From the NCBI RefSeq assembly GCF_014174165.1, contig NZ_JABEQN010000015.1:1-64000 (forward strand): a DNA stretch of 64,000 nucleotides. Reading direction: 5' to 3'. The stretch is from Gluconacetobacter dulcium (GTDB lineage: Bacteria > Pseudomonadota > Alphaproteobacteria > Acetobacterales > Acetobacteraceae). Positions 1-64,000 of the stretch are shown here, in pieces; positions within the stretch are counted from its first letter, which is position 1, and every line of letters starts with the position of its first letter. The translations under genes were made by a program, and so were the position numbers. The notes under the pieces are model-generated. The model searched no databases, was not told the DNA's origin, and saw nothing but the letters and a program-made list of their open reading frames with translations.

Positions 1-93
1 GCACCCAAGACCATCCTTATCGCCATCGCACGCCAGCTTCTCGTCATCCTCAATGCCATGATCCAGAAAGGTCAGACTTTGCAGATCACATGA
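1..93 (+). CDS. IS110-family transposase, C-terminal fragment (cut by window edge)
   Basis: The window opens inside a reading frame that runs 30 codons to a TGA at 91-93. The translated end (ARQLLVILNAMIQKG) is the typical C-terminus of IS110/IS1111 transposases, which carry out site-specific transposition with a DEDD catalytic domain. The catalytic part lies off the window to the left. The stop codon touches the terminal codons of the decayed vapC on the opposite strand, so the element appears to have landed at the end of that gene. The family call rests on this short tail only. Confidence 0.6.
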   Translation, partial: APKTILIAIARQLLVILNAMIQKGQTLQIT

Positions 94-510
94 TCAACAC
101 AGTTGCCCCCAACTTGCCATCCAGCCCTCGACGTGCAGTCCTTCAACTCTCGTGAACTCACGAGAGTTGCCGGTCACAACAACAAGTCCTTTGCTGCGTG
201 CATGTCCCGCAATCATCAGATCATAAGGGCCTATCACGCAGCCCCGGCGCTCCAGATCGGTTCTGATTTCCGCCGCATAGCGACGGCTTCATCATCAAAC
301 GATAAAACCGACAGGCGCCGCGAACAATTCAACCTGCCGCCGAACCTTGACGGGTTCCGACGATTTTTCAGCCCAATACAGAAGGTCTTATAACACGACA
401 TCGGAAACACAGAGTGCTTCCGCATTGTCATTGAACCGCTTGCACACGCCTTTGGGGCGGTCGCGCAGCACGCGGATGCAGAAACTCGTCTCCAGCAGAT
501 AACGCAGCAT
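94..510 (-). pseudogene. vapC: vapC toxin, decayed (PIN-domain ribonuclease)
   Basis: Read on the minus strand from ATG 508-510, the frame gives MLRYLLETSFCIRVLRDRP, the start of a VapC PIN-domain toxin. VapC proteins are tRNA/RNA endonucleases neutralised by VapB. The frame stops after 40 codons at a TAA. Recognisable VapC sequence continues in other frames: DLLYWAEKS right after the stop, SFDDEAVA one frame away, then YAAEIRTDLERRG and IGPYDLMIAGHARSKGL in a third frame. One nonsense codon and at least two frameshifts therefore separate the parts. Asp of the usual LDTN motif reads as E (LETS). The ATG overlaps the vapB stop by one base. The 3' end meets the IS110 transposase fragment. The toxin should be non-functional. 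Confidence 0.75.
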
Positions 511-746
511 CAGAAGCCGTCACGCTCCTGCATCGCAGGCTGATTGCGGGGGGCCAGATCAATGCCGGGCGCGACAAAAAAATCATCCCATGCGGCATCC
601 GCCGGCGCGATAATCCAGCACGCACCATCGGAAATGATGACCACTTCTTTCAGATCACCGTCAAAAGCCAACGCTTTGGGTAAACGTACGGCTTGGGAAC
701 GATTTGAAAGGAACAGAGTCGTACGGGCCAGAATGACACGCTCCAT
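510..746 (-). CDS. vapB: VapB-type antitoxin
   Basis: This 78-residue protein begins MERVILARTTLFLSNRSQAVRLPK, the swapped-hairpin AbrB/MazE-like DNA-binding fold of VapB antitoxins. It ends with the toxin-binding tail (WDDFF, then QPAMQERDGF). The start at 746 fits the family length better than an upstream start at 809. The gene looks intact although its toxin partner downstream is broken. A 7-bp inverted repeat just upstream (750-770) is a likely operator for autoregulation. VapB normally represses its own operon and, with VapC, binds the promoter cooperatively. Here it may survive as an orphan regulator or antidote. Confidence 0.8.
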   Translation of the reverse strand: MERVILARTTLFLSNRSQAVRLPKALAFDGDLKEVVIISDGACWIIAPADAAWDDFFVAPGIDLAPRNQPAMQERDGF

Positions 747-749
747 ATT

Positions 750-770
750 GGATATATGCCTTGTATATCC
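750..770. promoter_or_regulatory. inverted repeat upstream of vapB, probable VapB operator
   Basis: GGATATA and TATATCC form a perfect 7-bp inverted repeat with a 7-nt spacer, ending 4 bp before the vapB start codon. Such AT-rich palindromes at the promoter are the usual binding sites of VapB dimers. The assignment is inferred from position. Confidence 0.45.
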
Positions 771-901
771 GCGTCCATAATCAATGAAATTCGCAGGCTC
801 ACTGTCCACCTGCGCGCAGATCAGGACAGGTCCTGAAATTCCTACAGGATAGAAATCTCAGGCAACCAGCCTACGGCAAAGCAGAAGCCGGAAAGCCCAC
901 C

Positions 902-2551
902 TCAGCCCCCCGCCACCGCCTCAACCGCCCCATACTCCGCGCTGTAGCACATCCCCTCGATCCACGCCCGAATGTCATCCGGGCGCGGCACCGTCGCCAT
1001 GCCGTTCGCGAACAGATACTCCGCCAGCCGGCAGGCCGACGTCACCTCAACTTCCAGAATCTGCGATTGCGGCGGATACAGCATCCCCCGCGCCTGCGCC
1101 GAAGGCGAAACCTGATCGGCCAGCGCATGCGCGGCCTCGATAATCAGCCCGTCGGTAATCAGATGCGGCCGCGTGGCATAAACCGCCAGCCCCAGACCGG
1201 GGAAGATATAGAAATTATTGGCCTGCCCAGGCCGGAACACCATATCCCCCCGCATCACCTGCGGAAACTGGATGCCGGCGGCATACAGCGCCCGCCCGTC
1301 CGACCAGCCATAAGCCTGCTCCGCCGTGCATTCCGGGCGCGGGATCGACAGCGGAAAGATGATCGGCCGCGCATTGATCTCGGCCATCAGTTCCACCACC
1401 GGCTGGGTAAACGCACCCCCGGCCGTGGAAACCCCGATCAGCACGCTGGGCCGCACCCGGCGAATGGTCTCCAGCAGGTCGCGCGTCGGGGCCGCCGCAT
1501 GGGCATAGCGCCGCTGTTCCTCGCTCAGATCGGTGCGCGAAGGCTCCACCAGCCCCTTCACATCCATCATGACGATGCGCGACCGCGCCTCCGCCACCGT
1601 CAGCCCCTCGGCCTCCATCGCCGTCACCAGCAGGTCCGATGTCCCCAGCGCCGAAGACCCGGCGCCGAGAAACAGGAAAGTCTGGTCCGCCAGTTGCTCG
1701 CCCTTGATGCGCAGCGCCGTCACCAGCCCCGCCAGCGTCACCGAGGCCGTGCCCTGAATGTCGTCGTTGTAGCACAGCACCCGGTCGCGATACCGCTCCA
1801 GATACCGGATCGCATCCGTGCCCTTCCAGTCCTCGAAATGAATGCAGCAGGCCGGAAACACCTCCTGCACCGCCGTCACGAATTCCTCGACGAACGCATC
1901 CAGTTCCGCCTCCGGCGGCGGCTCCCGCCGCAGGCCCAGATAGAGCGGATCGGCCCGCAGCGCGGCATTGGTGGTGCCGATATCCAACTGCACCGGCAGC
2001 GTGGTATGCGGCGGCACCGCGCCGCAGGCGGTGTAAAGCTGCAACTTGCCGATCGGAATACCCATGCCGTTGGCACCGATATCGCCCAGCCCCAGAATCC
2101 GCCCGCCGGTGGTCACGCACAGGAAGCGCACATCCGGCACCGGCCAGTTGCGCAGCACCTCGGCAATGCGCCCCTTCATGTCGAGGCTGATATACATGCC
2201 TCGGGGCCGGCGGTACAGATGGCTGAACGACTTGCACACCTCGCCCAGCGTCGGCGCATAGACGATCGGCACGAAACGCGCCGGGTCCGACATCAGCACT
2301 TTGTAGAACAGCGTCTCGTTCCGATCGACCAGCGCGGAGAGGTAGATATACCGCTCCAGATCGGTCGGCTTGGCGTCCAGATGCGCCATTGCCCGCTCGG
2401 CCTGCCGCTCCAGCGTCTCCACCTGCGGCGGCAGCAACCCTTCCAGCCCCAGCGCCCGCCGCTCGTCAGCGGTAAAGGCGGTTCCACGGTTCAGGAACGG
2501 ATCGGCCAGCAAAGCCGTGCCGCGCAGGCTTTGGCGATCGGATGACGTCAT
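902..2551 (-). CDS. maeA: NAD-dependent malic enzyme (oxaloacetate-decarboxylating)
   Basis: This 549-residue protein matches the large-subunit malic enzyme family, which oxidatively decarboxylates L-malate to pyruvate and CO2 with reduction of NAD+ in the cytosol. Visible signatures are the malate-binding segment GDIGANGMGIPIGKLQLYTA near residue 156 with the catalytic lysine, the metal ligands in HFEDWKG (about 238-244) and YNDDIQGTA (about 261-269), and a nucleotide-binding FLGAGSSALGT near 294. The length is that of E. coli MaeA (565 aa), unlike the 750-residue fused form with a phosphotransacetylase domain. It stands alone on the minus strand. Cofactor preference is inferred from subfamily, not seen directly. 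Confidence 0.92.
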   Translation of the reverse strand: MTSSDRQSLRGTALLADPFLNRGTAFTADERRALGLEGLLPPQVETLERQAERAMAHLDAKPTDLERYIYLSALVDRNETLFYKVLMSDPARFVPIVYAPTLGEVCKSFSHLYRRPRGMYISLDMKGRIAEVLRNWPVPDVRFLCVTTGGRILGLGDIGANGMGIPIGKLQLYTACGAVPPHTTLPVQLDIGTTNAALRADPLYLGLRREPPPEAELDAFVEEFVTAVQEVFPACCIHFEDWKGTDAIRYLERYRDRVLCYNDDIQGTASVTLAGLVTALRIKGEQLADQTFLFLGAGSSALGTSDLLVTAMEAEGLTVAEARSRIVMMDVKGLVEPSRTDLSEEQRRYAHAAAPTRDLLETIRRVRPSVLIGVSTAGGAFTQPVVELMAEINARPIIFPLSIPRPECTAEQAYGWSDGRALYAAGIQFPQVMRGDMVFRPGQANNFYIFPGLGLAVYATRPHLITDGLIIEAAHALADQVSPSAQARGMLYPPQSQILEVEVTSACRLAEYLFANGMATVPRPDDIRAWIEGMCYSAEYGAVEAVAGG

Positions 2552-2783
2552 GTTTGGGGTCCTCCATGCACTGATCAGCGGCCAAAGCCGCCCTACCGGG
2601 TCATTTCAGCAATAATCCTCAAAACCCGCCCGGAAATGCGGGCTGGCGAGCGAGAGCGCCGCAAGGCGGCGCGCCCGTCATGTATTTCCCAGCACCGAAG
2701 CGGAGCGGCCTCAATGGCCGCGAGCATCGGAGCACAGGAAACGCGCGTCGGCTCGCCATCAGCGCGCACCTCCAGGCAGGTTT

Positions 2784-3449
2784 TCATACGCCCGGCAATT
2801 CGTTGACGGCAACGATGCGCCACGCTTCCGGGAAACGCTCGATAATCGTCAGGGAAAGATTCTGGATCGAAAAATGCAGCGCCGTATCGGCATGCACGCG
2901 CAGCGCATGCGCCAGCGCCGCGCGGATCGCCCCGCCATGGCTCACCACGATCATGTTCCGGCCCGCATGAACCTCGGCCATCCGGTCCATCGTCTCGCCC
3001 ACGCGGGCGCACACATCCAGCATGCTCTCGCCGCCGGGTGGCCGTTCGGAGGCCGCGACCGACCAGAACAGATGCGGCGCCAGCTTCAACTGGTCCAGCA
3101 ATTCATGGTGGCGCAACCCCTGCCACGCTCCCAGCGACTGTTCCAGAAATCCGGGCTCCACCGTCCAGTCCCGCTCGCCATAGCCGGCCTCCTGGATGGT
3201 CCGCGCGGTATGCTGCGTGCGCCCCAGGGGCGAGGTAAACCATTGCGCGTTCTGCGGCAGCCGCGCGGCCAGCGCCTCGTACATGCCGCGCTGCGCCACC
3301 AGACTGTCGGGGCACAGCGGCACGTCCAGCGTGCCGTACACCCGCATCCGGGCATTTTCCTCGACCACCGCATGGCGGATCAGCCAGAAACGGGTGACAC
3401 CGTCCGTCAGCTTGGGGGTGTCGAGGAAGTGACCGTGATTCTGGTTCAT
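2784..3449 (-). CDS. histidine phosphatase family protein
   Basis: A 221-residue protein of the phosphoglycerate mutase-like histidine phosphatase superfamily. FWLIRHAVVEEN carries the RH(G/A) catalytic histidine that is phosphorylated. SPLGRTQHTA and PPGGESMLDVCARV supply the conserved arginine and glutamate, and VVSHGGAIRAAL the second active-site histidine. The ATG at 3447-3449 is preferred. It lies 15 bp downstream of the last base of the PLP-enzyme gene, so the two are probably co-transcribed. An upstream start at 3551 would overlap that gene by about 90 bp and adds an unconserved leader. The substrate cannot be told from sequence. CobC (alpha-ribazole phosphatase) and broad sugar-phosphatase roles are both possible. 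Confidence 0.82.
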   Translation of the reverse strand: MNQNHGHFLDTPKLTDGVTRFWLIRHAVVEENARMRVYGTLDVPLCPDSLVAQRGMYEALAARLPQNAQWFTSPLGRTQHTARTIQEAGYGERDWTVEPGFLEQSLGAWQGLRHHELLDQLKLAPHLFWSVAASERPPGGESMLDVCARVGETMDRMAEVHAGRNMIVVSHGGAIRAALAHALRVHADTALHFSIQNLSLTIIERFPEAWRIVAVNELPGV

Positions 3450-3463
3450 GCAAGCCGGTCCAA

Positions 3464-5695
3464 TCAGGGCAGGATAACGGGCGGTCCGGTATCCATAGCC
3501 GGAAGCGGCGCGTAGGTCTGTACCGGGTCGGCCGCCACCAGCCTCTCCCAATAACGCAGGATCAGCCCGATCTTGGCCAGAACAAGCTGCGCATCGGCGA
3601 TTTCCCGATCCATGCGCAGATCGGGCAGCAGCCCGTCATGGGACGGTTCACCCGAAACCAGCCGCGCTCCGGCCGACAGCCGCAGCGCCCCCGCCACCCC
3701 GCCCGGCAGCATCGGGTGCGGCAACGGCACCGGCTGGCCGACATGGCATAACTGCCCGGCCAGCACCCGGTCAGCCCCCTCCGGCACCACGCGCGACAGA
3801 TCGGCATTCAGCCACCGATAAAGCGCCCGCGCCGGCTCCAGCCCCAGCGGTACGAACTCCGGCGATACGAAATCATCGCCACAGGGCAAGGGCGCCAGCG
3901 GGTCGCGCACGAAAAAGCTCAGAATGGTCCCGCGATCGTCCCACGCATCGGCCAGCGGCGGCCGCGCCGGATGCGGCACCGCCAGCCGCCGCAGGTCGGG
4001 GTCGGCGTCGATCGCCGCTTCCAGCGCGCCCAGAAACCGCGCCAGCCGCGCCCGCACCACCGGCCGGGGCACCTCCCGCAGCGCCGTCATCTCGGCCAAT
4101 GCGGCATACCAGCGCAGCATCAGCCCCACATTCTCGCCCGCCGGCAGCCCCTGCGCCGCCGGCAACGCCGGCCACGCGGCCCGATGGCAGTAATCCGCCA
4201 GCCCCGCCGGCAACGCCCCTTCCCGCAACCGCGCCGTCACCCCCTCGGGCAGCAGCAGCGCGCCGCAGAAGGGCGGGCCGGTAAAGAATTTGGACCCGGT
4301 GATCATCACCATCCAGCCCCGGTCCAGGTAATCGCGCACCCGCGCCGGGTCCAGCCGCGCCTGGCAGGCATCCACCACGATATCGGGCACCGGCACGCCA
4401 TCGGCACGGGCGGCCTCGGCCAGCCCGTCCAGCATCTCCAGCCCCGGCGCCAGCAGCCCGGTCTTGGACAGGTCCAGCCGGTGCAGCAGCACATGCCGCC
4501 CCGCCTGCCAGGCCCCCCGAGCCAGTGCGATGCAATCCCGGTCGATCTCGGCCGGCGCGCGCGACGCTCCGTCCGGCTGGCGCAACGGCACCGCCAGCAG
4601 CAGCGTGTCCGCCGGAAATCCGTCGATCAGCCCGCCCTTGGCCACCTGCGCGCCCAGCGCGGTGTCATTCGCGAAATGGCAACCTTTTGCCGCTAACGGT
4701 ACGCCACTCCCCGTTTCCTCGGGGGCGAGAAGGATGTTGCTGACCGGATGGCCATCAGAACCCAGCATCGCCAGCGCCAGGGCATACAGTTCGCAATCGG
4801 TTCCCGATGGCGCCAGTACGACGCCCTGGGTCCCGGCCATCCCGTAATGGTCCGCGATCCGGCGACGCACCTCCGCGACCATCTCCGCCCGGACCCGCGC
4901 CCCGTCCCCCGTCAACCCGCCCAGCACCAGCCGCAGGCGCGCCGCCTCGGCCCCCGCGAAACCCCGTTCGGAAACCGAAGACGCGGTAGAGGACGCATAG
5001 GTCACAGCCCAGGGGCGCGGCCGATGAGACGACCCATAGTGATTCAGCCCGGTCGCCGGGTCGATCGCCAGCCGGGCATCCCCCCCCTCGGCCATCAATT
5101 GCTCCGCCGGCCCCAGCAGCGGCCACAGCGTCTCCAGCCGGGCCGCCAGCCGGTCGAATGCGCCGGCATCGACACACCCGGCGGCAACCGGAGGCTGCAA
5201 GCCCGCCAGTTCCGCCCATATCTGCCGCAGGCGGCCGGCACCGGGCGGTGCCACGGCGGCCATGTCGGCATGCCACCACGGCCTCGACGGCGGCCCCGGC
5301 GGCCCACCCGGCCCATCCAGTTCCGCGAACAGGGCGGCGGTCCGCGCCGCGCACAGCCCCGCCAGCACGCCATCGTCGGGCACGGCCTCGATCAGCCGGG
5401 CCAGTTCCAGTGCGTGGCGCAGCACGACCGGCGCGCAGGCCGGCTTCCGCAGGCAGGGCGCCCCCAGCACGACCATGCCACCGGCCCGCACCACGAACGC
5501 CCGCTCCAGCGCCGTATCCAGCCCGATGCGCCGCGCCCCCGCGATCACGCGCAGGTCGGGGCGTTCCAGAACGCAGGCCAGGTCATGGGTCAATCGTTCG
5601 GCGAGCACGCAAAAATCCCTGTTGCCATCATCATTATGCGCGCAGGCCCCCGGCGCGGCAATCGCCCCGCCCCCCGACGGACCATCACGAACCAT
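3464..5695 (-). CDS. putative PLP-dependent enzyme, fold type I, function unknown
   Basis: The frame from ATG 5695 encodes about 743 residues. The central part resembles fold-type I PLP enzymes: [16 protein letters not shown] and [14 protein letters not shown] look like the phosphate-anchoring region, [13 protein letters not shown] the cofactor-contacting aspartate region, and [15 protein letters not shown] supplies a candidate Schiff-base lysine in a GSK motif. The N-terminal ~200 and C-terminal ~150 residues match nothing I recognise. The frame stays open upstream to 5812, but that start would overlap the divergent rfbA. A GTG near 5611 with a purine-rich stretch before it is another option. 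The gene is followed 15 bp later by the histidine phosphatase gene, which hints at a shared pathway. The reaction is unknown. Confidence 0.7.
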
Positions 5696-5712
5696 CAGGA
5701 AAGGACCGACCC

Positions 5713-6717
5713 ATGCAAACCCCAGGATCGGACCCCACCCCGATGACCAACCTGTCGCACCTGCACCCCTATCGCGCGAACGCGCCTGCGGCAAACGACC
5801 GCACGACCGCACCCGCGATGAAAGGCATCCTCCTGGCCGGCGGGTCGGGCACCCGGCTGCACCCCATGACGCTGGCCACCAGCAAGCAGTTGCTGCCGGT
5901 CTACGACAAACCGATGATCTATTATCCGCTCTCGACGCTGATGCTGGCCGGCATCCGCGACATCATGATCATCTCCACCCCCGACGACCTGCCGCAGTTC
6001 CAGCGCCTGCTGGGCGACGGGTCGCAATACGGCGCACGCTTCAGCTACCGCGCCCAGCCCAGCCCGGACGGCATCGCCCAGGCGTTCCTGATCGCCGAAG
6101 ACTGGCTGGCCGGCGCCCCCTGCGCCCTGGCGCTGGGCGATAACCTGATCTTCGCCGACCATCTCGGCACGCTGCTGCAAGGCGCGGCAAAACGCGACAG
6201 CGGGGCCACCGTCTTCGCCTATCAGGTGCGCGACCCCGAACGCTACGGCGTGGTCAGCTTCGATGCCGAAGGCCGGGCCAGTTCGCTGGTCGAAAAGCCC
6301 GCCAATCCGGCCTCCCCCTGGGCGGTCACGGGGCTGTATTTCTACGATGCCCGCGTCAGCACCTTCGCCCGCCAGATCCGCCCCTCGCCCCGAGGCGAAC
6401 TGGAAATCACCGACCTGAACCGGATCTATCTCGAAGAAGGCTCTCTCCAGGTTGAAAAACTCGGCCGGGGCTGCGCCTGGCTCGATGCCGGCGTGCCCGA
6501 TGCCCTGCTCCAGGCCGGCATGTTCGTGCAGACCATCCAGTCCCGCCAGGGCATGCTGGTCGGCTCGCCGGCCGAGGTCGCCTTCCGCATGGGCTTCATC
6601 GACGCCCAGCAGCTCCGCACGCTCGCCGGCAGCGTTTTCAAGACCGAACTCGGCCGGCACCTGCACGACGTGGCCGAGGCGGCCGCGCCATCCACCCCCG
6701 TGCCGATCTCGGCATAA
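5713..6717 (+). CDS. rfbA: glucose-1-phosphate thymidylyltransferase
   Basis: RfbA/RmlA joins dTTP and glucose-1-phosphate to dTDP-glucose, the first step toward dTDP-rhamnose for surface polysaccharide. The core begins [18 protein letters not shown] with the nucleotide-binding signature, then [26 protein letters not shown] (catalytic Asp), [19 protein letters not shown] and the terminal [11 protein letters not shown] block, all as in the family. An ATG at 5713 has a good ribosome-binding site (AGGAAAGGA at 5697-5705) and adds a 35-residue leader rich in Pro and Ala. The ATG at 5818, which starts the conserved core, has none. The leader is therefore probably translated, which is unusual. The rhamnose genes rfbBCD are not nearby. 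A glycosyltransferase gene follows after 11 bp. Confidence 0.9.
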
Positions 6718-6728
6718 ACCGGCACGCG

Positions 6729-7715
6729 ATGGACATCCTGCCTCCGTCTTCCGATGCCCCGTCGCCCTGGTCCGCAAGCGGGCCGGAGGCGGCACCGGCC
6801 TGGCCGGCCGCTCTCCCCAGCCCCGCACGCCGCGCCCCCCGGGTCGCGATCCTGCTCTCCACGTTCAACGGCGCCCCCTGGCTTCAGGCCATGCTCGATT
6901 CGATCCTGGCGCAGGACTGGATGCAGTGGATGCTCCTGTGGCGCGACGACGGGTCGGTCGACGGCTCGGTGGCCATCATGCGGCAATTCCAAAGCGGTCC
7001 GGGGGCCGGGCGCTGCCGGGAAATCGACCCCGGCGGCGGCCATCTGGGCATCGCCGCCTCCTACCAGATGCTCCTGCGCGCGGCACCGCCCGCCTCGACC
7101 GTCGCCTTCGCCGAGCAGGACGATGTCTGGCTGCCCGAGAAACTCGCACGCGGCCTGGCCTGCCTGGCCGACATGCAGGCGAACGGCCCCGCGCTCTATT
7201 GCAGCCGGCAGATTCTGGTGGATTCCGCCCTGCGCCCGCTCGGCCTGTCGTCACCCCGCACCGAACGACCGGGCCTGCTCGCGGCCCTGGCGCAGAACGC
7301 GGCCGCCGGATGCACCGTCATGATGAACGACGCGGCACGCGCCCTGGCCACGTCCGGCACCCTGCCCGACACACCCGCCGCCCATGACTGGTGGGCCTGC
7401 CTGCTGGTACTGGCCGCCGGCGGCACGGTACGGGTCGATCCACACCCCACAGTGCTGCACCGCCGGCATCGCGGCGAACGACAACCATACGGTCCCGAGC
7501 GTTTCATGACGGCTTTCCGCCGGAATGTCCGCCAGTTGCTGGCCCATGAAGGGTTGCTCTCCGCAACGGCCCGCAGCGATCTCGGCCGCATCGAAGCCGT
7601 TCTCGACGGCCGCCGCCGCGACCGCCTGCGGCTGCTCAGGACCATGCCGGGGCTGCACCGGCCCCGATGGTTGGAAAACATGATTTTCCGGCTGCGTTTT
7701 ATCGCCGGAGCGTGA
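6729..7715 (+). CDS. glycosyltransferase family 2 (rhamnosyltransferase-like)
   Basis: This 328-residue protein has a GT-A fold of family 2 after a Pro/Ala-rich leader of about 38 residues. PRVAILLSTFNGAPWLQAML is the donor-binding start, LLWRDDGSVDGS the acidic motif, and FAEQDDVWLPEKL the DxD-like metal-binding motif. DWWACLLV is like the acceptor-side ED motif of rhamnosyltransferases. It would add a sugar, perhaps rhamnose, to a lipid-linked or surface glycan at the inner membrane. The 11-bp gap to rfbA supports a shared operon and a dTDP-sugar donor. Donor and acceptor identity are inferred. Confidence 0.8.
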   Translation: MDILPPSSDAPSPWSASGPEAAPAWPAALPSPARRAPRVAILLSTFNGAPWLQAMLDSILAQDWMQWMLLWRDDGSVDGSVAIMRQFQSGPGAGRCREIDPGGGHLGIAASYQMLLRAAPPASTVAFAEQDDVWLPEKLARGLACLADMQANGPALYCSRQILVDSALRPLGLSSPRTERPGLLAALAQNAAAGCTVMMNDAARALATSGTLPDTPAAHDWWACLLVLAAGGTVRVDPHPTVLHRRHRGERQPYGPERFMTAFRRNVRQLLAHEGLLSATARSDLGRIEAVLDGRRRDRLRLLRTMPGLHRPRWLENMIFRLRFIAGA

Positions 7716-7721
7716 GTCTTC

Positions 7722-7794
7722 GTTCTTTTTTGCAAAAAAGAACCAAAAAACTCTGATTCGTTCAGAAATTTTTTGCTGGGGACATGCGATGTTC
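7722..7794 (-). repeat. dispersed hairpin repeat, copy 1 (inverted, truncated)
   Basis: A perfect 22-bp palindrome at 7722-7743 (TTCTTTTTTG then CAAAAAAGAA) is followed, read on the minus strand, by the same core found at 51904, 54035 and 61825: ...CTGAACGAATCA then a T-run. This copy is inverted relative to the other three and lacks the second hairpin. It lies between convergent genes and probably works as a bidirectional transcription terminator. Confidence 0.75.
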
Positions 7795-10700
7795 CTAGCC
7801 CGCCGTCCGCATATTGCCCCGCCAGGGGCGCGAAGCCTGCCGCGTCACCCACGCCCGGATGCGCTCCAGCAGCAGATAGACGATCGGCGTCGTGTAAAGC
7901 GTCAGCAACTGGCTCATCACCAGTCCGCCGACCACGGCAATGCCCAGCGGACGACGCAGTTCGATCCCGTAGCCGCTGCTGACGATCAGCGGCACCGCCC
8001 CGAAGGCAGCGGCCAGCGTCGTCATCAGGATCGGCCGGAAACGCTTGGCGCAGGCTTCGCGGATCGCCTCCTCGGGCGACATGCTGCCGTCACGTTCGGC
8101 ATGCAGCGCGAAATCCACCATCAGGATCGCGTTCTTCTTCACGATACCGACCAGCAGGATCACGCCGATCATCGCAATCAGCGAGAACTCCTCGCCCGTT
8201 ATCCAAAGCGCCAGCACCGCCCCCACCGCCGCCGACGGCAGGGTGGAAAGAATGGTCAGCGGATGCACATAGCTTTCGTACAGAATGCCGAGCGTGACAT
8301 ACATCGTTGCCAGCGCGGCCAGAAACACCAGCAATTCGTTGATCATCGCGGTCTGGAACTGTTCCGCCTGCCCGGTAAAGCCGCCCTGGATCGACACCGG
8401 CACATGCAGCCGCACCATCGCACCACGAATTTCCGCCGTCGCTTCGTCCAGCGACCGCCCCGCGGCCAGGTTGAAAGAAATGGCCCCCGAGACGAAACCA
8501 TCGCGATGCCCGACCGAAATCGAGGTCGGGCGATCATGGATCGCGGCCACCACCGGCAACGGCACCATCGTCTCGATGCTGGACGACACGGCCGACCCGC
8601 TCGAAGCCCCCGCCCCACCCGCCAGCCGGTTCGCGATGGCATTGCGGAAGGATTGCTGGCTCAGCGTCGCGACGCGCGAGGCGTCGCCGCTGCTGGGCGT
8701 GGGCACGCGCACCGTGTTGGACACCGTGCCGCCCCCGGCGGTCCCGCCCGAGGTCGAAACCCAGAAAGCCTTCATGATGTCGGGCGACTGGCGATAGACC
8801 GGCGCAACCTCCATCACCACATGATAGGTGGCCAGCGGGGTGGAAATGTTCGAGGCACTGCGCTGGCCATAGGCGTCATACAACGCCTGGCTGACCAGTT
8901 GCGGCGTCACCAGAAAGCGCGCGGCGGTATCCCGGACGATATCGACATGCGTTGCCACCCCGTGACCGGTCAGGTTGGTGGTGATGTCGGTCATTACCTT
9001 GCTGCCCTTCAGGGCGTCGACGATGCGCGGCGTCCACTCATAGATCTGCTCGGCATTGTCGCTGCGCAGCACGTAGCGATAGGCGCCCTGCTGCTGGCGG
9101 CCACCACCGCCATTCACGTCCCCCGCCGAAAACAGCGACAGCCGCACGCCCGGCAGCCCCTTCAGGCGCTCGCGCACGCGGGCGATCATCTCGTCGGGCC
9201 CGTCGCCTCGCTCATGCTTGCCGATCATCTGCGCGAAGGCCTGCCCCTCCACCCGCGTATCACCCGAAAAGGCCGCCACCGATTCCGTATCCTTGTCGGC
9301 CATCATCGCGGCACTCACGGCCTGGATCTTCTGGTTCATCTTCTGGAACGAGCCGGATTCGTCGCCACGGAAATAGCCCACGACCAGCGCCACATCCTCC
9401 TTGGGGATGATGGTCTTGGGCATCAGGACGATAATGCCCACGGTCGCCAGCAGGCTGAACGGCAGGGTCGCCAGCACCAGCCACCGGTGCCGCAACGCCC
9501 GGTCCAGCGAGCGGACATAACCATTCAGAACCGCCTCGAACACGGACTCGAAACCGTCGCCCAGGCGGCGCAGGCCGCGCCGCAGGGCCGACGCACCGGC
9601 GGGCAGCGGCGCCCCGTGCGCCACATCCAGCAGCAGGCTGCACATCATCGGCGTCAGCGTCACCGACAGGAACAGCGAAACCGTAACGGCGGTCGCCAGC
9701 GTCATCGCGAATTCGAAGAAGATCTTGCCCGGCGTCCCCGGCATCAGCAGCAGCGGCAGAAACACCGCGACCAGCGCGATGGTGATCGACAGCACGGTAA
9801 AGGCGATCTCGCCCGAACCCAGCAGCGCGGCCTCGCGGCGGGGCATCCCGTCTTCCATGTGGCGGGCGATGTTCTCCACCACCACGATCGCGTCATCGAC
9901 CACGAAGCCGGTCGCGATCGTCAGCGCCATCAGCGACAGCGTATCCAGCGAAAAGCCCAGCAGGTACATCACCGCCAGCGTGCCCGCCAGCGAGATCGGC
10001 ACCGTCACCGCCGGGATCAGGGTCGAACGCGGCGCCCGCAGAAACACCAGCACCACCCCCACCACCAGCAGCACCGAAATCAGCAGCGTCAATTGCGTAT
10101 CGGTCAGCGAGGCACGGATCGTGATCGACCGGTCCATGCCCGGCGTCAGCGTCACGCCCGAGGGCAGGGCCGCCCGCATGCTCGGGATACGCTCGCGGAT
10201 CGCATCCATCACATGAATGACGTTGGCACCCGGTTGCGGCCGCACGACGGCCATGACCGCGCGATGCCCGCTGAAATAGCCCGTCTGCCGCTCGTCCTCC
10301 ACCCCGTTGACCACCGAGGCCACGTCGGCCAGACGCACCGGCCGCCCGGACCGGTATCCCACCATCAGGCCCCGATAGTCCTCCGCCCGCCGGGCCTGAT
10401 CGTTGGTCGCGATCGTGTAGCGTTGCGGCCCCACATCGACATAACCCTTGGGCGTGTTGGCATTGGCCGAAGCCAGGGCCGAGCGGATATCCTCGAAACC
10501 GATGCCGTATTTGAACAGCGCATACGGGTTCATCTCCACCCGCACGGCGGGGGCCGAACTGCCCGCGATCTCGATCCAGCCCACACCCTTGATCTGCGAC
10601 AGCATCGGCTGAAGATGCGTCTTCATGACATCGTACAGTTCGGACATCGGCCGGCTGTCCGATGTCAGCGCCATGATCATGATCGGGTTGTCGGACGGAT

Positions 10701-11097
10701 TGGCCTTCCAGTATTGCGGCACCATCTGCAAGGTGGTGGGCATGTCCTGCGCCGCCGCCCGCAATGCCGCCTGCACGTCATTGGCCGCACCGTCGATGTT
10801 CCGGCTGTCGTCGAACGTCAGCAGGATGAAGGCCGTGCTGTCGGTCGAATCCGACTCGATCGAACTGATCCCGGCAATCTGGCCCAGCCGCCGTTCCAGC
10901 GGCGTGGTCACCGAGGTCGCCATCTGCTGCGGCGAGGCCCCCGGCTGGGTCGCCACCACATAGATCACAGGAACCGAAATGTTCGGCAGGTCCCCCACCG
11001 GCAACGCGCGGTAGGCGAACAGGCCCGCAAGCACCAGCGCAACCGCAATCAGCGTTGTCGCGACCGGGCGCAGAATGAAAGGACGGCAGGGGTTCAT
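7795..11097 (-). CDS. RND multidrug efflux permease (HAE-1 family, MdtB/MdtC-like)
   Basis: This 1100-residue inner-membrane proton antiporter starts FILRPVATTLIAVALVLAG, as MdtB/MdtC-type permeases do. It has the two-fold repeated RND plan: TM1, a large porter loop (residues about 30-330), TM2-6 with FVVDDAIVVVENIARHMEDG (the TM4 proton-relay aspartates), a second porter loop, and TM8-12 with LVGIVKKNAILMVDFA. Such pumps form a trimer and expel drugs or lipophilic compounds through an adaptor and an outer-membrane channel. No membrane-fusion adaptor or TolC gene adjoins it on either side. The upstream neighbour is a nucleobase permease ending 37 bp away. The serine/glycine-rich stretch after WVSTSGGTAGGG within the second loop is an insertion relative to typical members. 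Confidence 0.9.
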   Translation of the reverse strand: MNPCRPFILRPVATTLIAVALVLAGLFAYRALPVGDLPNISVPVIYVVATQPGASPQQMATSVTTPLERRLGQIAGISSIESDSTDSTAFILLTFDDSRNIDGAANDVQAALRAAAQDMPTTLQMVPQYWKANPSDNPIMIMALTSDSRPMSELYDVMKTHLQPMLSQIKGVGWIEIAGSSAPAVRVEMNPYALFKYGIGFEDIRSALASANANTPKGYVDVGPQRYTIATNDQARRAEDYRGLMVGYRSGRPVRLADVASVVNGVEDERQTGYFSGHRAVMAVVRPQPGANVIHVMDAIRERIPSMRAALPSGVTLTPGMDRSITIRASLTDTQLTLLISVLLVVGVVLVFLRAPRSTLIPAVTVPISLAGTLAVMYLLGFSLDTLSLMALTIATGFVVDDAIVVVENIARHMEDGMPRREAALLGSGEIAFTVLSITIALVAVFLPLLLMPGTPGKIFFEFAMTLATAVTVSLFLSVTLTPMMCSLLLDVAHGAPLPAGASALRRGLRRLGDGFESVFEAVLNGYVRSLDRALRHRWLVLATLPFSLLATVGIIVLMPKTIIPKEDVALVVGYFRGDESGSFQKMNQKIQAVSAAMMADKDTESVAAFSGDTRVEGQAFAQMIGKHERGDGPDEMIARVRERLKGLPGVRLSLFSAGDVNGGGGRQQQGAYRYVLRSDNAEQIYEWTPRIVDALKGSKVMTDITTNLTGHGVATHVDIVRDTAARFLVTPQLVSQALYDAYGQRSASNISTPLATYHVVMEVAPVYRQSPDIMKAFWVSTSGGTAGGGTVSNTVRVPTPSSGDASRVATLSQQSFRNAIANRLAGGAGASSGSAVSSSIETMVPLPVVAAIHDRPTSISVGHRDGFVSGAISFNLAAGRSLDEATAEIRGAMVRLHVPVSIQGGFTGQAEQFQTAMINELLVFLAALATMYVTLGILYESYVHPLTILSTLPSAAVGAVLALWITGEEFSLIAMIGVILLVGIVKKNAILMVDFALHAERDGSMSPEEAIREACAKRFRPILMTTLAAAFGAVPLIVSSGYGIELRRPLGIAVVGGLVMSQLLTLYTTPIVYLLLERIRAWVTRQASRPWRGNMRTAG

Positions 11098-11134
11098 ACG
11101 GAAATGCGCATAGCGGATGACAACGGCCTGTGCA

Positions 11135-12478
11135 TCAGCTTTCCATCACGCCCGGCCGCACCCCGCCCCGGCCGTACCACAGCGCCGCGACGAAGAAGCC
11201 CACATAATAGCCGATATCGGCCCCGCCCAACCATCGGGCGACAGGACCGGTATAAATCTGGCTGGTCGAGAAAAGCAGAATGGTGACCACCGAAACGACA
11301 ATGAAGATCGTCGCCCCCCGCGTCCAGCCGGCAGGGACGGGATGCACCGTACGGTCGCCGAAATACCAGTCCGCCAGCACGATGCCGATCCAGGGCGCGA
11401 TCCAGTACATCGTCACCACCAGGTAATCGGTATAAAGCGCCGCATACCGCCCGGCTCCGGCCACCGCCAGCCCATAGCCGAGCGATGCGGTGATAATCGC
11501 CGCCAGCACGCGCGGAATATGCACGCCGGCGGAAATCAGGCTGTAGCTGGCGGTATTGTCGTTGAACGAATTGCCGGTCACCGACGACAGCGCGATCACG
11601 GCCAGCACCATCGGCCCCAGCGGCCCCGCCGCATGTTGCAGGCTGGCGATCACCGCCGTCGGCGACGGCTCGGCGACGCTGGCCGCCGTCAGCAGGCCGA
11701 GGATCTGAAACGGCACCGCTGAACCCAGCAGCCCGGCCAGCGCCAGCCACACCACCCGCCCCGGCGCGGTATCGGCCGGCAGGTAGCGCGTATAGTCCGA
11801 GGAATAGGACGCCCAGGACAGGTTGAAACTGGCCAGGATCGCCACCGCCAGCAGCATGGTCGCCAGCGTGGGCGGATGCGCCGCATGCGGCAGCGCCCCC
11901 CCATGCCACGCCGCCTGCGACCCGATCACCGCAAAGGCCGCCAGCAGCGCGGCGCCGAGATATTTCTGCAACGCCTGCACCACGTCGTGGCCGTAGATGC
12001 TGGCCACCATCTGTGCCGCGGCCAGCACGCCCAGCGCCAGCCAGAACGGCGGCGCAACCCCCGCCACGATCGACAGAAACGCGATCAGCGCCGTGGCGGC
12101 GGGCACATTGTTCACCGCGTCCCACCCGACGCAGTAAATCCAGTTGAGAAAGGCCGGCGGCCGGATACCCAGCCGCCCCAGCGCCCGGCGCGAAGCCTCC
12201 ATCTGCGTCAGCCCGGTCGGCGGGCCGATCGCGGCCGCCAGCGCCACCGGCACCGCCCCGATCACATTGCCGATCACGATCGCCAGCAGCCCGAAGCGGA
12301 AATCCAGCCCCAGCGAAACCAGCAGCGCCCCCGTCACCCAGCCACCGGGGCCGAGATTGGGCGAGAAATGGCTCCAGAACACCCGGTCCAGCTTCATCGT
12401 CTTGCGCTCGGCCGGAACCGGGCGCGACACGGCGGCGGCGCCTAGCTCCTCCATGGCCGGGGGACGCAGAAAGGACAT
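11135..12478 (-). CDS. NCS1 family purine/cytosine permease
   Basis: A 447-residue integral membrane protein with about 12 hydrophobic segments. SPNLGPGGWVTGALLVSLGLDFRFGLLAIVIGN near the N-terminus and the GPPTGLTQMEASRRALG segment are typical of the nucleobase:cation symporter-1 family (CodB, PurP and relatives), which import cytosine, purines or hydantoins with a cation. ATG 12478 is chosen over a TTG two codons upstream. The substrate is not predictable. The gene is read in the same direction as the SDR upstream and the RND permease downstream, with short gaps, but no nucleobase catabolic gene is nearby. Confidence 0.85.
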   Translation of the reverse strand: MSFLRPPAMEELGAAAVSRPVPAERKTMKLDRVFWSHFSPNLGPGGWVTGALLVSLGLDFRFGLLAIVIGNVIGAVPVALAAAIGPPTGLTQMEASRRALGRLGIRPPAFLNWIYCVGWDAVNNVPAATALIAFLSIVAGVAPPFWLALGVLAAAQMVASIYGHDVVQALQKYLGAALLAAFAVIGSQAAWHGGALPHAAHPPTLATMLLAVAILASFNLSWASYSSDYTRYLPADTAPGRVVWLALAGLLGSAVPFQILGLLTAASVAEPSPTAVIASLQHAAGPLGPMVLAVIALSSVTGNSFNDNTASYSLISAGVHIPRVLAAIITASLGYGLAVAGAGRYAALYTDYLVVTMYWIAPWIGIVLADWYFGDRTVHPVPAGWTRGATIFIVVSVVTILLFSTSQIYTGPVARWLGGADIGYYVGFFVAALWYGRGGVRPGVMES

Positions 12479-12557
12479 CGACAACAGTCCGGACCCCCGA
12501 TCATGATGACGTCGAAAGCAATCGTGGCCCGAACCTTCACCGCTGGCAAGCCGTCCG

Positions 12558-13376
12558 TCAGGACGACATGCCCCCCGTCTCGGGCATCGAGCCGGCCTGC
12601 CCGGCAGGCTGGCGGCTGTAATAGAGTTCGGCCAGGCGCGGCGGCAGCAGGTCCATCAGCCGCGACCCGGCCACCAGCCACCACGGAAACACGATCCGCC
12701 GCCGCCCGGCCGCCACCCCGCGCAGGATCGCGGCGGCAGCGTCATCGACCTCGGTCAGGCCCGGCATCGGAAAATCATTGGCCACCACCATCGGCGTGCG
12801 GACAAACCCGCAGCAGACGCTGGACAGCAGAATACCGTCCCGCGCCGTATTGCCCCCGGTCGCGACCATGAACCGGTCCACCGCCGCCTTCGACGCGCAA
12901 TAGGACGGCGTACCGGGAAACGCGACCAGCCCCGCCACGGAGGCAATCGCGCAGATCCGCCCCCGCACGCCCCGCCCATCCCGCGCCTGCCCGCTCATCG
13001 TCTCCAGCGCCGGGAGCACGGTATTGATCACGCCACCCACATTCACATCCAGCACCCGCCGCACCTGCCCCGGCGCCTCGCGCGGCGCGCCGGCCGCCCG
13101 CGCCGCCGTGGACGCCGTAATACCGGCACAGGCGAACACCAGGTCCAGAGTCCCGGCACCGCCGATCCATTCCGCCATGCCCTCCGCGTCGCGCACGTCC
13201 TGGCGCCGCGTCAGCGCCCGCGCGCCACGCGCGGCACAGTCCCGCGCCACGGCCTCCAGCCGGTCCGGATCGCGCCCGCCCAGGTGCAGCAGCACTCCGG
13301 GGGCCGCCAGATGAAGGGCGATCGCGCGCCCGATGCCCGACGAAGCGCCGGTAATCAGAATCATGTCCCGTTTCAT
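12558..13376 (-). CDS. short-chain dehydrogenase/reductase
   Basis: A 272-residue classical SDR. ILITGASSGIGRAIALHLA is the TGxxxGxG dinucleotide-binding motif near residue 6, LVFACAG replaces the usual NNAG, and YCASK provides the catalytic Tyr and Lys with the Ser about 14 residues before (IASVAGL). The tail WWLVAGSRLMDLLPPRLAELYYSRQ is hydrophobic and resembles SDRs that associate with membranes or act on lipophilic alcohols or ketones. The start MKRDMILITG at 13376 replaces a much longer open frame that would run across gmk. The substrate is unknown. The gene is divergent from gmk. Confidence 0.87.
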   Translation of the reverse strand: MKRDMILITGASSGIGRAIALHLAAPGVLLHLGGRDPDRLEAVARDCAARGARALTRRQDVRDAEGMAEWIGGAGTLDLVFACAGITASTAARAAGAPREAPGQVRRVLDVNVGGVINTVLPALETMSGQARDGRGVRGRICAIASVAGLVAFPGTPSYCASKAAVDRFMVATGGNTARDGILLSSVCCGFVRTPMVVANDFPMPGLTEVDDAAAAILRGVAAGRRRIVFPWWLVAGSRLMDLLPPRLAELYYSRQPAGQAGSMPETGGMSS

Positions 13377-13472
13377 GTTCGCCAGAATAGAGACTGCCTG
13401 ATAAAAGACCGCAAATCCGCGCCGGGTCCGGTGCGGAACGGTAGTGGCAGCGGACCAGGACAGAGGGGGGAT

Positions 13473-14144
13473 ATGCCGACGATGACGCCCAGCAGGGAAC
13501 GACATGGCCCATCCGCCCGGCCGCACGTTGCGCGGCGCGGGGTCTGCCTGGTGATCTCCGCCCCCTCGGGTGCCGGAAAATCCACCATCGCCAACGCCCT
13601 GCGCGCGGCCGAGCCCCAGTTGCTGCACTCCGTCTCGGTCACCACCCGCCAGCCCCGTCCGGGCGAGAGCGAGGGCGTGCATTATCATTTCCGCACCATG
13701 GAACAGTTCGAGCAGATGGCCGCGACCGGCGACCTGCTGGAATGGGCGACCGTGTTCGGCCGGGGCTACGGCACGCCGCGCGGCCCGGTCGAAGCCGCCC
13801 TGGCCGAGGGGCGCGACATGGTCTTCGATATCGACTGGCAGGGCCATCGCCAGATCCGCGCGGCCCTGCCCGACGACGTGATCAGCCTGTTCGTGCTGCC
13901 CCCCTCGCTGGCCGAACTGGAACGCCGCCTGCACGGCCGCGCCTCCGACCATGCGGAGGAAATCGCCAGACGCATGACGGCGGCACGGGATGAAATCGCC
14001 CATTGGCGGGAATTCGACCACGTCATCGTGAATACCGACCTGGACCAGGCGATCGCCGAAGCCCGCTCGATCCTGGTCGCCGCCCGGCTCCAGACGGCAC
14101 GCCAGAAGGGCCTCCCCACATTCGTCGCCAGCTTCGAGGGCTGA
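13473..14144 (+). CDS. gmk: guanylate kinase
   Basis: This 223-residue enzyme phosphorylates GMP to GDP with ATP in nucleotide metabolism. The P-loop ISAPSGAGKSTI is at about residues 28-39. HSVSVTTRQPRPGESEGVHYHF is the GMP-binding region, GDLLEWATVFGRGYGTPRGPVE the lid and substrate part, and DIDWQGHRQIR the conserved centre. The C-terminus carries VNTDLDQAI as in the family. The start at 13473 follows a strong GAGGGGGG ribosome-binding site. A 20-residue basic/Pro leader precedes the core. dnaB follows on the same strand 89 bp later. Confidence 0.96.
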   Translation: MPTMTPSRERHGPSARPHVARRGVCLVISAPSGAGKSTIANALRAAEPQLLHSVSVTTRQPRPGESEGVHYHFRTMEQFEQMAATGDLLEWATVFGRGYGTPRGPVEAALAEGRDMVFDIDWQGHRQIRAALPDDVISLFVLPPSLAELERRLHGRASDHAEEIARRMTAARDEIAHWREFDHVIVNTDLDQAIAEARSILVAARLQTARQKGLPTFVASFEG

Positions 14145-14233
14145 ATACCGGCAAGCCTGCCTGCCATGCACCCGCATCATCCCACGGTCGGCAATCCCTG
14201 TGTCGTCGCCCGCCTGTCTGCTAGGATGGGAAT

Positions 14234-15766
14234 GTGAACCAGATCGATACCTCCCAGACCGAATCCCGCCCCGGAGAAGGCTCCCTGCTGGGCCTGACCC
14301 AACGCCAGCCCCCCGCCAACATGCAGGCGGAGCAGGCCCTGCTGGGCGCGCTGCTGACCAATAACCGCGCTTATGAGCGGGTGTCGGACTTCCTGACCGG
14401 CGCCCATTTCGCCGATGCGGTCAACGGCCGGATCTACGATGCCATCGCCCGGCGGGTCGAGGCCGGGCAACTGGCCGACCCCGTCACCCTGCGCGGCGAG
14501 TTCGAACATTCCGGCATGCTGGAGCCGGTCGGCGGCATGGCCTACCTGGCCCGCCTGCTCACGTCGATGGTCGGCATCATCAATGCCGGCGATTACGGCC
14601 GGGTGATCCACGACGCCTGGGTGCGCCGCCAGTTGATCGAAGTCGGCGAAGAAGTCGTGAACAACGCCTTCGGCGCCCGCCCGGACCTGACCGGCGTCGA
14701 CCAGATCGCGGCGGGCGAGGAGGCACTGTTCCGCCTGGCCACCGACAAGGGGCAGGATGGCGGCTTCACCAGCTTCGACCGCGCCCTGGCCGATGCGCTG
14801 GAGGTGGCCGAGAAGGCCTTCCACCGCGAAGGCGACGTGGTGGGCCTGACGACCGGCCTGCGCGATCTCGACAAGAAAACCGGCGGCCTGCATCCCTCCG
14901 ACCTGCTGATCCTGGCCGGACGTCCGGCGATGGGCAAGACGGCACTCGCCACCAAGATCGCCTTCAGCGCCGCCCGCGCCCTGATGCGCGAGGCCCAGGA
15001 CGCCGCACCGGGCACCCAGCCCAAAGGGTCGGTGGCCATCTTCTCGCTGGAAATGTCGGCCGAGCAGTTGGCCACCCGTATCCTGTCCGAACAGGCCAGC
15101 GTCTCGGGCGAACGCATCCGCCGGGGCGAGATCGGGCAGAAGGAATTCGACCGCTTCGTGCACGTCACGCGCGAACTGGCGCAATTGCCGCTGCATATCG
15201 ACGACACCCCGGCCATCTCGCTGTCGGCCATGCGCACGCGCTGCCGTCGCCTGGCCCGCACCAAGGGCCTCAGCCTGGTGGTGGTCGATTACCTGCAACT
15301 GATGCGCCCGTCGGTGGGCACCCGGCCGGAAAGCCGCGTGCTGGAAATCTCCATGATCACCCAGGGCCTGAAGGCGATCGCCAAGGAACTGAGCGTACCG
15401 GTCATCGCCCTGTCCCAGCTCTCGCGTCAGGTCGAAAGCCGCGAGGACAAACGGCCGATGCTGTCGGACCTGCGTGAATCGGGTTCGATCGAACAGGACG
15501 CCGACGCGGTGATGTTCGTCTATCGCGACCAGTATTACCTGCAACAGCGCCAGCCCAAGGAAACGGCCTACGATTCGACCGACAAATTCCAGACGGCGCT
15601 GGAAGACTGGCAACGCAAGATGGACCTGGCGCACAACCGCGCCGAACTGATCCTGGAAAAACAGCGTCACGGCCCCACCGGAACTGTGCATCTGTTCTTC
15701 GAGGGCGAATTCACCCGCTTCGGCGATCTCGACCTGGTGCATGAAGGCGGATACCCGCCTTCATGA
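14234..15766 (+). CDS. dnaB: replicative DNA helicase DnaB
   Basis: A 510-residue hexameric 5'-3' helicase that unwinds the fork. The N-terminal domain (about residues 26-125, starting PPANMQAEQALLGALL) binds primase. The RecA-like C-terminal domain has Walker A GRPAMGKTALA near 229, IFSLEMSAEQLATR, Walker B LVVVDYLQLM, ALSQLSRQVESREDKRPMLSDLRESGSIEQDAD (motif H4) and the terminal KQRHGPTGTVHL arginine-finger block. Translation starts at a GTG behind AGGATGGG. No intein is present. A GC-rich hairpin (GAAGGCGG/CCGCCTTC, 15743-15762) sits in its last codons. Confidence 0.97.
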   Translation: MNQIDTSQTESRPGEGSLLGLTQRQPPANMQAEQALLGALLTNNRAYERVSDFLTGAHFADAVNGRIYDAIARRVEAGQLADPVTLRGEFEHSGMLEPVGGMAYLARLLTSMVGIINAGDYGRVIHDAWVRRQLIEVGEEVVNNAFGARPDLTGVDQIAAGEEALFRLATDKGQDGGFTSFDRALADALEVAEKAFHREGDVVGLTTGLRDLDKKTGGLHPSDLLILAGRPAMGKTALATKIAFSAARALMREAQDAAPGTQPKGSVAIFSLEMSAEQLATRILSEQASVSGERIRRGEIGQKEFDRFVHVTRELAQLPLHIDDTPAISLSAMRTRCRRLARTKGLSLVVVDYLQLMRPSVGTRPESRVLEISMITQGLKAIAKELSVPVIALSQLSRQVESREDKRPMLSDLRESGSIEQDADAVMFVYRDQYYLQQRQPKETAYDSTDKFQTALEDWQRKMDLAHNRAELILEKQRHGPTGTVHLFFEGEFTRFGDLDLVHEGGYPPS

Positions 15767-15827
15767 TCACCAGAACCCGCACCTGATCCGAAACCGCCTT
15801 CCTCCCTGCGATCCTGCCGAGATATCC

Positions 15828-16463
15828 ATGCAAACCATCACCATGTCTCTGGCCGCCTTCACGGCATCGGCGGCCATTTTCACGATGTCGCCCGGCCTGG
15901 ACACGGCAACCGTCCTGCGCACCTCGACCACATCGGGGACGAAAAGCGGGCTAAGCGCATCGCTCGGCATCACCGGCGGCCTGCTGGTGTGGGGCATCGG
16001 CGCGGCGTTCGGGCTGACGGCCCTGCTGGCGGCATCGACGCTCGCCTTCAATATCGTGAAATGGGCTGGTGCCGCCTATCTGTTCTATCTCGGAATCGGC
16101 ATGCTTCTGCGCCCGCGCACGGCTTTTTCGGGGGACCCCACGACGGCAACCCGCAGGCTGTCTCCCGCCGCCGGTTTCCGGCAGGGGTTCATGAGCAATA
16201 TCCTCAACCCGAAGGTGGGTATTTTCTACATCACGTTCCTGCCGCAATTCATTCCTCACGGCGTCAACGTGATTCTCTTTTCCCTGCTGCTGGCCGGTCT
16301 TCAGGCGGTCATGTCCATGTCCTGGCTTTCCCTGCTGGTCGCCCTGACGGTTCCGTTCAGCCACATCCTGTCACGCCCCGCCGTCGTCAGAAGGCTCGAC
16401 CGCCTGACCGGCTGCATCTTCATGGGCTTCGGCCTCAAACTGGCCCTGACCGACCGACATTGA
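15828..16463 (+). CDS. LysE/RhtB family amino-acid exporter
   Basis: A 211-residue inner-membrane protein with about six hydrophobic segments. The N-terminus AIFTMSPGLDTATVLRTSTTSGTKSGL matches the PGP-like signature of LysE/RhtB exporters, and the loop FRQGFMSNILNPKVGIFYITFLPQF is the family's hallmark NPK motif. Members export amino acids such as homoserine, threonine or lysine by proton antiport. ATG 15828 is chosen because it starts the first membrane segment; an in-frame ATG at 15741 lies inside dnaB. It is convergent with the response-regulator gene. The substrate is not predictable. Confidence 0.88.
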   Translation: MQTITMSLAAFTASAAIFTMSPGLDTATVLRTSTTSGTKSGLSASLGITGGLLVWGIGAAFGLTALLAASTLAFNIVKWAGAAYLFYLGIGMLLRPRTAFSGDPTTATRRLSPAAGFRQGFMSNILNPKVGIFYITFLPQFIPHGVNVILFSLLLAGLQAVMSMSWLSLLVALTVPFSHILSRPAVVRRLDRLTGCIFMGFGLKLALTDRH

Positions 16464-16481
16464 ACGAGCGGCCGCGAAGGC

Positions 16482-16940
16482 TCACGCCCGTATCATGCCC
16501 CGCAGAGCGGCGACAACGCTTGACATCGTATAGGGCTTCGCAAGCACCGGAACCGCCGAAAACGCTTCCATCGCCGACGAAGCCGATTCGTACCCCGTAG
16601 CGAACAGGAACGGAATGCCCCGTTCGGACAGGACCCGAGCGACCGGGAAGGAACTTTCTCCCGCAATATTGACATCGAGAATGGCCGCATCGACCGGATA
16701 TCTCTCCAGGATATCGAGCGCGGCCTGAGGCGTGGACGCAATATGGACATGCGCCCCATACTCCATGCCCAGCACGTCTTCCAACTCCATCGCGATGAGG
16801 AACTCATCTTCCAGCACAAGGATGGTCCGGTCTTTCACGGTCGCATGCTCCGCTGCTTCATCAGAAGAAAGATCACCGCCCCGCGGCGGGTCCACGATGG
16901 CGGGGTTCTCAACCATCAGTCGACCACCGAAGACCTCCAT
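16482..16940 (-). CDS. CheY-like response regulator receiver protein
   Basis: A stand-alone receiver of about 152 residues. ILVLEDEFLIAMELEDVL gives the acidic pair, DAAILDVNI the phospho-acceptor aspartate, LFATGYE the switch Thr, and LAKPYTM the conserved lysine. There is no output domain. Single-domain receivers of this kind in alphaproteobacteria often act in phosphorelays with HWE or HisKA2 kinases, which would fit. No histidine kinase gene is adjacent. The start could also be the ATG at 16916 (MVENPAI), which removes eight residues. Confidence 0.85.
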   Translation of the reverse strand: MEVFGGRLMVENPAIVDPPRGGDLSSDEAAEHATVKDRTILVLEDEFLIAMELEDVLGMEYGAHVHIASTPQAALDILERYPVDAAILDVNIAGESSFPVARVLSERGIPFLFATGYESASSAMEAFSAVPVLAKPYTMSSVVAALRGMIRA

Positions 16941-16981
16941 CCCCGTCCAATGAGCGCCCCACCTCTACCCCTCTGCCACCC

Positions 16982-17269
16982 CTATCGTCCCCATGACGTT
17001 TCCCCGATGCTGAGGCCGGGCAGCACATTCGTGATATCGGCCGAACTCATCGGCACGGCGCCGCGCCCCTGGCGAGGGCTTGCCCCCACACCCACCGTGA
17101 CCCGCCCATGCATCTTGCCGTCGTCAGGCTTGTAGGCCGCCCCATCCAGCGACGGATCACCGCCGACATGACGAAAAAGAACGGCCCGAGGATCATCATG
17201 CCGGGCAGTAGGATGGGTACATCCGGACAAGGCCGATCCGACCATGGCAAAGACCACAACAGATTTCAT
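16982..17269 (-). CDS. small putative lipoprotein
   Basis: A 95-residue protein begins MKSVVVFAMVGSALSGC, a short lipoprotein signal with a lipobox (ALSGC), so the mature form would be lipid-anchored at cysteine 17. The rest (about 78 residues) is polar with a DDGKMHGRVTVGVGASPRQG stretch and matches no family I recognise. The GC content and codon usage fit the chromosome. It ends 42 bp before the response-regulator start in the same direction. The reading frame is plausible but unconfirmed. Confidence 0.45.
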   Translation of the reverse strand: MKSVVVFAMVGSALSGCTHPTARHDDPRAVLFRHVGGDPSLDGAAYKPDDGKMHGRVTVGVGASPRQGRGAVPMSSADITNVLPGLSIGETSWGR

Positions 17270-17759
17270 TATAACAATGACACCTCTTCACCACGGCCCT
17301 GTTCTACCACCGTTTTCCGACACACGCCGAGAGCGGAATCCGGCAGAACTCTGCCTCAAAAGATCCTTGAATATTGTGGAATGTTCCGCCCTTGCATGAT
17401 CACACTCATTCATCCGGCGACTTACATGGTCAACCCGTAGAGCAACGCAGTAACATCGCATCTAAGTGCGTATGCACCGCAGAAACGGACACCGTACCGC
17501 ATGATCCACGAAGTCAGCGGAAATGTCGGCAATGGCGGGATGACATATCAGAAGGTGGCGCCGACATAGGCTTCCATGCGGATCGCGCCTCTGAGCCTGC
17601 TACAGAACACGCCCAAGATCAAACTCAACGGAAGCGACGCAACCAAGGCGCCAAAGCCGGGATACACGCGTCGCGCCGTTCCCGGACACGAACCTGTCAT
17701 GAGACCGGCGAAGTCCGCAAGTTTTGCCCCTTAACAGGAAGCGATCCGTCTAATTTTAA
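17270..17759. other. 490-bp gap without a supportable gene
   Basis: No open frame here has a convincing start, codon pattern and family match. On the minus strand a short frame ending MEAYVGATF at about 17560 resembles the end of an outer-membrane beta-barrel (terminal Phe), so a decayed porin-like gene is possible, but I cannot extend it. The segment forms the chromosomal left flank of the integrated element. Confidence 0.3.
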
Positions 17760-17812
17760 GGAGAATGGCGCACCCGAAAGGACTCGAACCTCTAACCCCC
17801 AGATTCGTAGTC
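17760..17812. repeat. attL: 53-bp direct repeat, copy of the 3' half of tRNA-Arg
   Basis: These 53 bp are identical to 30788-30840, which cover the 3' half of the intact tRNA-Arg gene (anticodon loop to CCA) plus 6 bp beyond. The tRNA 5' half is missing here, so this is not a second tRNA gene. This is the standard footprint of a tyrosine integrase that recombines at the anticodon-loop or T-loop region of a tRNA gene. It marks the left end of the mobile element. Confidence 0.92.
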
Positions 17813-17940
17813 ACAAGGGCAGAATTGGCAGTAAGATGCAAACAGCCGCAAAGACACGAAATAACAACATGTTAAACAGTGCGTTGGATGAGGGGTTCAC
17901 GCAACGAGGCGCAACGAATCGCAGGGATTACGATTCCAGA

Positions 17941-17961
17941 TGAGTCCGGAAAGAGTCCGGA
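17941..17961 (+). promoter_or_regulatory. putative integrase arm-type sites, left end
   Basis: TGAGTCCGGA at 17941-17950 and AGAGTCCGGA at 17952-17961 are direct repeats 11 bp apart. The same decamer occurs twice with the same 11-bp spacing near the other end of the element (30716 and 30727). Paired sites beside both att cores are the arrangement expected for the N-terminal arm-binding domain of the integrase. Function is inferred. Confidence 0.55.
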
Positions 17962-18029
17962 GAATCGACCCGATAGCCCGCCTAACAGGGTGACGGTGGG
18001 CTGGCGCATTCATTGGGAAACACTTTTGT

Positions 18030-18140
18030 AGGTGTAAAGGTGTAAGAGGTGTAACACACATATATTATATACTGTTTTTATTCACTTTTTCCCTCCCCAG
18101 CCAATTACACCTTTCGGTTTTCGAGGTGTAACAGGTGTAA
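18030..18140. repeat. iteron array 1: AGGTGTAA repeats
   Basis: Six exact copies of AGGTGTAA: forward at 18030-18037, 18038-18045, 18047-18054, 18124-18131 and 18133-18140, and reverse (TTACACCT) at 18105-18112. Neighbouring copies are 8 or 9 bp apart. A 50-bp AT-rich stretch (18055-18100) separates the two groups. The array lies just upstream of the integrase start. Together with the matching array near the right end it resembles the ori/crr pair of P4-type satellites, where iterons bind the replication initiator. A role as integrase-promoter operator is the alternative. Confidence 0.7.
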
Positions 18141-18153
18141 TCGAGACCGCCGG

Positions 18154-19476
18154 ATGAAGCTCACAAAACGGGAAATAGACGCCCTGGCCTGCCCGCCGGG
18201 TAAGCGCGACGCCATGTTCATGGACGATTCGCTGCCGGGTTTCGCGATCCGCGTGACCGAGGCCGGGTCCAAGGTCTTCCTGTTCCAGTATCGCTTCGCC
18301 GGCCGCATCCGGCGCCTGGTCATCGGCCCTTATGGCGAGGTCACGCCTGCCCAGGCACGTAAGGAGGCCGAGGAAGCGCGCGGCCGGGTGCGGGCCGGTG
18401 GCGATCCAGCCGGGGAAAGAAAGGTCCGCGCCCTGGCCGCTCAGGCCGAGATGGCCCGCCAGAAGGCGGAAGAAACTGCCGATGCCCTGACGCTGGATGC
18501 ACTGATAGACCGCTGGCGTGACGGGGCATTGAGGGACCGGAGCGCGTCCTATCGCAAGGAAGCCCCGGATCGGCTCCGCACCGGCGTCCCTGCCCTTCTA
18601 GGCCAGCCCGCACGGTCAATCACACCAGGCGAGGTCCAAGCCCGTCTGGACGAGGTAGCGGCGCAGCACCCGGTCACGGCCCGCCGGATTCATGCCTATG
18701 GCCGGGCCATGTTCGGCTGGGCCGAGAAACGGCAGTTCGTACCCGCCAACGTGTTCGCCAGCGTGATCGTGGAAGGTCGGGAGACCTCGCGCGACCGCGT
18801 GCTGACAGATACCGAGTTGGCCGAGTTGTGGAACGCCGCCGGCCGCCAGCCATACCCCTTTGGCCCGTTCTTCCGGCTACTGGCCCTGACGCTGCAACGG
18901 CGGGACGAGGTGGCGCACATGGAATGGGCCGAGTTGGCCCCGGACCTGACCTCCTGGCTGATCCCGGCCGACCGGACCAAGAACGGCCGGGCGCATATCG
19001 TCCACCTGGCCGAGCCTGCCCGTCACATCCTTGCCGGCCTGCCACGCCAAGCCGACCCGAAGACCGGCGCACTGTCGCCCTACGTCTTTACCAGCAACGG
19101 ACGAACCCCGATTTCAGGCTTTTCCGACGCCAAGGAACGGCTTGACGCCCTGATAGCCGACATGCGGACGGAACAGGCGGGAAAGAAGGTCAGAAAGCCA
19201 GCAGCCCCACCGCCAAGGGCAGACTGGCGGCTGCACGACCTGCGGAGAACGGGCGTAACGATCATGGCGCGGCTGGGGATCGGCCCGCATGTCGCAGACC
19301 GGGTTCTGAACCATGTGCAAGGCACGATCCGGGGCGTGGCTGCGGTCTACCAGCGCCATGAATTCGAGGCCGAGCGGGCGGCGGCGCTCGATACCTGGGG
19401 CCGTCATGTTCAGGCTGTGGCGGCAGGCCACGCAGACCGCCAGCAGGCCGGCGATGTTGTAACGCTGCGGCCGTAA
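18154..19476 (+). CDS. int: P4-type tyrosine integrase
   Basis: This 440-residue site-specific recombinase integrates and excises the element at tRNA-Arg. The N-terminus (MKLTKREIDALACPPGKRDAMFMDD...GFAIRVTEAGSKVF) is the DUF4102 arm-binding domain typical of P4 and island integrases. A core-binding domain covers about 110-210. The catalytic residues can be placed: Arg249 in TLQRRDEV, His361 and Arg364 in RLHDLRRTGVT, His387 in LNHVQG and nucleophile Tyr399 in AVYQRHEF. All are present, so the enzyme should be active. The ATG follows iteron array 1 by 13 bp, suggesting that whatever binds the iterons also controls integrase expression. Confidence 0.95.
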   Translation: MKLTKREIDALACPPGKRDAMFMDDSLPGFAIRVTEAGSKVFLFQYRFAGRIRRLVIGPYGEVTPAQARKEAEEARGRVRAGGDPAGERKVRALAAQAEMARQKAEETADALTLDALIDRWRDGALRDRSASYRKEAPDRLRTGVPALLGQPARSITPGEVQARLDEVAAQHPVTARRIHAYGRAMFGWAEKRQFVPANVFASVIVEGRETSRDRVLTDTELAELWNAAGRQPYPFGPFFRLLALTLQRRDEVAHMEWAELAPDLTSWLIPADRTKNGRAHIVHLAEPARHILAGLPRQADPKTGALSPYVFTSNGRTPISGFSDAKERLDALIADMRTEQAGKKVRKPAAPPPRADWRLHDLRRTGVTIMARLGIGPHVADRVLNHVQGTIRGVAAVYQRHEFEAERAAALDTWGRHVQAVAAGHADRQQAGDVVTLRP

Positions 19477-19596
19477 GGGTGATTTGCATTTCGAGGGCAC
19501 TATGTGCGTGATATAGGCGGCGCATCGCTGGATTGGGACGCGATAGGGGCTACCCAGCCCGTCCTTGGTCCGTATAGCCCGCCCACGGGAGAGTTT

Positions 19597-20286
19597 ATGC
19601 CGGACGGAAGCAACATCATCGGACGGGGCATCTACCCGGTGCCTGTGGCTGCCAGGCTGCTTCATATGCCGGCGGCACGGGTACGGGCATGGGTATATGG
19701 CAACGGGTCAGAGGCCGTTCTGACGCCCGAACTGGCGACCGAGGACGGACAGGAAGCCCTCAGCTTCATTAACCTGGTCGAAATCCTGTTCCTCGCCGAG
19801 CTGCGTGGGCAAGGGGTCAGCCTGCAATCCATTCGAACCATGCTGGACCGGGCCAAACGGATGCTGGGCACGGAACATCCTTTCGCGGTCCGCCGGTTCC
19901 ATACGGACGGCAAGGCGATCTGGCTGGAAACGGCCGAAGCCACGGGGGATCGGCGGCTTGTGGACCTGACGGACGGCAATGGTGCCATGTTGCAGGTGCT
20001 CGAACGAAGCTTCCGCAAGTCCGTGTCCTTCGACGACACCACCGCCGGCATTGCCAATCTGTGGCGCCCCAGCGCCGATCAGCCCCGCATCGTGCTGGAC
20101 CCGGCGCGACGCTTCGGCCGGCCGATCGACAGCCAGACCGGCATGCCCACCGAGATTCTGGCCAATGCCCTGCGCGCGGAAGGCGGCAACGTGGCGCGCG
20201 TGGCCGCCTTGTGGGAGGTTCCGCCCGAAGCCGTCGAACAGGCGGCTGAATTCGAGATGCGGATCAGCAAGCGACTGGCGGCTTGA
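19597..20286 (+). CDS. putative antitoxin with MerR/DUF433-like DNA-binding region
   Basis: A 229-residue protein paired with a downstream PIN-like gene. Residues about 10-110 (YPVPVAARLLHMPAARVRAWVYG ... INLVEILFLAELRGQGVSLQSIRTMLDRA) resemble the winged-helix of MerR-like/DUF433 antitoxins. The C-terminal NALRAEGGNVARVAALWEVPPEAVEQAAEFE is a second helix-turn-helix-like segment common in DUF433 proteins. The ATG at 19597 has GGGAGAG upstream; a start at 19504 lacks one. The stop overlaps the next gene's TTG start by four bases, the tight coupling usual for toxin-antitoxin operons. The pairing with DUF5615-type PIN-like toxins is known; activity here is inferred. Confidence 0.65.
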   Translation: MPDGSNIIGRGIYPVPVAARLLHMPAARVRAWVYGNGSEAVLTPELATEDGQEALSFINLVEILFLAELRGQGVSLQSIRTMLDRAKRMLGTEHPFAVRRFHTDGKAIWLETAEATGDRRLVDLTDGNGAMLQVLERSFRKSVSFDDTTAGIANLWRPSADQPRIVLDPARRFGRPIDSQTGMPTEILANALRAEGGNVARVAALWEVPPEAVEQAAEFEMRISKRLAA

Positions 20287-20696
20287 AATTCATCTTCGAT
20301 GAAAACCACCCGCCGATCCTTGCACGGGTGCTGGCTCCGCTGGCCGGAATAGACAGCCATACGGTGGCATCTGTCCGTCATCTCGGCCTTGCCGGCACGA
20401 AGGACGTGGACCTATTCCATGCTCTGGCCGACCCCAACCGCCCTACGGTCCTGATCACGGCCGACATGGCCATGTCACGTCGTCGGCACGAAGTCGCGGC
20501 GATCCGGGAAACCGGGGCGGTGGTCGTAGTGGGCATGAAGGGCTGGAACCAGCAGAAGGACACGGTGGAGCGCGTCCGCATGATGGTCTGGTGGTGGCCA
20601 AGCATCGTCCGATGCGCGGCCGGGGCGGATAGTGGATCGTTTCTGGAACTGCCTTGGTCCAGCGCAGTAGCAACGCTTAAGCGGTGGCGAGCCTGA
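20283..20696 (+). CDS. PIN-like (DUF5615-type) putative toxin
   Basis: A 137-residue protein. KFIFDENHPPILARVLAPL at the N-terminus has the DEN motif of DUF5615/Mut7-C-like PIN-fold proteins, and PTVLITADMAMSRRRHEVAAI supplies the second acidic residue (TAD) of the presumed nuclease site. Such proteins are predicted RNA-cleaving toxins. The C-terminal 45 residues are less typical. Translation begins at TTG 20283, overlapping the antitoxin stop by four bases, so it is probably made only by coupled translation. Confidence in the fold is moderate and in toxicity low. Confidence 0.6.
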   Translation: MKFIFDENHPPILARVLAPLAGIDSHTVASVRHLGLAGTKDVDLFHALADPNRPTVLITADMAMSRRRHEVAAIRETGAVVVVGMKGWNQQKDTVERVRMMVWWWPSIVRCAAGADSGSFLELPWSSAVATLKRWRA

Positions 20697-20766
20697 AAGG
20701 CGTCGTCGCAATGGAGGCCCCTAAGCCTGTATAATGCAGGTGCAGGGGTGAAACCATGAGGCCACG

Positions 20767-21039
20767 ATGACAAGCTATATCGCCTTGATCCGAAAGGACC
20801 CCGACACCGATTTCTGCGTTGATTTCCCCGACTTTCCCGGCTGCATCAGCGCTGGCCTCACGATGGAAGAGGCTCGCGTCATGGCAGCGGAGGCACTGGC
20901 CGGGCATATCGCAAACATGAAGGAAGATGGCGACACTATCCCCGATCCATCTCCCTTGGATGTGGCCATGGCCAATCCAGACAATGCCGGCGCCACGCCA
21001 GTCCTGGTCCGCGCGGGCCTCCGGACCTTGCGGATATAA
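20767..21039 (+). CDS. HicB-type antitoxin, orphan
   Basis: A 90-residue protein with the HicB partial RNase H fold: YIALIRKDPDTDFCVDFPDFPGCISAGLTMEEARVMAAEAL is the family signature, followed by the usual EDGDTIPDPSP segment. HicB neutralises the small mRNA interferase HicA. The ~60-residue HicA that normally lies next to it is absent: 20697-20766 is too short and the next 50 bp downstream have no frame for it. It is either a solitary regulator or a leftover. GC content matches the integrase side of the element, and it ends right before the AT-rich block. Confidence 0.82.
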   Translation: MTSYIALIRKDPDTDFCVDFPDFPGCISAGLTMEEARVMAAEALAGHIANMKEDGDTIPDPSPLDVAMANPDNAGATPVLVRAGLRTLRI

Positions 21040-21086
21040 AAAAGGGCAGACTTGCCCCGATTCATTCTGAAATGCTCCAGAAATAT

Positions 21087-21524
21087 TTATTTTTGATTAA
21101 CCCCACACCTCAACTCTATATATGTATACACATCTATATCACCAATCTTAATTCCATGCGGAGAAACAAGATCATTAGAAAGGACCATAGACCGAATAGT
21201 AATTGGTCCTTTTATATACCAAGAACCGCCAATCTTCTTCACCTGCTCGCAATCAAAGGGAGGCAACGGAGCCGGAGTCGCAATCTGGCGCTCCAACGCC
21301 GTCTGGCGATGTTGGTTAAGAATACTAGAACCAGCGGAAAATAAAAAATACATACCCAAAAGATAAAATAATGACCTCCAAAAAAAACGAGATCTACTAA
21401 TAACCTTTATCAGAGGAACCCCTTCCTTAAGAGATTTATTAAAGGCCGAAAAAAACTTGAACACGGCCACTGATGACAGGAGGCTCCAGAATAAATCAAC
21501 AAATAACCAAACAGGAAAGGTCAT
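21087..21524 (-). CDS. predicted membrane protein of unknown function, AT-rich cargo gene B
   Basis: A 145-residue protein with two likely membrane spans, about residues 4-27 (PVWLFVDLFWSLLSSVAVFKFF) and 47-66 (FFWRSLFYLLGMYFLFSAGSS), followed by a soluble tail of about 75 residues that carries two cysteines (FDCEQVKK and ELRCGVNQK). No family is recognised. The DNA is clearly AT-richer than the surrounding element, a sign of separate origin. Its start overlaps the stop of the 117-residue gene upstream by four bases (ATGA), so the pair is one translational unit. It may be anti-phage or superinfection-exclusion cargo. That is a guess from context. Confidence 0.55.
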   Translation of the reverse strand: MTFPVWLFVDLFWSLLSSVAVFKFFSAFNKSLKEGVPLIKVISRSRFFWRSLFYLLGMYFLFSAGSSILNQHRQTALERQIATPAPLPPFDCEQVKKIGGSWYIKGPITIRSMVLSNDLVSPHGIKIGDIDVYTYIELRCGVNQK

Positions 21525-21874
21525 GACTTTTTTCCTTTCCGCGAGCTTGCAGAAGAAGGAGAAAAATAAACCATGATTGTACTAGGTCCCGTTACCCCAG
21601 CAGCTATAGCTTGATAAGCAGAGTGTGGAGAATAAATAGCCATTCCTGCAATAGTACCAAAAAAAACCGTCCCCACCATTTCAATCCAAGCGTAAGTCGT
21701 ATCGGATCTTCCTGGCAAAAGAACTCTCATTTTCTCATGCGAAACTGTGAACCCCTTCTGACTTCCACCAAGATACGCACCTACTGCACCAATAAGACAA
21801 AGGGCCCACATAGTGGCAGCAGAGGCGATTCCTGCGGCTGTAACGCTCAAAGCTACTTCCCCACAATGCGGCAT
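21521..21874 (-). CDS. predicted membrane protein of unknown function, AT-rich cargo gene A
   Basis: A 117-residue protein with two hydrophobic stretches, about residues 8-38 (VTAAGIASAATMWALCLIGAVGAYLGG) and 66-103 (MVGTVFFGTIAGMAIYS...AGVTGPSTIMVYF), each able to span the membrane. A serine/lysine tail (SSASSRKGKKS) probably stays in the cytoplasm. The glycine- and alanine-rich helices resemble small phage holin-like proteins, but I see no motif that proves it. No clear ribosome-binding site precedes ATG 21874, so the start is uncertain. It overlaps the downstream gene by four bases. Confidence 0.5.
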   Translation of the reverse strand: MPHCGEVALSVTAAGIASAATMWALCLIGAVGAYLGGSQKGFTVSHEKMRVLLPGRSDTTYAWIEMVGTVFFGTIAGMAIYSPHSAYQAIAAGVTGPSTIMVYFSPSSASSRKGKKS

Positions 21875-22090
21875 CTATTGAGGGATAAGGCATCCCACGT
21901 GTTACTTGGCGATACAATCCCCTAAAGACCGAAAGTGATAAGTCACTGGGCACTCTCGATAATGTAGCATCGCTGTCATGAAACATATACTGCCTTTAAC
22001 GATTAGACATGCAGATGCGTAGTCATGTCGATGTGAGGATGACGAAATTAACGTCTGAAATACAGAACCAAAAAGTATTAAACAAATTGA

Positions 22091-22372
22091 TTAAACCACC
22101 CAAAAAACAAATTTGTGGTGAACTCGATGATTTCGAACGCACGGCTTAGCTTGATTTGGTATGTCTCCGATTATCATATATGTGAAAATGTGGTTTGGAA
22201 TATTTTTCCTTCCAAATGGAATTGGCATTTTCACTATTTTAGCTGAATAATTGGTCGTTGGAAATCGCGATAAAATATTATAAAAATAGTTATTTGTTTT
22301 CGCATCCGTCATATAATAATTATTTCCATCTAAAACTATCATTCCATTATTTATAAATGTTATAATTCCCAT
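22091..22372 (-). CDS. AT-rich hypothetical protein translated after the Xre repressor
   Basis: A 93-residue protein from strongly AT-rich DNA. It starts MGIITFINNGMIVLDGNNYYMTDAK and is rich in Asn, Ile, Tyr and Phe, with a basic middle (KMPIPFGRKNIPNH). The ATG overlaps the stop codon of the Xre gene (TAATG), so it is likely co-translated with the repressor. No family is recognised. The base composition differs sharply from the repressor gene beside it, so it may have been added later. Confidence 0.45.
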   Translation of the reverse strand: MGIITFINNGMIVLDGNNYYMTDAKTNNYFYNILSRFPTTNYSAKIVKMPIPFGRKNIPNHIFTYMIIGDIPNQAKPCVRNHRVHHKFVFWVV

Positions 22373-22593
22373 TATTTATGCAACCTTATACCCACACTAC
22401 ACCCATTCTCTCCTATGAACTCTACCCCGGCAGCCTCCAAGGCAATGCGAATAGCTTCGATGGTACGGGGATAGAGATCCTCGCCGCGCTCAAGCCGGGT
22501 GATTGTCGTGGGTGACACCTGAGCGGCTAAAGCCAATTCTCGAACGCCTAACTGGAGGGCGGCCCTCGCCATTCGACATTGTGTTGCGTTCAT
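22372..22593 (-). CDS. Xre-family helix-turn-helix repressor
   Basis: A 73-residue Cro/C1-type DNA-binding protein: CRMARAALQLGVRELALAAQVSPTTITRLERGEDLYPRTIEAIRIALEAAGVEF is the complete five-helix HTH_3 domain, with almost nothing added. It faces a divergent operon across a 145-bp region holding two copies of a 17-bp operator, one over its own ribosome-binding site. It is the probable master repressor of the element, comparable to satellite and phage immunity repressors. ATG 22593 with CAGGGTGA upstream is preferred over an ATG at 22641, which would lie upstream of the first operator. Confidence 0.85.
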   Translation of the reverse strand: MNATQCRMARAALQLGVRELALAAQVSPTTITRLERGEDLYPRTIEAIRIALEAAGVEFIGENGCSVGIRLHK

Positions 22594-22594
22594 G

Positions 22595-22672
22595 ATGTCA
22601 CCCTGTGTCAAAGTTATTGACTTCAGGGATGAATCTGGCACATTGAGTGAACCTTGTCACTTTGTGACAAGG
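22595..22672. promoter_or_regulatory. divergent control region with two operators for the Xre repressor
   Basis: TTGTCACTTTGTGACAA at 22654-22670 is the centre of a perfect 9-bp inverted repeat (22652-22672, 3-nt spacer). ATGTCACCCTGTGTCAA at 22595-22611 is a degraded second copy (13 of 17 identical) that covers the repressor's ribosome-binding site. A strong site toward the divergent operon and a weak site over the repressor gene are the usual layout of an autoregulated lysis/lysogeny-type switch. Binding by the adjacent Xre protein is inferred. Confidence 0.7.
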
Positions 22673-22738
22673 CGGCCGAACGGAAGGGGTAGGAGCCTTC
22701 CGGTCCGGCCTGACCACAACCGAACTGGAGTTTCGGCA

Positions 22739-22909
22739 ATGGCTGAACACGCCTATAGCACACCCGCGTCAACGCGAGCAGCGGAGTCACGCGCCCACAT
22801 TCTGGCGGCGCTGATCGCCCCTTTCCTGATCGCCCTGGCCATCTGCGGCCTCGGCACGCCCGATCCCGTCACCAGCGGCCACGCCACCGCCATTGAGGCC
22901 GTGCGATGA
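22739..22909 (+). CDS. small single-span membrane protein, first gene of the divergent operon
   Basis: A 56-residue protein with one hydrophobic helix, about residues 25-41 (ILAALIAPFLIALAICGL), after a polar N-terminus (MAEHAYSTPASTRAAES). ATG 22739 follows CTGGAG. The stop overlaps the next ATG by four bases. This begins a run of five genes coupled by four-base overlaps, all controlled from the Xre operator region. Function unknown. Confidence 0.55.
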   Translation: MAEHAYSTPASTRAAESRAHILAALIAPFLIALAICGLGTPDPVTSGHATAIEAVR

Positions 22910-23190
22910 CCCAGAATGCCCTCTGCACGATGCCGGATCAGAATATCGACAAGATCGCGGTGGCCAGCGACGCCCTGGCTAACCTGGCCACGTTACTGCG
23001 CTGGGCCGGCAGGGCTGCGGAACAGGTCATGATCCTTTCTGCCGGCGATGACCTTCCCGGCCTCGGCAGCACCATGGTCTGGGCCGGTGCCGAGATCGAG
23101 CGCCGCTGCGCCGTCATCTCCGAAAGCATCAGCGATGCCGTGCCCTACAGGCTCGCCACTGCCCCCCGAAAGGCGGAGAGCGCGGTATGA
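22906..23190 (+). CDS. hypothetical protein, element operon gene 2
   Basis: A 94-residue, mostly alpha-helical soluble protein (QNIDKIAVASDALANLATLLRWAGRAAEQVM, then VWAGAEIERRCAVISESISDAV). It shares a general pattern with the next gene, an alternation of alanine-rich helices around a W-A motif, which suggests the two may be related or form a complex. It overlaps both neighbours by four bases. No family recognised. Confidence 0.55.
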   Translation: MTQNALCTMPDQNIDKIAVASDALANLATLLRWAGRAAEQVMILSAGDDLPGLGSTMVWAGAEIERRCAVISESISDAVPYRLATAPRKAESAV

Positions 23191-23432
23191 AGTCCCACAG
23201 AACGCCCGGCCATGATCGTATCATCGTCGTGACCAAAGGCGCCTTGCGTGACGTAAATCTGGCCCTTTCGGGCCTGACGCTCTTGCTGGGGCAGATCGCC
23301 AATACCGAGGCAGGTGCTGACTTCGAAACGGCGATGGACTGGGCAAACGCCCTGCAATGGCTTCGTGATTCCATCGGAGCAGCCATAGCCTCCCCGCAAG
23401 AGGAAATCGCCCGGCAGGAGGCTGGCCAATGA
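23187..23432 (+). CDS. hypothetical protein, element operon gene 3
   Basis: An 81-residue helical protein (LRDVNLALSGLTLLLGQIANTEAGADFETAMDWANALQWLRDSIGAAIA). The arrangement of helices and a WANALQWL motif echo the preceding 94-residue protein. Translationally coupled to both neighbours by ATGA overlaps. No family recognised. Confidence 0.55.
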   Translation: MKSHRTPGHDRIIVVTKGALRDVNLALSGLTLLLGQIANTEAGADFETAMDWANALQWLRDSIGAAIASPQEEIARQEAGQ

Positions 23433-23848
23433 GCCGTACCAGCCCCACCCTCTCCCGCCGCACGGCCCTTACCGGCGGCTTGGCCCTTGGCACCACCGCA
23501 ACGGCATCCTGTGCCCCTCACGTGGTGGCTGATGATGCCGACCTGCTGCGCCGGGTCGATGCTGCACTGTCCGCCCATGCTGCCTTCACGGCATTGGCCA
23601 AGCGGTGGGGCGATACCGTCCGCATTCCAGGGGCCGTGATAGCTGAGGAAGCCCGCCTGTTGGATCTGGTGAACGATCTGCGGTTAGCGGCCATGGAACT
23701 GCCAGCGCGCACGACGGCGGGGCTGCAAGCCAAGGCAAGACTGGTCCTCACCGCGCTGGACCTGAACGCCGATGGCACAATCCGTCCGGATCAAGACGAT
23801 TTCGAAGCCTGGTCGCTCTGCCGCGATCTGATCGGTGGCGCCGCATGA
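23429..23848 (+). CDS. hypothetical exported protein with twin-arginine-like signal
   Basis: A 139-residue protein whose N-terminus (MSRTSPTLSRRTALTGGLALGTTATASCA) has an SRRTAL twin-arginine motif, a hydrophobic stretch and a lipobox-like ending TASC. It could be exported by Tat and lipidated. The mature part is helical (DLLRRVDAALSAHAAFTALAKRWGD...AEEARLLDLVNDLRLAAMELPA) and resembles small phage or satellite proteins of unknown role. An exported folded protein in a satellite early operon is unusual. Coupled to the next gene by ATGA. Confidence 0.55.
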   Translation: MSRTSPTLSRRTALTGGLALGTTATASCAPHVVADDADLLRRVDAALSAHAAFTALAKRWGDTVRIPGAVIAEEARLLDLVNDLRLAAMELPARTTAGLQAKARLVLTALDLNADGTIRPDQDDFEAWSLCRDLIGGAA

Positions 23849-25038
23849 TCGGCCTCAGCCATATCACCCCGCCGAAAAGCTTGCCTGTTCCTGTTTCGTG
23901 CCAGATGATGCAGGGAGGCGCGGCTAGGTTTGGCCGCCGAACGCCTGGTCCCCATGACTGGCCCGCCGCGCCGTCTGTTCTCAATCATGGGGATGACCAG
24001 CGTGGGGCGGTTGTGTGGGAAATGTATACCCTGCCTTCTACCGAAGACAGGCTCCAGAATGGCATCAGGCTTTCCGATACTTTCCATGCGTTCGCCTTTC
24101 TGGATGACTGGATCGAGAATCATTTTAACGGCATGAGTCAGGCCATGTGCCAATGCATAGCTTCCGGCATGCCTGAACAAGCCTTTGATCATCCCGAAAA
24201 CGCTAAACATTTTATCTCAGCGACGGATCTTCCTTCGATTTACCTACGAAATTTCCACCATCATTATTATTCAATATACAAAGAAATAGAGTCTTTACTG
24301 AAAAGCGGGCGGTTGTCCGCTTATGGGAAAACATCCATAGAAGATAAACATTGGAAAGTTATTCGCTGTTCTGACCTGTCTCTGGACTGCGAGCTTTTGT
24401 TCAGCAAAAACAAAATAGTAATAGAAGGCCAAAGCTTTCTCGACGTGCGTGTTGTCTGCGCGGAGTCCTTGCCCATCTCATGCGCACTTATCGCATACGG
24501 AGACCAAGAATTGGTGCCTCGATTAATGCGGCTTGCCGGATATTGCCGTTCTACCCTCACCAAAGGTGCTTACAAAGCATATTTACTTGATGAAATTCGA
24601 ACATTCTTAAAGTATTTTTTATTATTAATGCAGAAAGGACACCTTGAAGCATTCCGCACTGATGACGGCATGGAAATAGACGCTTCTGTTTGGAATCATT
24701 GCAAAATTTCTCTTTCTAGATCGGAGATTTCTACCAGACCAGGGGAATGGCTTCCTGTAAAAATCGTTAGCCCCATCCCTCCTTTGGAAGGCAACACATC
24801 GGCAAATAACTCCCACAGTAAAGGCCATCTGGTCGGCAGTGGCCGTTGCGCCCGAGGTTATGAGGAAGCAGATGCGCCGCTGGTGGAAGAAATGCGGACG
24901 ATGATCGTCCACAAGAAAGCGCATAGCGCCTGGCACGCCGCTGAGCTAGTGGCCGATCGTGCTGAGGGCGGGGGCACTTTTGAGAGCAGACAGAAGCGCC
25001 TCCATGGCAAATATCAAAGATTAAACCCAGATCAGTAG
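23845..25038 (+). CDS. hypothetical protein, mosaic base composition
   Basis: A 397-residue reading frame that starts by ATGA overlap with the preceding gene. Codons for residues 1-60 are GC-rich like the upstream operon. The middle (about 75-320) is AT-rich with ordinary soluble-protein composition (ICSDLSLDCELLFSKNKIVIEG, YGDQELVPRLMRLAGYCRS). The last 60 residues (ADAPLVEEMRTMIVHKKAHSAWHAAELVADRAEGGGTFESRQKRLHGKY) are GC-rich again and resemble the C-terminal block seen in many alphaproteobacterial phage and satellite proteins. It looks like a gene whose central domain was exchanged. An in-frame ATG at 24022 is an alternative start. Function unknown. Confidence 0.6.
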   Translation: MIGLSHITPPKSLPVPVSCQMMQGGAARFGRRTPGPHDWPAAPSVLNHGDDQRGAVVWEMYTLPSTEDRLQNGIRLSDTFHAFAFLDDWIENHFNGMSQAMCQCIASGMPEQAFDHPENAKHFISATDLPSIYLRNFHHHYYSIYKEIESLLKSGRLSAYGKTSIEDKHWKVIRCSDLSLDCELLFSKNKIVIEGQSFLDVRVVCAESLPISCALIAYGDQELVPRLMRLAGYCRSTLTKGAYKAYLLDEIRTFLKYFLLLMQKGHLEAFRTDDGMEIDASVWNHCKISLSRSEISTRPGEWLPVKIVSPIPPLEGNTSANNSHSKGHLVGSGRCARGYEEADAPLVEEMRTMIVHKKAHSAWHAAELVADRAEGGGTFESRQKRLHGKYQRLNPDQ

Positions 25039-25042
25039 CCCG

Positions 25043-25094
25043 TTCTCAATTTTCTCAGAACTGCTCAGTCTGAGAATTACTGAGAAGACCTGAG
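25043..25094. promoter_or_regulatory. CTCAG/CTGAG repeat cluster upstream of the AlpA-like gene
   Basis: TTCTCAG (25052-25058) and CTGAGAA (25070-25076) form a 7-bp inverted repeat with an 11-nt loop. Further half-sites follow, GCTCAG at 25063, ACTGAGAAG at 25079 and CCTGAG at 25089. The dense cluster in the gap before the AlpA-like gene is a likely operator region for the primase-helicase operon. The binding protein is not known. Confidence 0.45.
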
Positions 25095-25175
25095 TTCATT
25101 TCCGCCTTTACCCATGTCTTACGCACTGGGCCGCAACATCCTGCGGCGGCGTGCTGCATAGACAGGGAGAACCTT

Positions 25176-25454
25176 ATGCACCGCGTGAAAACACGCAACA
25201 GACCGACTCTGCCCACCGCCCCGGCGATGCCCACACCTCCGCTGGTGGTTTCTGAACCCGAAGCCGCCCGCCTAGTCGGACTGGGTATCCGCACGATGCA
25301 GCAGCTTCGTGCCGATGGCGCAGGCCCGCCGTTCGTGAAGCTGACCAGCCGCCGCATCGGTTACAGCATGGCCGGTCTTCAGGACTGGATCGCCTCGCGC
25401 TCAGCCCGCTCCACTTCCGACATCACCATGCGCCAGATCGGCGGTGCGGCATGA
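25176..25454 (+). CDS. AlpA-like helix-turn-helix regulator/excisionase
   Basis: A 92-residue protein. PPLVVSEPEAARLVGLGIRTMQQLRADGAGPPFVKLTSRRIGYSMAGLQDWIASR is the short winged-helix of AlpA/HTH_17 proteins, with the recognition helix around GIRTMQQLRADG and the wing RRIGYS. AlpA-type proteins act as transcription activators and excisionases in P4-like satellites and islands. ATG 25176 follows AGGGAGA. The stop overlaps the next ATG by four bases, placing it at the head of the replication operon. Confidence 0.8.
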   Translation: MHRVKTRNRPTLPTAPAMPTPPLVVSEPEAARLVGLGIRTMQQLRADGAGPPFVKLTSRRIGYSMAGLQDWIASRSARSTSDITMRQIGGAA

Positions 25455-26011
25455 CCGATCTTCTCGCCACCGCCGGCTTGAGCCTGCGCCACATGGCGCT
25501 CCTCGGCCTACTGCATCCCGTCGATAATGAGGCATGGAGCGCCGATGAACGCGCCACCTTCCGGTCGGCGGCCAAAGAGGTTTGGGAGGCGGATGCCCCG
25601 TTTACGGTCGTTTCCTGCCCGCATCTGGCGAAGGCGCGGGAAATCGTCAACGCGCACGATGCAGGCTGGTGGCCCGAACTGATCGTTCCCGCAGGCTTGG
25701 ACCGGATGAGCCGGCTTCGCGGGATCGACCTGACGGTGCCGGCCCTCTGGGGCGCGGTATGGTTGGGTGCCATGCTTGCCGCCGTGCCCGACACGCCCGC
25801 GAGGGACTGGGCAAATGAGGCGATTGATTACTTCTACGGCATCGCGAGCGAGCGCCTTGAAGAACTGCGAGGAGCCAGCATCCGAGGATTGTCGGCGGAA
25901 AACTCCGAAGAACTGGATAGCGCTCTTCGCAATGTTCGCGAGGCCCTGCCGAGGGTCGCACCGATCTGGGTATTCGGCCCCTTGTATGATCCGGGCTATG
26001 CGGAGACCTGA
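25451..26011 (+). CDS. hypothetical protein of the replication operon
   Basis: A 186-residue protein between the AlpA-like and primase-like genes and overlapping both. It includes LSLRHMALLGLLHPVDNEAWSADERATFRSAAKEVWEADAPFTVVSCPHLAKAREIVNAH and a central WGAVWLGAMLAAVPD helix. No known domain is recognised. Its fixed place in the operon suggests a role in element replication or copy control. That is inferred only from position. Confidence 0.6.
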   Translation: MTDLLATAGLSLRHMALLGLLHPVDNEAWSADERATFRSAAKEVWEADAPFTVVSCPHLAKAREIVNAHDAGWWPELIVPAGLDRMSRLRGIDLTVPALWGAVWLGAMLAAVPDTPARDWANEAIDYFYGIASERLEELRGASIRGLSAENSEELDSALRNVREALPRVAPIWVFGPLYDPGYAET

Positions 26012-27065
26012 CGCGGCAACGCTGGCGCAGCTTCTGGCCGAGCGGGTTCAACCCCTCGTGCTGGAGCTGCTGCCGCATGGCCACCGCGAGGGTGCGGAAT
26101 GGCGCTGCGGCAGTCTGGCCGGTGACCGGGGGCAGTCCCTAGCCGTGCGTCTGACCGGACCGCGCCGGGGCGTATGGGCCGATTTCAGTTCGGGCGAACG
26201 CGGGGACGCGCTCGATCTGGTGGCGGCGGTCATGTTCGGCGGCAATCGGCGGGACGCCATGGCTTGGGCTCGCACCTGGCTGGGGCTGGATGACAGTCCA
26301 GTTCCGGCGATTGCCCGGCGGGCGGTGGCGACCAAAGCCACCACCGCCGAGCAAGACCACGACGACCAGCGCCGGCGGGCCAAGGCCCGACAGCTTTGGC
26401 ATAGCGCCCCCGCCGGTATCGCCGGCACACCGGTCGAAGCCTATCTGCTCGGGCGAGGGATCGACCTGCGCGAGATGGGCCGCCAGCCGGGCAGCCTGCG
26501 CTTTCATCCCGGCACCTGGTGTGGCGAGGTCGGGCGACCCCTGCCGGCGATGCTGGCCGCGATCTGCGGGCCGTCCGGCAAGCTGGTGGCCGTGCATCGC
26601 ACCTGGCTGGCCTCGGCCCCTGACGGTGGGTGGACAAAGGCCGATCTGCGGGCACCCAGGAAGGCGCTGGGTTCATTTGCCGGCGGCGCCGTCCGCCTGT
26701 GGCGCGGCGCTTCGGGCAAGAACCTGAGCATGGCCGAACCGGGCGAAAGCGTCATCGTCGCGGAGGGGATCGAAACCGGCCTGTCCGTGGCGTTGGCGTG
26801 TCCAGAACGCCGCGTTCTGTGTGCCGTCAGCCTGTCGAACATGAGCCGTCTGGAACTGCCAGACGCGATCAGCGACGTGACGATCTGCGCCGACAATGAC
26901 GGTGACAATCCGGCGGCAGCCAAGGCGCTGCAAGCCGCCTGCGCATGGTTCGGCCGTCATGGCCATACCGTCCGCCTCGCCAAACCTTCAATGCCTAACT
27001 CGGACTTTAATGATGTCCTGAGGATGAACGAGCATGAGCAAGAAACCGACCGGCACGGGCCGTAA
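25998..27065 (+). CDS. Toprim-domain primase-like protein
   Basis: A 355-residue protein of the type found in phage and satellite primases (DUF7146/Toprim_3). The N-terminal ~100 residues (EWRCGSLAGDRGQSLAVRLTGPRRGVWADFSSGERGDALDLVA) look like the zinc-free remnant of a primase N-domain. The C-terminal Toprim fold has VIVAEGIETGLSVALA (catalytic Glu near 256) and VTICADNDGDN (acidic residues near 299-303). It would make primers for the element's DNA. An ATG at 25986 would add four residues. It overlaps the upstream gene by 14 bp and the helicase gene by 32 bp, so the three are one operon. Confidence 0.82.
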   Translation: MRRPDAATLAQLLAERVQPLVLELLPHGHREGAEWRCGSLAGDRGQSLAVRLTGPRRGVWADFSSGERGDALDLVAAVMFGGNRRDAMAWARTWLGLDDSPVPAIARRAVATKATTAEQDHDDQRRRAKARQLWHSAPAGIAGTPVEAYLLGRGIDLREMGRQPGSLRFHPGTWCGEVGRPLPAMLAAICGPSGKLVAVHRTWLASAPDGGWTKADLRAPRKALGSFAGGAVRLWRGASGKNLSMAEPGESVIVAEGIETGLSVALACPERRVLCAVSLSNMSRLELPDAISDVTICADNDGDNPAAAKALQAACAWFGRHGHTVRLAKPSMPNSDFNDVLRMNEHEQETDRHGP

Positions 27066-28956
27066 GGGCGTCCGACAGGCCGTCGAGTCCGCCGAGGTCG
27101 TGGCCTTCCCCAGCGCTGGTGCCAACGTCGAACAGGGTCAGAGCCGCCCACCGCCAGGCGTCTCCCGCCGCTTCAACCGAGACGAAAGCGGCCTATGGCG
27201 GCGCCCGACCGATGATGGCGCGTCCCCACTCTTCATTGCCGGCCCCATCGACCTGCTGGCCGAGACGCGCGACGCCGAGGGCAATGGCTGGGGCCTCCTG
27301 CTAGGCTGGACCGACCGTGATGGCGTCCGCCATGAGGAAGCCTTTCCTCGCGCCATGTTTTCGGGCGAGGCTGGCGAATTGCGCAGCCGTCTGGCCAATG
27401 GCGGCTTGACACTGGCCGCCTCGGCCGCCGCGAAGAACGCCTTCACCGAATGGCTGGCCCTGATCGCCACCGAGGAACGGGCACGTAGCGTCACCCGGAT
27501 CGGCTGGCACGCCTTCGGCAGCGGCAGCGTGTATGTGCTGCCCAGCGCCACATTCGGCATGGCCGACGAACGGGTGGTGCTGCAACAGGAAACGCCGGAG
27601 CCCGACCTGTTCGGTGTCAGCGGCACGGTTGAAGAGTGGCGGAACCGGATCGGCGCGCTATGCCGTGGCAATAGCCGCCTGGTCTTGTCCGCCTCGGCCG
27701 CCTTCGCCGCGCCCCTGCTGACCCTGATGGGCGAAGATGGCGGTGGCTTCTCGCTGATGGGGGCCAGCCGCCTGGGCAAGTCCACCGCTCTGCGGGTGGC
27801 AGCCTCTGTCTGCGGCGGCACGATGCAGGCCGGTGCCGAGGGCTATGTGCGGAGCTGGCGCGCCACCGGCAATGCCCTTGAAAGCGTGGCGCTGGCAGCC
27901 TGCGACGGGCTGCTGTGCCTGGATGAACTGGGCCAACTTGATCCGCGCGAGGCTGGCGACACCGCCTATATGCTGAGCAACGGCGCCGGCAAGGCACGGG
28001 CCAGCCGCACCGGCGGCGCGCGGGCCGTGACCAGGTGGAAGATTTTGTTCCTCTCGACCGGCGAACGGACGCTGGCGGACATGAATGCGGAAGCCGGTCG
28101 GGCGACCAAGGCCGGGCAAGAAGTTAGGTTTGTCGATATCCCGGCCGATGCTGGCGCCGGGTCCGGTTTATTCGAGCGACTGCATCACGCCGATGCACCG
28201 GGCGATCTGGCCGAGCACCTACGCGCCGAGACGGGGCAGCTATACGGTGCGCCGTTCCGGGCATTCCTCACTCGGCTGACACAAAGGCTGGCCACGGAAA
28301 GCGAACAGGCGGTGCGCGATGCCTTGCGGGCGCGTGTGATCGAACTGACGGACCATTACCTGCGGAACTGGCCCCAGGCATCCGGGCAGGTGCGGTCTGT
28401 CGCCCGACGCTTCGCCATCGTCGCCCTGGGCGGCGAATTGGCCACCGGCTTCGGCCTGACAGGCTGGGACGATGACACAGCATCCGAACTGGTGAAGCTG
28501 TGCTTCGACGCCTGGCTGACGGCACGCGGAACCGCCGGCCGGCGTGAAGACGAACAGGCCGTCGAACAGCTACGCGATTTCCTGTCCCGCAACGGCGAAG
28601 GACGGTTTGAACGGTGGGTTGATCCGCAAGCCACCGACACCCCGCAAAGTGGCGATCCGTCCGAACCGCCGGGCGAACGCTTCCGGACTCAGAACCGCGC
28701 GGGCTGGAAGCGGTGGCAGAAACAGGATGACGGCCGGATGGGCTGGACCTTCTACCTTAGCAGCGCCGGCATGAATGAAGCCCTGTCCGGCCTGAACGGA
28801 CGCGAGGCGAAACGGGTGCTGGTGGATCGCGGCTTTCTGGTGCCGGCTGCGGACGGCAAGATGGCCAAAGTCGTCAGCCCGCCGGGTTTCAAGGCCGTGC
28901 GCGCCTATGAGGTGCGACCCGTCATTCTTGGGTCTGATGCGGGCGATACAGGCTGA
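27034..28956 (+). CDS. DUF927 helicase-like ATPase (satellite replication protein)
   Basis: A 640-residue protein of the DUF927/COG5519 family, which includes the Cch helicases of staphylococcal cassettes and helicase modules of phage satellites. After an N-terminal ~200 residues, Walker A GASRLGKSTAL (about 243-253) and Walker B GLLCLDELGQLD (about 292-303) are visible, followed by ILFLSTGERTL as sensor region. The C-terminal ~110 residues (RFRTQNRAGWKRW...MNEALSGLNGREAKRVLVDRGFL) look like a DNA-binding winged helix that could recognise the iterons. Together with the Toprim protein it provides the functions fused in P4 alpha. It is the best candidate initiator for the AGGTGTAA repeats. Confidence 0.85.
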   Translation: MSKKPTGTGRKGVRQAVESAEVVAFPSAGANVEQGQSRPPPGVSRRFNRDESGLWRRPTDDGASPLFIAGPIDLLAETRDAEGNGWGLLLGWTDRDGVRHEEAFPRAMFSGEAGELRSRLANGGLTLAASAAAKNAFTEWLALIATEERARSVTRIGWHAFGSGSVYVLPSATFGMADERVVLQQETPEPDLFGVSGTVEEWRNRIGALCRGNSRLVLSASAAFAAPLLTLMGEDGGGFSLMGASRLGKSTALRVAASVCGGTMQAGAEGYVRSWRATGNALESVALAACDGLLCLDELGQLDPREAGDTAYMLSNGAGKARASRTGGARAVTRWKILFLSTGERTLADMNAEAGRATKAGQEVRFVDIPADAGAGSGLFERLHHADAPGDLAEHLRAETGQLYGAPFRAFLTRLTQRLATESEQAVRDALRARVIELTDHYLRNWPQASGQVRSVARRFAIVALGGELATGFGLTGWDDDTASELVKLCFDAWLTARGTAGRREDEQAVEQLRDFLSRNGEGRFERWVDPQATDTPQSGDPSEPPGERFRTQNRAGWKRWQKQDDGRMGWTFYLSSAGMNEALSGLNGREAKRVLVDRGFLVPAADGKMAKVVSPPGFKAVRAYEVRPVILGSDAGDTG

Positions 28957-28965
28957 AAGTGCGTT

Positions 28966-29151
28966 TCACACTCCGGAACGCGCCGAAAGGCCATCATCAT
29001 CTTGGTGACGGCCCTTTCCCATGGGGGCATCCCGCAAGTGCGTGAAATCCTGATCCGTCAATTCCGGATTGTCCGCATCCAGCGCGATGCCCCGATTGAT
29101 CGCCGCGTCTTCTGCGTCAGTCGGATAGATCAGATCAATCTTGCGTTTCAT
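28966..29151 (-). pseudogene. brnA-like antitoxin, truncated
   Basis: A 61-codon frame starts MKRKIDLIYPTDAEDAAINRGIALDADNPELTDQDFTHLR, which matches the N-terminal region of BrnA-family antitoxins (YPTxEEDAAINxGIAxDxD). The following 17 residues (DAPMGKGRHQDDDGL...) do not fit, and the ribbon-helix-helix C-terminal domain and the BrnT toxin are missing. It is most likely a remnant of a brnTA module. A good ribosome-binding site (GGGGGGCAACCGAG) still precedes the start, so a short peptide may be made. Confidence 0.45.
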
Positions 29152-29319
29152 CTCGGTTGCCCCCCTGTGTCGGCCTTGCGCATGCTTCCCCGCCTACCCG
29201 TACACTGCGGATGCTGGAACCAAAACGTGCAGGCGACATCCGGCCGGGCGGATGACGACAAGGCATGGGTCGTTGCCTTCAACGCCCCTCCGACAGACCT
29301 ATGCACCCGGTACATGGCT

Positions 29320-29466
29320 TGGAACTGTTCCATTAGGGCAAGCCCTATTGGAACAATCGGCCTGGAACAGTTTTGGAACAGAAAACTGTTCCAAAAGGGT
29401 TGTTTTCAGACTTCTGGAACGATAAGGGTTTAGAGTCTAGACCTTTTGGAACAGTTTGGAACCCGG
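29320..29466. promoter_or_regulatory. TGGAAC repeat cluster upstream of the resolvase, putative res site
   Basis: About seven TGGAAC/GTTCCA motifs lie in 150 bp directly before the resolvase gene. They include TGGAAC-T-GTTCCA at 29320-29332 and a perfect 11-bp inverted repeat TTTTGGAACAG/CTGTTCCAAAA with a 4-nt spacer at 29371-29396, plus copies near 29349, 29363, 29414, 29446 and 29455. Resolvases bind multi-site res regions placed beside their own gene and regulate themselves there. The cluster fits such a site. Confidence 0.6.
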
Positions 29467-29468
29467 AA

Positions 29469-30044
29469 ATGAAGATCGGATACGCCCGCACCAGCACCGC
29501 CGAACAGACTGCCGGCCTTGATGCTCAGGCCCGTGACCTGCGCGCGGCCGGGTGCGAGCGGGTCTATGCCGAACAGGTCAGCGGGTCACTGACCGATCGC
29601 CCCCAGCTTTCCGCCGCACTGGATCAGCTTCGACCCGGCGACGTGCTGGTGGTGACGAAGCCAGACCGCCTGGCTCGGTCCACGGCCGACCTGCTGGCTC
29701 ATGTCGAAACGGTGAAGGCCAAGGGCTGCGGCCTGATCGTGCTATCCATGAACGGCATAGTGCTGGATACCACCAGTCCCACCAGCAAGCTGATGCTGAC
29801 GATGCTGGCCGCCGTGGCCGAGTTCGAGCGCGATATCATGAAGGAACGGCAGGCCGAAGGGATCGCCAAGGCAAGGGCCGAGGGCAAGTATCTGGGCCGC
29901 AAGCCGACAGCACGCGACCAGGCTGCCGAGGTGCGGGCGCTGGCGGCGCAAGGAATCGGTGGCACCGAGATTGCCCGGCGTCTCAGCATCGGCCGCACGT
30001 CCGTCTATCGCTGCCTGGCAGAGGCCGCGTCCGGAGTGGCGTGA
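29469..30044 (+). CDS. serine recombinase (resolvase/invertase family)
   Basis: A 191-residue small serine recombinase. MKIGYARTSTAEQTAGLDAQ contains the nucleophilic Ser9; VLVVTKPDRLARSTADLL holds the catalytic arginines, and EFERDIMKERQAEGIAKARAEGKYLGRKP the E-helix and linker. A C-terminal helix-turn-helix (IGGTEIARRLSIGRTSVYRCL) binds DNA. It would resolve element multimers or invert/excise a segment. Presence alongside a tyrosine integrase suggests dimer resolution of a circular replicating form. ATG 29469 begins the conserved domain; upstream in-frame sequence is the repeat cluster. Confidence 0.9.
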   Translation: MKIGYARTSTAEQTAGLDAQARDLRAAGCERVYAEQVSGSLTDRPQLSAALDQLRPGDVLVVTKPDRLARSTADLLAHVETVKAKGCGLIVLSMNGIVLDTTSPTSKLMLTMLAAVAEFERDIMKERQAEGIAKARAEGKYLGRKPTARDQAAEVRALAAQGIGGTEIARRLSIGRTSVYRCLAEAASGVA

Positions 30045-30181
30045 ACCTCGCGAAGCCTGCCCGGTGCGCGCGGGCAGCGCGGTGGTTTTCTTCCCGTTTT
30101 TGTGACCGTCTCCGACCCATCATCGCCCAAAGCCATGATGTAAACGCATAACTTCACCGCGATGAAATGGCGCCGAAATCC

Positions 30182-30190
30182 TGTGGATAA
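30182..30190 (-). promoter_or_regulatory. DnaA box
   Basis: TGTGGATAA is the complement of the consensus DnaA box TTATCCACA with no mismatch. It lies 65 bp from iteron array 2 inside a non-coding stretch, the position expected in an origin that uses both host DnaA and an element-encoded initiator. A single 9-mer can occur by chance, so the context carries most of the weight. Confidence 0.5.
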
Positions 30191-30255
30191 CTGACGCTCG
30201 GATGAAGCCAAAAAGAGGAAATCGGCAGAAAACTGCCATTCGACCGGTCGCGGAG

Positions 30256-30367
30256 TTACACCTATCTACACCTTTCAGAATGCCAAAAAGCCAAAGGTGT
30301 AATCTAAATAACAATGTTATTTCAGTAACTTATGGACGAATTTACACCTTCTACACCTGTTACACCT
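30256..30367. repeat. iteron array 2, mirror image of array 1
   Basis: Six copies of the same octamer: TTACACCT (reverse) at 30256-30263, 30342-30349 and 30360-30367, CTACACCT (reverse, one mismatch) at 30266-30273 and 30351-30358, and AGGTGTAA (forward) at 30295-30302. An AT-rich stretch (30303-30341) separates the two groups. Array 1 has five forward and one reverse copy; this one has five reverse and one forward, so the two are inverted relative to one another. The region is the best candidate origin of replication. Confidence 0.7.
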
Positions 30368-30465
30368 TTTTTCTAAGAGGGTGGAAGAAAGGGAGGCAAA
30401 AAGATGAGGTGAGCATCCGCGATCATCATGCATAAAACGCATACCTCGCGCGGGCATGGATCGAA

Positions 30466-30673
30466 GGGGGGGGAGGTCAAATCTTGATCCGCCCTTCGGG
30501 GGGCCAACCGCACCAGGCTCACGCGCAGATTTTTTGGGCCGCGTTTGAAAACAATCAAAGCAATCAAACAGCAGAGCCGAAAGGATGAGCATGGCGGTGG
30601 GGGGTGTTCGATCTCTAGCCGCCCCTGGGGGCCGGACCGCGCCAAGGGCAAATTTCTGCACCCGCGAAATTGC
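30466..30673. repeat. duplicated G-run motif resembling a phage cos region
   Basis: Two degenerate ~75-bp copies start with runs of G (30466-30473 and 30596-30604). They continue with TC-n-n-ATCT, CCGCCC, a second G-run, ACCGC-n-CCA, and an A/T-rich tract ending in GCGC-like sequence. This composition and order resemble cos sites of HK97-type phages. A satellite could use such a site to be packaged by a helper. The resemblance is from memory of such phages and needs a direct comparison. Confidence 0.4.
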
Positions 30674-30715
30674 AGGAAAAAGCTACGCCTGATCCTGCTG
30701 GCATGGTGTTTCGAA

Positions 30716-30736
30716 TGAGTCCGGATTGAGTCCGGA
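30716..30736 (+). promoter_or_regulatory. putative integrase arm-type sites, right end
   Basis: TGAGTCCGGA occurs at 30716-30725 and again at 30727-30736, the same decamer and 11-bp spacing as at 17941 near the left end. It lies 52 bp inside the right att repeat. Confidence 0.55.
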
Positions 30737-30787
30737 GACGCGAACAGACCGAGCGGCCAGAACCGTCAATTTCGAAAAATTGTAGAT

Positions 30788-30840
30788 GGAGAATGGCGCA
30801 CCCGAAAGGACTCGAACCTCTAACCCCCAGATTCGTAGTC
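30788..30840. repeat. attR: 53-bp direct repeat within tRNA-Arg
   Basis: Identical to 17760-17812. It comprises the tRNA-Arg 3' half from the anticodon loop through CCA plus 6 bp. The element supplied this copy on integration, so the tRNA gene stays functional. Confidence 0.92.
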
Positions 30841-30870
30841 TGGTGCTCTATCCAATTGAGCTACGGGTGC
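30794..30870 (-). tRNA. tRNA-Arg(ACG)
   Basis: A 77-nt cloverleaf on the minus strand. The acceptor stem is GCACCCG/CGGGTGC with G discriminator and encoded CCA (30794-30796). The D-stem is GCTC/GAGC, the anticodon stem CCAGA/TCTGG with loop CTACGAA giving anticodon ACG, and the T-arm AGAGG-TTCGAGT-CCTTT. The anticodon reads CGN arginine codons after A-to-I editing. The gene is the integration target of the 13-kb element and is reconstituted by the element's att sequence. Confidence 0.95.
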
Positions 30871-31044
30871 GTCGTGGAGCGCTGTTTAACCGAGAGGTCG
30901 GGAAACGACAACCCCCTTCCAGCGATTTTTTTCATCTCCATGACAACGGTCCGGGAATGGTTCCAGAGGACGGCCCGGCATGGCAGAGTACGGCCGACTT
31001 CCGGCTCAGGGGAGCGGATGGGTAAAAACAACGAGGGGGGCGGC

Positions 31045-31971
31045 ATGGCCGGTCAGATGTGGAGAAACGGCAGGCGCGCAAGCATGGGCGTGATCGGGGT
31101 GGCATCGTTGCTACTGGGGCTTCTAGCCGGGCCACAGAAAGCCGGCGCATGGGGCGTTGAAGGCCACCAAGTGGTCGCCGCTCTGGCCTGGAATTACCTG
31201 ACGCCCACCACCCGGCACGCGGTCGACGCGATCCTGGCCAGCGACCACGACACGACCACGGGGCCGGACCTGATGTCGCGGGCGGTCTGGGCGGATGTCT
31301 GGCGCCGCACACATCCCGAGACAGGTGAGTGGCATTTCGTCGATATCGAGATCGACCACCCGGACCTGGCATCGGCCTGCCATGGCTTTCCCACCTCATC
31401 GGTACCTGCCAGCACCGGACCGGTTCAGGACTGCGTCATCGACCGTCTGGACGCCTTCGACCATGAACTCGCCGACAAGGCGACCAGCCCGGATGAACGC
31501 GCGCTGGCACTGAAATACGTCGTTCATTTCGTGGCGGACATGCACCAGCCGCTACACGCTGCCGACAATCATGACAAAGGCGGCAATTGCGTGCGTCTGG
31601 CACTAGGCGGCCCGCGCACCGTGAATCTGCACAGCTATTGGGACACCGTGGCAGTGTCCGAAGTCGACCCGAACGCGCGGCACTTGGCCGAACGACTGTT
31701 CCACGAAATCACGACGAGCCAGAAGGAGGAATGGGAACAGGGCGACCCGAAGGCATGGGTCCAGCAGAGTTTCGAACTTGCCCGCACGGATGCATACAGC
31801 ATTGGCTCCCCCCCTGGATGCCAGCAGGATGCAGCCCCCATGGCCTTGCCGCCCGGATATGACGCCATGGCACGCGGCGTGGTCACGGAACAGTTGAAGA
31901 AAGCGGGGGTTCGCCTGGCCCTGCTACTCAATCGCGCACTCGACCCTGCAACGTTCGCCGCCGCCCGCTAG
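31045..31971 (+). CDS. S1/P1-family nuclease, secreted
   Basis: A 308-residue exported zinc nuclease. A signal peptide (WRNGRRASMGVIGVASLLLGLLAGPQKAGA) is followed by the mature N-terminal WGVEGH, where the Trp backbone and His bind zinc. Further ligands appear in WADVWRR, WHFVDIEI, KYVVHFVADMHQPLHAADNHDKGGN and LHSYWDT, the full S1/P1 set. Such enzymes cleave single-stranded DNA and RNA and have 3'-nucleotidase activity, perhaps for phosphate or nucleotide scavenging in the periplasm. ATG 31045 has GAGGGGGG upstream; ATG 31018 would add nine residues. It begins about 175 bp beyond the tRNA-Arg 5' end. Confidence 0.9.
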   Translation: MAGQMWRNGRRASMGVIGVASLLLGLLAGPQKAGAWGVEGHQVVAALAWNYLTPTTRHAVDAILASDHDTTTGPDLMSRAVWADVWRRTHPETGEWHFVDIEIDHPDLASACHGFPTSSVPASTGPVQDCVIDRLDAFDHELADKATSPDERALALKYVVHFVADMHQPLHAADNHDKGGNCVRLALGGPRTVNLHSYWDTVAVSEVDPNARHLAERLFHEITTSQKEEWEQGDPKAWVQQSFELARTDAYSIGSPPGCQQDAAPMALPPGYDAMARGVVTEQLKKAGVRLALLLNRALDPATFAAAR

Positions 31972-32047
31972 GCAGCCATTCGCGAGAATGTGGGCGCTTC
32001 AGGTTGCTTCAACCTGAAACGCCCCCAAATCCGGATCGCTATCCCAA

Positions 32048-32542
32048 TTACAGAATGGCCCGCAGGGCAGCGCCCATGGAATGCGCACTGTCGCGCGCAG
32101 GCGGCGTGCGATGATAAACGGCACTGGCCCGCGCAGCCGGGATGCCGTCCACCGTTACGAGCCCTTGCGCGAAGACCAGGCTGCGGGTGATGCGCAACGT
32201 GTCCGCCTGCAATTCGGCCCACGCGCCCCGGGCGACCGGTGCCATGAAATCCATTGTCAGCGATACGGTGGGCAGGAAATCATCGCGCAGATCCTCCCGA
32301 AAGACGACTGCCAGCGCCAGGAAGATATCGCATACAGTCGCCAGTTTGCCCCCGTGACAGAAACCGGCCCGATTGCAGCATCTGGCGGTCACGCGAAAGC
32401 CGCCGATCAACGCGCCCGCTTCCTGCGCGACCAGAAAACCACCGCTTGCCAGATTGTAACCGCTGGTCAGGGCTTCTGGCAGGGGAACGAAGCCGGGCGG
32501 GGGCGGCAGGGCATCGTCGACAGACTGGGGGGTGACAGTCAT
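32048..32542 (-). CDS. PaaI-type hotdog thioesterase
   Basis: A 164-residue single hotdog-fold protein. NRAGFCHGGKLATVCDIFLALAV is the HGG-type acyl-CoA thioesterase motif with the following helix, and DFLPTVSLTMDFMAPVARGAWAE the beta-strand layer including the conserved Thr-x-x-Met-x-x-x-Phe. It probably hydrolyses small or aromatic acyl-CoA esters in the cytosol. It overlaps nothing and is convergent with the nuclease gene. The substrate is unknown. Confidence 0.85.
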   Translation of the reverse strand: MTVTPQSVDDALPPPPGFVPLPEALTSGYNLASGGFLVAQEAGALIGGFRVTARCCNRAGFCHGGKLATVCDIFLALAVVFREDLRDDFLPTVSLTMDFMAPVARGAWAELQADTLRITRSLVFAQGLVTVDGIPAARASAVYHRTPPARDSAHSMGAALRAIL

Positions 32543-32658
32543 GCATGACCTGCCGGAACGGGCTGGGTGGTAAGGACTGAGTCCATCGGAAATTCTCCGT
32601 CAAGAAGTCTGAATGCTTCGGCGTGCAGAGCCGGAATATGGTGTCGGGCAAGCCGTCG

Positions 32659-33813
32659 TCAGGGCATTTGCAGGGCGCGGGCGGCCTCTGTCGCGACATC
32701 GTGACGGAGGCGTACGACGCTGTGACCACCCGATGGGTGCACCCGGTTGGTCAGGATCAGCACGAAACTGTCGCTGGTCGGGTCCATCCAGAGCGACGTG
32801 CCGGTAAAGCCGGTGTGACCGAATGAACCTATTGGAAATACATCGCCTCGAGGCGAGGAATAATGTGTGCGGATATCCCAGCCGAGGCCCCGCCAATCGT
32901 CCTTGCCGGGCGGTTGCTGGGGGGTGGTCATCAGGAGCAGGGTTTCGGGTTTGAGGGGGAAGGCGCTGGGGCGGCCGGCTCGGCGGTCCAGAAGGGCCTG
33001 CGCGTAGACCGTCATGTCGGCGGCATCGGAAAACAGCCCGGCATGGCCCGCTACGCCGCCCATGCGGCGGGCCGTGGGGTCATGGACGATGCCGCGCAGC
33101 ATCACACCATGTTCGTCGAATTGGGTGGGTGCGATGGTGGGGTACCAGGAGGGGGGCGGGAGGAAACGTGACCGTGTCATGCCCAGCGGAGAGAGGACGT
33201 TGGTGTGCTCATACTGGGCGAGATTCTGATGCGACAGGTGCTCGACCAGCAGCCCCAGCGTGATGAAATTGATGTCGCTGTAGACGAAACGTTCGCCGGC
33301 CGGGTGGTCGGGGCGGGTGTCCATGACGCGGCGCACCGCTTCCGCCTTGCCCTGCCAGGGTGTGGACAGGTCCAGGTCGGGCGGCAGGCCCGAATAATGG
33401 GTCAGCAGGTGGCGGATGGTGATGGACGTTTTGCCGTTGCGGGCGAAGTCCGGAAGGTAGCGGCAGACGGGATCGTCCAGCCGGAAGGCGCCGGCTTCGA
33501 AGAACTGCATGACGGCCACGCTGGTCATGACCGGCTTGGTCAGCGACGCCATGTCGAAGACCGTCGCCTCGTCCATCGGTTCGGCGTGCGGTTGCAGCGC
33601 GCGGTGCCCATAGGCCCGGTGATGCACGACCATGCCGCCATGGGCGACCACCACCACGGCGCCGGGGGTTTGGCCCGCCGCGATCGCGCGGTCCACCAGC
33701 CGGTCGACCGCGGCGAACCGCCGGGGGGGCGGGGTGGCGCATGCGGCGGTCAGCCCTGCCCCGCCAGCCGCCAGCATCGTTCGCAGGATCGTCCGTCGTC
33801 CGGAATGTCTCAT
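32659..33813 (-). CDS. beta-lactamase-family serine hydrolase, lipoprotein
   Basis: A 384-residue class C beta-lactamase/penicillin-binding-fold protein. The N-terminus RRTILRTMLAAGGAGLTAACA ends in a lipobox, so it is probably a lipoprotein; the double arginine could suit Tat. Nucleophile motif SLTK is at about 90-93, the YSD motif at 178-180 (FVYSDINF), and HTGFTG serves as the KTG-box equivalent. Members include esterases, D-alanyl peptidases and beta-lactamase-like proteins, and the substrate cannot be fixed. ATG 33813 is preferred; an in-frame ATG at 33948 would add an unconserved leader over the divergent entericidin promoter. Confidence 0.88.
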   Translation of the reverse strand: MRHSGRRTILRTMLAAGGAGLTAACATPPPRRFAAVDRLVDRAIAAGQTPGAVVVVAHGGMVVHHRAYGHRALQPHAEPMDEATVFDMASLTKPVMTSVAVMQFFEAGAFRLDDPVCRYLPDFARNGKTSITIRHLLTHYSGLPPDLDLSTPWQGKAEAVRRVMDTRPDHPAGERFVYSDINFITLGLLVEHLSHQNLAQYEHTNVLSPLGMTRSRFLPPPSWYPTIAPTQFDEHGVMLRGIVHDPTARRMGGVAGHAGLFSDAADMTVYAQALLDRRAGRPSAFPLKPETLLLMTTPQQPPGKDDWRGLGWDIRTHYSSPRGDVFPIGSFGHTGFTGTSLWMDPTSDSFVLILTNRVHPSGGHSVVRLRHDVATEAARALQMP

Positions 33814-33923
33814 CGTTTCGGCATGCTCCCATCCGCCAACAGGGTAACAGGCCGAGAGCCGTTGGGAACTCTGGACCGTGATTGGAGTTTCTCGTGTGAT
33901 ATCAATCCTTGAAAGAGGCTTCC

Positions 33924-34130
33924 ATGGACCATTCACATTTCCCTGCATCCGGCATTGCCCGCACGGCCCTGCTGGTTGTCGCGATGCTGGGGCTGTCGGC
34001 CGGACTGTCGGCCTGCAATACGGTACGCGGCGCCGGCCAGGATGTCAGCTCGGTCGGGCATAACGTGTCGCGCGGCGCCACGGCCTCGCAGAATGCGATC
34101 ACCCGCTCGACCGGGGCGTCGGAACGATAA
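33924..34130 (+). CDS. entericidin-like small lipoprotein
   Basis: A 68-residue protein with a signal peptide (ARTALLVVAMLGLSAGLSAC) and lipobox LSAC. The short mature part CNTVRGAGQDVSSVGHNVSRGA is the EcnA/EcnB pattern (CNTxxGxGxD). Entericidins are small envelope lipoproteins linked to stress and cell lysis in stationary phase. ATG 33924 with AGAGG five bases upstream is chosen over 33909. It lies divergent from the serine hydrolase and just before the FMN riboswitch. Confidence 0.85.
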   Translation: MDHSHFPASGIARTALLVVAMLGLSAGLSACNTVRGAGQDVSSVGHNVSRGATASQNAITRSTGASER

Positions 34131-34227
34131 TCCTCGATTGGGCGACGGTCCGCAGGTGCCTCTTGCATTCCTGCGGGCCCTTGCCCAATAGTATTGGCGT
34201 GCCGGCTCCTGTAGCCGGATAAATTGA

Positions 34228-34389
34228 CGTTCTCGGGGCGGGGTGAAAATCCCCACCGGCGGTAAGTGCGCCCGGTCCTGCCGGCCGCGCATAAGCCCGC
34301 GAGCGCCCGTCTGGCCTTCTGGCCGGGTGGGGACAGCAGATCCGGTGTGATTCCGGAGCCGACGGTCATAGTCCGGATGAGAGAGAACG
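34228..34389 (+). promoter_or_regulatory. FMN riboswitch (RFN element)
   Basis: The outer helix pairs CGTTCTC (34228-34234) with GAGAACG (34383-34389). Inside are the conserved blocks GGGGTGAAAATCCCCACCGG, GGTAAGTGCGCCCGG, a variable arm rich in GC, GACAGCAGATCCGGTGTGATT and CCGGAGCCGACGGTCATAGT, all diagnostic of the RFN element. When FMN binds, expression of the rib genes downstream falls. The ribD start lies about 85 bp after it. Confidence 0.97.
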
Positions 34390-34475
34390 ACACTCGCAAG
34401 GCGCGCCATTCGTGGCGCGTCGTCGGGTTGATGCGCCCCGGGTCCGTCCGCTGGATGGGACCATTGGTTTTGGCT

Positions 34476-35573
34476 ATGTCTGCGGTCGATGCGCAATCCG
34501 AGCAAACGGGGCATGCCCCGATCGGTCGATCTGCGTCCGTGGCCATCCCTCCCCCCATCGCACGGGCCTTTCGCGCCGCGATCGACGAGGCCGCGCGCTT
34601 CGTCGGCGCCACCGCCCCCAATCCGCCCGTTGGCTGCGCCATTTTGGACCGTCATGGCGACATCCTGACCGTCGCCGCCCATCACCGCGCGGGCATGCCG
34701 CATGCCGAGGCGCTGGCGCTGCGGCAATGCGCCGAACAGGGGCTGATGGCGCGCGCCGCCATCGCGGTCGTGACGCTGGAACCCTGCAACCATACCGGCC
34801 GCACCGGCCCGTGCTCGGAAGCCATCCTGGCCTCGCCGATCCGCACCGTCTGGGTGGGCGTGGCCGACCCCAATCCGCGCGTTGCCGGCGGCGGGATAGA
34901 CCGGCTGCGCGCCGGCGGCTGTGCCGTGCAGGTGCTGGACCAGGACGGGGACGTGGCCGCCGCGTGCCGGGCGCTGATCGCGCCGTTCGCCCACTGGTCG
35001 CGGACCGGGCGGGCGTGGCTGACCGTGAAGCAGGCGGTGGATGCCGCCGGCTCCATGATCCCGCCCGCCGGGCGGACGACCTTTACCTCCGATTCAGCCC
35101 TGACGCTGGCGCACCTTCTGCGCCGGGCGACCGATGCGATCGTGACCGGCATCGGCACGGTACTGGCCGACCGGCCGGGGCTGGATGTGCGCCGGGTAGC
35201 CGACCATGCGGACCGCGCGCCCCGGCTGCTGGTCGTGTGCGACCGCACTGGCCGGGTGCCGGCGGACTGGCGCGCGAACGCGGTCGCGCGCGGGTTCGAC
35301 GTGCGGACCTGCGACGACATCGCCCGCCTGCCCGAGATGCTGGGCGCGGCCGGCGTGCTGTGGGCCATGGTCGAGGCCGGGCCGGGCCTGCTGGCGGCGC
35401 TGCGCGCGGCGGGGCTGTGGGATGACTGGCTGACCATCGGGGTCGGCCCGGATGGAACCGAGCGGCTGGATGTGGCCGTTCGCACGGGGACGGACACGCC
35501 GCTGCGCCTGTTCCCGGAACTGGCGGCCGTGCTGACGGCGCCTGAAGGGGAAGCATGTTTTCCGGCATCATAG
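34476..35573 (+). CDS. ribD: bifunctional pyrimidine deaminase/reductase RibD
   Basis: RibD catalyses steps two and three of riboflavin synthesis: deamination of the GTP-derived diaminopyrimidine, then NADPH-dependent ribose reduction. The N-terminal deaminase domain has zinc motifs MPHAEALAL (HAE) and EPCNHTGRTGPC (PCxxxG...PC). The C-terminal reductase starts at WLTVKQAVDAAGSM and includes TDAIVTGIGTVLADRPGLDVR. The start is uncertain: ATG 34476 gives 365 residues, and in-frame ATGs at 34431 and 34455 are possible. It is the first gene after the FMN riboswitch. Its end overlaps ribE by 19 bp. Confidence 0.93.
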   Translation: MSAVDAQSEQTGHAPIGRSASVAIPPPIARAFRAAIDEAARFVGATAPNPPVGCAILDRHGDILTVAAHHRAGMPHAEALALRQCAEQGLMARAAIAVVTLEPCNHTGRTGPCSEAILASPIRTVWVGVADPNPRVAGGGIDRLRAGGCAVQVLDQDGDVAAACRALIAPFAHWSRTGRAWLTVKQAVDAAGSMIPPAGRTTFTSDSALTLAHLLRRATDAIVTGIGTVLADRPGLDVRRVADHADRAPRLLVVCDRTGRVPADWRANAVARGFDVRTCDDIARLPEMLGAAGVLWAMVEAGPGLLAALRAAGLWDDWLTIGVGPDGTERLDVAVRTGTDTPLRLFPELAAVLTAPEGEACFPAS

Positions 35574-36172
35574 AGCATCTGGGCACCGTCACGCAGGCCC
35601 GGCGCGGCGACCGCGCGCTGCATGTCGCGATCGCCACCGGTATCGGCGACCTGTCGATGGGCGAGAGCATTGCGGTGAACGGCGTGTGTCTGACCGTCAC
35701 CGCATTCGACGCGGCGGGCAATGCGTCCTTCTTCATCAGCATCGAGACGCTGGACCGGACCAGCCTGGGCCGTCTGGCCGAGGGCGGGCGGGTGAACCTG
35801 GAGCGGGCCGTCACCCCGGCCACCCGGCTGTCGGGCCACATCGTGCAAGGCCATGTGGACGGCACCGGGCGCCTGCTGGCGGTGGAGCTGGCCGGCGAGG
35901 CGCGGCGGGTGGTCTTTGCCATTCCCACCGCGCTGCGCCGCTATCTGGTCGAAAAGGGGTCGATCACCCTGGACGGCATCAGCCTGACGCTGAACGAAAT
36001 CGGCGAGACCGGAACGGCGGGTGCCGGGCCGGACGAATTTCCTGTGGCCCTGATGATCATCCCACACACCTGGACCCATACCAGCCTGGGCACGCTGGCC
36101 CCCGGCGACGCGGTGAATGTCGAGGTGGATGTGATTGCCAAATATGTGGAGACACTATGTCAGTACCGGTAA
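35555..36172 (+). CDS. ribE: riboflavin synthase, alpha chain
   Basis: A 205-residue enzyme that dismutates two lumazines to riboflavin and the pyrimidine precursor. It begins MFSGIIEHLG and has two tandem lumazine-binding repeats (about 1-95 and 96-195), with SIAVNGVCLTVT and its partner SITLDGISLTLN, and GHIVQGHVDGTG. The trimer of such chains is the active form. It overlaps ribD upstream by 19 bp and ribBA downstream by 16 bp, so the operon is tightly packed. Confidence 0.96.
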   Translation: MFSGIIEHLGTVTQARRGDRALHVAIATGIGDLSMGESIAVNGVCLTVTAFDAAGNASFFISIETLDRTSLGRLAEGGRVNLERAVTPATRLSGHIVQGHVDGTGRLLAVELAGEARRVVFAIPTALRRYLVEKGSITLDGISLTLNEIGETGTAGAGPDEFPVALMIIPHTWTHTSLGTLAPGDAVNVEVDVIAKYVETLCQYR

Positions 36173-37422
36173 TGGGCCAGCGCCTGCGGACCGCGATCGA
36201 CGCGATCCGCGCGGGCGGCATGGTGATCCTGGTCGATGACGAGGATCGGGAAAACGAAGGCGATCTGGTGATGGCCGCCGATCTGGTCACGCCCGCCGCG
36301 ATCAATTTCATGGTCACGCATGCGCGCGGCCTGGTGTGTCTGCCGCTGGAGGCCGGGCTGGTCGAGCAGCTCGGCCTGCCGATGATGACGCGGGTGAATA
36401 CCTGCCCGCGCGAGACCGCCTTTACGGTCTCGATCGAGGCGCGGGAGGGCGTGGATACCGGCATTTCCGCCGCCGACCGCGCCCGGACCATCCAGGTGGC
36501 GGTGGCGCCGGGTGCCGGCCCGGCCGACCTGGTTTCGCCCGGCCATATCTTTCCGCTGCGCGCGGTGCCGGGCGGCGTGCTGGCGCGCAACGGCCACACC
36601 GAAGCCTCGATCGAACTGGCGCGACTGGCGGGCCGGGCGCCCGCCGCCGTGATCTGCGAGATCATGAACGAGGACGGGTCGATGGCGCGGATGGACGACC
36701 TGCGCCCCTATGCCGAGCGCCACAAGCTGCCGATCCTGTCGATCGCGGAACTGGTGGAGTGGCTGCGCGCCCGCGAGGCCGCTGCCGCCGCCGTGTCCGA
36801 ACCAAGGATCGAGAAGGTCGCACAGGCCGCGCTGCCCAGCATTTATGGCGGCGAGGAGTTGGTGATCCATGCCTTTCGCGCCGTCGACGGGACGGAGCAT
36901 GTCGCCCTGGTGAAGGGCGACCCCGCGAAGCCCGGCGCGGTGCCACTGGTGCGGCTGCATTCGGAATGCGTGACCGGCGACGCGCTGGGGTCGCTGCGCT
37001 GCGATTGCGGCGCCCAGCTTCAGGCCGCGCTGGCGCGCATCGGCGCGGCGGAAAGCGGCGTGCTGCTGTATCTGCGCGGGCATGAAGGGCGGGGCATCGG
37101 CCTGGCCAACAAGATCCGCGCCTATGCCTTGCAGGACCGTGGACTGGACACGGTGGACGCCAACCACCGGCTGGGCTTCGAGACCGACGCGCGCGACTGG
37201 ACGGCGGCCGGGGCGATCCTGCGTGCGCTGGGCGTGCGGACGCTGGACCTGATGACCAACAACCCGGCCAAGGTCACGGCGATGGCGCAGCATGGCTTTG
37301 CCGTGCGCGAGCGCGTGCCGCTGGACATCGCGCCCAACCCCTTCAACCGCGCCTATCTGGATGCCAAGCGCACCCGCATGGGGCACCAGCTTTTTGCCGC
37401 GATCGACGCCGCGGCCGAGTGA
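36157..37422 (+). CDS. ribBA: RibBA: DHBP synthase/GTP cyclohydrolase II fusion
   Basis: A 421-residue fusion that starts both branches of riboflavin synthesis. Residues 1-205 are DHBP synthase, with VDDEDRENEGDLVMAADLVT, HARGLVCLPL and NGHTEASIELARLAG. Residues 215-421 are GTP cyclohydrolase II with the zinc cysteines in SECVTGDALGSLRCDCGAQL and the substrate loop YLRGHEGRGIGLANKIRAYALQD, then DANHRLGF. All catalytic motifs look complete, so both activities are expected. ATG 36157 overlaps the end of ribE. ribH follows 10 bp later. Confidence 0.95.
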   Translation: MSVPVMGQRLRTAIDAIRAGGMVILVDDEDRENEGDLVMAADLVTPAAINFMVTHARGLVCLPLEAGLVEQLGLPMMTRVNTCPRETAFTVSIEAREGVDTGISAADRARTIQVAVAPGAGPADLVSPGHIFPLRAVPGGVLARNGHTEASIELARLAGRAPAAVICEIMNEDGSMARMDDLRPYAERHKLPILSIAELVEWLRAREAAAAAVSEPRIEKVAQAALPSIYGGEELVIHAFRAVDGTEHVALVKGDPAKPGAVPLVRLHSECVTGDALGSLRCDCGAQLQAALARIGAAESGVLLYLRGHEGRGIGLANKIRAYALQDRGLDTVDANHRLGFETDARDWTAAGAILRALGVRTLDLMTNNPAKVTAMAQHGFAVRERVPLDIAPNPFNRAYLDAKRTRMGHQLFAAIDAAAE

Positions 37423-37432
37423 AAGACCGACC

Positions 37433-37915
37433 ATGAGCACCAACAAGCCCGCGACCTCGCCCGACCTCACCTTCGCCAGGCCGCCGCGCCTTGCTCTGGT
37501 GGTGAGCCGCTTCAACGAAACCGTGACCCACGGCCTGCGCGACGGCGCCCTGGAATGGCTGGGCGAGCATGGCATCACCGTCGCCGACGAGGATCTGCTG
37601 TATGCCCCCGGCGCCTATGAACTGCCGCTGCTGGCCCAGACCCTGGCCCGCACCGGGCGGTACGAGGGGGTGATCTGCCTGGGTTGCGTGATCAAGGGCG
37701 ATACCGCGCATTTCGAATTCATCAGCCTCGGTGCCGCGATGGGACTCATGCAGGCGTCGCTGGCGACCGAGGTGCCGGTGGCCTTTGGCGTACTGACCAC
37801 CTACACCGACGAGCAGGCCGTTCTGCGCTCGCGCCATGACGAACATAACAAGGGGCGCGAGGCTGCCGCAGCCTGTGTGGAAAGTCTGGCCTTGATACGC
37901 AAAATCAAGGACTGA
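37433..37915 (+). CDS. ribH: 6,7-dimethyl-8-ribityllumazine synthase
   Basis: A 160-residue lumazine synthase that condenses DHBP with the ribityl-pyrimidine. RLALVVSRFNETVTHGLRDGA, PGAYELPLLAQTLA, ICLGCVIKGDTAHFEFIS with catalytic His in the middle, PVAFGVLTTYTDEQA and KGREAAAACV match the family. Last gene of the ribD-ribE-ribBA-ribH operon. No nusB follows; a hopanoid-type membrane gene comes next after 68 bp. Confidence 0.96.
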   Translation: MSTNKPATSPDLTFARPPRLALVVSRFNETVTHGLRDGALEWLGEHGITVADEDLLYAPGAYELPLLAQTLARTGRYEGVICLGCVIKGDTAHFEFISLGAAMGLMQASLATEVPVAFGVLTTYTDEQAVLRSRHDEHNKGREAAAACVESLALIRKIKD

Positions 37916-37983
37916 TACGCTACTTCTGCACGCTGGCTGAGGCCGGCGCTGGGTCTGGCCGGGCCGGAACGCGGGAGCACGGA

Positions 37984-38988
37984 ATGAAGCTGGTGACTTT
38001 GGCCGCCGGATTGTTCGGCATGGCGCTCACGCTCTGGCTGCTGTCCCGCTTCGGCGTACAGGCCATCCTGCATCTGGTCATGGTCGGCGGCTGGGGAATC
38101 CTGGCCGCGATCGTGTTCCATGCCATCCAGATCCTGCTCTCCGCCCGGTCCTGGCAGGTCATTGCCGGGCAGAATGAACCCGAACTGAAGCTGCGGGATT
38201 ATGTGGCGCTGCGCTGCGTGCGCGAGGGCGTGAACAACCTGCTGCCGGTTGCCCAGGTCGGGGGGGAAGTGATCTCGGCCCGGCTGTTGGCGCGGCGCGG
38301 GCCTGGCCTGCGCCGGGCGGCGGCGGCGACGATCTGCGACCTGACGATCGAGCTGCTGAGCCAGGTGGTCTTTACCCTGATGGGGCTGGCGGTGCTGCTG
38401 TGCCTGGTCAAGCGGTCATCCGTGACGGACGAACTGGTGGAGAGCGCGGGGGTGGCGCTGGTGCTGGGGGCGGTGTGCCTCGGCAGCCAGTGCCTGGGCG
38501 CGGTTTCGGTCGTCGAGCGGCTGCTGGTGCGCATCGCGGCCCATCTGGGCTGGACGGGGGTGGAGAGCATCCGGGGCCTGCATAGCGAGATCATGGGGCT
38601 GTACACGGCGCCCGGCCACGCGATCCGGGCCGGTTTCTGCCAGCTTGTCGCATGGTCCCTCGGTGCGGTCGAAGTTTGTCTGATCCTGCATTTCATGGGC
38701 CATGACCGGTCGCTCGCCCACGGTTTCGTGATCGAAAGCGTGGGACAGGCGGCCAAATCGGTCGGGTTCGCCGTGCCGGGCGCCCTGGGCGTGTCGGAAG
38801 GCGGGTTCATCCTGGTCGGCAGCCTGTGCGGTCTGCCGCCGGCGGTTTCCATCGGGCTGTCGCTGATCAAGCGGCTGCGGGAGATCGCCTGGGGGCTGCC
38901 CGCACTCGCCGGCTGGCAGTGGATGGAAACGCACTGGCGAGGGCCGAGCCGCAAGCTGGACCATGGTGTCGGCCTGCCCGGCCACTGA
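37984..38988 (+). CDS. hpnL: HpnL-type membrane protein (lysylphosphatidylglycerol-synthase TM fold)
   Basis: A 334-residue inner-membrane protein with about seven to eight spans. YVALRCVREGVNNLLPVAQVGGEVISARLL and AAKSVGFAVPGALGVSEGGFILVGSLCGL are signatures of the UPF0104/LPG-synthase transmembrane family as found in HpnL of hopanoid loci. A role in hopanoid handling is supported by the hpnN transporter gene 220 bp downstream. It lacks a catalytic aminoacyl-transferase domain. Confidence 0.75.
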   Translation: MKLVTLAAGLFGMALTLWLLSRFGVQAILHLVMVGGWGILAAIVFHAIQILLSARSWQVIAGQNEPELKLRDYVALRCVREGVNNLLPVAQVGGEVISARLLARRGPGLRRAAAATICDLTIELLSQVVFTLMGLAVLLCLVKRSSVTDELVESAGVALVLGAVCLGSQCLGAVSVVERLLVRIAAHLGWTGVESIRGLHSEIMGLYTAPGHAIRAGFCQLVAWSLGAVEVCLILHFMGHDRSLAHGFVIESVGQAAKSVGFAVPGALGVSEGGFILVGSLCGLPPAVSIGLSLIKRLREIAWGLPALAGWQWMETHWRGPSRKLDHGVGLPGH

Positions 38989-39208
38989 CGCGGCAGGCAG
39001 GACACAATCTGTCTTAATACATTGTTTTTGTTCTGCCCGGCGGCTGGGTTACGGGCCGAAACGACTGCCGCCACGTTGACAGGCAAGGCGGCATGCCGAA
39101 CATGCGCCTTGCATCCGGTTATCATCATGGGCCAAACGATCCCCCATCGCGTGGCATCGCCTTCGTTGCAGCCGCGCCTTTTGTACCTCAAGGGCTGAAT
39201 TACGAATC

Positions 39209-41800
39209 ATGCCGTCCATTCCGATCGGTCGCCTTGTGGCGTTCTGTTCCCGCCATGCCGTGCTCACACTGGTGCTGTTCGCGCTGCTCGTCGGGGGGGC
39301 GGTCGTGTGCAGCATGAAGCGGCTGGATGTCACGACCGACACCGGGACGATGTTTTCCTCCACCCTGCCGTGGAAGCAGCGGTCGGACCAACTGGCGCGC
39401 CTGTTTCCGCAGAACCAGGACCAGATGGTGGCGGTCATCGACGCCGACCTGCCGGAAGAGGCCATGGCCACGGCACGCGAACTGGCCGCGCGGCTACAGC
39501 ATGACAAGAATTTCCTGTCGGTGACCATTCCGCAGGACAATCCTTATTTCGTGCGCAACGGGCTGCTGTTTCTGGACCAGAAGAACCTGTCTTCGGTGCT
39601 CGATACGACCGTGACGGCGCAACCCTTCCTGGGCGGCCTGGCGGCCGACCCGTCTGGGCGCGGGCTGTTCGACGCGCTGTCGCTGATCGCCCTGGGGGTG
39701 TCGCAGGGCCAGGCGGACCTGAAGTCTTTCCAGCCGGCGCTGACCGGCTTTGCCGACACGCTGGAACAGGCCGCCGACGGCACGCCCCAGCCCCTGTCGT
39801 GGGAGCGGCTGCTGGCCGGCAGCCTGGCCGATCTGGCGGGCAAATATGTCTTCGTCGTGACCCGGCCGCATCTGGATTATGGATCGTTCCAGCCGGGAGG
39901 CGAGGCCAGCGACGCGATGCACAAGGCGATCGCCGGGCTGGAATTCGTGCGTTCGGGCCACGCGCGGGTGAATCTGACCGGCGATGTGCAGATCAGTGAC
40001 GAGGAGTTCGCCACCGTTGCCGAAGGCATGGTGGCGGGGCTTGTGGGGTCGCTGGTGCTGGTGACGCTGTGGCTGTTCCTGGCGGTGCGGAGCTGGCGGA
40101 TCATCGTGCCGATCGTGGTGACGCTGGTCGCGGGGCTGGTGCTGACCACCGGGTTCGCGGCCCTGGCGGTCGGGACGCTGAACCTGATCTCGGTGGCGTT
40201 CGCCGTGCTGTTCGTGGGCATCGCGGTCGATTTCGCGATCCAGTTTTCCGTTCGCTTCCGCGCCCAGCGCCTGCCCTCGGGCCAGATTCCGCCGATCCGG
40301 ACGGCGCTGGAACATACGGGCGAGGAAACGGGCCACCAGATCCTGGTGGCGGCCATGGCGACGATGGCCGGCTTCCTGGCCTTTACACCCACCGCCTTTG
40401 TCGGTGTGGCGCAGTTGGGGCTGATCGCCGGCTTTGGCATGCTGATCGCCTTTATCTGCACCGTGACGGTGCTGCCGGCGCTGCTGCTTCTGTTCAATCC
40501 GCCGCTGGACCAGCAGGTGGCGGGCTTTGCCTTCGCCAGGCCGGCGGACCGCGCGGTGCGCCTGTATCGGACGCAGATTCTCAGCGTCTTTACCTTTCTG
40601 GCGGTGCTGGGGGCGGCGCTGATCCCGGTGCTGACCTTCGATGCCGACCCGCTGCATACCAAGGACCCGAAGTCGGAAGGGATGCGCACGCTGAAGCTGC
40701 TGATGAAGGACCCGCAATCCTCGCCCTATGGCGCGGAGGTGCTGGTGCCCGACCTGAAGCAGGCCCAGGTGCTGGCCGACCGGCTGGCCAGCCTGCCGCT
40801 GGTGGACGATGCGATGTGGCTGGGCTCGCTGGTGCCCGCCGACCAGACGCCCAAGCTGGCGATGATCCAGGATGCGGCTTCGATCCTGCTGCCGACGCTG
40901 GTGGTGCCCAATCCGCGCCCGGCGCCGGATGCCGCCGCCCTGCGGGCCTCGGCCGCCAAATCGGCGCATGACCTGGGCGCCGTGCTGGACCGGCTGGGCC
41001 CGCACGACCCGCTGCGCCGCATCCAGGCGGCGCTGGACCGGCTGTCGCACGCGCCCGACGAGCGGCTGATGGCGGCGAATACCGCGCTGGTCCGCTTTCT
41101 GCCCGGACAGTTGGACCAGTTGCGCCAGATGCTGACCGCCCACGCCGTGACCCAGGACGATGTGCCGCCGTCGATCCGGCGTGATTATCTGCTGCCCGAC
41201 GGCCGGGCCATCGTTTCGATCCATCCCAAGGCGGGCATGGACAGCAACGCCGAGTTGCGCCGCTATGTGAACGAAATCACCCGCGTGGCGCCCGATGCCG
41301 GCGGGCCGGCGGTGGAAGTGGTGGAAAGCGCCGCCACCATGGTCCACGCCTTCGTCTTCGCGGCGCTGTCGGCCATCGGCATGATCGCGGTGATCCTGCT
41401 GGTGGCGCTGCGCCGGGTGCTGGACGTGGCGCTGGTGCTGGCGCCGCTGCTGCTTTCGGCCCTGATGACGGTGATCCTGATCGTCCTGGTGCCGGAGCAG
41501 CTCAATTTCGCGAACATCATCGCCCTGCCCCTGCTGCTGGGCGTGGGGGTGTCGTTCAACATCTATTTCGTCATGAACTGGCGGGCGGGGGTGCGCGCGC
41601 CGCTTTCCAGCCCGACGGCGCGGGCCGTGCTGTTCTCGGCCCTGACGACCAGCACCGCCTTCGGCTCGCTGGCCGCGTCGCACCATCCGGGCACCGCCAG
41701 CATGGGCCGGCTGCTGCTGCTGTCGCTGGCCTGCACCCTGCTGGCTACGCTGATCTTCGTGCCGGCGCTGCTGCCCAAGCGGGCGATCGACGAGCGGTAA
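39209..41800 (+). CDS. hpnN: hopanoid transporter HpnN (RND superfamily)
   Basis: An 863-residue RND-type membrane protein with twelve predicted spans and two large periplasmic loops (about 40-270 and 480-710), matching the HpnN/MmpL-like group. HpnN moves hopanoids from the inner to the outer membrane. The first loop starts RLDVTTDTGTMFSSTLPWKQRSDQLARLFPQNQDQMVAVID. TM4 carries FVGIAVDFAIQFSVRFRAQ with the transport aspartate, and TM10 has LLLGVGVSFNIYFVMNWR. The hopanoid biosynthesis genes are not in the window, so these two transport genes lie apart or at the edge of that cluster. Confidence 0.88.
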   Translation: MPSIPIGRLVAFCSRHAVLTLVLFALLVGGAVVCSMKRLDVTTDTGTMFSSTLPWKQRSDQLARLFPQNQDQMVAVIDADLPEEAMATARELAARLQHDKNFLSVTIPQDNPYFVRNGLLFLDQKNLSSVLDTTVTAQPFLGGLAADPSGRGLFDALSLIALGVSQGQADLKSFQPALTGFADTLEQAADGTPQPLSWERLLAGSLADLAGKYVFVVTRPHLDYGSFQPGGEASDAMHKAIAGLEFVRSGHARVNLTGDVQISDEEFATVAEGMVAGLVGSLVLVTLWLFLAVRSWRIIVPIVVTLVAGLVLTTGFAALAVGTLNLISVAFAVLFVGIAVDFAIQFSVRFRAQRLPSGQIPPIRTALEHTGEETGHQILVAAMATMAGFLAFTPTAFVGVAQLGLIAGFGMLIAFICTVTVLPALLLLFNPPLDQQVAGFAFARPADRAVRLYRTQILSVFTFLAVLGAALIPVLTFDADPLHTKDPKSEGMRTLKLLMKDPQSSPYGAEVLVPDLKQAQVLADRLASLPLVDDAMWLGSLVPADQTPKLAMIQDAASILLPTLVVPNPRPAPDAAALRASAAKSAHDLGAVLDRLGPHDPLRRIQAALDRLSHAPDERLMAANTALVRFLPGQLDQLRQMLTAHAVTQDDVPPSIRRDYLLPDGRAIVSIHPKAGMDSNAELRRYVNEITRVAPDAGGPAVEVVESAATMVHAFVFAALSAIGMIAVILLVALRRVLDVALVLAPLLLSALMTVILIVLVPEQLNFANIIALPLLLGVGVSFNIYFVMNWRAGVRAPLSSPTARAVLFSALTTSTAFGSLAASHHPGTASMGRLLLLSLACTLLATLIFVPALLPKRAIDER

Positions 41801-41823
41801 GGCCGACTGCGCCTCTATTCCCG

Positions 41824-41867
41824 CAAGGGCTTTGCCCTTGACCCACCAAAGGGCGGCGGCCCTTTGG
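41824..41867. terminator. tandem hairpins between convergent genes
   Basis: Two perfect hairpins lie back to back: CAAGGGC-TTT-GCCCTTG (41824-41840) and CCAAAGGGC-GGCG-GCCCTTTGG (41846-41867). They separate convergent hpnN and the oxidoreductase gene and probably end transcription from both sides. The pair also looks like the extragenic palindromes common in this bacterial group. Confidence 0.55.
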
Positions 41868-41918
41868 AAACCCAATCGTCTGGCGATGATCGGGGAGTTG
41901 GGATGGCCGCCGGGGACT

Positions 41919-43175
41919 TCAGATATCCTTGATGGGCTTGTGCGGCAGATGCACGTCGCGGCCGGTCAGCATCATGTTCCAGTAAAGCCGTGGGAACACT
42001 TTCGTCTTGAGCGCCCAGGCGAAGCGGCTGGGCTTGCGCTGGTCGTAGTGGAAGCTGGGGGCCGGCACGCCGCCATAGAGGAATTCCGCCAGCACCACGC
42101 GCCCGTAGGACACCGTCAGCGGGCAGGCACCGTAGCCGTCATAGGCGCCGGCCAGCGGGCGGCCATCGAGCGAGGCCAGCAGGTTTTCGACCACCACCGG
42201 CGCCTGGGCGCGGGCGGCGGCGGCCGTCTTGGCATTGCTGGTGCCGATGACATCGCCCAGGCCGAACACGGTGTCGAAACGCACATGGCGCAGGGTCGTG
42301 GCGTCGACATCCAGCCAGCCGGCGGCGTTGACCAGCGGGCTGGACTTGATGAAATCGGGCGCGCTCTGCGGCGGAGTGACATGCAGCATGTCGAAACCGC
42401 GCGTGACCATGCTGCTGCTGCCGTCGGGCGCGGTGACGGCGAAGGTCGCCTGCCGCTTCGGCCCGTCGACCGCGACCAGATTATGCTTCAGTTGCAGGTC
42501 GATGCCGTAATAATCGATGGCATCCTGGAGCGAAGGCACGAAATATTTGACCCCGAACAGCGCATCGCCCGCCACGTCGAATTCGACCTTCATGCGGCTG
42601 AGCACCCCCTCGCGCCGCCAGTGGTCGGACGCCAGATAGGCGATTTTCTGCGGGGCGCCGGCGCATTTGATGGGCATGGGCGGCTGGGTGAAGAGCGCCG
42701 TTCCGCCCTTGAGCGACTGGATGCAGGCCCAGGTATATTCGACCGTATCGCGGGAGTAATTGCTGCACACGCCGTTGCGGCCCAGCGTCTCCGTCAGGCC
42801 GTCGATCTTGCCCCAGTCCAGTTGCAGGCCGGGGCAGACCACCAGGCGGCGATAGCCTATACGCCGGCCGTCGGCCAGGGTGACGGCGTTTTCTTCCGGC
42901 GTGAAGGACGCGACGGTGGCCCGCAGCCAGCGTACGCCCTTGGGGATCAGCCCGCCTTCCTGCCGCAATGTGTCCTTCAGGGACATGACGCCGGCCCCCA
43001 CCAGCGTCCACCCCGGCTGGTAGGCATGGGTGGTGGCGGGGTCGATGACCGCGATCGACAGGTTGGGCCGCGCGCGCCGCAGGCGTGCGGCGACCGTCAG
43101 GCCCGCCGCACCGCCGCCGACGATGACGACGGTGAAGCGATCGCTGTCGGGAATATCCGTCTGGGTCGGGGCCAT
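41919..43175 (-). CDS. FAD-dependent oxidoreductase, sulfide:quinone-oxidoreductase-like
   Basis: A 418-residue flavoprotein. FTVVIVGGGAAGLTVAARLRR is the FAD-binding motif. YQPGWTLVGAG, GRNGVCSNYSRDTVEYTW and QPPMPIKCAGAPQKIAYLA hold two cysteines in the positions of the redox-active pair of type II SQR, and FGLGDVIGTSNAKTAAAARAQAPVV the C-terminal FAD and quinone region. SQR oxidises sulfide to polysulfide or persulfide and passes electrons to quinone at the membrane, for detoxification here. It may also be a related NADH dehydrogenase-like protein, but the cysteine motifs favour SQR. No rhodanese or persulfide dioxygenase gene is adjacent. Confidence 0.82.
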   Translation of the reverse strand: MAPTQTDIPDSDRFTVVIVGGGAAGLTVAARLRRARPNLSIAVIDPATTHAYQPGWTLVGAGVMSLKDTLRQEGGLIPKGVRWLRATVASFTPEENAVTLADGRRIGYRRLVVCPGLQLDWGKIDGLTETLGRNGVCSNYSRDTVEYTWACIQSLKGGTALFTQPPMPIKCAGAPQKIAYLASDHWRREGVLSRMKVEFDVAGDALFGVKYFVPSLQDAIDYYGIDLQLKHNLVAVDGPKRQATFAVTAPDGSSSMVTRGFDMLHVTPPQSAPDFIKSSPLVNAAGWLDVDATTLRHVRFDTVFGLGDVIGTSNAKTAAAARAQAPVVVENLLASLDGRPLAGAYDGYGACPLTVSYGRVVLAEFLYGGVPAPSFHYDQRKPSRFAWALKTKVFPRLYWNMMLTGRDVHLPHKPIKDI

Positions 43176-43272
43176 GGGTGTCTCCTTACGCTGGTATTCG
43201 TATGGAGGACGATCCTAATGGCCCGGTTCCGAAATTCGTAAGCGAAATTCGGAGGTCAGCCGAGCGGGCGGG

Positions 43273-43515
43273 TTATTCCGCGTCCTTGAACCAGACTTCG
43301 ACCGGGCCCTGGAGCTTGATCGTCATCGGGTTGCCGCGCCGGTCCGTCGTGCGGCCGACGGCCAGGCGGACCCAGCCCTCGCTGATGCAATATTCCTCGA
43401 CATTCGTCTTCTCGACGCCCTTGAAGCGCACGCCGATCCCGCGCTCCAGCAGGGCGGCGTTGTGGAACGGGCTTTCGGCATTGGCGCACAGGCGATCGGG
43501 GGGCGTGTCACTCAT
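43273..43515 (-). CDS. DUF3297 family protein
   Basis: An 80-residue protein, MSDTPPDRLCANAESPFHNAALLERGIGVRFKGVEKTNVEEYCISEGWVRL and GNPMTIKLQGPVEVWF, that matches DUF3297, a short conserved protein of proteobacteria with no known function. The whole family length is present. It has its own start, 97 bp upstream of the oxidoreductase gene on the same strand. Confidence 0.85.
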   Translation of the reverse strand: MSDTPPDRLCANAESPFHNAALLERGIGVRFKGVEKTNVEEYCISEGWVRLAVGRTTDRRGNPMTIKLQGPVEVWFKDAE

Positions 43516-43758
43516 TCAGAGGGAACCTTTGCTGCGGACGTTCGGTAATTGGTGGTGACATAGCGGGTCCCCGCACCCACTTCCATCATAATTCACTCAC
43601 CATCGACGTGTGAGCGCCAATATTGGATAGGCCAGTGAACAGGCTCGCCCTTCCGTCGTTCTCGCACACTTGCCCTCTTCCGTAGCGGCCTCTGCCAGCC
43701 TATTAAGAACGTCTCGCATTTTTGTTGGCCGCGTCGGGCCGCGCAGGGAGGGAGGAGA

Positions 43759-44268
43759 TTGAAAAGCAAGATCACGTCCCTGCATCTCTACGAAGCCCAT
43801 CGCGCGACCTTGGTCGCTTATGCCGGACGCGTCACAGGTGGGGATATCAGCATCGCGGAAGACATCGTGCATGACGCATGGCTTCTGTTCGATCAGCGAA
43901 CGAGCACAGAGCATATTGCCTCGCCGGTGGGTTATCTGAAAACCATCATCCATAATCTCGCAATCGTTCGCGCACGGCGTCATGCGCTAAGCAGGACCGA
44001 AGGAAGCGATTTTGACGATGCCGCCCGCACAGTAGCCGACAGCACCCCATCGCCTGAAGCCATAGTGGATTCGCGGCATACGCTTGATATCGTGCTGAAT
44101 GCAATTAACGATATGCCGGAACGACAACGCGCCGCGATTAAAATGTACCATATCGAAGGAATGAAGTTGCGCGAAGTCGCCGCCAATCTTGGTATTTCTA
44201 TTTCGCTTGCACAGCGTCTGATTTCCGAAGGGCTGGAAATCTGCACCCAGCTTCGCAAGTCCCGGTGA
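43759..44268 (+). CDS. ECF sigma factor, FecI-like
   Basis: A 169-residue RNA polymerase sigma factor with region 2 (ATLVAYAGRVTGGDISIAEDIVHDAWLLF) and region 4 (INDMPERQRAAIKMYHIEGMKLREVAANLGISISLAQRLISEGLEIC). The genes that follow, FecR-like and a TonB receptor, make it the sigma of an iron-siderophore or ferric citrate signalling system. Translation starts at a TTG behind GGGAGGAGA. The receptor gene lies about 250 bp past fecR and is the likely target. Confidence 0.88.
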   Translation: MKSKITSLHLYEAHRATLVAYAGRVTGGDISIAEDIVHDAWLLFDQRTSTEHIASPVGYLKTIIHNLAIVRARRHALSRTEGSDFDDAARTVADSTPSPEAIVDSRHTLDIVLNAINDMPERQRAAIKMYHIEGMKLREVAANLGISISLAQRLISEGLEICTQLRKSR

Positions 44269-44329
44269 TGCGATTCCATGTCATCGGCGATTTCTCGGGA
44301 AATAATCGATCCGACCGCGTCTATCCAAT

Positions 44330-45346
44330 ATGACACATGCGTCAGGGCCGCCGGGGAAATCACAGATCGGGACCGATCCAGCCAGAGCGCACCGCGTGCC
44401 GGACGATAACCGTTCGGTCGAACGTATGGCCGCCGATTGGTTCATGCTCTTGCGTGAGGAACCGGACGACGCCGATTTACGGACGCAATTCGATGAATGG
44501 CTGGCCGCCGACGTTCGCCACGCCGCGGCATGGGCCGATGCCAGTGGGACAGCCCGGATCATCGCCGATTCGACGGCTGAATGGGACGGTTACGATATCC
44601 GGCGTTCTTCCCGTCGTCGCGGCTGGCGTCTTTATGCGCTAGCTGGTCTCGCGGCTGCCGCCTGTATCGCGGGACTTATGGTCGGACCAGACGTGATGCT
44701 GCGTCTGAAAGCCGATCGTGTCACCGGGACCGGGCAAACCGAAACCGTGCGACTTGATGATGGCAGCGTTGTCCATCTCGCCCCCAGAAGCGCGCTTGCC
44801 TACGATTTTTCTTCCGACCATACGCGGAGGGTGCGTCTGCTTGAAGGTGAAGCGCTGTTCGAGGTCAGGCATGATGCGGGCAGGCCGTTTGTCGTCACGA
44901 CAGCCGAAGCGACGACAACCGACCTGGGAACCGTGTTCGATGTCCGCACAGACGGGGACGTGACAACGGTGGCCGTCCGCTCCGGCAGGGTGCGGGTACA
45001 ACGCAATGACAGCGGCGCGGCGCCACGAGAACTCGGGGCAGGCGACTGGTGGCGTGCCGAGGCCGGAGCTGCGGACCAGGCAGGCGACCTGACCCCCGAG
45101 TTGGTCGCGGACTGGACCAATGGAACGGTGTTTGTCCAGAACCAGCCGATCAGCGAGGTTATCGCGCGACTACGGCCTTGGTATTCCGGCCGAATCATTC
45201 AGACGGACAGTGTCTTATCCGCGCGGAAAGTCACGGGAGCCTACGATCTGCGGCATCCCGAGGAAACCTTGCGGCTGATCATTGAGCCCTATGGCGGCCG
45301 TGTGGTCCGCATCACCCCTTGGGTGATTATCGTCAGAGGGCATTAG
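44330..45346 (+). CDS. FecR-family anti-sigma/signal transducer
   Basis: A 338-residue single-span protein. The N-terminal cytoplasmic part (RMAADWFMLLREEPDDADLRTQFDEWLAADVRHAAAWAD, DUF4880) binds the sigma factor. A membrane helix near 105-120 (YALAGLAAAACIAGLMVGP) crosses the inner membrane, and the FecR domain follows (TETVRLDDGSVVHLAPRSALAYDF...VRLLEGEALFEVRHDAGRPFVV). A C-terminal STN-like segment (NQPISEVIARLRPWYSGRI) receives the receptor signal. GC content is normal for the chromosome. Confidence 0.92.
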   Translation: MTHASGPPGKSQIGTDPARAHRVPDDNRSVERMAADWFMLLREEPDDADLRTQFDEWLAADVRHAAAWADASGTARIIADSTAEWDGYDIRRSSRRRGWRLYALAGLAAAACIAGLMVGPDVMLRLKADRVTGTGQTETVRLDDGSVVHLAPRSALAYDFSSDHTRRVRLLEGEALFEVRHDAGRPFVVTTAEATTTDLGTVFDVRTDGDVTTVAVRSGRVRVQRNDSGAAPRELGAGDWWRAEAGAADQAGDLTPELVADWTNGTVFVQNQPISEVIARLRPWYSGRIIQTDSVLSARKVTGAYDLRHPEETLRLIIEPYGGRVVRITPWVIIVRGH

Positions 45347-45598
45347 CCTTCCAGGCCGGTACGGAGACCGGAAAAGGGCGCGCGGATGCGCGCGATTTTC
45401 CTGCTGCCGGAAACGGGCAAAAAATTGCGTTTTGCGCCAGATGTGTTTGTTCGGCCATGTCGCCACCTTGGGGCAGAGACCAAAAATCTAAAAAATTTCA
45501 GGGAAAATTTTCTGGCTCACGCATCACCTAAATAGACGGTGCAACTGTGAATTAGTCGCATCATAGGGTTTTTGGTGGTGTGAGAGGCTGATAACGAC

Positions 45599-48136
45599 AT
45601 GCTTGGAAATACGCAGACGCAAAACGCGGCAACACGACGGATGACGCTCGCTACCGCACTCTTTTTGACGACAACGGCACTCGTTTCACTCATGTCGCCC
45701 CCTGCCGTGGCCCAGACTGGGGCAGCGTCCACGTCCGCACAGAGTTTCGCCATTTCCGCCCGGCCATTGGGGGAAGCGCTCCTTCTGTTCAGCCATCAGA
45801 CCCATTTGCAAATTACCTCTCAAGGACCAATGCTGACAGGGCGTAGAAGTACGGCAGTAAGCGGACATTTTACGCCGTCGGAGGCGTTGACCCGCCTGCT
45901 CTCGGGCACGGGACTTACATTTCGATCCGAGGCTGGGGGCGCAATCCAGATTGTTCCGGCGTCCGCCAACATCACACTCGATCCTGTACGCGTCGGAGGA
46001 ACCTTGGCGCACCAAGATCCAACAGGTCCAGGGGTGGGATATGTTGCCGACACAACAATGGCTGGAACGAAAACCAACACCCCGATAACGGAGATTCCGA
46101 ATTCGATCTATGTGATTACAAAACAACAAATGGTTGATCAACAACCTCAGAACATCACTGACGCCCTGCGCTATACGCCGGGAATTTATGCCGAAGCGTA
46201 TGGAGGTGGCTCGACGGGAGCCGCCGGCAGCATCAACGGAAATATTTTTCAACGAGGTTTTAAAGCTTGGCAATTTGTCGATGGTCTGATGACCCATTCT
46301 GCTTCCGCCGGGGAAACAACATTCCTTGAGCGGATCGAAGCAGTTAACGGCCCTGCTTCAGTTATGTACGGTCAAGTCACTCCAGGCGGAATGATTGGCA
46401 TGAGTCTGAAGAAACCAACCGACACGCCTCTGCATCAAGTTTCAGTCGGCTTCGGTAATTGGGGGCGCTATGAAGCGACGGCTGATCTTAGCGATAAAAT
46501 TACGAAGAGTGGAAATCTTCGGTACCGGGTCTCGGCAATTGGTGTGACGCAGGGAACGCAAGTAAATTATGTCGATTATCACAGGGTTGGAGTGCTGCCG
46601 TCAATTACATGGGATATTGATCCAAAGACCTCTTTGACCCTCATGGGAATGTATATGTATACACCAGGAGATGGTTCAAATGGCACGGGGTTACCGGCAA
46701 TAGGAACGCGTTTTACTGACGACATGCCTCGCATTTCCCGGAGTACGTTTGTCGGGGAACCAAATTGGAATCAATCTGGTGAAAAAGATGCTATGTTTGA
46801 GTATCAGTTTAAACACGAATTTAAGAAATATATTAATTTCAGCCAGACATTCCGATGGGAAGATACAAAATTCGATAATTTGAATGCATATTACGATTCC
46901 AATGTCAGTCCTGGAGTAGTCGCTCTCCATGGATGGGCAAACCATATTAGCGGTACGCAGGAAGCGCTGGACACGCGGTTATTTGGGGAATTTAATACCG
47001 GATCCGTTCAACATACGTGGGTAACAGGTTCAGATTTTCGCAATTATTCTTATAACGATTTGACAGAAAGTGATAACACTTCCCATCCGATACTGAATGT
47101 TTATAACCCAGAGTACGAATATGAACCATGTTACAGTCTGATTTCTGCATCCTGTAGAACCTTTCATTTCATGCCCCGCTCGTCATATTTTCAAGAAGGG
47201 ATTTATTTCCAGGATCAGATTAAGTGGAAAAATCTTTCCATCATACTAGGCGGAAGGCAAGATTGGGCTCACCAATCTTCATCCATTCCGGATTCCTATA
47301 ATTTTAATGGTGTAACAGGTTCAGACCCCGCCACAAAAACTAGCCAGACGGACAAGGCTTTCACATGGAGGGGTGGCATAGTTTATAATACTAAATTTGG
47401 TTTGCATCCATATTTTAGTTATTCTACTTCCTTCATTCCGCAAACTGGCGAAACCAACTATTTAGGTCAACCATTCTCACCGCTTACAGGCAAGCAGTCA
47501 GAAGCCGGATTAAAGTATAAAGTGCCGGATCGAGATATTTTGCTTACAACATCAGCGTTTGATATTGTTGAAAACCATTATCTCATTGAAGATATGGTTC
47601 ATACTAATTTTGAAAAAGACGCCGGAACGGTGAAATCACGGGGCTTCGAGGTTTCTGCAAATGCTAACATAACGAAGAGCCTGAAAGTTGTTGCTTCTTA
47701 TACATTCGAAGATGTTCGGTTTGGGAAAAGCACGAATACAGATCGAATATATTATCCATTGACAAATTCAAAGGGTGCCTACGTTAGTGAGCAAGGAAAA
47801 TTTGTTCCGTATATTCCGCGCAACATGTTCAACGTCTTTGCAGATTATACGTTTAGGAATTCGCTGTTATCCGGATTTGGCGTGAATGGCGGAGTGAGAT
47901 ATGTCGGGTTTACCTATTCAGATAATGTTGAGTCCTATAAAGTTCCTTCCTATTTCCTTTTTGATATTGGGGCACATTATGACTTTGGATCGGCTGTACC
48001 AATGCTTAGAGGGTTGAAAGCGCAGCTTGCTATTTCGAATCTTACCAATAAATACTATGCATCTGGCTGCAATACGCGCCTTTGTTATTTGGGGCAAGGG
48101 CGGCGGGTGTATGGGAACCTCACGTATAACTGGTGA
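45599..48136 (+). CDS. TonB-dependent transducing siderophore receptor
   Basis: An 845-residue outer-membrane receptor. A signal peptide ends at PAVAQ. An STN signalling domain (about 48-115: FAISARPLGEALLLFSHQTHLQI) contacts FecR, and the plug follows (TNTPITEIPNSIYVITKQQMVDQQPQNITDALRYTPGI with a TonB-box-like stretch before it). The C-terminal beta-barrel ends NLTYNW with the terminal aromatic needed for insertion. It should import a ferric siderophore with TonB energy and trigger its own synthesis through FecR and the sigma factor. From about residue 150 the codons are markedly AT-richer than the neighbouring genes, consistent with acquisition by transfer. The ligand is unknown. Confidence 0.93.
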   Translation: MLGNTQTQNAATRRMTLATALFLTTTALVSLMSPPAVAQTGAASTSAQSFAISARPLGEALLLFSHQTHLQITSQGPMLTGRRSTAVSGHFTPSEALTRLLSGTGLTFRSEAGGAIQIVPASANITLDPVRVGGTLAHQDPTGPGVGYVADTTMAGTKTNTPITEIPNSIYVITKQQMVDQQPQNITDALRYTPGIYAEAYGGGSTGAAGSINGNIFQRGFKAWQFVDGLMTHSASAGETTFLERIEAVNGPASVMYGQVTPGGMIGMSLKKPTDTPLHQVSVGFGNWGRYEATADLSDKITKSGNLRYRVSAIGVTQGTQVNYVDYHRVGVLPSITWDIDPKTSLTLMGMYMYTPGDGSNGTGLPAIGTRFTDDMPRISRSTFVGEPNWNQSGEKDAMFEYQFKHEFKKYINFSQTFRWEDTKFDNLNAYYDSNVSPGVVALHGWANHISGTQEALDTRLFGEFNTGSVQHTWVTGSDFRNYSYNDLTESDNTSHPILNVYNPEYEYEPCYSLISASCRTFHFMPRSSYFQEGIYFQDQIKWKNLSIILGGRQDWAHQSSSIPDSYNFNGVTGSDPATKTSQTDKAFTWRGGIVYNTKFGLHPYFSYSTSFIPQTGETNYLGQPFSPLTGKQSEAGLKYKVPDRDILLTTSAFDIVENHYLIEDMVHTNFEKDAGTVKSRGFEVSANANITKSLKVVASYTFEDVRFGKSTNTDRIYYPLTNSKGAYVSEQGKFVPYIPRNMFNVFADYTFRNSLLSGFGVNGGVRYVGFTYSDNVESYKVPSYFLFDIGAHYDFGSAVPMLRGLKAQLAISNLTNKYYASGCNTRLCYLGQGRRVYGNLTYNW

Positions 48137-48764
48137 AATTTCTCCTCCCCGAACTACAGCACCTTTTCCCCATTATTTTCAGCATCTTGCTCCTCGTCTC
48201 CATGCCAAAGTCGAGGGGCCGATGCGCAGCAAGTTCCGAGGGGCGGACCTATGCAAGAAACGTGGGCTGCCCCCGGCAATATCCGTGGGGCGACTCATGC
48301 CAAATTCGTGGGATGGCTCTGTGCAAGATGCGTGGGTTCACACGACAACAGCCGTTCCCGTTCACCGGGGGGGCAGCCCGTGATCAGGCGTCAGGATTCT
48401 CCGAAGGCTCGGGAAGACGGCTCCGTGAGGTGGCAGAGGCCATTCGTGCCCTGATTGGCGGCATTGTGCTGACGCCCGGCCCGAACCGGGGCGAGGTTCA
48501 TGCCAGCTTACGCGGCGAATTGGTGGCGATCCTTGATCTGGCGAAGGGGAGCGCGGCCCATCGCACCGGAGGCGGCAATGGCGCAAAGTCGGAATATTCC
48601 GCCCTTATGACCGAGGCCATGGCCAGTCCGGGCCGCCAATCCAACCACGGGCGCGCATCTGCCATGTGCCGGTGCGGCATCACGCCCGCCGAATGCAATG
48701 GACAGATGGCGCGGAAACCGTGACATACGGTCCCTTTCGTTATTCGGATCCACGGCGCGGCCCC
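48137..48764. other. 628-bp gap with recombinase debris and degenerate repeats
   Basis: The stretch after the receptor holds no intact gene. 48200-48335 contains about five imperfect units starting ATGC-A and centred on TTCGTGGGG (for example near 48200, 48222, 48250, 48298 and 48320). 48370-48600 encodes the tail of a recombinase (see next entry). It marks an old recombination or insertion site at the right end of the iron-uptake locus. Confidence 0.45.
48370..48723 (+). pseudogene. serine recombinase, C-terminal remnant
   Basis: The frame contains LREVAEAIRALIGGIVLTPGPNRGEVHASLRGELVAILDLAKG, which is the C-terminal segment of large serine recombinases and zinc-ribbon recombinases found in Acetobacteraceae and other alphaproteobacteria. 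The catalytic N-terminal domain, zinc ribbon and start are absent, and the frame runs open upstream without further similarity. It is a remnant left by an inserted element. Limits are approximate. Confidence 0.5.
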
Positions 48765-50021
48765 ATGTCGTTTTCCAGTTCTCCCTCCTCGTCCGCACTG
48801 GCCTATCGCCACCGCATTCCCGTTGGTTCGCTGCCCGCCTGGCTGGTGATCCTTCTGGGGCTGGTGACGGCGATCGGGCCGCTGGCGACCGACATGTACC
48901 TGCCGGCCTTTCCCGCCCTGGACAGCGAACTGGGGGGCGGACCCGGCTCGGCACAGATCACGCTGGCTGCGTGGTTCGCCGGGCTGGCGATCGGGCAGTT
49001 TTCGCAGGGGCCGCTGTCCGACCGGCTGGGGCGGCGGGTGCCGCTGCTGGGCGGGCTGACGCTGTTCAGCATCGCTTCGGCCGGGTGTGCGCTCTCGACC
49101 GATTATCACATGTTCTGCGTCTGGCGCTTTCTGGGCGCGTTGGGCGGGTCGGCCAGCGTGGTGGTGCCGCGCGCCATCGTGCGCGACATCGCCACCGGTG
49201 CCCAGGGCGCGCGGATCATGGCGCAACTGACCCTGGTGTTCGGCCTGATGCCGATCCTGGCCCCCAGCCTGGGCAGCCTGGTGCTGTCAGTCGGCCACTG
49301 GCGCTGGATCTTCTGGTTCGGGACGCTCTACGGCATGGCCGGAGTGATCGCGATTGCGTGGACCCTGCCGGACACATTGCCGCGCGAGCGGCGGATTGCG
49401 CTGTCGGCCTCGACCGTACTGTGGCGCTATGTCGGCATCGCACGGGAGCCGATGTTTCTCTCGGCGGCGCTGCTGCTGGGGTTCTCGGCTTTCGTGATGT
49501 TTGCCTACCTCGCCAGCGCGCCGATCCTGTTTGAACAGATCCTGTCCTTCACGCCGCAGCAATTCGGGCTGTTCTTCGGCATGAATGCCGCGCTGTTCAT
49601 CGCCGGTGCCCAGATCAATGGCCGGCTGGTCCACCGCGTGGCGCCGCATGTGCTGATGCAGCGCGGCGTGGTGGCGATTACGCTGTCGGCCGGGCTGTTC
49701 CTGACCCTGTCCGTCGCCGGGCTTGCCGGGCCGCGCCATCCGCTGCTGGTCTGCGCCATGGTCGGGCTGGTCACCGGCTCGCTGGGTTTCGTCAACCCCA
49801 ATGCCACCGTGCTGGCCTTTACCCGGCATGGGCACCATGCCGGCAGCGCCTCGGCCCTGCTGGGGACGCTGCAATTCACCATCGGATCGCTGAGCGGGGT
49901 GCTGCTGGGCTACCTGCCGCTGACCAGCGCCGTGCCGGTGGCGGCCACGATGGCGGGCGGCGTCGCCGGGATGCTGGGCTGCATGCTGTGGCACCGGCGG
50001 CATGCCGCCGCCGAGATTTGA
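48765..50021 (+). CDS. Bcr/CflA-family multidrug efflux transporter (MFS)
   Basis: A 418-residue major facilitator with twelve spans. TAIGPLATDMYLPAFPALDSELG is the TM1 signature of the Bcr/CflA group (D-x-Y-L-P-A-x-P). GPLSDRLGRRVPLLGGL is the MFS motif A loop and RFLGALGGSASVVVPRAIVRDIA motif C. It expels drugs such as bicyclomycin, chloramphenicol or sulfonamides by proton antiport. ATG 48765 is chosen; the open frame continues upstream into the recombinase debris. The natural substrate is unknown. Confidence 0.9.
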   Translation: MSFSSSPSSSALAYRHRIPVGSLPAWLVILLGLVTAIGPLATDMYLPAFPALDSELGGGPGSAQITLAAWFAGLAIGQFSQGPLSDRLGRRVPLLGGLTLFSIASAGCALSTDYHMFCVWRFLGALGGSASVVVPRAIVRDIATGAQGARIMAQLTLVFGLMPILAPSLGSLVLSVGHWRWIFWFGTLYGMAGVIAIAWTLPDTLPRERRIALSASTVLWRYVGIAREPMFLSAALLLGFSAFVMFAYLASAPILFEQILSFTPQQFGLFFGMNAALFIAGAQINGRLVHRVAPHVLMQRGVVAITLSAGLFLTLSVAGLAGPRHPLLVCAMVGLVTGSLGFVNPNATVLAFTRHGHHAGSASALLGTLQFTIGSLSGVLLGYLPLTSAVPVAATMAGGVAGMLGCMLWHRRHAAAEI

Positions 50022-50134
50022 CGCGCCGAGATATGACGCGTGGGGGCATGACGTGCCGGGGCGGGATGCGCGCGGATATATTGCATCGCACAATTTTCTT
50101 GACTCGGGGTGTCTTCACGATTATGAGATAACGT

Positions 50135-50214
50135 CGAAGTAGCACTGTTACGCGCTTCATGGACGTTTCCTCCCTAGACTACGGCGGCGCACTTCGGGGC
50201 GCCGTTTTTTTTTT
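50135..50214 (+). ncRNA. candidate small RNA with CCTCCC motif, mmgR/suhB-like
   Basis: An ~80-nt transcript is predicted from a sigma70-type promoter (TTGACT at 50099-50104, 17-bp spacer, TATGAG at 50122-50127) to a strong intrinsic terminator (50185-50214). No reading frame fits inside. It contains CGTTTCCTCCCTAGACT with an exposed CCTCCC anti-Shine-Dalgarno motif (50169-50175), a pattern I associate with alphaproteobacterial trans-acting sRNAs of the mmgR/suhB type. Such RNAs pair with ribosome-binding sites, usually with Hfq. The family assignment is from memory and the end points are estimates. Confidence 0.5.
50185..50214 (+). terminator. Rho-independent terminator of the candidate sRNA
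   Basis: Stem CGGCGC/GCGCCG with loop ACTTCGGG is followed by ten T residues. It lies upstream of mlaE, so it ends a transcript that starts between the efflux gene and mlaE rather than either gene itself. Confidence 0.8.
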
Positions 50215-50317
50215 CGGGGGTTGTCCTGTTTTTCCTTCCTTTGACGCGCCGGGCCTGCCGCGCTACGGCAGGAGACATGATGCGCTCCACCCCTGTTGCC
50301 CGGCCGGCTGGCCGGTT

Positions 50318-51112
50318 ATGCCCCGCGTGAACGCCGTGCTCGATTTCATCGCGGCGCTCGGACGGGCGGCGTTGAATCTGGTCCGGACCGCCGGTGCCCT
50401 GACCCTGTTCGGCGTTGCCGCGCTGTCGCATCTGGTGCGGCCACCCTTTTACTGGCGCATCTTCTTCGGTTCGCTGATCGAGATCGGCTTCTTCTCGCTG
50501 CCGGTGGTGGCGCTGACCGCCCTGTTCTCGGGCGGGGTGATCGCGCTGCAATCCTATACCGGCTTCGCGCAGTACCATGCCCAGGGCGCGATTGCCGGCA
50601 TCGTCGTGCTGGCGGTGACTCGTGAACTGGGGCCGGTGCTGGCCGGGCTGATGGTGGCCGGGCGGGTGGGCGCGGCGATGGCGGCCGAAATCGGCACCAT
50701 GCGGGTGACCGACCAGATCGACGCCCTGACGACCCTTTCGACCAACCCGATGAAATATCTGGTCACGCCCCGCCTGCTGGCCGGCACGATCGCCCTGCCC
50801 TGCCTGGTGCTGGTGGCCGATATCCTGGGCGTGCTGGGCGGGTTCGTGGTGTCGGTCGTGAAGCTCGATTTCTCGGCGCCGGCCTATATCGCCGCCACCT
50901 TCACGGCGGTGAAGACGATCGACGTGACCGTGGGGCTGGCCAAGGCGGCGGTGTTCGGCTTTCTGATCACGCTGATGGGCTGCTACCATGGCTATACCAG
51001 CCGGGGGGGCGCGCAGGGCGTGGGGTCGGCCACCACGGCCGCCGTGGTCGCGGCCTCGATCCTGCTGCTGGCATCCGATTACCTCCTGACCGACGTGTTC
51101 TTCTCGCAATGA
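50318..51112 (+). CDS. mlaE: MlaE-type ABC transporter permease
   Basis: A 264-residue inner-membrane permease of the Mla/Ttg2 lipid transport system. It has about five spans and the family block FFSLPVVALTALFSGGVIALQSYTGF, then VLAVTRELGPVLAGLMVAGRVGAAMAAEIGTMRVTDQIDAL. MlaFEDB moves phospholipids between the outer and inner membrane to keep outer-membrane asymmetry. The ATPase gene overlaps its last codons. mlaD and mlaB-like genes are not present here. Confidence 0.92.
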   Translation: MPRVNAVLDFIAALGRAALNLVRTAGALTLFGVAALSHLVRPPFYWRIFFGSLIEIGFFSLPVVALTALFSGGVIALQSYTGFAQYHAQGAIAGIVVLAVTRELGPVLAGLMVAGRVGAAMAAEIGTMRVTDQIDALTTLSTNPMKYLVTPRLLAGTIALPCLVLVADILGVLGGFVVSVVKLDFSAPAYIAATFTAVKTIDVTVGLAKAAVFGFLITLMGCYHGYTSRGGAQGVGSATTAAVVAASILLLASDYLLTDVFFSQ

Positions 51113-51900
51113 CCCAGACCACGCCCAAGATCCGTATTCGCGGCCTGCGCAAGGCGTTTGGGCCGAAAATCGTGCTCGACGGGATCGACCTCGATGTCAT
51201 GCCCGGTACCTCGATGGTGATCATCGGCGGGTCGGGGAGCGGCAAATCCGTGCTGCTGCGCTGTATCCTCGGGTTGATTCCGGCCGATGCCGGGACGATC
51301 GAGATCGACGGTGTGGATGTGCTGTCGCTGCCTGCCCGGCGGCGGGAAGCGGTGATCGAGACCATCGGCATGCTGTTCCAGAACGGGGCGCTGTTCGACA
51401 GCCTCAGCGTGTGGGAAAATGTCGCCTTCGGGCTGCTGGCCGCCGGGCGGCGGCATGGCAAGCGCCCCAGCCGGGCCGAAGCCCGCGCCACCGCCGGCCG
51501 GGTGCTGGAACAGGTGGGGCTGGATCCCTCGGTGGGTGCGCTGTCGCCTTCGGAGCTTTCGGGCGGGATGCAGAAGCGCGTGGGCCTGGCCCGCGCCATT
51601 GCCGGCCAGCCCGACATCCTGTTCTTCGACGAGCCCACCACCGGGCTGGACCCGATCATGGGCGCGGTGATCGACGGGCTGATCGTGGATTGCGTGCGCA
51701 AGCTGGGATCGACCGCGATTGCGATTACCCACGACATGGCCTCGGCCCAGCGGATCGGCGACCAGGCGGCGATGCTCTACAAGGGCAAGCTGATCTGGCA
51801 AGGCCCGGCGACCTCGCTGCTGAACAGCGGGAACCCGATGGTGGACCAGTTTACCCATGGGCGGCGTGAAGGGCCGATCAGCATGGAATTGCGGCGGTGA
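51109..51900 (+). CDS. mlaF: MlaF-type ABC transporter ATPase
   Basis: A 263-residue ATP-binding protein that pairs with the permease. Walker A IIGGSGSGKSVLL (about 38-50), Q-loop MLFQNGALFDSLSV, signature LSGGMQKRVGLARAIA, Walker B ILFFDEPTTGLDP and H-loop ITHDMA are all present. The FQNGALFDSLSVWENV wording is specific for the MlaF/Ttg2A subgroup. It overlaps mlaE by four bases (ATGA). A dispersed hairpin repeat follows. Confidence 0.94.
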   Translation: MTQTTPKIRIRGLRKAFGPKIVLDGIDLDVMPGTSMVIIGGSGSGKSVLLRCILGLIPADAGTIEIDGVDVLSLPARRREAVIETIGMLFQNGALFDSLSVWENVAFGLLAAGRRHGKRPSRAEARATAGRVLEQVGLDPSVGALSPSELSGGMQKRVGLARAIAGQPDILFFDEPTTGLDPIMGAVIDGLIVDCVRKLGSTAIAITHDMASAQRIGDQAAMLYKGKLIWQGPATSLLNSGNPMVDQFTHGRREGPISMELRR

Positions 51901-51903
51901 ACG

Positions 51904-51999
51904 CAAAAAGACTTTCATCCGTTCAGGAACACCGCAAGTCCCCACCCCAGGACTGCTGAACGAATCAAAGTTTTTTGGTTCTTTTTTTCAAAAAAGAAC
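51904..51999 (+). repeat. dispersed hairpin repeat, copy 2
   Basis: The core CTGAACGAATCAAAG followed by a T-rich stretch and the TTCTTTTTTT/AAAAAAGAA hairpin (51979-51999) matches the copies at 54035 and 61825. The left hairpin of those copies is missing here; the unit begins CAAAAAGACTTTCATCCGTTCAGG. It separates mlaF from radA and can act as a terminator. Confidence 0.75.
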
Positions 52000-52028
52000 A
52001 GGCTTCCCTTACCCTTCCCGGAGTCACC

Positions 52029-53432
52029 GTGGCCCGCCGTCCTTCCGTCCATTACGTCTGCCAGTCCTGCGGCGCCGTCTTTCCCAAATGGGCCGGGCGA
52101 TGCGAGAGCTGCGGCGCGTGGAACAGCATTGTCGAGGAAGCCGCCGAGCCCGCCGCCACCGGGGGCACCGCGCCGCGTCGCGGCCGGGGGGCCAAGGTCG
52201 CGTTCGTCAGTCTGGCCGGCACGGCCGAGCCGCCGCCGCGCATCGGCACGCGGATGGCCGAACTGGACCGCGTGCTGGGCGGGGGGCTGGTGCCGGCCTC
52301 GGTCGTGCTGGTGGGCGGGGACCCCGGCATCGGCAAATCGACGTTGCTGCTTCAGGCGGCCTGCGCGCTGGCGGCCGCCGGCCGGCGGGTGAAATATATC
52401 TCGGGCGAAGAAGCGGTGGACCAGATCCGCCTGCGCGCGCGCCGGCTGGGGCTGGATGCGCCGGGGCTGGAAATCGCCGCCGCCATCAACGTGACCGACA
52501 TTGCCGGCACGCTGGAGAGCGAACCCGATATTGCGCTGGTGGTGATCGATTCGATCCAGACCATGTGGCTGGAATCGGTCGAGAGCGCGCCCGGCACCGT
52601 CAGCCAGGTGCGGGCTACCGCGTTTGAACTGATCCGGCTGGCCAAGCAGCGAGGGTTCAGCCTGATCCTGGTGGGGCATGTGACCAAGGAGGGCGCGCTG
52701 GCCGGGCCGCGCGTGCTGGAGCACATGGTCGATGCCGTCCTGTATTTCGAGGGCGATCGCGGTCATCAGTTCCGCATCCTGCGGGCCGCCAAGAACCGGT
52801 TCGGCGCGACCGACGAGATCGGCGTCTTTGCCATGACCGACCAGGGGCTGGTCGAGGTGCCGAACCCCTCGGCGCTGTTTCTGGCCGAACGGCGGGGGAA
52901 TATCGCGGGCTCGGCCGTGTTTGCCGGGATCGAGGGCACGCGGCCGGTGCTGCTGGAGGTGCAGGCGCTGCTCTCGCCCAAATCGGGCGATTCCGCGCCG
53001 CGACGCGCCGTGGTGGGCTGGGATACCTCGCGCCTGAACATGCTGCTGGCGGTGCTGGAAGCCCGGTGCGGGCTGAAGCTGCATGGCATGGATGTGCATC
53101 TGAACATCGCGGGTGGGCTGCGCGTGCTGGAACCGGCGGCCGATCTGGCGGTGGCGGCGGCGCTGGTTTCGGCCGCCACCGGCAAGCCTACCCATGCCGG
53201 GGCCGTCTATTTTGGCGAGATCGGTCTGTCCGGCGAGATCCGGCAGGTGGCGCAGGTCGATGCGCGGTTGAAGGAGGCCCAGAAGCTGGGCTTCGATGCC
53301 GCCTTCCTGCCCCGGCGCATCGCACGCGGCAATACGCGGCTGGTGGCGCCCGAGGGGCTGCATTTGAATGAGATCGGCCATCTGGGCGACCTGGTGGCCC
53401 TGTTCGGCGGCACGGACAGCGAGGAGGCATGA
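52029..53432 (+). CDS. radA: DNA repair protein RadA
   Basis: A 467-residue RecA-like branch-migration factor. An N-terminal zinc finger (YVCQSCGAVFPKWAGRCESCGAW, C11, C14, C25, C28) is followed by the ATPase core with Walker A VGGDPGIGKSTLLLQ, then the RadA-specific KNRFGATDE motif and a C-terminal Lon-like domain (LHGMDVHLNIAGGLRVLEPAADLAVAAALVSA). It processes recombination intermediates in homologous recombination. Translation starts at GTG 52029 behind GGAG. The open frame runs upstream into the hairpin repeat but has no start signal there. Confidence 0.96.
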   Translation: MARRPSVHYVCQSCGAVFPKWAGRCESCGAWNSIVEEAAEPAATGGTAPRRGRGAKVAFVSLAGTAEPPPRIGTRMAELDRVLGGGLVPASVVLVGGDPGIGKSTLLLQAACALAAAGRRVKYISGEEAVDQIRLRARRLGLDAPGLEIAAAINVTDIAGTLESEPDIALVVIDSIQTMWLESVESAPGTVSQVRATAFELIRLAKQRGFSLILVGHVTKEGALAGPRVLEHMVDAVLYFEGDRGHQFRILRAAKNRFGATDEIGVFAMTDQGLVEVPNPSALFLAERRGNIAGSAVFAGIEGTRPVLLEVQALLSPKSGDSAPRRAVVGWDTSRLNMLLAVLEARCGLKLHGMDVHLNIAGGLRVLEPAADLAVAAALVSAATGKPTHAGAVYFGEIGLSGEIRQVAQVDARLKEAQKLGFDAAFLPRRIARGNTRLVAPEGLHLNEIGHLGDLVALFGGTDSEEA

Positions 53433-54028
53433 GCGCCGACGGCCTGGTGATGCTGGCCGAACCCGCCCGACTGGAACGCGACGTGCGCAAGAGCCTGTTT
53501 CTGGCGCAGGCGGCACCCGTGACGACGCCAGCCGATGCCCTGGCCTTTGTCCGCGCCGTGTCGGACCTGGATGCCACGCATAATTGCTGGGCCTACCGCA
53601 TCGGGCAGGATTATCGCAGCGATGACGATGGCGAGCCCGGCGGCACGGCCGGCCGGCCGATCTTGCAGGTGATCGACGGGCAGGGTTTCGACAATGTGGT
53701 GGTGGTGGTCACCCGCTGGTTCGGCGGCATCAAGCTGGGTGCGGGCGGGCTGGTGCGCGCCTATGGCGGCACGGCGGCGGAATGCCTGCGTCTGGCGCCG
53801 CGCGTGCCGATCGTGCGGCGGACGCGCCTGACCTTTCATTGCGGCTTTGGCGACCTGGCGCTGCTTCAGGCGCGGCTGCCCGCGCTGGATGCGGTGGTGG
53901 AGGACGAAGCGTTCGACGCGGAGGGGGCGCGGATGGTGATTGCCGTGCCCGAAGGGGACGTGGAGAACGCCATTGGCCGGATTGCCGACCTGACGCGGGG
54001 GCAGTCGGTTCCTCGGGTGGTGGCGTGA
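53429..54028 (+). CDS. YigZ/IMPACT family protein
   Basis: A 199-residue protein. DATHNCWAYRIGQ, SDDDGEPGGTAGRPILQVI, VVVVVTRWFGGIKLGAGGLVRAYG are the hallmark UPF0029/IMPACT motifs, followed by the C-terminal ferredoxin-like DUF1949 domain. In eukaryotes IMPACT regulates the kinase GCN2; bacterial members may bind nucleic acid or nucleotides and their role is unsettled. It overlaps radA by four bases, so the two are co-expressed. Confidence 0.92.
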   Translation: MSADGLVMLAEPARLERDVRKSLFLAQAAPVTTPADALAFVRAVSDLDATHNCWAYRIGQDYRSDDDGEPGGTAGRPILQVIDGQGFDNVVVVVTRWFGGIKLGAGGLVRAYGGTAAECLRLAPRVPIVRRTRLTFHCGFGDLALLQARLPALDAVVEDEAFDAEGARMVIAVPEGDVENAIGRIADLTRGQSVPRVVA

Positions 54029-54034
54029 AGGAGT

Positions 54035-54154
54035 CTTCTTTTTCTGAAGAAAAAGAAGCAAAAAGGCTTTTGATCGTTTGGGGACGTTGCGTGTCCCCAG
54101 CACAAGGCTCCTGAACGAATCAGGGTTTTTGGGTTCTTTTTTGCAAAAAAGAAC
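54035..54154 (+). repeat. dispersed hairpin repeat, copy 3 (complete)
   Basis: Left hairpin with stem CTTCTTTTTC/GAAAAAGAAG and loop TGAA (54035-54058), then ~70 bp containing GGGGACGTTGCGTGTCCCC and CTGAACGAATCAGGG, then a right 22-bp palindrome (54133-54154). It is 120 bp long, nearly the same as copy 4. It lies between convergent genes and its right end forms the last codons of the DMT transporter gene. Confidence 0.8.
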
Positions 54155-55016
54155 GAACATTGTCGATCCGGGCGAAGGTCACGAGATTGCCCGCCAGCAC
54201 CAGCCCGACCCCCAGAGTCATGCCCGCCGTCCAGTGCGTGCCCTCGAACAGGATCGAGATCAGCAGGGCCACGACCGGGGACAGGATGGTGGTATAGGCC
54301 GCGCGGTCGGCGCCGATCCGGTGCACCAGATGCAGATAGGCCAGGAAGGCGACGACCGATCCGGGCAGGGCGAGATACAACAGGGCCGCGATCCAGGCTG
54401 GATCGGTCGATCCGGCCAGCGATTCCCCGCGTGCCACCTGCGAGACCGCCAGCACCGCGCAGCCCCAGAGCATGCCGCGATAGACCGCGTTGGGCAGGTC
54501 CACCCCCGCCATCGCCACCCGGCGCGACAGGATATTGCCGCAGGAGAACAGGAAGGTTCCCGTCAGCGCCAGGGCCGCGCCGGTCTGCGAGATGCCGGCG
54601 ACCCCGCCCATGCCGGTGAGGCAGGCGACGCCGGCGATGGCGATACAGCCGCCGGCAATGCTGCGCACGCTGGGACGCAGGCGGAAGAACAGCCACTGAT
54701 TCAGTGTGTTGAACAGGGTTGCCACACTGAAGATGACCGAGACGGTACCGCTGGCCAGAGTGATCTCGGACCGGTAGATCGCCAGGAAATTGCATGAAAA
54801 CATGCATGCCCCCATCGGGGCGAGCCAGAGATGCGTGCGCCATGGAACCCGGCGGAGCCGGCCGGACAGATACAGCCATGCGCCCATCGCGGCCGACGCG
54901 ATCATGAACCGCCAGAAGATCGCCGTGCCCGGCACGGTGACGCCGACCTGCACATGGATGGCGAACCAGGTGGTGCCCCAGATGACCACGACACACAAAA
55001 ACAGCAGGCCGAGCAT
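54120..55016 (-). CDS. EamA/DMT family transporter
   Basis: A 298-residue membrane protein with ten spans arranged as two EamA repeats (about 1-130 and 145-285). The N-terminus MLGLLFLCVVVIWGTTWFAIHVQVG carries the WGTTW motif of the drug/metabolite transporters, and SVIFSVATLFNTLNQWLFFRLRP ends the first repeat. The substrate is unknown, often an amino acid or drug. The C-terminal about ten residues (RSFLQKRTQKP) are encoded by dispersed repeat copy 3, so the original stop was probably lost or displaced when the repeat arrived. Confidence 0.88.
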   Translation of the reverse strand: MLGLLFLCVVVIWGTTWFAIHVQVGVTVPGTAIFWRFMIASAAMGAWLYLSGRLRRVPWRTHLWLAPMGACMFSCNFLAIYRSEITLASGTVSVIFSVATLFNTLNQWLFFRLRPSVRSIAGGCIAIAGVACLTGMGGVAGISQTGAALALTGTFLFSCGNILSRRVAMAGVDLPNAVYRGMLWGCAVLAVSQVARGESLAGSTDPAWIAALLYLALPGSVVAFLAYLHLVHRIGADRAAYTTILSPVVALLISILFEGTHWTAGMTLGVGLVLAGNLVTFARIDNVRSFLQKRTQKP

Positions 55017-55202
55017 GCGGTTTCCTCTTCGAAAGACCGTCATCCTACCGGGCCGCCTGCCTTGCCGCGCGGGGGCGGCTGTCAGAATCCTGCGCTTTCC
55101 TGCATTGCGGCGTGGCGCGCGGCCGTCGATCGCGGTCTATAGTCGGGAGGGCGGCGCCGGCCATCCAATCCGTTCACCCTCCGCTCCCTGCCCTTGTCCA
55201 TC

Positions 55203-56153
55203 ATGACCGCACTGGCCGACCTGACGATTGTCCGTACCCTGCACGCGACGGGCGCCACCCGGCGCGCGGCGGCCCATGTCGGCCACGGGTTGGCCGTCGC
55301 GGTGTGGGATCGCGACGAGATCGCCCAGACCCGATACGACACGCCCAACCACCATACGCTGAGCCTGTATCTGGAACATGGCGAGGGGTTTCGCAAACGT
55401 CTGGGCAATAGCTGGAAATGCAGCAACGGCGCGGGCGACCTGTGCCTGATGCCCGCGCGGGCGACCAGCGACTGGGAGGTGTCCGGGCCGATCCGGATGT
55501 TCCATCTCTATATCGTTCCACAAGCCTTCGATCGCGCGACGGTGGAACTGTTCGACATGGACCCCGCCCGTGTCACCCTGCGGGAGGACGCCTATTTTCG
55601 CGATCCACGGATCGAGGCGCAGGTGCGCGCGATGATCCTGTCGCGGCATTGGAGACAGCCGGCGGACAGGGTGGCCGTCACGCAGGCCGGAACCGAGCTG
55701 ATGACCTATCTGCTGGCGCACATGACCGATCGCCGGCCGGACATGCCGCGCCGGGGCGGGCTGTCGCAGGCGGCGTCCCGCCGGGTGCGGGCGCTGATCG
55801 ACGCGCACATGGAACGGCCGCTCTGCCTGGACGACCTGGCGGGCGCGGCGGGGCTCAGCAGCTTTCATTTCGCGCGGGCGTTTCGCCAGACGCATGGCGA
55901 AACGCCGCATCAGTTCCTGACCCGCTTGCGGATCGAACGCGCCCGGCAGTTGCTGCGCCGCGACTTACCGCTGGCGCGGATCGCCGAATTGTGCGGATTC
56001 AGCAGCCACAGCCACCTCACGGCCCGTTTCCGTGCGCAGACCGGGCTGACACCCAGCGATTACCAACGCCATTGTGGCGTGCGGCCCGAACCGGGTTTCG
56101 GTGGCAATGCTCCGGGTGACCGGATGGTCAGCGGGGCAGATCGGACCGGTTGA
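55203..56153 (+). CDS. AraC-family transcriptional regulator
   Basis: A 316-residue regulator. The first ~180 residues form an AraC-type sensing domain (HTLSLYLEHGEGFRKRLGN...GDLCLMPARATSDWEVSGPIRMFHLYIVP) with a cupin-like pattern. The C-terminal ~110 residues are the double HTH (LDDLAGAAGLSSFHFARAFRQTHGETPHQFLTRLRIERARQLL, then LARIAELCGFSSHSHLTARFRAQTGLTPSDYQR). The gene is divergent from the DMT transporter gene across about 190 bp and may control it. The effector is unknown. Confidence 0.9.
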   Translation: MTALADLTIVRTLHATGATRRAAAHVGHGLAVAVWDRDEIAQTRYDTPNHHTLSLYLEHGEGFRKRLGNSWKCSNGAGDLCLMPARATSDWEVSGPIRMFHLYIVPQAFDRATVELFDMDPARVTLREDAYFRDPRIEAQVRAMILSRHWRQPADRVAVTQAGTELMTYLLAHMTDRRPDMPRRGGLSQAASRRVRALIDAHMERPLCLDDLAGAAGLSSFHFARAFRQTHGETPHQFLTRLRIERARQLLRRDLPLARIAELCGFSSHSHLTARFRAQTGLTPSDYQRHCGVRPEPGFGGNAPGDRMVSGADRTG

Positions 56154-58113
56154 TCTTTTCGGCAAACGGGCCGATTTCTTCTGCCGGACAGGGGCGGCTG
56201 ATCAGGAAGCCCTGGATTTCAGAACAATTGATGCCCTTCAGGTAATCGAACTGTTCCTGCGTCTCGACCCCCTCGGCGGTGGCGACGACATTCAAACTTC
56301 CGCACAGGCCGGTAATCGCCCGGATGATTGCCGCGCCATCCCCCTCCCCCCCATGAAGATCGTTGACGAAGCTGCGGTCGATCTTGATCCGCGTGAACGG
56401 CAGGCTGTGCAGGAAGCTGAGCGAGGAATAGCCGGTTCCGAAATCGTCCAGCGCGATCTGTATTCCCTGCTCGCGCAGACGCTTCAGGACGCAGGCGGCC
56501 CTGGGCACGTCGTCGATCATCGCGGTTTCGGTAATTTCCAGTTCCAGGCGCGAAGGCGGGCAGCCCGTACGTTGCAGGGCCGTTTCCACATTGTCGATCA
56601 GGCCATCGTGTCGGAACTGCGCCGCCGAGACGTTGACCGAGACCATGATATCATCCGGCCAGTCCTTCGCCTGCCGGCATGCCGTCTCCAGCGTCCAGGC
56701 GCCGATCTCGTGCATCAGGCCCATCCGCTCGGCAACCGGGATGAAATCGCCTGGAGGAATCAGGCCCTGTTTCGGATGTCTCCAGCGGATCAGGGCTTCC
56801 ACCCCGACGATGCGGCCACTGCGGACATTCAGGAACGGCTGGTACAATAATATGAATTCGTCCCTGGCCAGCGCGTGATGCAGATCGCGCTCCAGATCCA
56901 TACGCCGCTGGCGCAGGCTGTCGCGTTCGGGATCGTAGAAACAGATCCCGTCATCAATGCCACCCTTGGCACAATGAAGCGCGACATCGGCTTTGGACAT
57001 CAGTGTGTCGCGATCGTCGCCATCGGTCGGAAAACGCACCACCCCGATCGCGACGCCCACCGTCACTTCATGTTTGAGGACCGACAGGGGGCGGGAAAGG
57101 ACGCTGCGCAGCATCCGGGCAAACCGGCGAATCGCCTGGTCACCCTGTTCGGAGTGCAGAATCAGCGCGAACTTGTTGCCCCGGATATGGGCGACGGTAT
57201 CTCCGACCCCCACCGTGCGCCGCACCCGCAAGGCTGCGATCCGCAGCAATTCGTCACCTGCCGCGTGGCCCATCGAATCATTGATGCGCTTGAACCCGAA
57301 CAGATCGAAATAGAGGACCGCGAACGATCCCGATGCCCGTTCGCACAACGTGCCCAGTTGCAGTCGCAACCCCTGGAGGTTGGCCAAGCCGGTAAGGTCG
57401 TCATGCTGTTCGAGAAAACGTGTGCGATTTTCCAGCCGCCGCAGGTCGGTGACATCGCGGCACAGCAGCAGGAAGCGCCCATCCTGCAAGCTGATCCAGG
57501 AGAGGGCCAGCGTACGCCCGAACCGCAGGATTTCGGTCGACCAGCCTTTGGACAAGGCGGGCCGGGCAGTCTCTTCCGTGGTCCATTCCGTTCGGGTCAA
57601 CGCGGCGAGAATCGTTCGGGCGGCGGCGCCAGGATTCAACCCATCCTCTACCCGACCGATCAGGGCATCGAAGCGCATATTATAATGCAACAGGCCCTCA
57701 TCGGCGCCGAACAGGGCGATGCCGTCGGGCAGCGCGTCCAACGCCCCGTGCAGTTCTGTACTCCCCTGCCTTGCCGCGTCCGGATCATCCTGCGCGATCG
57801 CGACGGTCACCGGCACATCGATATCCGCCCGCTTGCCGGACAGGGCGTGGCGGCGGACGCGAACACACAGATGCACCCCGTCCTGACGGACGAATACCCC
57901 CACATGCCCGTCCGGCGCGTGGGTAGCGGCTGCCGAAGCGGGAGGAGAAACAAGGAACAGGCCGGAAAAGGGGCTGCCGACCACATCATCGGCAGTATGC
58001 CCGGTCAGCCGCTCGGCTTCCCGGCTCCAGGACGTGACGCGCTCCGCCGGATCGAGAAGGCAGACGAAATGTTCAGACACGCGCGCGCATTCCGTAACCC
58101 GGAACCGCACCAT
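56128..58113 (-). CDS. GGDEF-EAL protein: probable c-di-GMP phosphodiesterase with a degenerate cyclase
   Basis: A 661-residue signalling protein with two PAS-like regions (about 1-110 and 120-225), a GGDEF domain (about 230-395) and an EAL domain (about 410-655). The GGDEF signature reads RGNKF at about 311-315, so diguanylate cyclase activity should be lost. The EAL side keeps EALIRW, ITETAMIDD, LDDFGTGYSSL, KIDRSFV and EGVETQ, all needed for phosphodiesterase catalysis. It should hydrolyse c-di-GMP, with the GGDEF domain perhaps sensing GTP. The PAS regions would supply the signal. In an acetic acid bacterium this could affect cellulose synthesis, but that link is only inferred. It overlaps the end of the AraC gene on the opposite strand. 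Confidence 0.92.
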   Translation of the reverse strand: MVRFRVTECARVSEHFVCLLDPAERVTSWSREAERLTGHTADDVVGSPFSGLFLVSPPASAAATHAPDGHVGVFVRQDGVHLCVRVRRHALSGKRADIDVPVTVAIAQDDPDAARQGSTELHGALDALPDGIALFGADEGLLHYNMRFDALIGRVEDGLNPGAAARTILAALTRTEWTTEETARPALSKGWSTEILRFGRTLALSWISLQDGRFLLLCRDVTDLRRLENRTRFLEQHDDLTGLANLQGLRLQLGTLCERASGSFAVLYFDLFGFKRINDSMGHAAGDELLRIAALRVRRTVGVGDTVAHIRGNKFALILHSEQGDQAIRRFARMLRSVLSRPLSVLKHEVTVGVAIGVVRFPTDGDDRDTLMSKADVALHCAKGGIDDGICFYDPERDSLRQRRMDLERDLHHALARDEFILLYQPFLNVRSGRIVGVEALIRWRHPKQGLIPPGDFIPVAERMGLMHEIGAWTLETACRQAKDWPDDIMVSVNVSAAQFRHDGLIDNVETALQRTGCPPSRLELEITETAMIDDVPRAACVLKRLREQGIQIALDDFGTGYSSLSFLHSLPFTRIKIDRSFVNDLHGGEGDGAAIIRAITGLCGSLNVVATAEGVETQEQFDYLKGINCSEIQGFLISRPCPAEEIGPFAEKINRSDLPR

Positions 58114-58284
58114 GACGGCCGGCCATCCAATTCAGATCTCTGTCAAAAAACAAGGAAAAACCCAAATCGTCTATGCATGCCTCAATGCCTTCCGCACCAT
58201 GTCGCGGCAATAGAGCCCAGGAAATGACACCAAAAAAGAATTAAGAAAATATACCCTCGACCGCTCGATCCGCGGGGAACGCGA

Positions 58285-59166
58285 TCAATCTCCAAATACG
58301 ACCGTCTTGCTGCCATTCAGGATCACCCGGTCGTCCAGATGGCAGCGCACGGCGCGCGAGAGAACGCGCCGTTCGATATCACGCCCCTTACGCACCAGAT
58401 CGTCAGGCGTGTCGCTGTGGCTGACACGTTCGACATCCTGCTCGATGATCGGTCCTTCATCGAGATCCGCCGTTACATAATGCGCCGTGGCGCCGATCAG
58501 CTTCACCCCGCGTGCGTGGGCCTGATGGTAAGGACGCGCGCCCTTGAAGCCCGGCAGGAAGGAATGATGGATATTGATGCACTGGCCCGACAGCCGCGCG
58601 GACAGGGAATCCGACAGCACCTGCATGTAGCGGGCCAGCACGACCAGTTCGGCATTGGTCCGCTGCACCAGGCCCCACAATTCTTCTTCCTGTTCCGCCT
58701 TGTTGTCGCGCGTGACCGGCAGGTAGTGGAAGGGAATGCCCCCCATGTCGATATGGGCGTAGGTCTCGCGCGGGTGATTCGCGACGATCGCGGTCGGGAT
58801 CATCGGCAGTTCACCGATTCGCCAGCGATAGAGCAGGTCGACCAGGCAGTGGTCGAATTTCGAGACCATCAGCAGGACCCGGCGGCGCACCGCGCGGTCA
58901 TGCAGCGTCCAGTTCATGCGGAAGCGCGACGCCACGGCATCGAGCCGCGCCCGCAGCCATTGGGTCCGCTCGGCATCGGCCGAGCCGGTGAAGACGACGC
59001 GCATGAAGAACACGCCGCTTTCCGTATCGTCGAACTGCTGGGCCTCGATGATATTGCCATCGGCTTCGTACAGGGTCGTGGCGATCGCCGCCACGATGCC
59101 CGGCCGGTTGGGGCAGGACAGAGTGAGTGTCCAGGTTGTCGGCCCCTGCGCCCCGTGATCAGTCAT
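58285..59166 (-). CDS. purU: formyltetrahydrofolate deformylase
   Basis: A 293-residue enzyme that hydrolyses 10-formyl-THF to THF and formate, supplying formate for purine synthesis and balancing one-carbon pools. An N-terminal ACT domain ([26 protein letters not shown]) precedes the formyltransferase-fold domain with [35 protein letters not shown] and [11 protein letters not shown], which give the catalytic Asn, His and Asp. ATG 59166 is preferred over an in-frame TTG at 59175. No folate operon partner is adjacent. Confidence 0.94.
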
Positions 59167-59235
59167 GCCGGACAATCCACCAACAGAAGCTCCTGAAAAC
59201 GCACGCCCGATACCATAGGGGTCGCCTCCGGGAAC

Positions 59236-59499
59236 TCAAGCCCCCCGGTTGCGTTCCGCCGGCGGCCGCACGGCCCGCCATGCGGCTTCCAGCGCATCGG
59301 CGATCGTATCGAACGGCGCGCTCCATCGATCTGCCGGGCAATCGCCGCTCCCCGCCTCGCCGATCGCGGCCCGCCAGCGCGGGGCCTGCGCAACATCCGG
59401 CGCGCGTTCGATCCGCACGACGCGGTCCTCGGGGATGCGCGACAGCAGGCGGGCCAGGCGGCGCTCCGGCGTCATGGGCGTTGCGTAATTATGAGACAT
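59236..59499 (-). CDS. small hypothetical protein
   Basis: An 87-residue protein, MSHNYATPMTPERRLARLLSRIPEDRVVRIERAPDVAQAPRWRAAIGEA then FDTIADALEAAWRAV. It is soluble, basic and mostly helical, with GC-rich codons like the chromosome. ATG 59499 is the first start consistent with that composition; an open frame continues upstream without support. No family recognised. It lies 69 bp upstream of purU in the same direction. Confidence 0.55.
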   Translation of the reverse strand: MSHNYATPMTPERRLARLLSRIPEDRVVRIERAPDVAQAPRWRAAIGEAGSGDCPADRWSAPFDTIADALEAAWRAVRPPAERNRGA

Positions 59500-59656
59500 C
59501 GGCCGTTCTCCCGACAGTGAAGCTGGGCCGTCTGGCGGCATCGGGCAAGTGGTTTCGGTTGCATCGGAAGCCCCGAGCGGTTTCAACAGTGGAACGCCCC
59601 CGGACCCTTCGTCCGCCCGCCGTCCCCCGTAGCAGCACCATATATAAGGAGCCCCC

Positions 59657-60145
59657 GTGTCCCCTTTCCCCGGCTTTCTGCCCGACGAACCGATCGACAG
59701 TGTCGCTCACCTGATCCAGACCGCGCTGACGCCAATCTTCATGCTGTCGGGGATCGGCACGCTGCTGAACCTGTTCAACACCCGGCTGGCACGGGTATCG
59801 GACCATATCGAGAAATCCAACGACGCGCTGGCAACGACCAAGGCCCCGACGGAGCGCCGCCATCTGCGCCAGCATATCCGGCACCTGCACCGGCGCACCC
59901 TGTTGCTCGATGCATCGATCCTGCTGGCCGCCGTCGGCGGAGCGGCCACCTGCGGCGCGGCCTTCGTGCTGTTTCTGGGTAGCCTGCGCGATTCCTCGGT
60001 GGCGTCATGGCTGGTGGTGATGTTCGGCATGGCCCTGATCTGCACAGTGGCCGCGCTGGCCGCGTTTCTGTGTGACAGCCTGGCCGCATGGCATGGTCTG
60101 CGCATGACCACATCCTGGGCACGGTCCACCCACCCGAAAGACTGA
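59657..60145 (+). CDS. DUF2721 family membrane protein
   Basis: A 162-residue protein with three hydrophobic segments (about 20-40, 85-110 and 118-142) and the DUF2721 pattern: VAHLIQTALTPIFMLSGIGTLLNLFNTRLARVSDHI and LRQHIRHLHRRTLLLDASILLAAVGG. The family is found widely in proteobacteria and has no assigned function. Translation starts at GTG 59657 behind AAGGAG. It stands alone, with a long non-coding region downstream. Confidence 0.85.
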   Translation: MSPFPGFLPDEPIDSVAHLIQTALTPIFMLSGIGTLLNLFNTRLARVSDHIEKSNDALATTKAPTERRHLRQHIRHLHRRTLLLDASILLAAVGGAATCGAAFVLFLGSLRDSSVASWLVVMFGMALICTVAALAAFLCDSLAAWHGLRMTTSWARSTHPKD

Positions 60146-60193
60146 GCGATCGGCCGGCAGGGGCCGGATTTCTTCATTAAAAATGTGACAGGC

Positions 60194-60222
60194 CATAAAA
60201 TGGGCAATATGCCTATTTTATG
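60194..60222. terminator. inverted repeat after the DUF2721 gene
   Basis: CATAAAAT and ATTTTATG flank an inner GGCA-ATA-TGCC repeat, giving a 29-bp near-perfect palindrome about 50 bp after the stop codon. It may end transcription or serve as an operator for the small downstream frame. No T-run follows, so termination would be weak. Confidence 0.4.
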
Positions 60223-60421
60223 CGCTTTCCTGTTGAGTCCAGTCGTCGGTCGCCCGTGTTCCGCACAAAAATTCGCCAGAAATGGTCCGATTCGTTTTTC
60301 TGACTCCGGACAATAAACAGGACGCTGTTTACGAAGTGAACAGACTATTCATCCGATGGTTACTATGCGTTTTTTAACCATCAGGTCTCATGTTCTTTTG
60401 TATTGCGAGAGACCCGATTTC

Positions 60422-60445
60422 GGTGTTGGTTCCGCACCCAACACC
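60422..60445. promoter_or_regulatory. hairpin upstream of a small membrane-protein frame
   Basis: GGTGTTGG/CCAACACC form a perfect 8-bp stem with an 8-nt loop, ending 20 bp before the ATG at 60466. A hairpin in the 5' leader could control translation of that frame or be a protein-binding site. No known riboswitch is recognised. Confidence 0.4.
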
Positions 60446-60465
60446 AACCCATAGGATTTCGGATA

Positions 60466-60597
60466 ATGTTTATTCAGGAAATTGGCAATCTCGTCGCCAG
60501 TTCGATGAACGTCGCGTCGTTCCTCCCGCTCGTCGCATTTCTGCCGATCGTTGCCGCGCTGATGCTGGCCACTGCCGTCGCCGACCGCATCGCCTGA
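60466..60597 (+). CDS. candidate 43-residue membrane protein
   Basis: MFIQEIGNLVASSMNVASFLPLVAFLPIVAALMLATAVADRIA forms one clear hydrophobic helix with a short polar start. ATG 60466 follows AGGAT at a fair distance. Around it there is about 700 bp without any other gene, and upstream sequence carries two hairpins, which argues for a regulated small protein. Short hydrophobic frames can arise by chance in GC-rich DNA, so this is uncertain. Confidence 0.4.
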   Translation: MFIQEIGNLVASSMNVASFLPLVAFLPIVAALMLATAVADRIA

Positions 60598-60841
60598 TGC
60601 GGCGGCCATGGCGGCCGGTCTGTGTGACCTGCACCATGGCCTGCCTGCCTGACGGCGGGCATAAGGTCCGGCCTGAGTCGGATCCGGATGGTTTTCCATC
60701 CGCCCGGCGTGCTGTTTCCGCGCCGAGCCTCGCCCTGCCCTGGATGACCGGCCCGGACTGATCCGGCTGGCTCTGTCCTGGGGGCGGGCCTATCTTTGAC
60801 CGAGACTTTCCCTATGCCCCGGCCTGCTCGGGCCGTCGTTG

Positions 60842-61810
60842 TTACGGCGCGCTGTCGGTCGGGTCGATCGCGTAGGCGGAGAGGTCCAGCGTGCGGTGCA
60901 TCACGCCCTGGGCGCGCAGGAAATCCATGAAAACGCGATAACGCCGGCCGTTGAGCAGCGCCGGCTGCTTGCAGACGCGCGGCAAGGTCGCGGTCCAGGC
61001 GGCGCGGTTCAGCGGCGTGTCGAGTTCCGGGTGGTCGTGCACCGCCTGGTCCAGAATCGCGTCCGGGTGGTTCAGCAGGGCGTTGGTGCCTTCTTCCAGC
61101 GCCTGCATGAAGCGGACGATCTTCGCATCGCGGGCATGGTCGCGCGGGGCGAGAAAGATCAGTTCGTCATTCAGCGGAACGCCATGTTCCTCGGGGTAGA
61201 ACGCCACCGGGTCGAACCCCTTCTGTCGGAGGTCGATCAGTTCGTAGGTCCGGGTCGCGCCGATCACCGCATCGACCGAATGCGACATTAGGGCCTGTTC
61301 GAGCTGGAAATTGACGTTTACCTGCCGCACGTCGGACAGCGACAGGCCGACCGACCCCAGCATCGCCGCCAGCACCGCGTCATCGACGCCGGCCATCGAG
61401 ATGCCGATTGTCTTGCCTTTCAGGTCCTTCAGGGATTTGAGGCCCGGTGCCGCGATCAGCGTATCCAATGGCGTGTCGATCATCGTGCCGACCCGGACCA
61501 GCGGAATGCCCTGGTCGGCGAGCATGCCGAGCTGGGTCTCGTAGGACACCGCCAGATCGGCCTGCCCCGCCGCCACCAGCCGCGCCGGCGATCCGGGGTC
61601 GGACGGTGCGATCAGGCGCACCTGCAACCCGTGACGGCGAAAGGCGCCGCTGTAATCCGCCGCCAGCAGGGCCGCGTGATCGGCGTTCAGGAACCAGTCG
61701 AGGATCACCGTGACCGTTTCGGGCGCGTCGGCTCGTGCCGTCGGGAGGCCGAGGAACACACACGACAATATTAGCAGCAATATTAGCAGCAGGCGACGCA
61801 GGGTGATCAT
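60842..61810 (-). CDS. ThiY-like ABC transporter substrate-binding protein
   Basis: A 322-residue periplasmic binding protein of the NMT1/ThiY family. The signal peptide (LRRLLLILLLILSCVFLGLPTARA) is followed by VTVILDWFLNADHAALLAADYSGAF, the thiamine-precursor (HMP) binding start with its DWFLN-x-x-H motif. LVAAGQADLAVSYETQLGMLADQGIPLV and LKDLKGKTIGISMAGVDDAVL follow. It probably delivers a formylaminopyrimidine or related thiamine precursor to a ThiXZ transporter. The permease and ATPase genes are not in the window, and no TPP riboswitch is visible ahead of it. Hydroxymethylpyrimidine versus other substrate remains open. Confidence 0.82.
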   Translation of the reverse strand: MITLRRLLLILLLILSCVFLGLPTARADAPETVTVILDWFLNADHAALLAADYSGAFRRHGLQVRLIAPSDPGSPARLVAAGQADLAVSYETQLGMLADQGIPLVRVGTMIDTPLDTLIAAPGLKSLKDLKGKTIGISMAGVDDAVLAAMLGSVGLSLSDVRQVNVNFQLEQALMSHSVDAVIGATRTYELIDLRQKGFDPVAFYPEEHGVPLNDELIFLAPRDHARDAKIVRFMQALEEGTNALLNHPDAILDQAVHDHPELDTPLNRAAWTATLPRVCKQPALLNGRRYRVFMDFLRAQGVMHRTLDLSAYAIDPTDSAP

Positions 61811-61824
61811 GGGGGCTCTCTCTT

Positions 61825-61945
61825 CTTCTTTTTCTGAAGAAAAAGAAGCAAAAAGACTTTTATCCGTTCAGGGACATCGTATGCCCCAGGCACAAGGCTC
61901 CTGAACGAATCAAAGTTTTTTGGTTCTTTTTTTTCAAAAAAGAAC
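61825..61945 (+). repeat. dispersed hairpin repeat, copy 4 (complete)
   Basis: Same structure as copy 3: left hairpin (61825-61848), middle with GTTCAGGGACATCGTATGCCCC and CTGAACGAATCAAAG, right hairpin TTCTTTTTTTTC...AAAAAAGAA ending at 61945. It lies between two minus-strand genes and ends 10 bp before the stop of the GT39 gene. Confidence 0.8.
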
Positions 61946-61954
61946 GACCTTCCG

Positions 61955-63613
61955 TTACGGCGGTGTCGGACCGAACAGGCCGATATCAAGATGCTTGCCG
62001 GTCGAATAATTCAACCCCGAGACCCGGCCGAACTCGATCACATCCAGCCCATCGGCATGAAGACGGTCGCGGAACGCCGGCTCGTCCTTTCGGTCCACCA
62101 GCGCCAGGCCGCAGGCCCGGTTGTCGCGCAGCACGTCTGCCGCATCCTTCGGGCCGACCAGAACCGTATTCTGCCCTACGAGGAAGACCAGGCTGGGCTC
62201 GGAGAAGGAGGGCGAGACGACCACGGTATCGGGGCATGGCCGGTAATCATCGACCAGCGCCGCCAGGCGGGGGCTGAGCCAGATCGTCTTCAGGGCCGGC
62301 ACCACCGTCAGGAACAGGCCGACATGAATGATGATCGCGGCGGCGATGGCGGACATCGCCGCGTGCAGTATCTGGCGGCGGACCAGAAGCCGGGTGGCGA
62401 TGACCAGCAGCGGTAGCGCGCCGAGGGGTATCAGCAGGGACGCCGGCACGATTTCATGTTCCAGCCACCACAGCAGCACCGGGCCGGCGACGGACAGGAC
62501 GAGGCCGACCACCAGCCATAATGCGCCATATAGCGCCAGCCCCGCGCGAGCCGCGCGCGAGGCGGGCCAGCGCCAGCGGTCGGGCGTGGTCATGATCGCC
62601 GCCGCCGCCAGCAGGGCGATGGCCGGGTAGGTCGGCAGGACGTAATGCGGCAGCTTGGTTGCGATCGCCTCGAACACCAGCCAGTGCGGCACGATCCAGC
62701 ACAGCAGGAAGCGCACGGGCGGCGTGTGGCGCTGGGCCCAGACGAAGGGCAGCGCCAGCGCCGCGAACAGCGACCCGGGCCAGAAGGCCAGCGCGAAGGC
62801 CGCCAGGTGATAACCCGGCGGCAGGCCGTGCGCCTGCTGCCCGCTGGCGACCTTGCCGAGGAAATTGGTGCCGACGGCGCGCGAGAAGAAATCGCCGTGG
62901 CTGACCACGCCGATCGCGATGCACCAGGGCAGGACGATTGCCAGCATCACCAGCCATCCCCATGCCGGCCGCAATCGGCGCCACCAGTCGATGCGCCGTT
63001 CCACCAGTGCCAGGGCCAGCGGGGTGCCGAAGCCGGGGATCAGGACCACCGGGCCCTTCAGCATCAGGCCCGCCCCCAGCGCCACCCAATAGAGCAGGGC
63101 CGCCGAAACGGGCGTGGGTTGCCCCTTTACACGGTCCAGATAGGCGCGCAGCAGACCGGTTTCGGCCAGCAGGACCGTGAGCAGCAGGGTGCTGTCGATG
63201 GTGGCCATGCGGCCTTCGGCCGTCATCAGCACCGATACCGCCAGCAGGGCCGCCGCCAGCAGCCCGCTGGCGGGGCCGAACAATGTGGCGCCGATCCAGG
63301 CCGTCAGCACCACCGAAGCCGTGGCCGCCAGCAGCGAGGGAATCCGGTAGGGCCAGACCGCCCGGCGGTCCAGCGTACCGGTGGCGGCCACCGATGCGGC
63401 CTCCAGCCAGTAGATTCCGGCCGGTTGCAGATAGCGCGGCTTGTCCTGGAAACGGACATCGATGAAATCGCCGCTGCGCAGCATCTGTGCGCTGGCTTCC
63501 ATATAGCGGGGTTCATCGCGATCCAGCGGCGGCAGGCTGGCCCGCCCCGGAAGCAGAAGCATGAAGGTGCCCAGCGCGAGCAGAAGATAATGACGCACGG
63601 TCAGCCGTGTCAT
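61955..63613 (-). CDS. GT39-family glycosyltransferase (ArnT-like)
   Basis: A 552-residue membrane glycosyltransferase with about twelve spans. Near the N-terminus LPPLDRDEPRYMEASAQMLRSGDFIDVRFQDKPRYLQPAG contains the catalytic DRDEPRY motif and the KP-x-Y motif of ArnT/PMT-type GT39 enzymes. They transfer a sugar from an undecaprenyl or dolichyl phosphate carrier to lipid A, protein or glycan on the periplasmic side. The soluble C-terminal ~100 residues (DDYRPCPDTVVVSPSFSEPSLVFLVG) form the periplasmic lid. The upstream gene encodes a GT2 that could make the lipid-linked donor. ATG 63613 follows GAGGAG. Confidence 0.88.
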   Translation of the reverse strand: MTRLTVRHYLLLALGTFMLLLPGRASLPPLDRDEPRYMEASAQMLRSGDFIDVRFQDKPRYLQPAGIYWLEAASVAATGTLDRRAVWPYRIPSLLAATASVVLTAWIGATLFGPASGLLAAALLAVSVLMTAEGRMATIDSTLLLTVLLAETGLLRAYLDRVKGQPTPVSAALLYWVALGAGLMLKGPVVLIPGFGTPLALALVERRIDWWRRLRPAWGWLVMLAIVLPWCIAIGVVSHGDFFSRAVGTNFLGKVASGQQAHGLPPGYHLAAFALAFWPGSLFAALALPFVWAQRHTPPVRFLLCWIVPHWLVFEAIATKLPHYVLPTYPAIALLAAAAIMTTPDRWRWPASRAARAGLALYGALWLVVGLVLSVAGPVLLWWLEHEIVPASLLIPLGALPLLVIATRLLVRRQILHAAMSAIAAAIIIHVGLFLTVVPALKTIWLSPRLAALVDDYRPCPDTVVVSPSFSEPSLVFLVGQNTVLVGPKDAADVLRDNRACGLALVDRKDEPAFRDRLHADGLDVIEFGRVSGLNYSTGKHLDIGLFGPTPP

Positions 63614-63712
63614 CCGGCACGTCTCCTCGGGAAGGATCGGGATGGGGGCTGTCGGTTCGAGCGCGCCGAACCGGCCCATCAGGCCGCCAGCGGCGGCATT
63701 TGCAACAGGCTC

Positions 63713-64000
63713 TTAGCGTTCCGTGACCCGACGCGGCAACCGCGTGCGGTTGATCAGCCATATCACGCCGAGCAGATCCCGGAACCCGACCAGCGCACGA
63801 TTGAAATTGGTGTATTTGGACGATCCGTGCAGCCGGTTGCGGTGTCGGACCGGCTGGCAGAGCAACGGCGTGCCATAATGGCCGAACAGCGCCGGCAGAA
63901 AGCGATGCACGCCTTCGAATTGCGGCAGGCGCAGGAAATCCGCCCGTCTGAACAGTTTCAGCGGCGCGCCGGTATCCGGGCATCCGTCCCGCAACAGGCG
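63713..64000 (-). CDS. GT2-family polyprenyl-phosphate glycosyltransferase, C-terminal part (cut by window edge)
   Basis: The last 95 residues of a family 2 transferase that begins beyond the window. LRDGCPDTGAPLKLFRRADFLRLPQFEGVHRFLPALFGHYGTPLLCQPVRHRNRLHGSSKYTN is the acceptor-proximal region of dolichol-phosphate mannosyltransferase-like enzymes, with the conserved HRFLPAL and the RxxGxSKY segment. These make polyprenyl-phosphate sugars. It is 99 bp upstream of the GT39 gene, a usual pairing of donor synthase and transferase. Confidence 0.85.
   Translation of the reverse strand, partial: RLLRDGCPDTGAPLKLFRRADFLRLPQFEGVHRFLPALFGHYGTPLLCQPVRHRNRLHGSSKYTNFNRALVGFRDLLGVIWLINRTRLPRRVTER

Follow-up and report, generated by a model that had tools for sequence, protein, structure and literature searches.

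What kind of mobile element occupies the tRNA-Arg(ACG) gene of this acetic acid bacterium, and how does it travel? A sequence-only reading, guessing from gene order, had taken it for a phage satellite of 13 kb. The window (the whole 64-kb stretch of DNA analysed) contains an element of 13,028 bp bounded by perfect 53-bp direct repeats, as that reading had described, and we consider it an integrated cos-packaged phage satellite, PICI/P4-like in its workings, with a probability of about 0.85.

The integrated element and its relatives

The features of the element are as follows.

17760..17812: attL, perfect 53-bp direct repeat made of the tRNA-Arg 3' end and 6 further bp
17942..17961, +: left doubled arm-type motif, GAGTCCGGA-n2-GAGTCCGGA, a presumed protein-binding site
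18030..18140: left iteron cluster, 6 x AGGTGTA surrounding A+T-rich DNA; a putative origin
18154..19476, +: tyrosine integrase, 440 aa (PF13356, PF00589; phrog_1)
19504..20286, +: MerR/DUF433-like protein, probable antitoxin, cargo (weak PF21321, PF13411, PF04255)
20283..20696, +: PIN-domain protein, probable toxin, cargo (PF18478, PIN_10, E 4.2e-18)
20767..21039, +: HicB-like antitoxin, cargo (PF15919, E 4.4e-20)
21087..21524, -: hypothetical protein, cargo (ORF without family match)
21521..21874, -: hypothetical protein, cargo (ORF with nothing over curated cut-off)
22372..22641, -: Xre-type repressor, transcribed divergently from the early genes (phrog_3 repressor; HTH_31 and HTH_3 slightly short of cut-offs)
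22592..23848, +: four small early ORFs, o105 (start uncertain), o94, o81 and o139
23917..23986, +: divergent int-alpA RNA (Rfam RF02996), loop CCCCATG at 23950-23956, preceding alpA
23986-23992 and 24001-24007, +: two boxes complementary to the RNA loop, supported by loop-box covariation
24013..25038, +: variable early gene below the boxes, inferred GTG start at 24013
25176..25454, +: AlpA-like excisionase/regulator
25451..26011, +: o186, conserved protein without family match
25998..27065, +: DUF7146 + Toprim_3 primase-like protein (PF23639, PF13362; phrog_510 DNA primase), start inferred
27034..28956, +: DUF927 helicase-like replication protein (PF06048, E 4.6e-82; phrog_1139)
29320..29455: cluster of five TGGAACAG copies preceding the resolvase gene (pattern positions)
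29469..30044, +: serine resolvase/invertase (PF00239, PF02796; phrog_125)
30256..30367: right iteron cluster, 6 x AGGTGTA
30461..30568, +: cos-like packaging site 1 (c1), matching prophage sequence in L251 and L252
30591..30690, +: cos-like site 2 (c2), a divergent tandem copy recognised by its similarity to c1
30717..30736, +: right doubled arm-type motif, same as the left copy
30788..30840: attR, within the tRNA-Arg(acg) gene

The tRNA-Arg(acg) gene, the only tRNA detected in the window, spans 30794-30870 on the minus strand, so the right 53-bp copy corresponds to the tRNA 3' end plus 6 bp; the integrase gene is located at the opposite end of the element. The empty site that the sequence-only reading had called for is found in five of the 13 other Gluconacetobacter genomes, in which the two flanks adjoin, sharing 49-53 bp at the att core. 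In G. liquefaciens (G006) the same site is filled by a 12.8-kb relative, and the remaining seven genomes are uninformative on occupancy because their flanks failed to align beside the tRNA gene. A different element seems to be present at the tRNA-Arg site of one of these seven (G011). The att pair and the five empty sites establish, at the level of sequence, site-specific integration by the element's own integrase and its precise ends. The repeat and the intervening genes, whose conservation in element-free strains had been named as a possible objection, are not so conserved at this site. The doubled arm-type motif has two matches in the window, both at the element ends, a number reached by none of 100 shuffles.

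The 440-aa integrase is intact, with Arm-DNA-bind_3 and Phage_integrase domains, and the predicted Xre-type helix-turn-helix protein, Toprim and DUF927 proteins and resolvase were all recovered, primase and helicase being encoded separately as had been noted. The iterons, arm motifs, cos-like sites and RNA go beyond what that reading had described. The AlpA assignment is less uniform: it stays below the Pfam cut-offs (HTH_17 E 2.6e-4, Phage_AlpA 0.053) and is backed by phrog_66, "excisionase and transcriptional regulator" (E 1.4e-8). The earlier remark that most early genes match nothing known holds for the small ORFs of unknown function, whose order is partly retained in relatives and one of which, o94, matches phrog_31590 (function unknown). 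It does not hold for several others, which by their domain matches are probably toxin-antitoxin cargo, namely the PIN_10 protein with its MerR/DUF433-like partner, adjoining genes here and in two Gluconobacter elements, and the HicB-like antitoxin. The o186 protein is 27-56% identical to the window copy across seven aligned relatives. The TGGAACAG cluster upstream of the resolvase is, from its position, a possible resolution site or operator; a similar GGAACAG cluster is found in G. liquefaciens (L034). In line with the sequence-only reading, no Pfam match to terminase, capsid, portal or relaxase was obtained among the 20 ORFs; the element carries replication genes of its own without complete virion genes. 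No capsid-remodelling/resizing or terminase-redirecting gene was recognised in it, and PADLOC matched no defence gene among 10 window proteins.

A search for elements with the same DUF927/Toprim/AlpA order, also proposed earlier, yielded a family of 14 complete elements (the window's included) of 7.4-18.2 kb in Gluconacetobacter, Gluconobacter, Acetobacter and relatives. They share one geometry, in tRNA-Arg, Ala, Thr or Lys genes, and in most the order is int, variable cargo, xre, small genes, alpA, Toprim, DUF927 and usually resolvase, the Xre-type repressor being present in 13 of the 14. A tRNA gene lies less than 4 kb after DUF927 in 25 of 32 element sequences, some sharing a genome, and always on the minus strand. 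The core genes are open, and their order persists across elements with DUF927 proteins 58-92% alike. Relatives' ORFs numbered 216, of which 126 did not match window genes and 107 remained after dereplication; the 86 scanned were those of at least 100 aa from 100 of these 107, and selection by length means that some frames may be incorrect. Terminase, capsid, portal and relaxase are absent from the 23 Pfam families of these 86 ORFs from 13 relatives; the same scan gave one S49 peptidase. At least two of the 86 proteins resemble tail tape-measure families among the matches listed, the tallies of relatives covering the best 25 of 77 PHROGs families and the best 25 of 72 for PADLOC. The search of IMG/VR for DUF927 relatives gave none in 104 candidate stretches, and a text search of the literature found, among the matches listed, none joining acetic acid bacteria with prophage satellites; the family is undescribed as far as such searches reach.

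AGGTGTA occurs 12 times in the 64 kb (1.24 expected), always inside the two iteron clusters, which occupy the same places in relatives and are found at both ends in all 14 complete elements. In 14/14 elements the iteron type is that of the nearest neighbour by DUF927, under a shuffle control that ignores kinship; of 16 elements having an att pair, the comparison covered 14, two distant ones being omitted. The DUF927 protein presumably binds the iterons.

Packaging sites and candidate helpers

Packaging supplies the strongest of the new evidence. All 14 complete elements carry, near the right end, a site resembling phage sequence just upstream of terminase genes, and these sites fall into three types. 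In the window, c1 matches prophages of two other Acetobacteraceae genomes, L251 (88% over 63 bp) and L252 (86%), in both of which the c1-like site is located just upstream of a terS-like gene followed by TerL. L252 has capsid, head-tail adaptor, tail and endolysin genes downstream, and the last two speak against this c1 "phage" being a mere capsid-forming island; the L251 contig ends ahead of where a tail region would appear. The Toprim protein of L252 is 48% identical to that of the window, and its genome (G379) also carries a dual-cos satellite (L255). The c1 match was found by BLAST over 397 genomes, later than the profiles built from phage packaging sites only. Those profiles match 18 of the 32 element sequences, once each at E <= 5e-6 (cosA 15, cosB1 3) and mostly between the right iterons and the arm motif; they match neither the window element nor that of G. 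liquefaciens. Of the four gpA-carrying Gluconacetobacter prophage loci, none a profile seed, two have cosA preceding the gpA terminase. Used as a pattern with up to three mismatches, c1 was found in the window alone among 299 genomes, and neither c1 nor c2 as a pattern matched any viral contig. Twelve of the weaker BLAST matches (all E > 1e-4), compared with c2 only, looked coding or due to chance.

The similarity of c2 to c1 was equalled by none of 2000 shuffles, and c2 is retained in four satellites; G. liquefaciens has a c1-c2 region with 98% identity over 251 bp, and G379 has a c2 at 80% identity. No phage counterpart of c2 was found. Its resemblance to the phage sites is not significant, being equalled by 84 and by 75 shuffles out of 1000, and outside the four satellites the only matches were two short weak ones (G029, E 0.003; G164, E 0.005); the idea of c2 as a phage cos was rejected. 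Queries of named phages at the DNA level, using the element and short cos fragments, gave nothing or noise, megablast of the element against 50,697 named phage records giving no match. In the element's own genome no matching helper was found, the prophage region L213 having no similar packaging site and a search for gpA terminase returning none. The ratio of element length to helper genome length, which suited only part of the family, was not retained.

A packaging signal shared with phages is present in the window element, as c1, and in its relatives. Because the element has its own replication proteins, no virus shell and a copy of a phage packaging signal, it very probably travels, judging from its sequence, by being packed into phage particles, and would depend on a helper. 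Close replicons carry different cos types, which suggests that cos cassettes may be exchanged between helpers.

The int-alpA RNA and a proposed cycle

The int-alpA RNA of the window scores 30.7 bits (E 0.0045) with the covariance model, below the gathering score of 35.8, and that of a relative (L256) scores 40.0 bits, the only one of 15 relative loci scanned to pass. Its stem covaries over 20 sequences, and the loop covaries with both downstream boxes, the shuffle controls in each case ignoring kinship; the second box is at the ribosome-binding position before GTG 24013. In a permutation test on eight of the 20 RNA sequences, 49 of 40,320 arrangements were as good by Watson-Crick pairing and, more weakly, 982 of 40,320 by duplex energy. 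Since the sequences were gathered by a conserved-core pattern, conservation of the core is not independent evidence, whereas loop-box pairing is. The box region is poorly aligned in five loci (L131, L138, L153, L124 and L132). In the alignment of relatives, conservation reaches the boxes and the gene beyond, at 24013, is mostly unrelated. The start called for the ORF at 23845 is probably wrong, as the conserved region at its 5' end resembles an RNA element; its conserved N-terminus was rejected as a protein domain because conservation tracks the RNA block and stops at the boxes.

By analogy, RNA and boxes resemble the CI antisense RNA of P4, which pairs with two complementary sequences (seqA, seqC), leading to early transcription termination, according to the available text of PMC4825925. 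The int-alpA RNA may likewise be a repressor. The RNA is listed among sRNAs in the accessible part of PMC12370729, and a limited literature search found no description of complementary boxes or an antisense role for it.

A cycle can be proposed in which the Xre repressor and the RNA would silence the early operon until, presumably, a helper phage infects or is induced. AlpA and the integrase would then excise the element at the tRNA-Arg core via the doubled arm sites. Replication of the circle by the Toprim and DUF927 proteins would start from the iteron clusters on either side of attP, with the resolvase perhaps sorting multimers. The helper terminase would cut at c1 or c2, next to the right iterons, and the DNA would be packed into, and transferred in, helper particles, the element having no shell genes of its own.

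A broader reading, which we put slightly below even odds, is that of a distinct satellite family made of exchangeable cassettes (integrase/att, Toprim-DUF927/iterons, cos), in which cos swaps between terminases would switch helpers, some members would serve two helper types with two cos sites, and the int-alpA RNA would silence the elements as a CI/C4-type antisense RNA acting on two leader boxes. If so, this RNA family, for which no described function was found, would receive one; in any case it gains a concrete, testable hypothesis. Acetic acid bacteria, among them industrial and plant-associated strains, would gain a phage-satellite family with candidate helper types, nameable because the cos sequence suggests the packing terminase, and the occurrence of different cos types on closely related backbones opens helper switching through cassette exchange to direct test.

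Other readings and known systems

An integrating, self-replicating plasmid-like or mobilizable element, moved by conjugation or co-integration with the cos-like sites as passengers, would account for the resolvase, which hints at plasmid-type multimer resolution and belongs to a type frequent on plasmids; DUF927 relatives are likewise encoded by plasmids (63 records, all <60% identity; 54 typed non-mobilizable, 9 conjugative). We consider it unlikely, as no Pfam family for relaxase or transfer was matched by the 20 window ORFs or the 86 of relatives, and passenger status would not explain a phage-matching site kept near the right end in 14/14 complete elements though its type changes. A decayed or deleted prophage retaining integration, replication and cos, a possibility raised with the original proposal, is compatible with the size, the replication genes, the tape-measure-like proteins and the Toprim protein shared with L252. 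It nevertheless fits poorly and appears extremely unlikely given the open core genes in conserved order, the precise ends and empty sites, the lack of any megablast match among the named phages and the inward-pointing int with alpA and primase, a satellite arrangement in the available text of PMC10111431. Finally, the negative helper search in the element's own genome would suit a satellite now inert in this strain, its helper lost; the open core frames and the identity of the packaging sites in G. liquefaciens and G379 make this very unlikely, and a virulent helper would leave no prophage. The guess of a satellite is instead strengthened by the packaging sites, the comparison of occupied and empty att sites and the lack of Pfam matches to terminase, capsid, portal and relaxase.

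Among known systems, P4 has iterons, an ori/crr pair and a tRNA site; among the literature matches listed, no P4 iteron sequence was found. By the features tested, the cos-packaged satellite described here is not P4, PICMI or cfPICI. It is similar to P4-like satellites (available text of PMC8628076) in size, in primase/helicase replication and, by analogy, in antisense-RNA immunity, and differs in that psu, delta, epsilon and alpha (Pox_D5; PF07455, PF04606, PF10554, PF03288) have no Pfam match in the 20 window ORFs. The two target sites of the P4 CI RNA lie up- and downstream of CI, whereas both boxes lie downstream here, one at a ribosome-binding position (same part of PMC4825925). With PICMI it shares a minimal int-alpA-primase plan without capsid remodelling, but the definition of PICMI in the accessible text of PMC10803314 calls for a fis site together with DUF3987/DUF5906 primases, and the window element is at tRNA-Arg with other primase families. 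The capsid, portal and protease genes of cfPICIs have no match in it, nor do the relaxase or conjugation genes of ICEs and IMEs in Pfam scans of its 20 ORFs and the 86 of relatives.

The likeness to Gram-negative and helper-embedded PICIs, one of the parallels drawn earlier from gene order, covers int, alpA and primase in one orientation, predicted cos-type packaging and two cos-like sites, EcCICFT073 having two cos sites (available parts of PMC6092414 and PMC10111431). Bro-N genes, a further feature shared with PICIs, occur in some relatives, in L032 apparently between alpA and Toprim, and the doubled co-oriented motif flanks attP at 81 and 132 bp in PICIs and at about 87 and 166 bp here. Unlike PICIs as described in those texts, this element has separate Toprim and DUF927 proteins, an Xre repressor and an int-alpA RNA, and it combines iterons at either end with tRNA sites and acetic-acid-bacterium hosts.

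Insertion site, gene content and relatives

Judged from its sequence, the window element is very probably a phage satellite packaged through a cos site (probability roughly 0.85). The features concerned are as follows:

17760-30840, the integrated element, between perfect 53-bp repeats
30794-30870, minus strand, tRNA-Arg(acg), with no other tRNA gene found in the window; its 3' end is the right 53-bp repeat copy
23917-23986, candidate int-alpA RNA (Rfam RF02996), before alpA
30461-30568, plus strand, cos-like packaging site c1
30591-30690, plus strand, cos-like packaging site c2

The perfect 53-bp att repeats of the sequence-only reading were confirmed. Among the 13 further genomes of the genus, 5 have the empty tRNA-Arg(ACG) site that this reading proposed looking for; G. 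liquefaciens has a 12.8-kb relative inserted in that tRNA-Arg gene, and in the 7 remaining ones the flanks have no alignment beside the tRNA. At the empty sites the flanks adjoin and overlap by 49–53 bp at the att core, and the window element is therefore a clean insertion. The window element has a doubled motif at each end, ~87 and ~166 bp from the att centre; when the pattern allowed one variant base, 9 of the 14 elements had it at both ends, 3 at a single end and 2 at neither. For helper-embedded PICIs, passages of PMC10111431 place such a motif at distances of 81 and 132 bp from the attP centres. Between 17000 and 33000 the GC skew, at first mostly negative, becomes mostly positive; the cumulative-skew minimum near 25-26 kb may be a landmark of replication near the insertion.

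From left to right, the element contains the integrase, a MerR/DUF433-like and PIN pair, a HicB-like antitoxin, hypothetical proteins, the Xre repressor, a divergent run of small genes, AlpA, the conserved protein o186, DUF7146-Toprim, DUF927 and a serine resolvase. The integrase, Xre, AlpA, Toprim, DUF927 and resolvase genes, said to form one unit, were thus all recovered, and the claimed absence of structural and conjugation genes held: nothing among the window ORFs matched a terminase, capsid, portal, tail or relaxase. PADLOC returned no defence match for 10 window proteins.

DUF927 relatives were found in 31 of the 147 genomes searched, the source genome counted. An att pair was present at all 16 loci examined, 14 of them belonging to a close family. 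The suggested search for related elements yielded these 14 complete members, window included, most of them with the gene order in question.

Table. Insertion sites of the close family
tRNA-Arg: window, G. liquefaciens
tRNA-Ala: G. aggeris, G. sacchari, Acetobacteraceae KSS8
tRNA-Thr: G. tumulisoli, Acetobacter estunensis
tRNA-Lys: five Gluconobacter, genomes G379 and G337

These elements measure 7,366 to 18,221 bp. All 14 gave tblastn matches for int, Toprim and DUF927, 13 for xre and alpA (neither has a match in the smallest element, that of G. tumulisoli) and 10 for the resolvase. A tRNA gene follows DUF927 within 4 kb in 25 of 32 element sequences, always on the minus strand (25/25), the other 7 having no tRNA in the available stretch or at ≤4 kb. 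In 86 ORFs of 13 relatives, taken out of 100 listed, Pfam identified Bro-N (4), KilAC antirepressor (3), RhuM (2) and Mrr (2), with Abi_C, PemK, PIN and other families occurring once each; terminase, capsid, portal and relaxase were not found. Among the same ORFs, PHROGs tape-measure families were matched in 2, and PADLOC matched RmrA and candidate families in 2–3. This cargo agrees with the zones into which passages of PMC10111431 divide Gram-negative PICIs (integration, Bro, replication, late).

Other DUF927 loci were also observed. In a sister group (G011:C1:2771327-2787980, G012:C3 near 3683139 and, in G. liquefaciens, G006:C4 near 70429) the DUF927 protein is longer, at 843-845 aa, and the integrases are different, with similar Xre, o105 or o94 genes; the G011 member (~16.5 kb) is apparently in the same tRNA-Arg site. 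The source genome encodes a second DUF927 protein (G000:C9:71398-73125, locus L041; 30% identity, open 1008-aa frame), which may belong to another element. Acetobacter estunensis AV380 apparently holds two very similar satellite copies on one contig (G454:C82:116538 and 421888; L082 and L092).

Iterons and replication genes

The motif AGGTGTA occurs 12 times in the window, six copies in each of two 110-bp clusters and none elsewhere (1.24 copies expected; 12 reached in 0 of 100 shuffles). Relatives carry clusters at equivalent places, of type GGTGTAA, GGTGTTC or GGTGTTA, and in all 14 elements each end holds two or more copies of the element's own type. The iteron type is concordant with the nearest neighbour by DUF927 in 14/14 elements and by integrase in 12/14. 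Since label shuffles of the iteron type disregard kinship, the telling cases are pairs of elements. The G. aggeris and G. sacchari elements have tRNA-Ala in common and integrases of 86% identity, whereas their DUF927 proteins are 63% identical and their iterons differ; conversely, those of G. sacchari and G. tumulisoli have the same iterons and DUF927 proteins of 93% identity, but different tRNAs and integrases of 54% identity.

The window and G. aggeris elements are 92% identical in DUF927 and 89% in Toprim, as against 76% in integrase and 51% in AlpA, and their tRNAs and cos types differ. Cos type is thus uncoupled from the replicon among close relatives. We read this, from the sequences, as probable cos swapping, which, if true, would switch the helper.

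Putative packaging sites shared with phages

A conserved non-coding block lies between the right iterons and the right arm motif of the elements. An IMG/VR search with its motifs found viral contigs, and in those checked, which are part of the motif-bearing ones (some single-motif matches resemble coding or chance), the block is directly upstream of terminase genes. Type A precedes a Nu1-like terS and gpA terminase (viral contigs L171 and L178). Type B1 directly precedes a Terminase_4 terS in L185 (Pfam); L221, L223 and L224 show the same arrangement by sequence, 12–13 nt beyond the motif, and L222 has a further ORF 23 nt beyond it. Profiles made from viral contigs alone and run on the 32 element sequences matched 15 (type A) and 3 (type B1), with a single hit per sequence and every hit at E ≤ 5e-6. 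The KE0001 match is shifted to the right relative to the rest, and no iterons were identified in L100; there was no match in the window, in G. liquefaciens or in 12 distant elements. The genus has 4 prophage loci with gpA, and in 2 of them type A also lies upstream of the terminase. A phage-matching site is present in all 14 complete members: type A in 8, B1 in 2 and c1+c2 in 4. Type A is distinct from the other types in sequence and terminase, and B1 and c1 may be distantly related.

The two window sites are related to each other (0 of 2000 shuffles equally similar). Site c1 resembles one viral type-B group (0/1000 shuffles); c2 showed no significant likeness to viral sites (84 and 75 of 1000 shuffles). 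BLAST of 30455-30705 against 397 family genomes gave a match at E ≤ 0.01 in 34, and the seven stretches at E < 1e-4 besides the window and G. liquefaciens (L251-L257) were all retrieved. In L251 (88%) and L252 (86%), c1 is followed by a small terS-like gene (phrog_15261 and a weak phrog_641 match), then by genes for a large terminase subunit (Pfam) and a portal protein, the latter recognised by Pfam and PHROGs in L251 and by similarity in L252. Matches to a major head protein, a head-tail adaptor, a minor tail protein and an endolysin further downstream identify L252 as a tailed prophage; the L251 contig stops too early to show a tail region. L255 and L256 are satellites of the close family bearing both sites, and genome G379 holds both the c1 prophage L252 and the dual-cos satellite L255. 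L257 adjoins another DUF927/AlpA element. Beyond the four satellites that carry it, c2 gave two short weak matches.

In L253 and L254, c1 lies beside D5_N/DUF5906 primases, L253 also having capsid, prohead protease and portal genes (Pfam). The two appear to be acetic-acid-bacterium PICIs of the capsid-forming type, with packaging site and regulators in common with the satellite family. L254 is from genome G284; in L253 (G359), relatives of xre and the small ORFs o105 and o139 were found.

Prophage L252 (G379:C12) also encodes, on the minus strand at ~13067-14086, a Toprim protein 48% identical to that of the window, and helper-type phages and satellites may therefore exchange replication genes.

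Candidate int-alpA RNA, helper and known systems

The ORF at 23845 contains a conserved block, common to the window and 12 relatives; beyond it these 13 sequences are mostly unrelated. The Rfam int-alpA RNA model scores 30.7 bits in the window, below the 35.8 threshold, and one of 15 relative loci passes (L256, 40.0 bits). In a covariation set of 20 sequences, distant DUF927 elements among them, 98.8% of the outer-stem cells are paired and both partners vary in 4/8 pairs; stem plus inner hairpin score above all 500 shuffles and all slid versions. The loop, of which there are six heptamers, is complementary to two downstream boxes in 19/20 sequences, whereas L256 has one such box. For the two box helices the paired cells amount to 78.6% and 84.9%, and in each helix both partners vary in 4/7 pairs; the whole-structure controls of these helices take in the strong outer stem. 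When loops and boxes were swapped, 49 of 40,320 permutations equalled the own match by Watson-Crick run and 982 by duplex energy. The second box is at the expected position of a ribosome-binding site. In P4, according to passages of PMC4825925, CI RNA pairs with seqA and seqC, resulting in early termination; this would be, by analogy, the nearest known way of working for the loop-box RNA.

The RNA core was also seen in DUF927 elements of Celeribacter, Paracoccus, Defluviimonas and uncultured Rhodobacterales (L124, L131, L132, L138, L153), with other loop sequences each matching their own boxes, so that the RNA extends past acetic acid bacteria. The KSS8 satellite (L038) contains at 13802-13872 a DUF3800-VIII RNA (57.4 bits) near an ORF resembling DUF3800.

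No helper for the window element was found in the source genome. That genome has a prophage region (G000:C3:127000-146900, L213) whose small terminase subunit is of the Terminase_4 type and in which genes for terminase, portal, capsid, baseplate and tail were recognised by sequence. A phrog_2 terminase match at G000:C25:57656-58678 has equivalents in the genus (13/14 genomes, often once, similar open frames of ~494–611 aa), and this recurrent locus is possibly a gene transfer agent. The literature search gave no paper combining acetic acid bacteria, prophage and satellite, and among the matches listed none joined the acetic-acid-bacterium and satellite topics. The window element is PICI-like and P4-like in its workings, but by the features tested it falls outside P4, PICMI and cfPICI.
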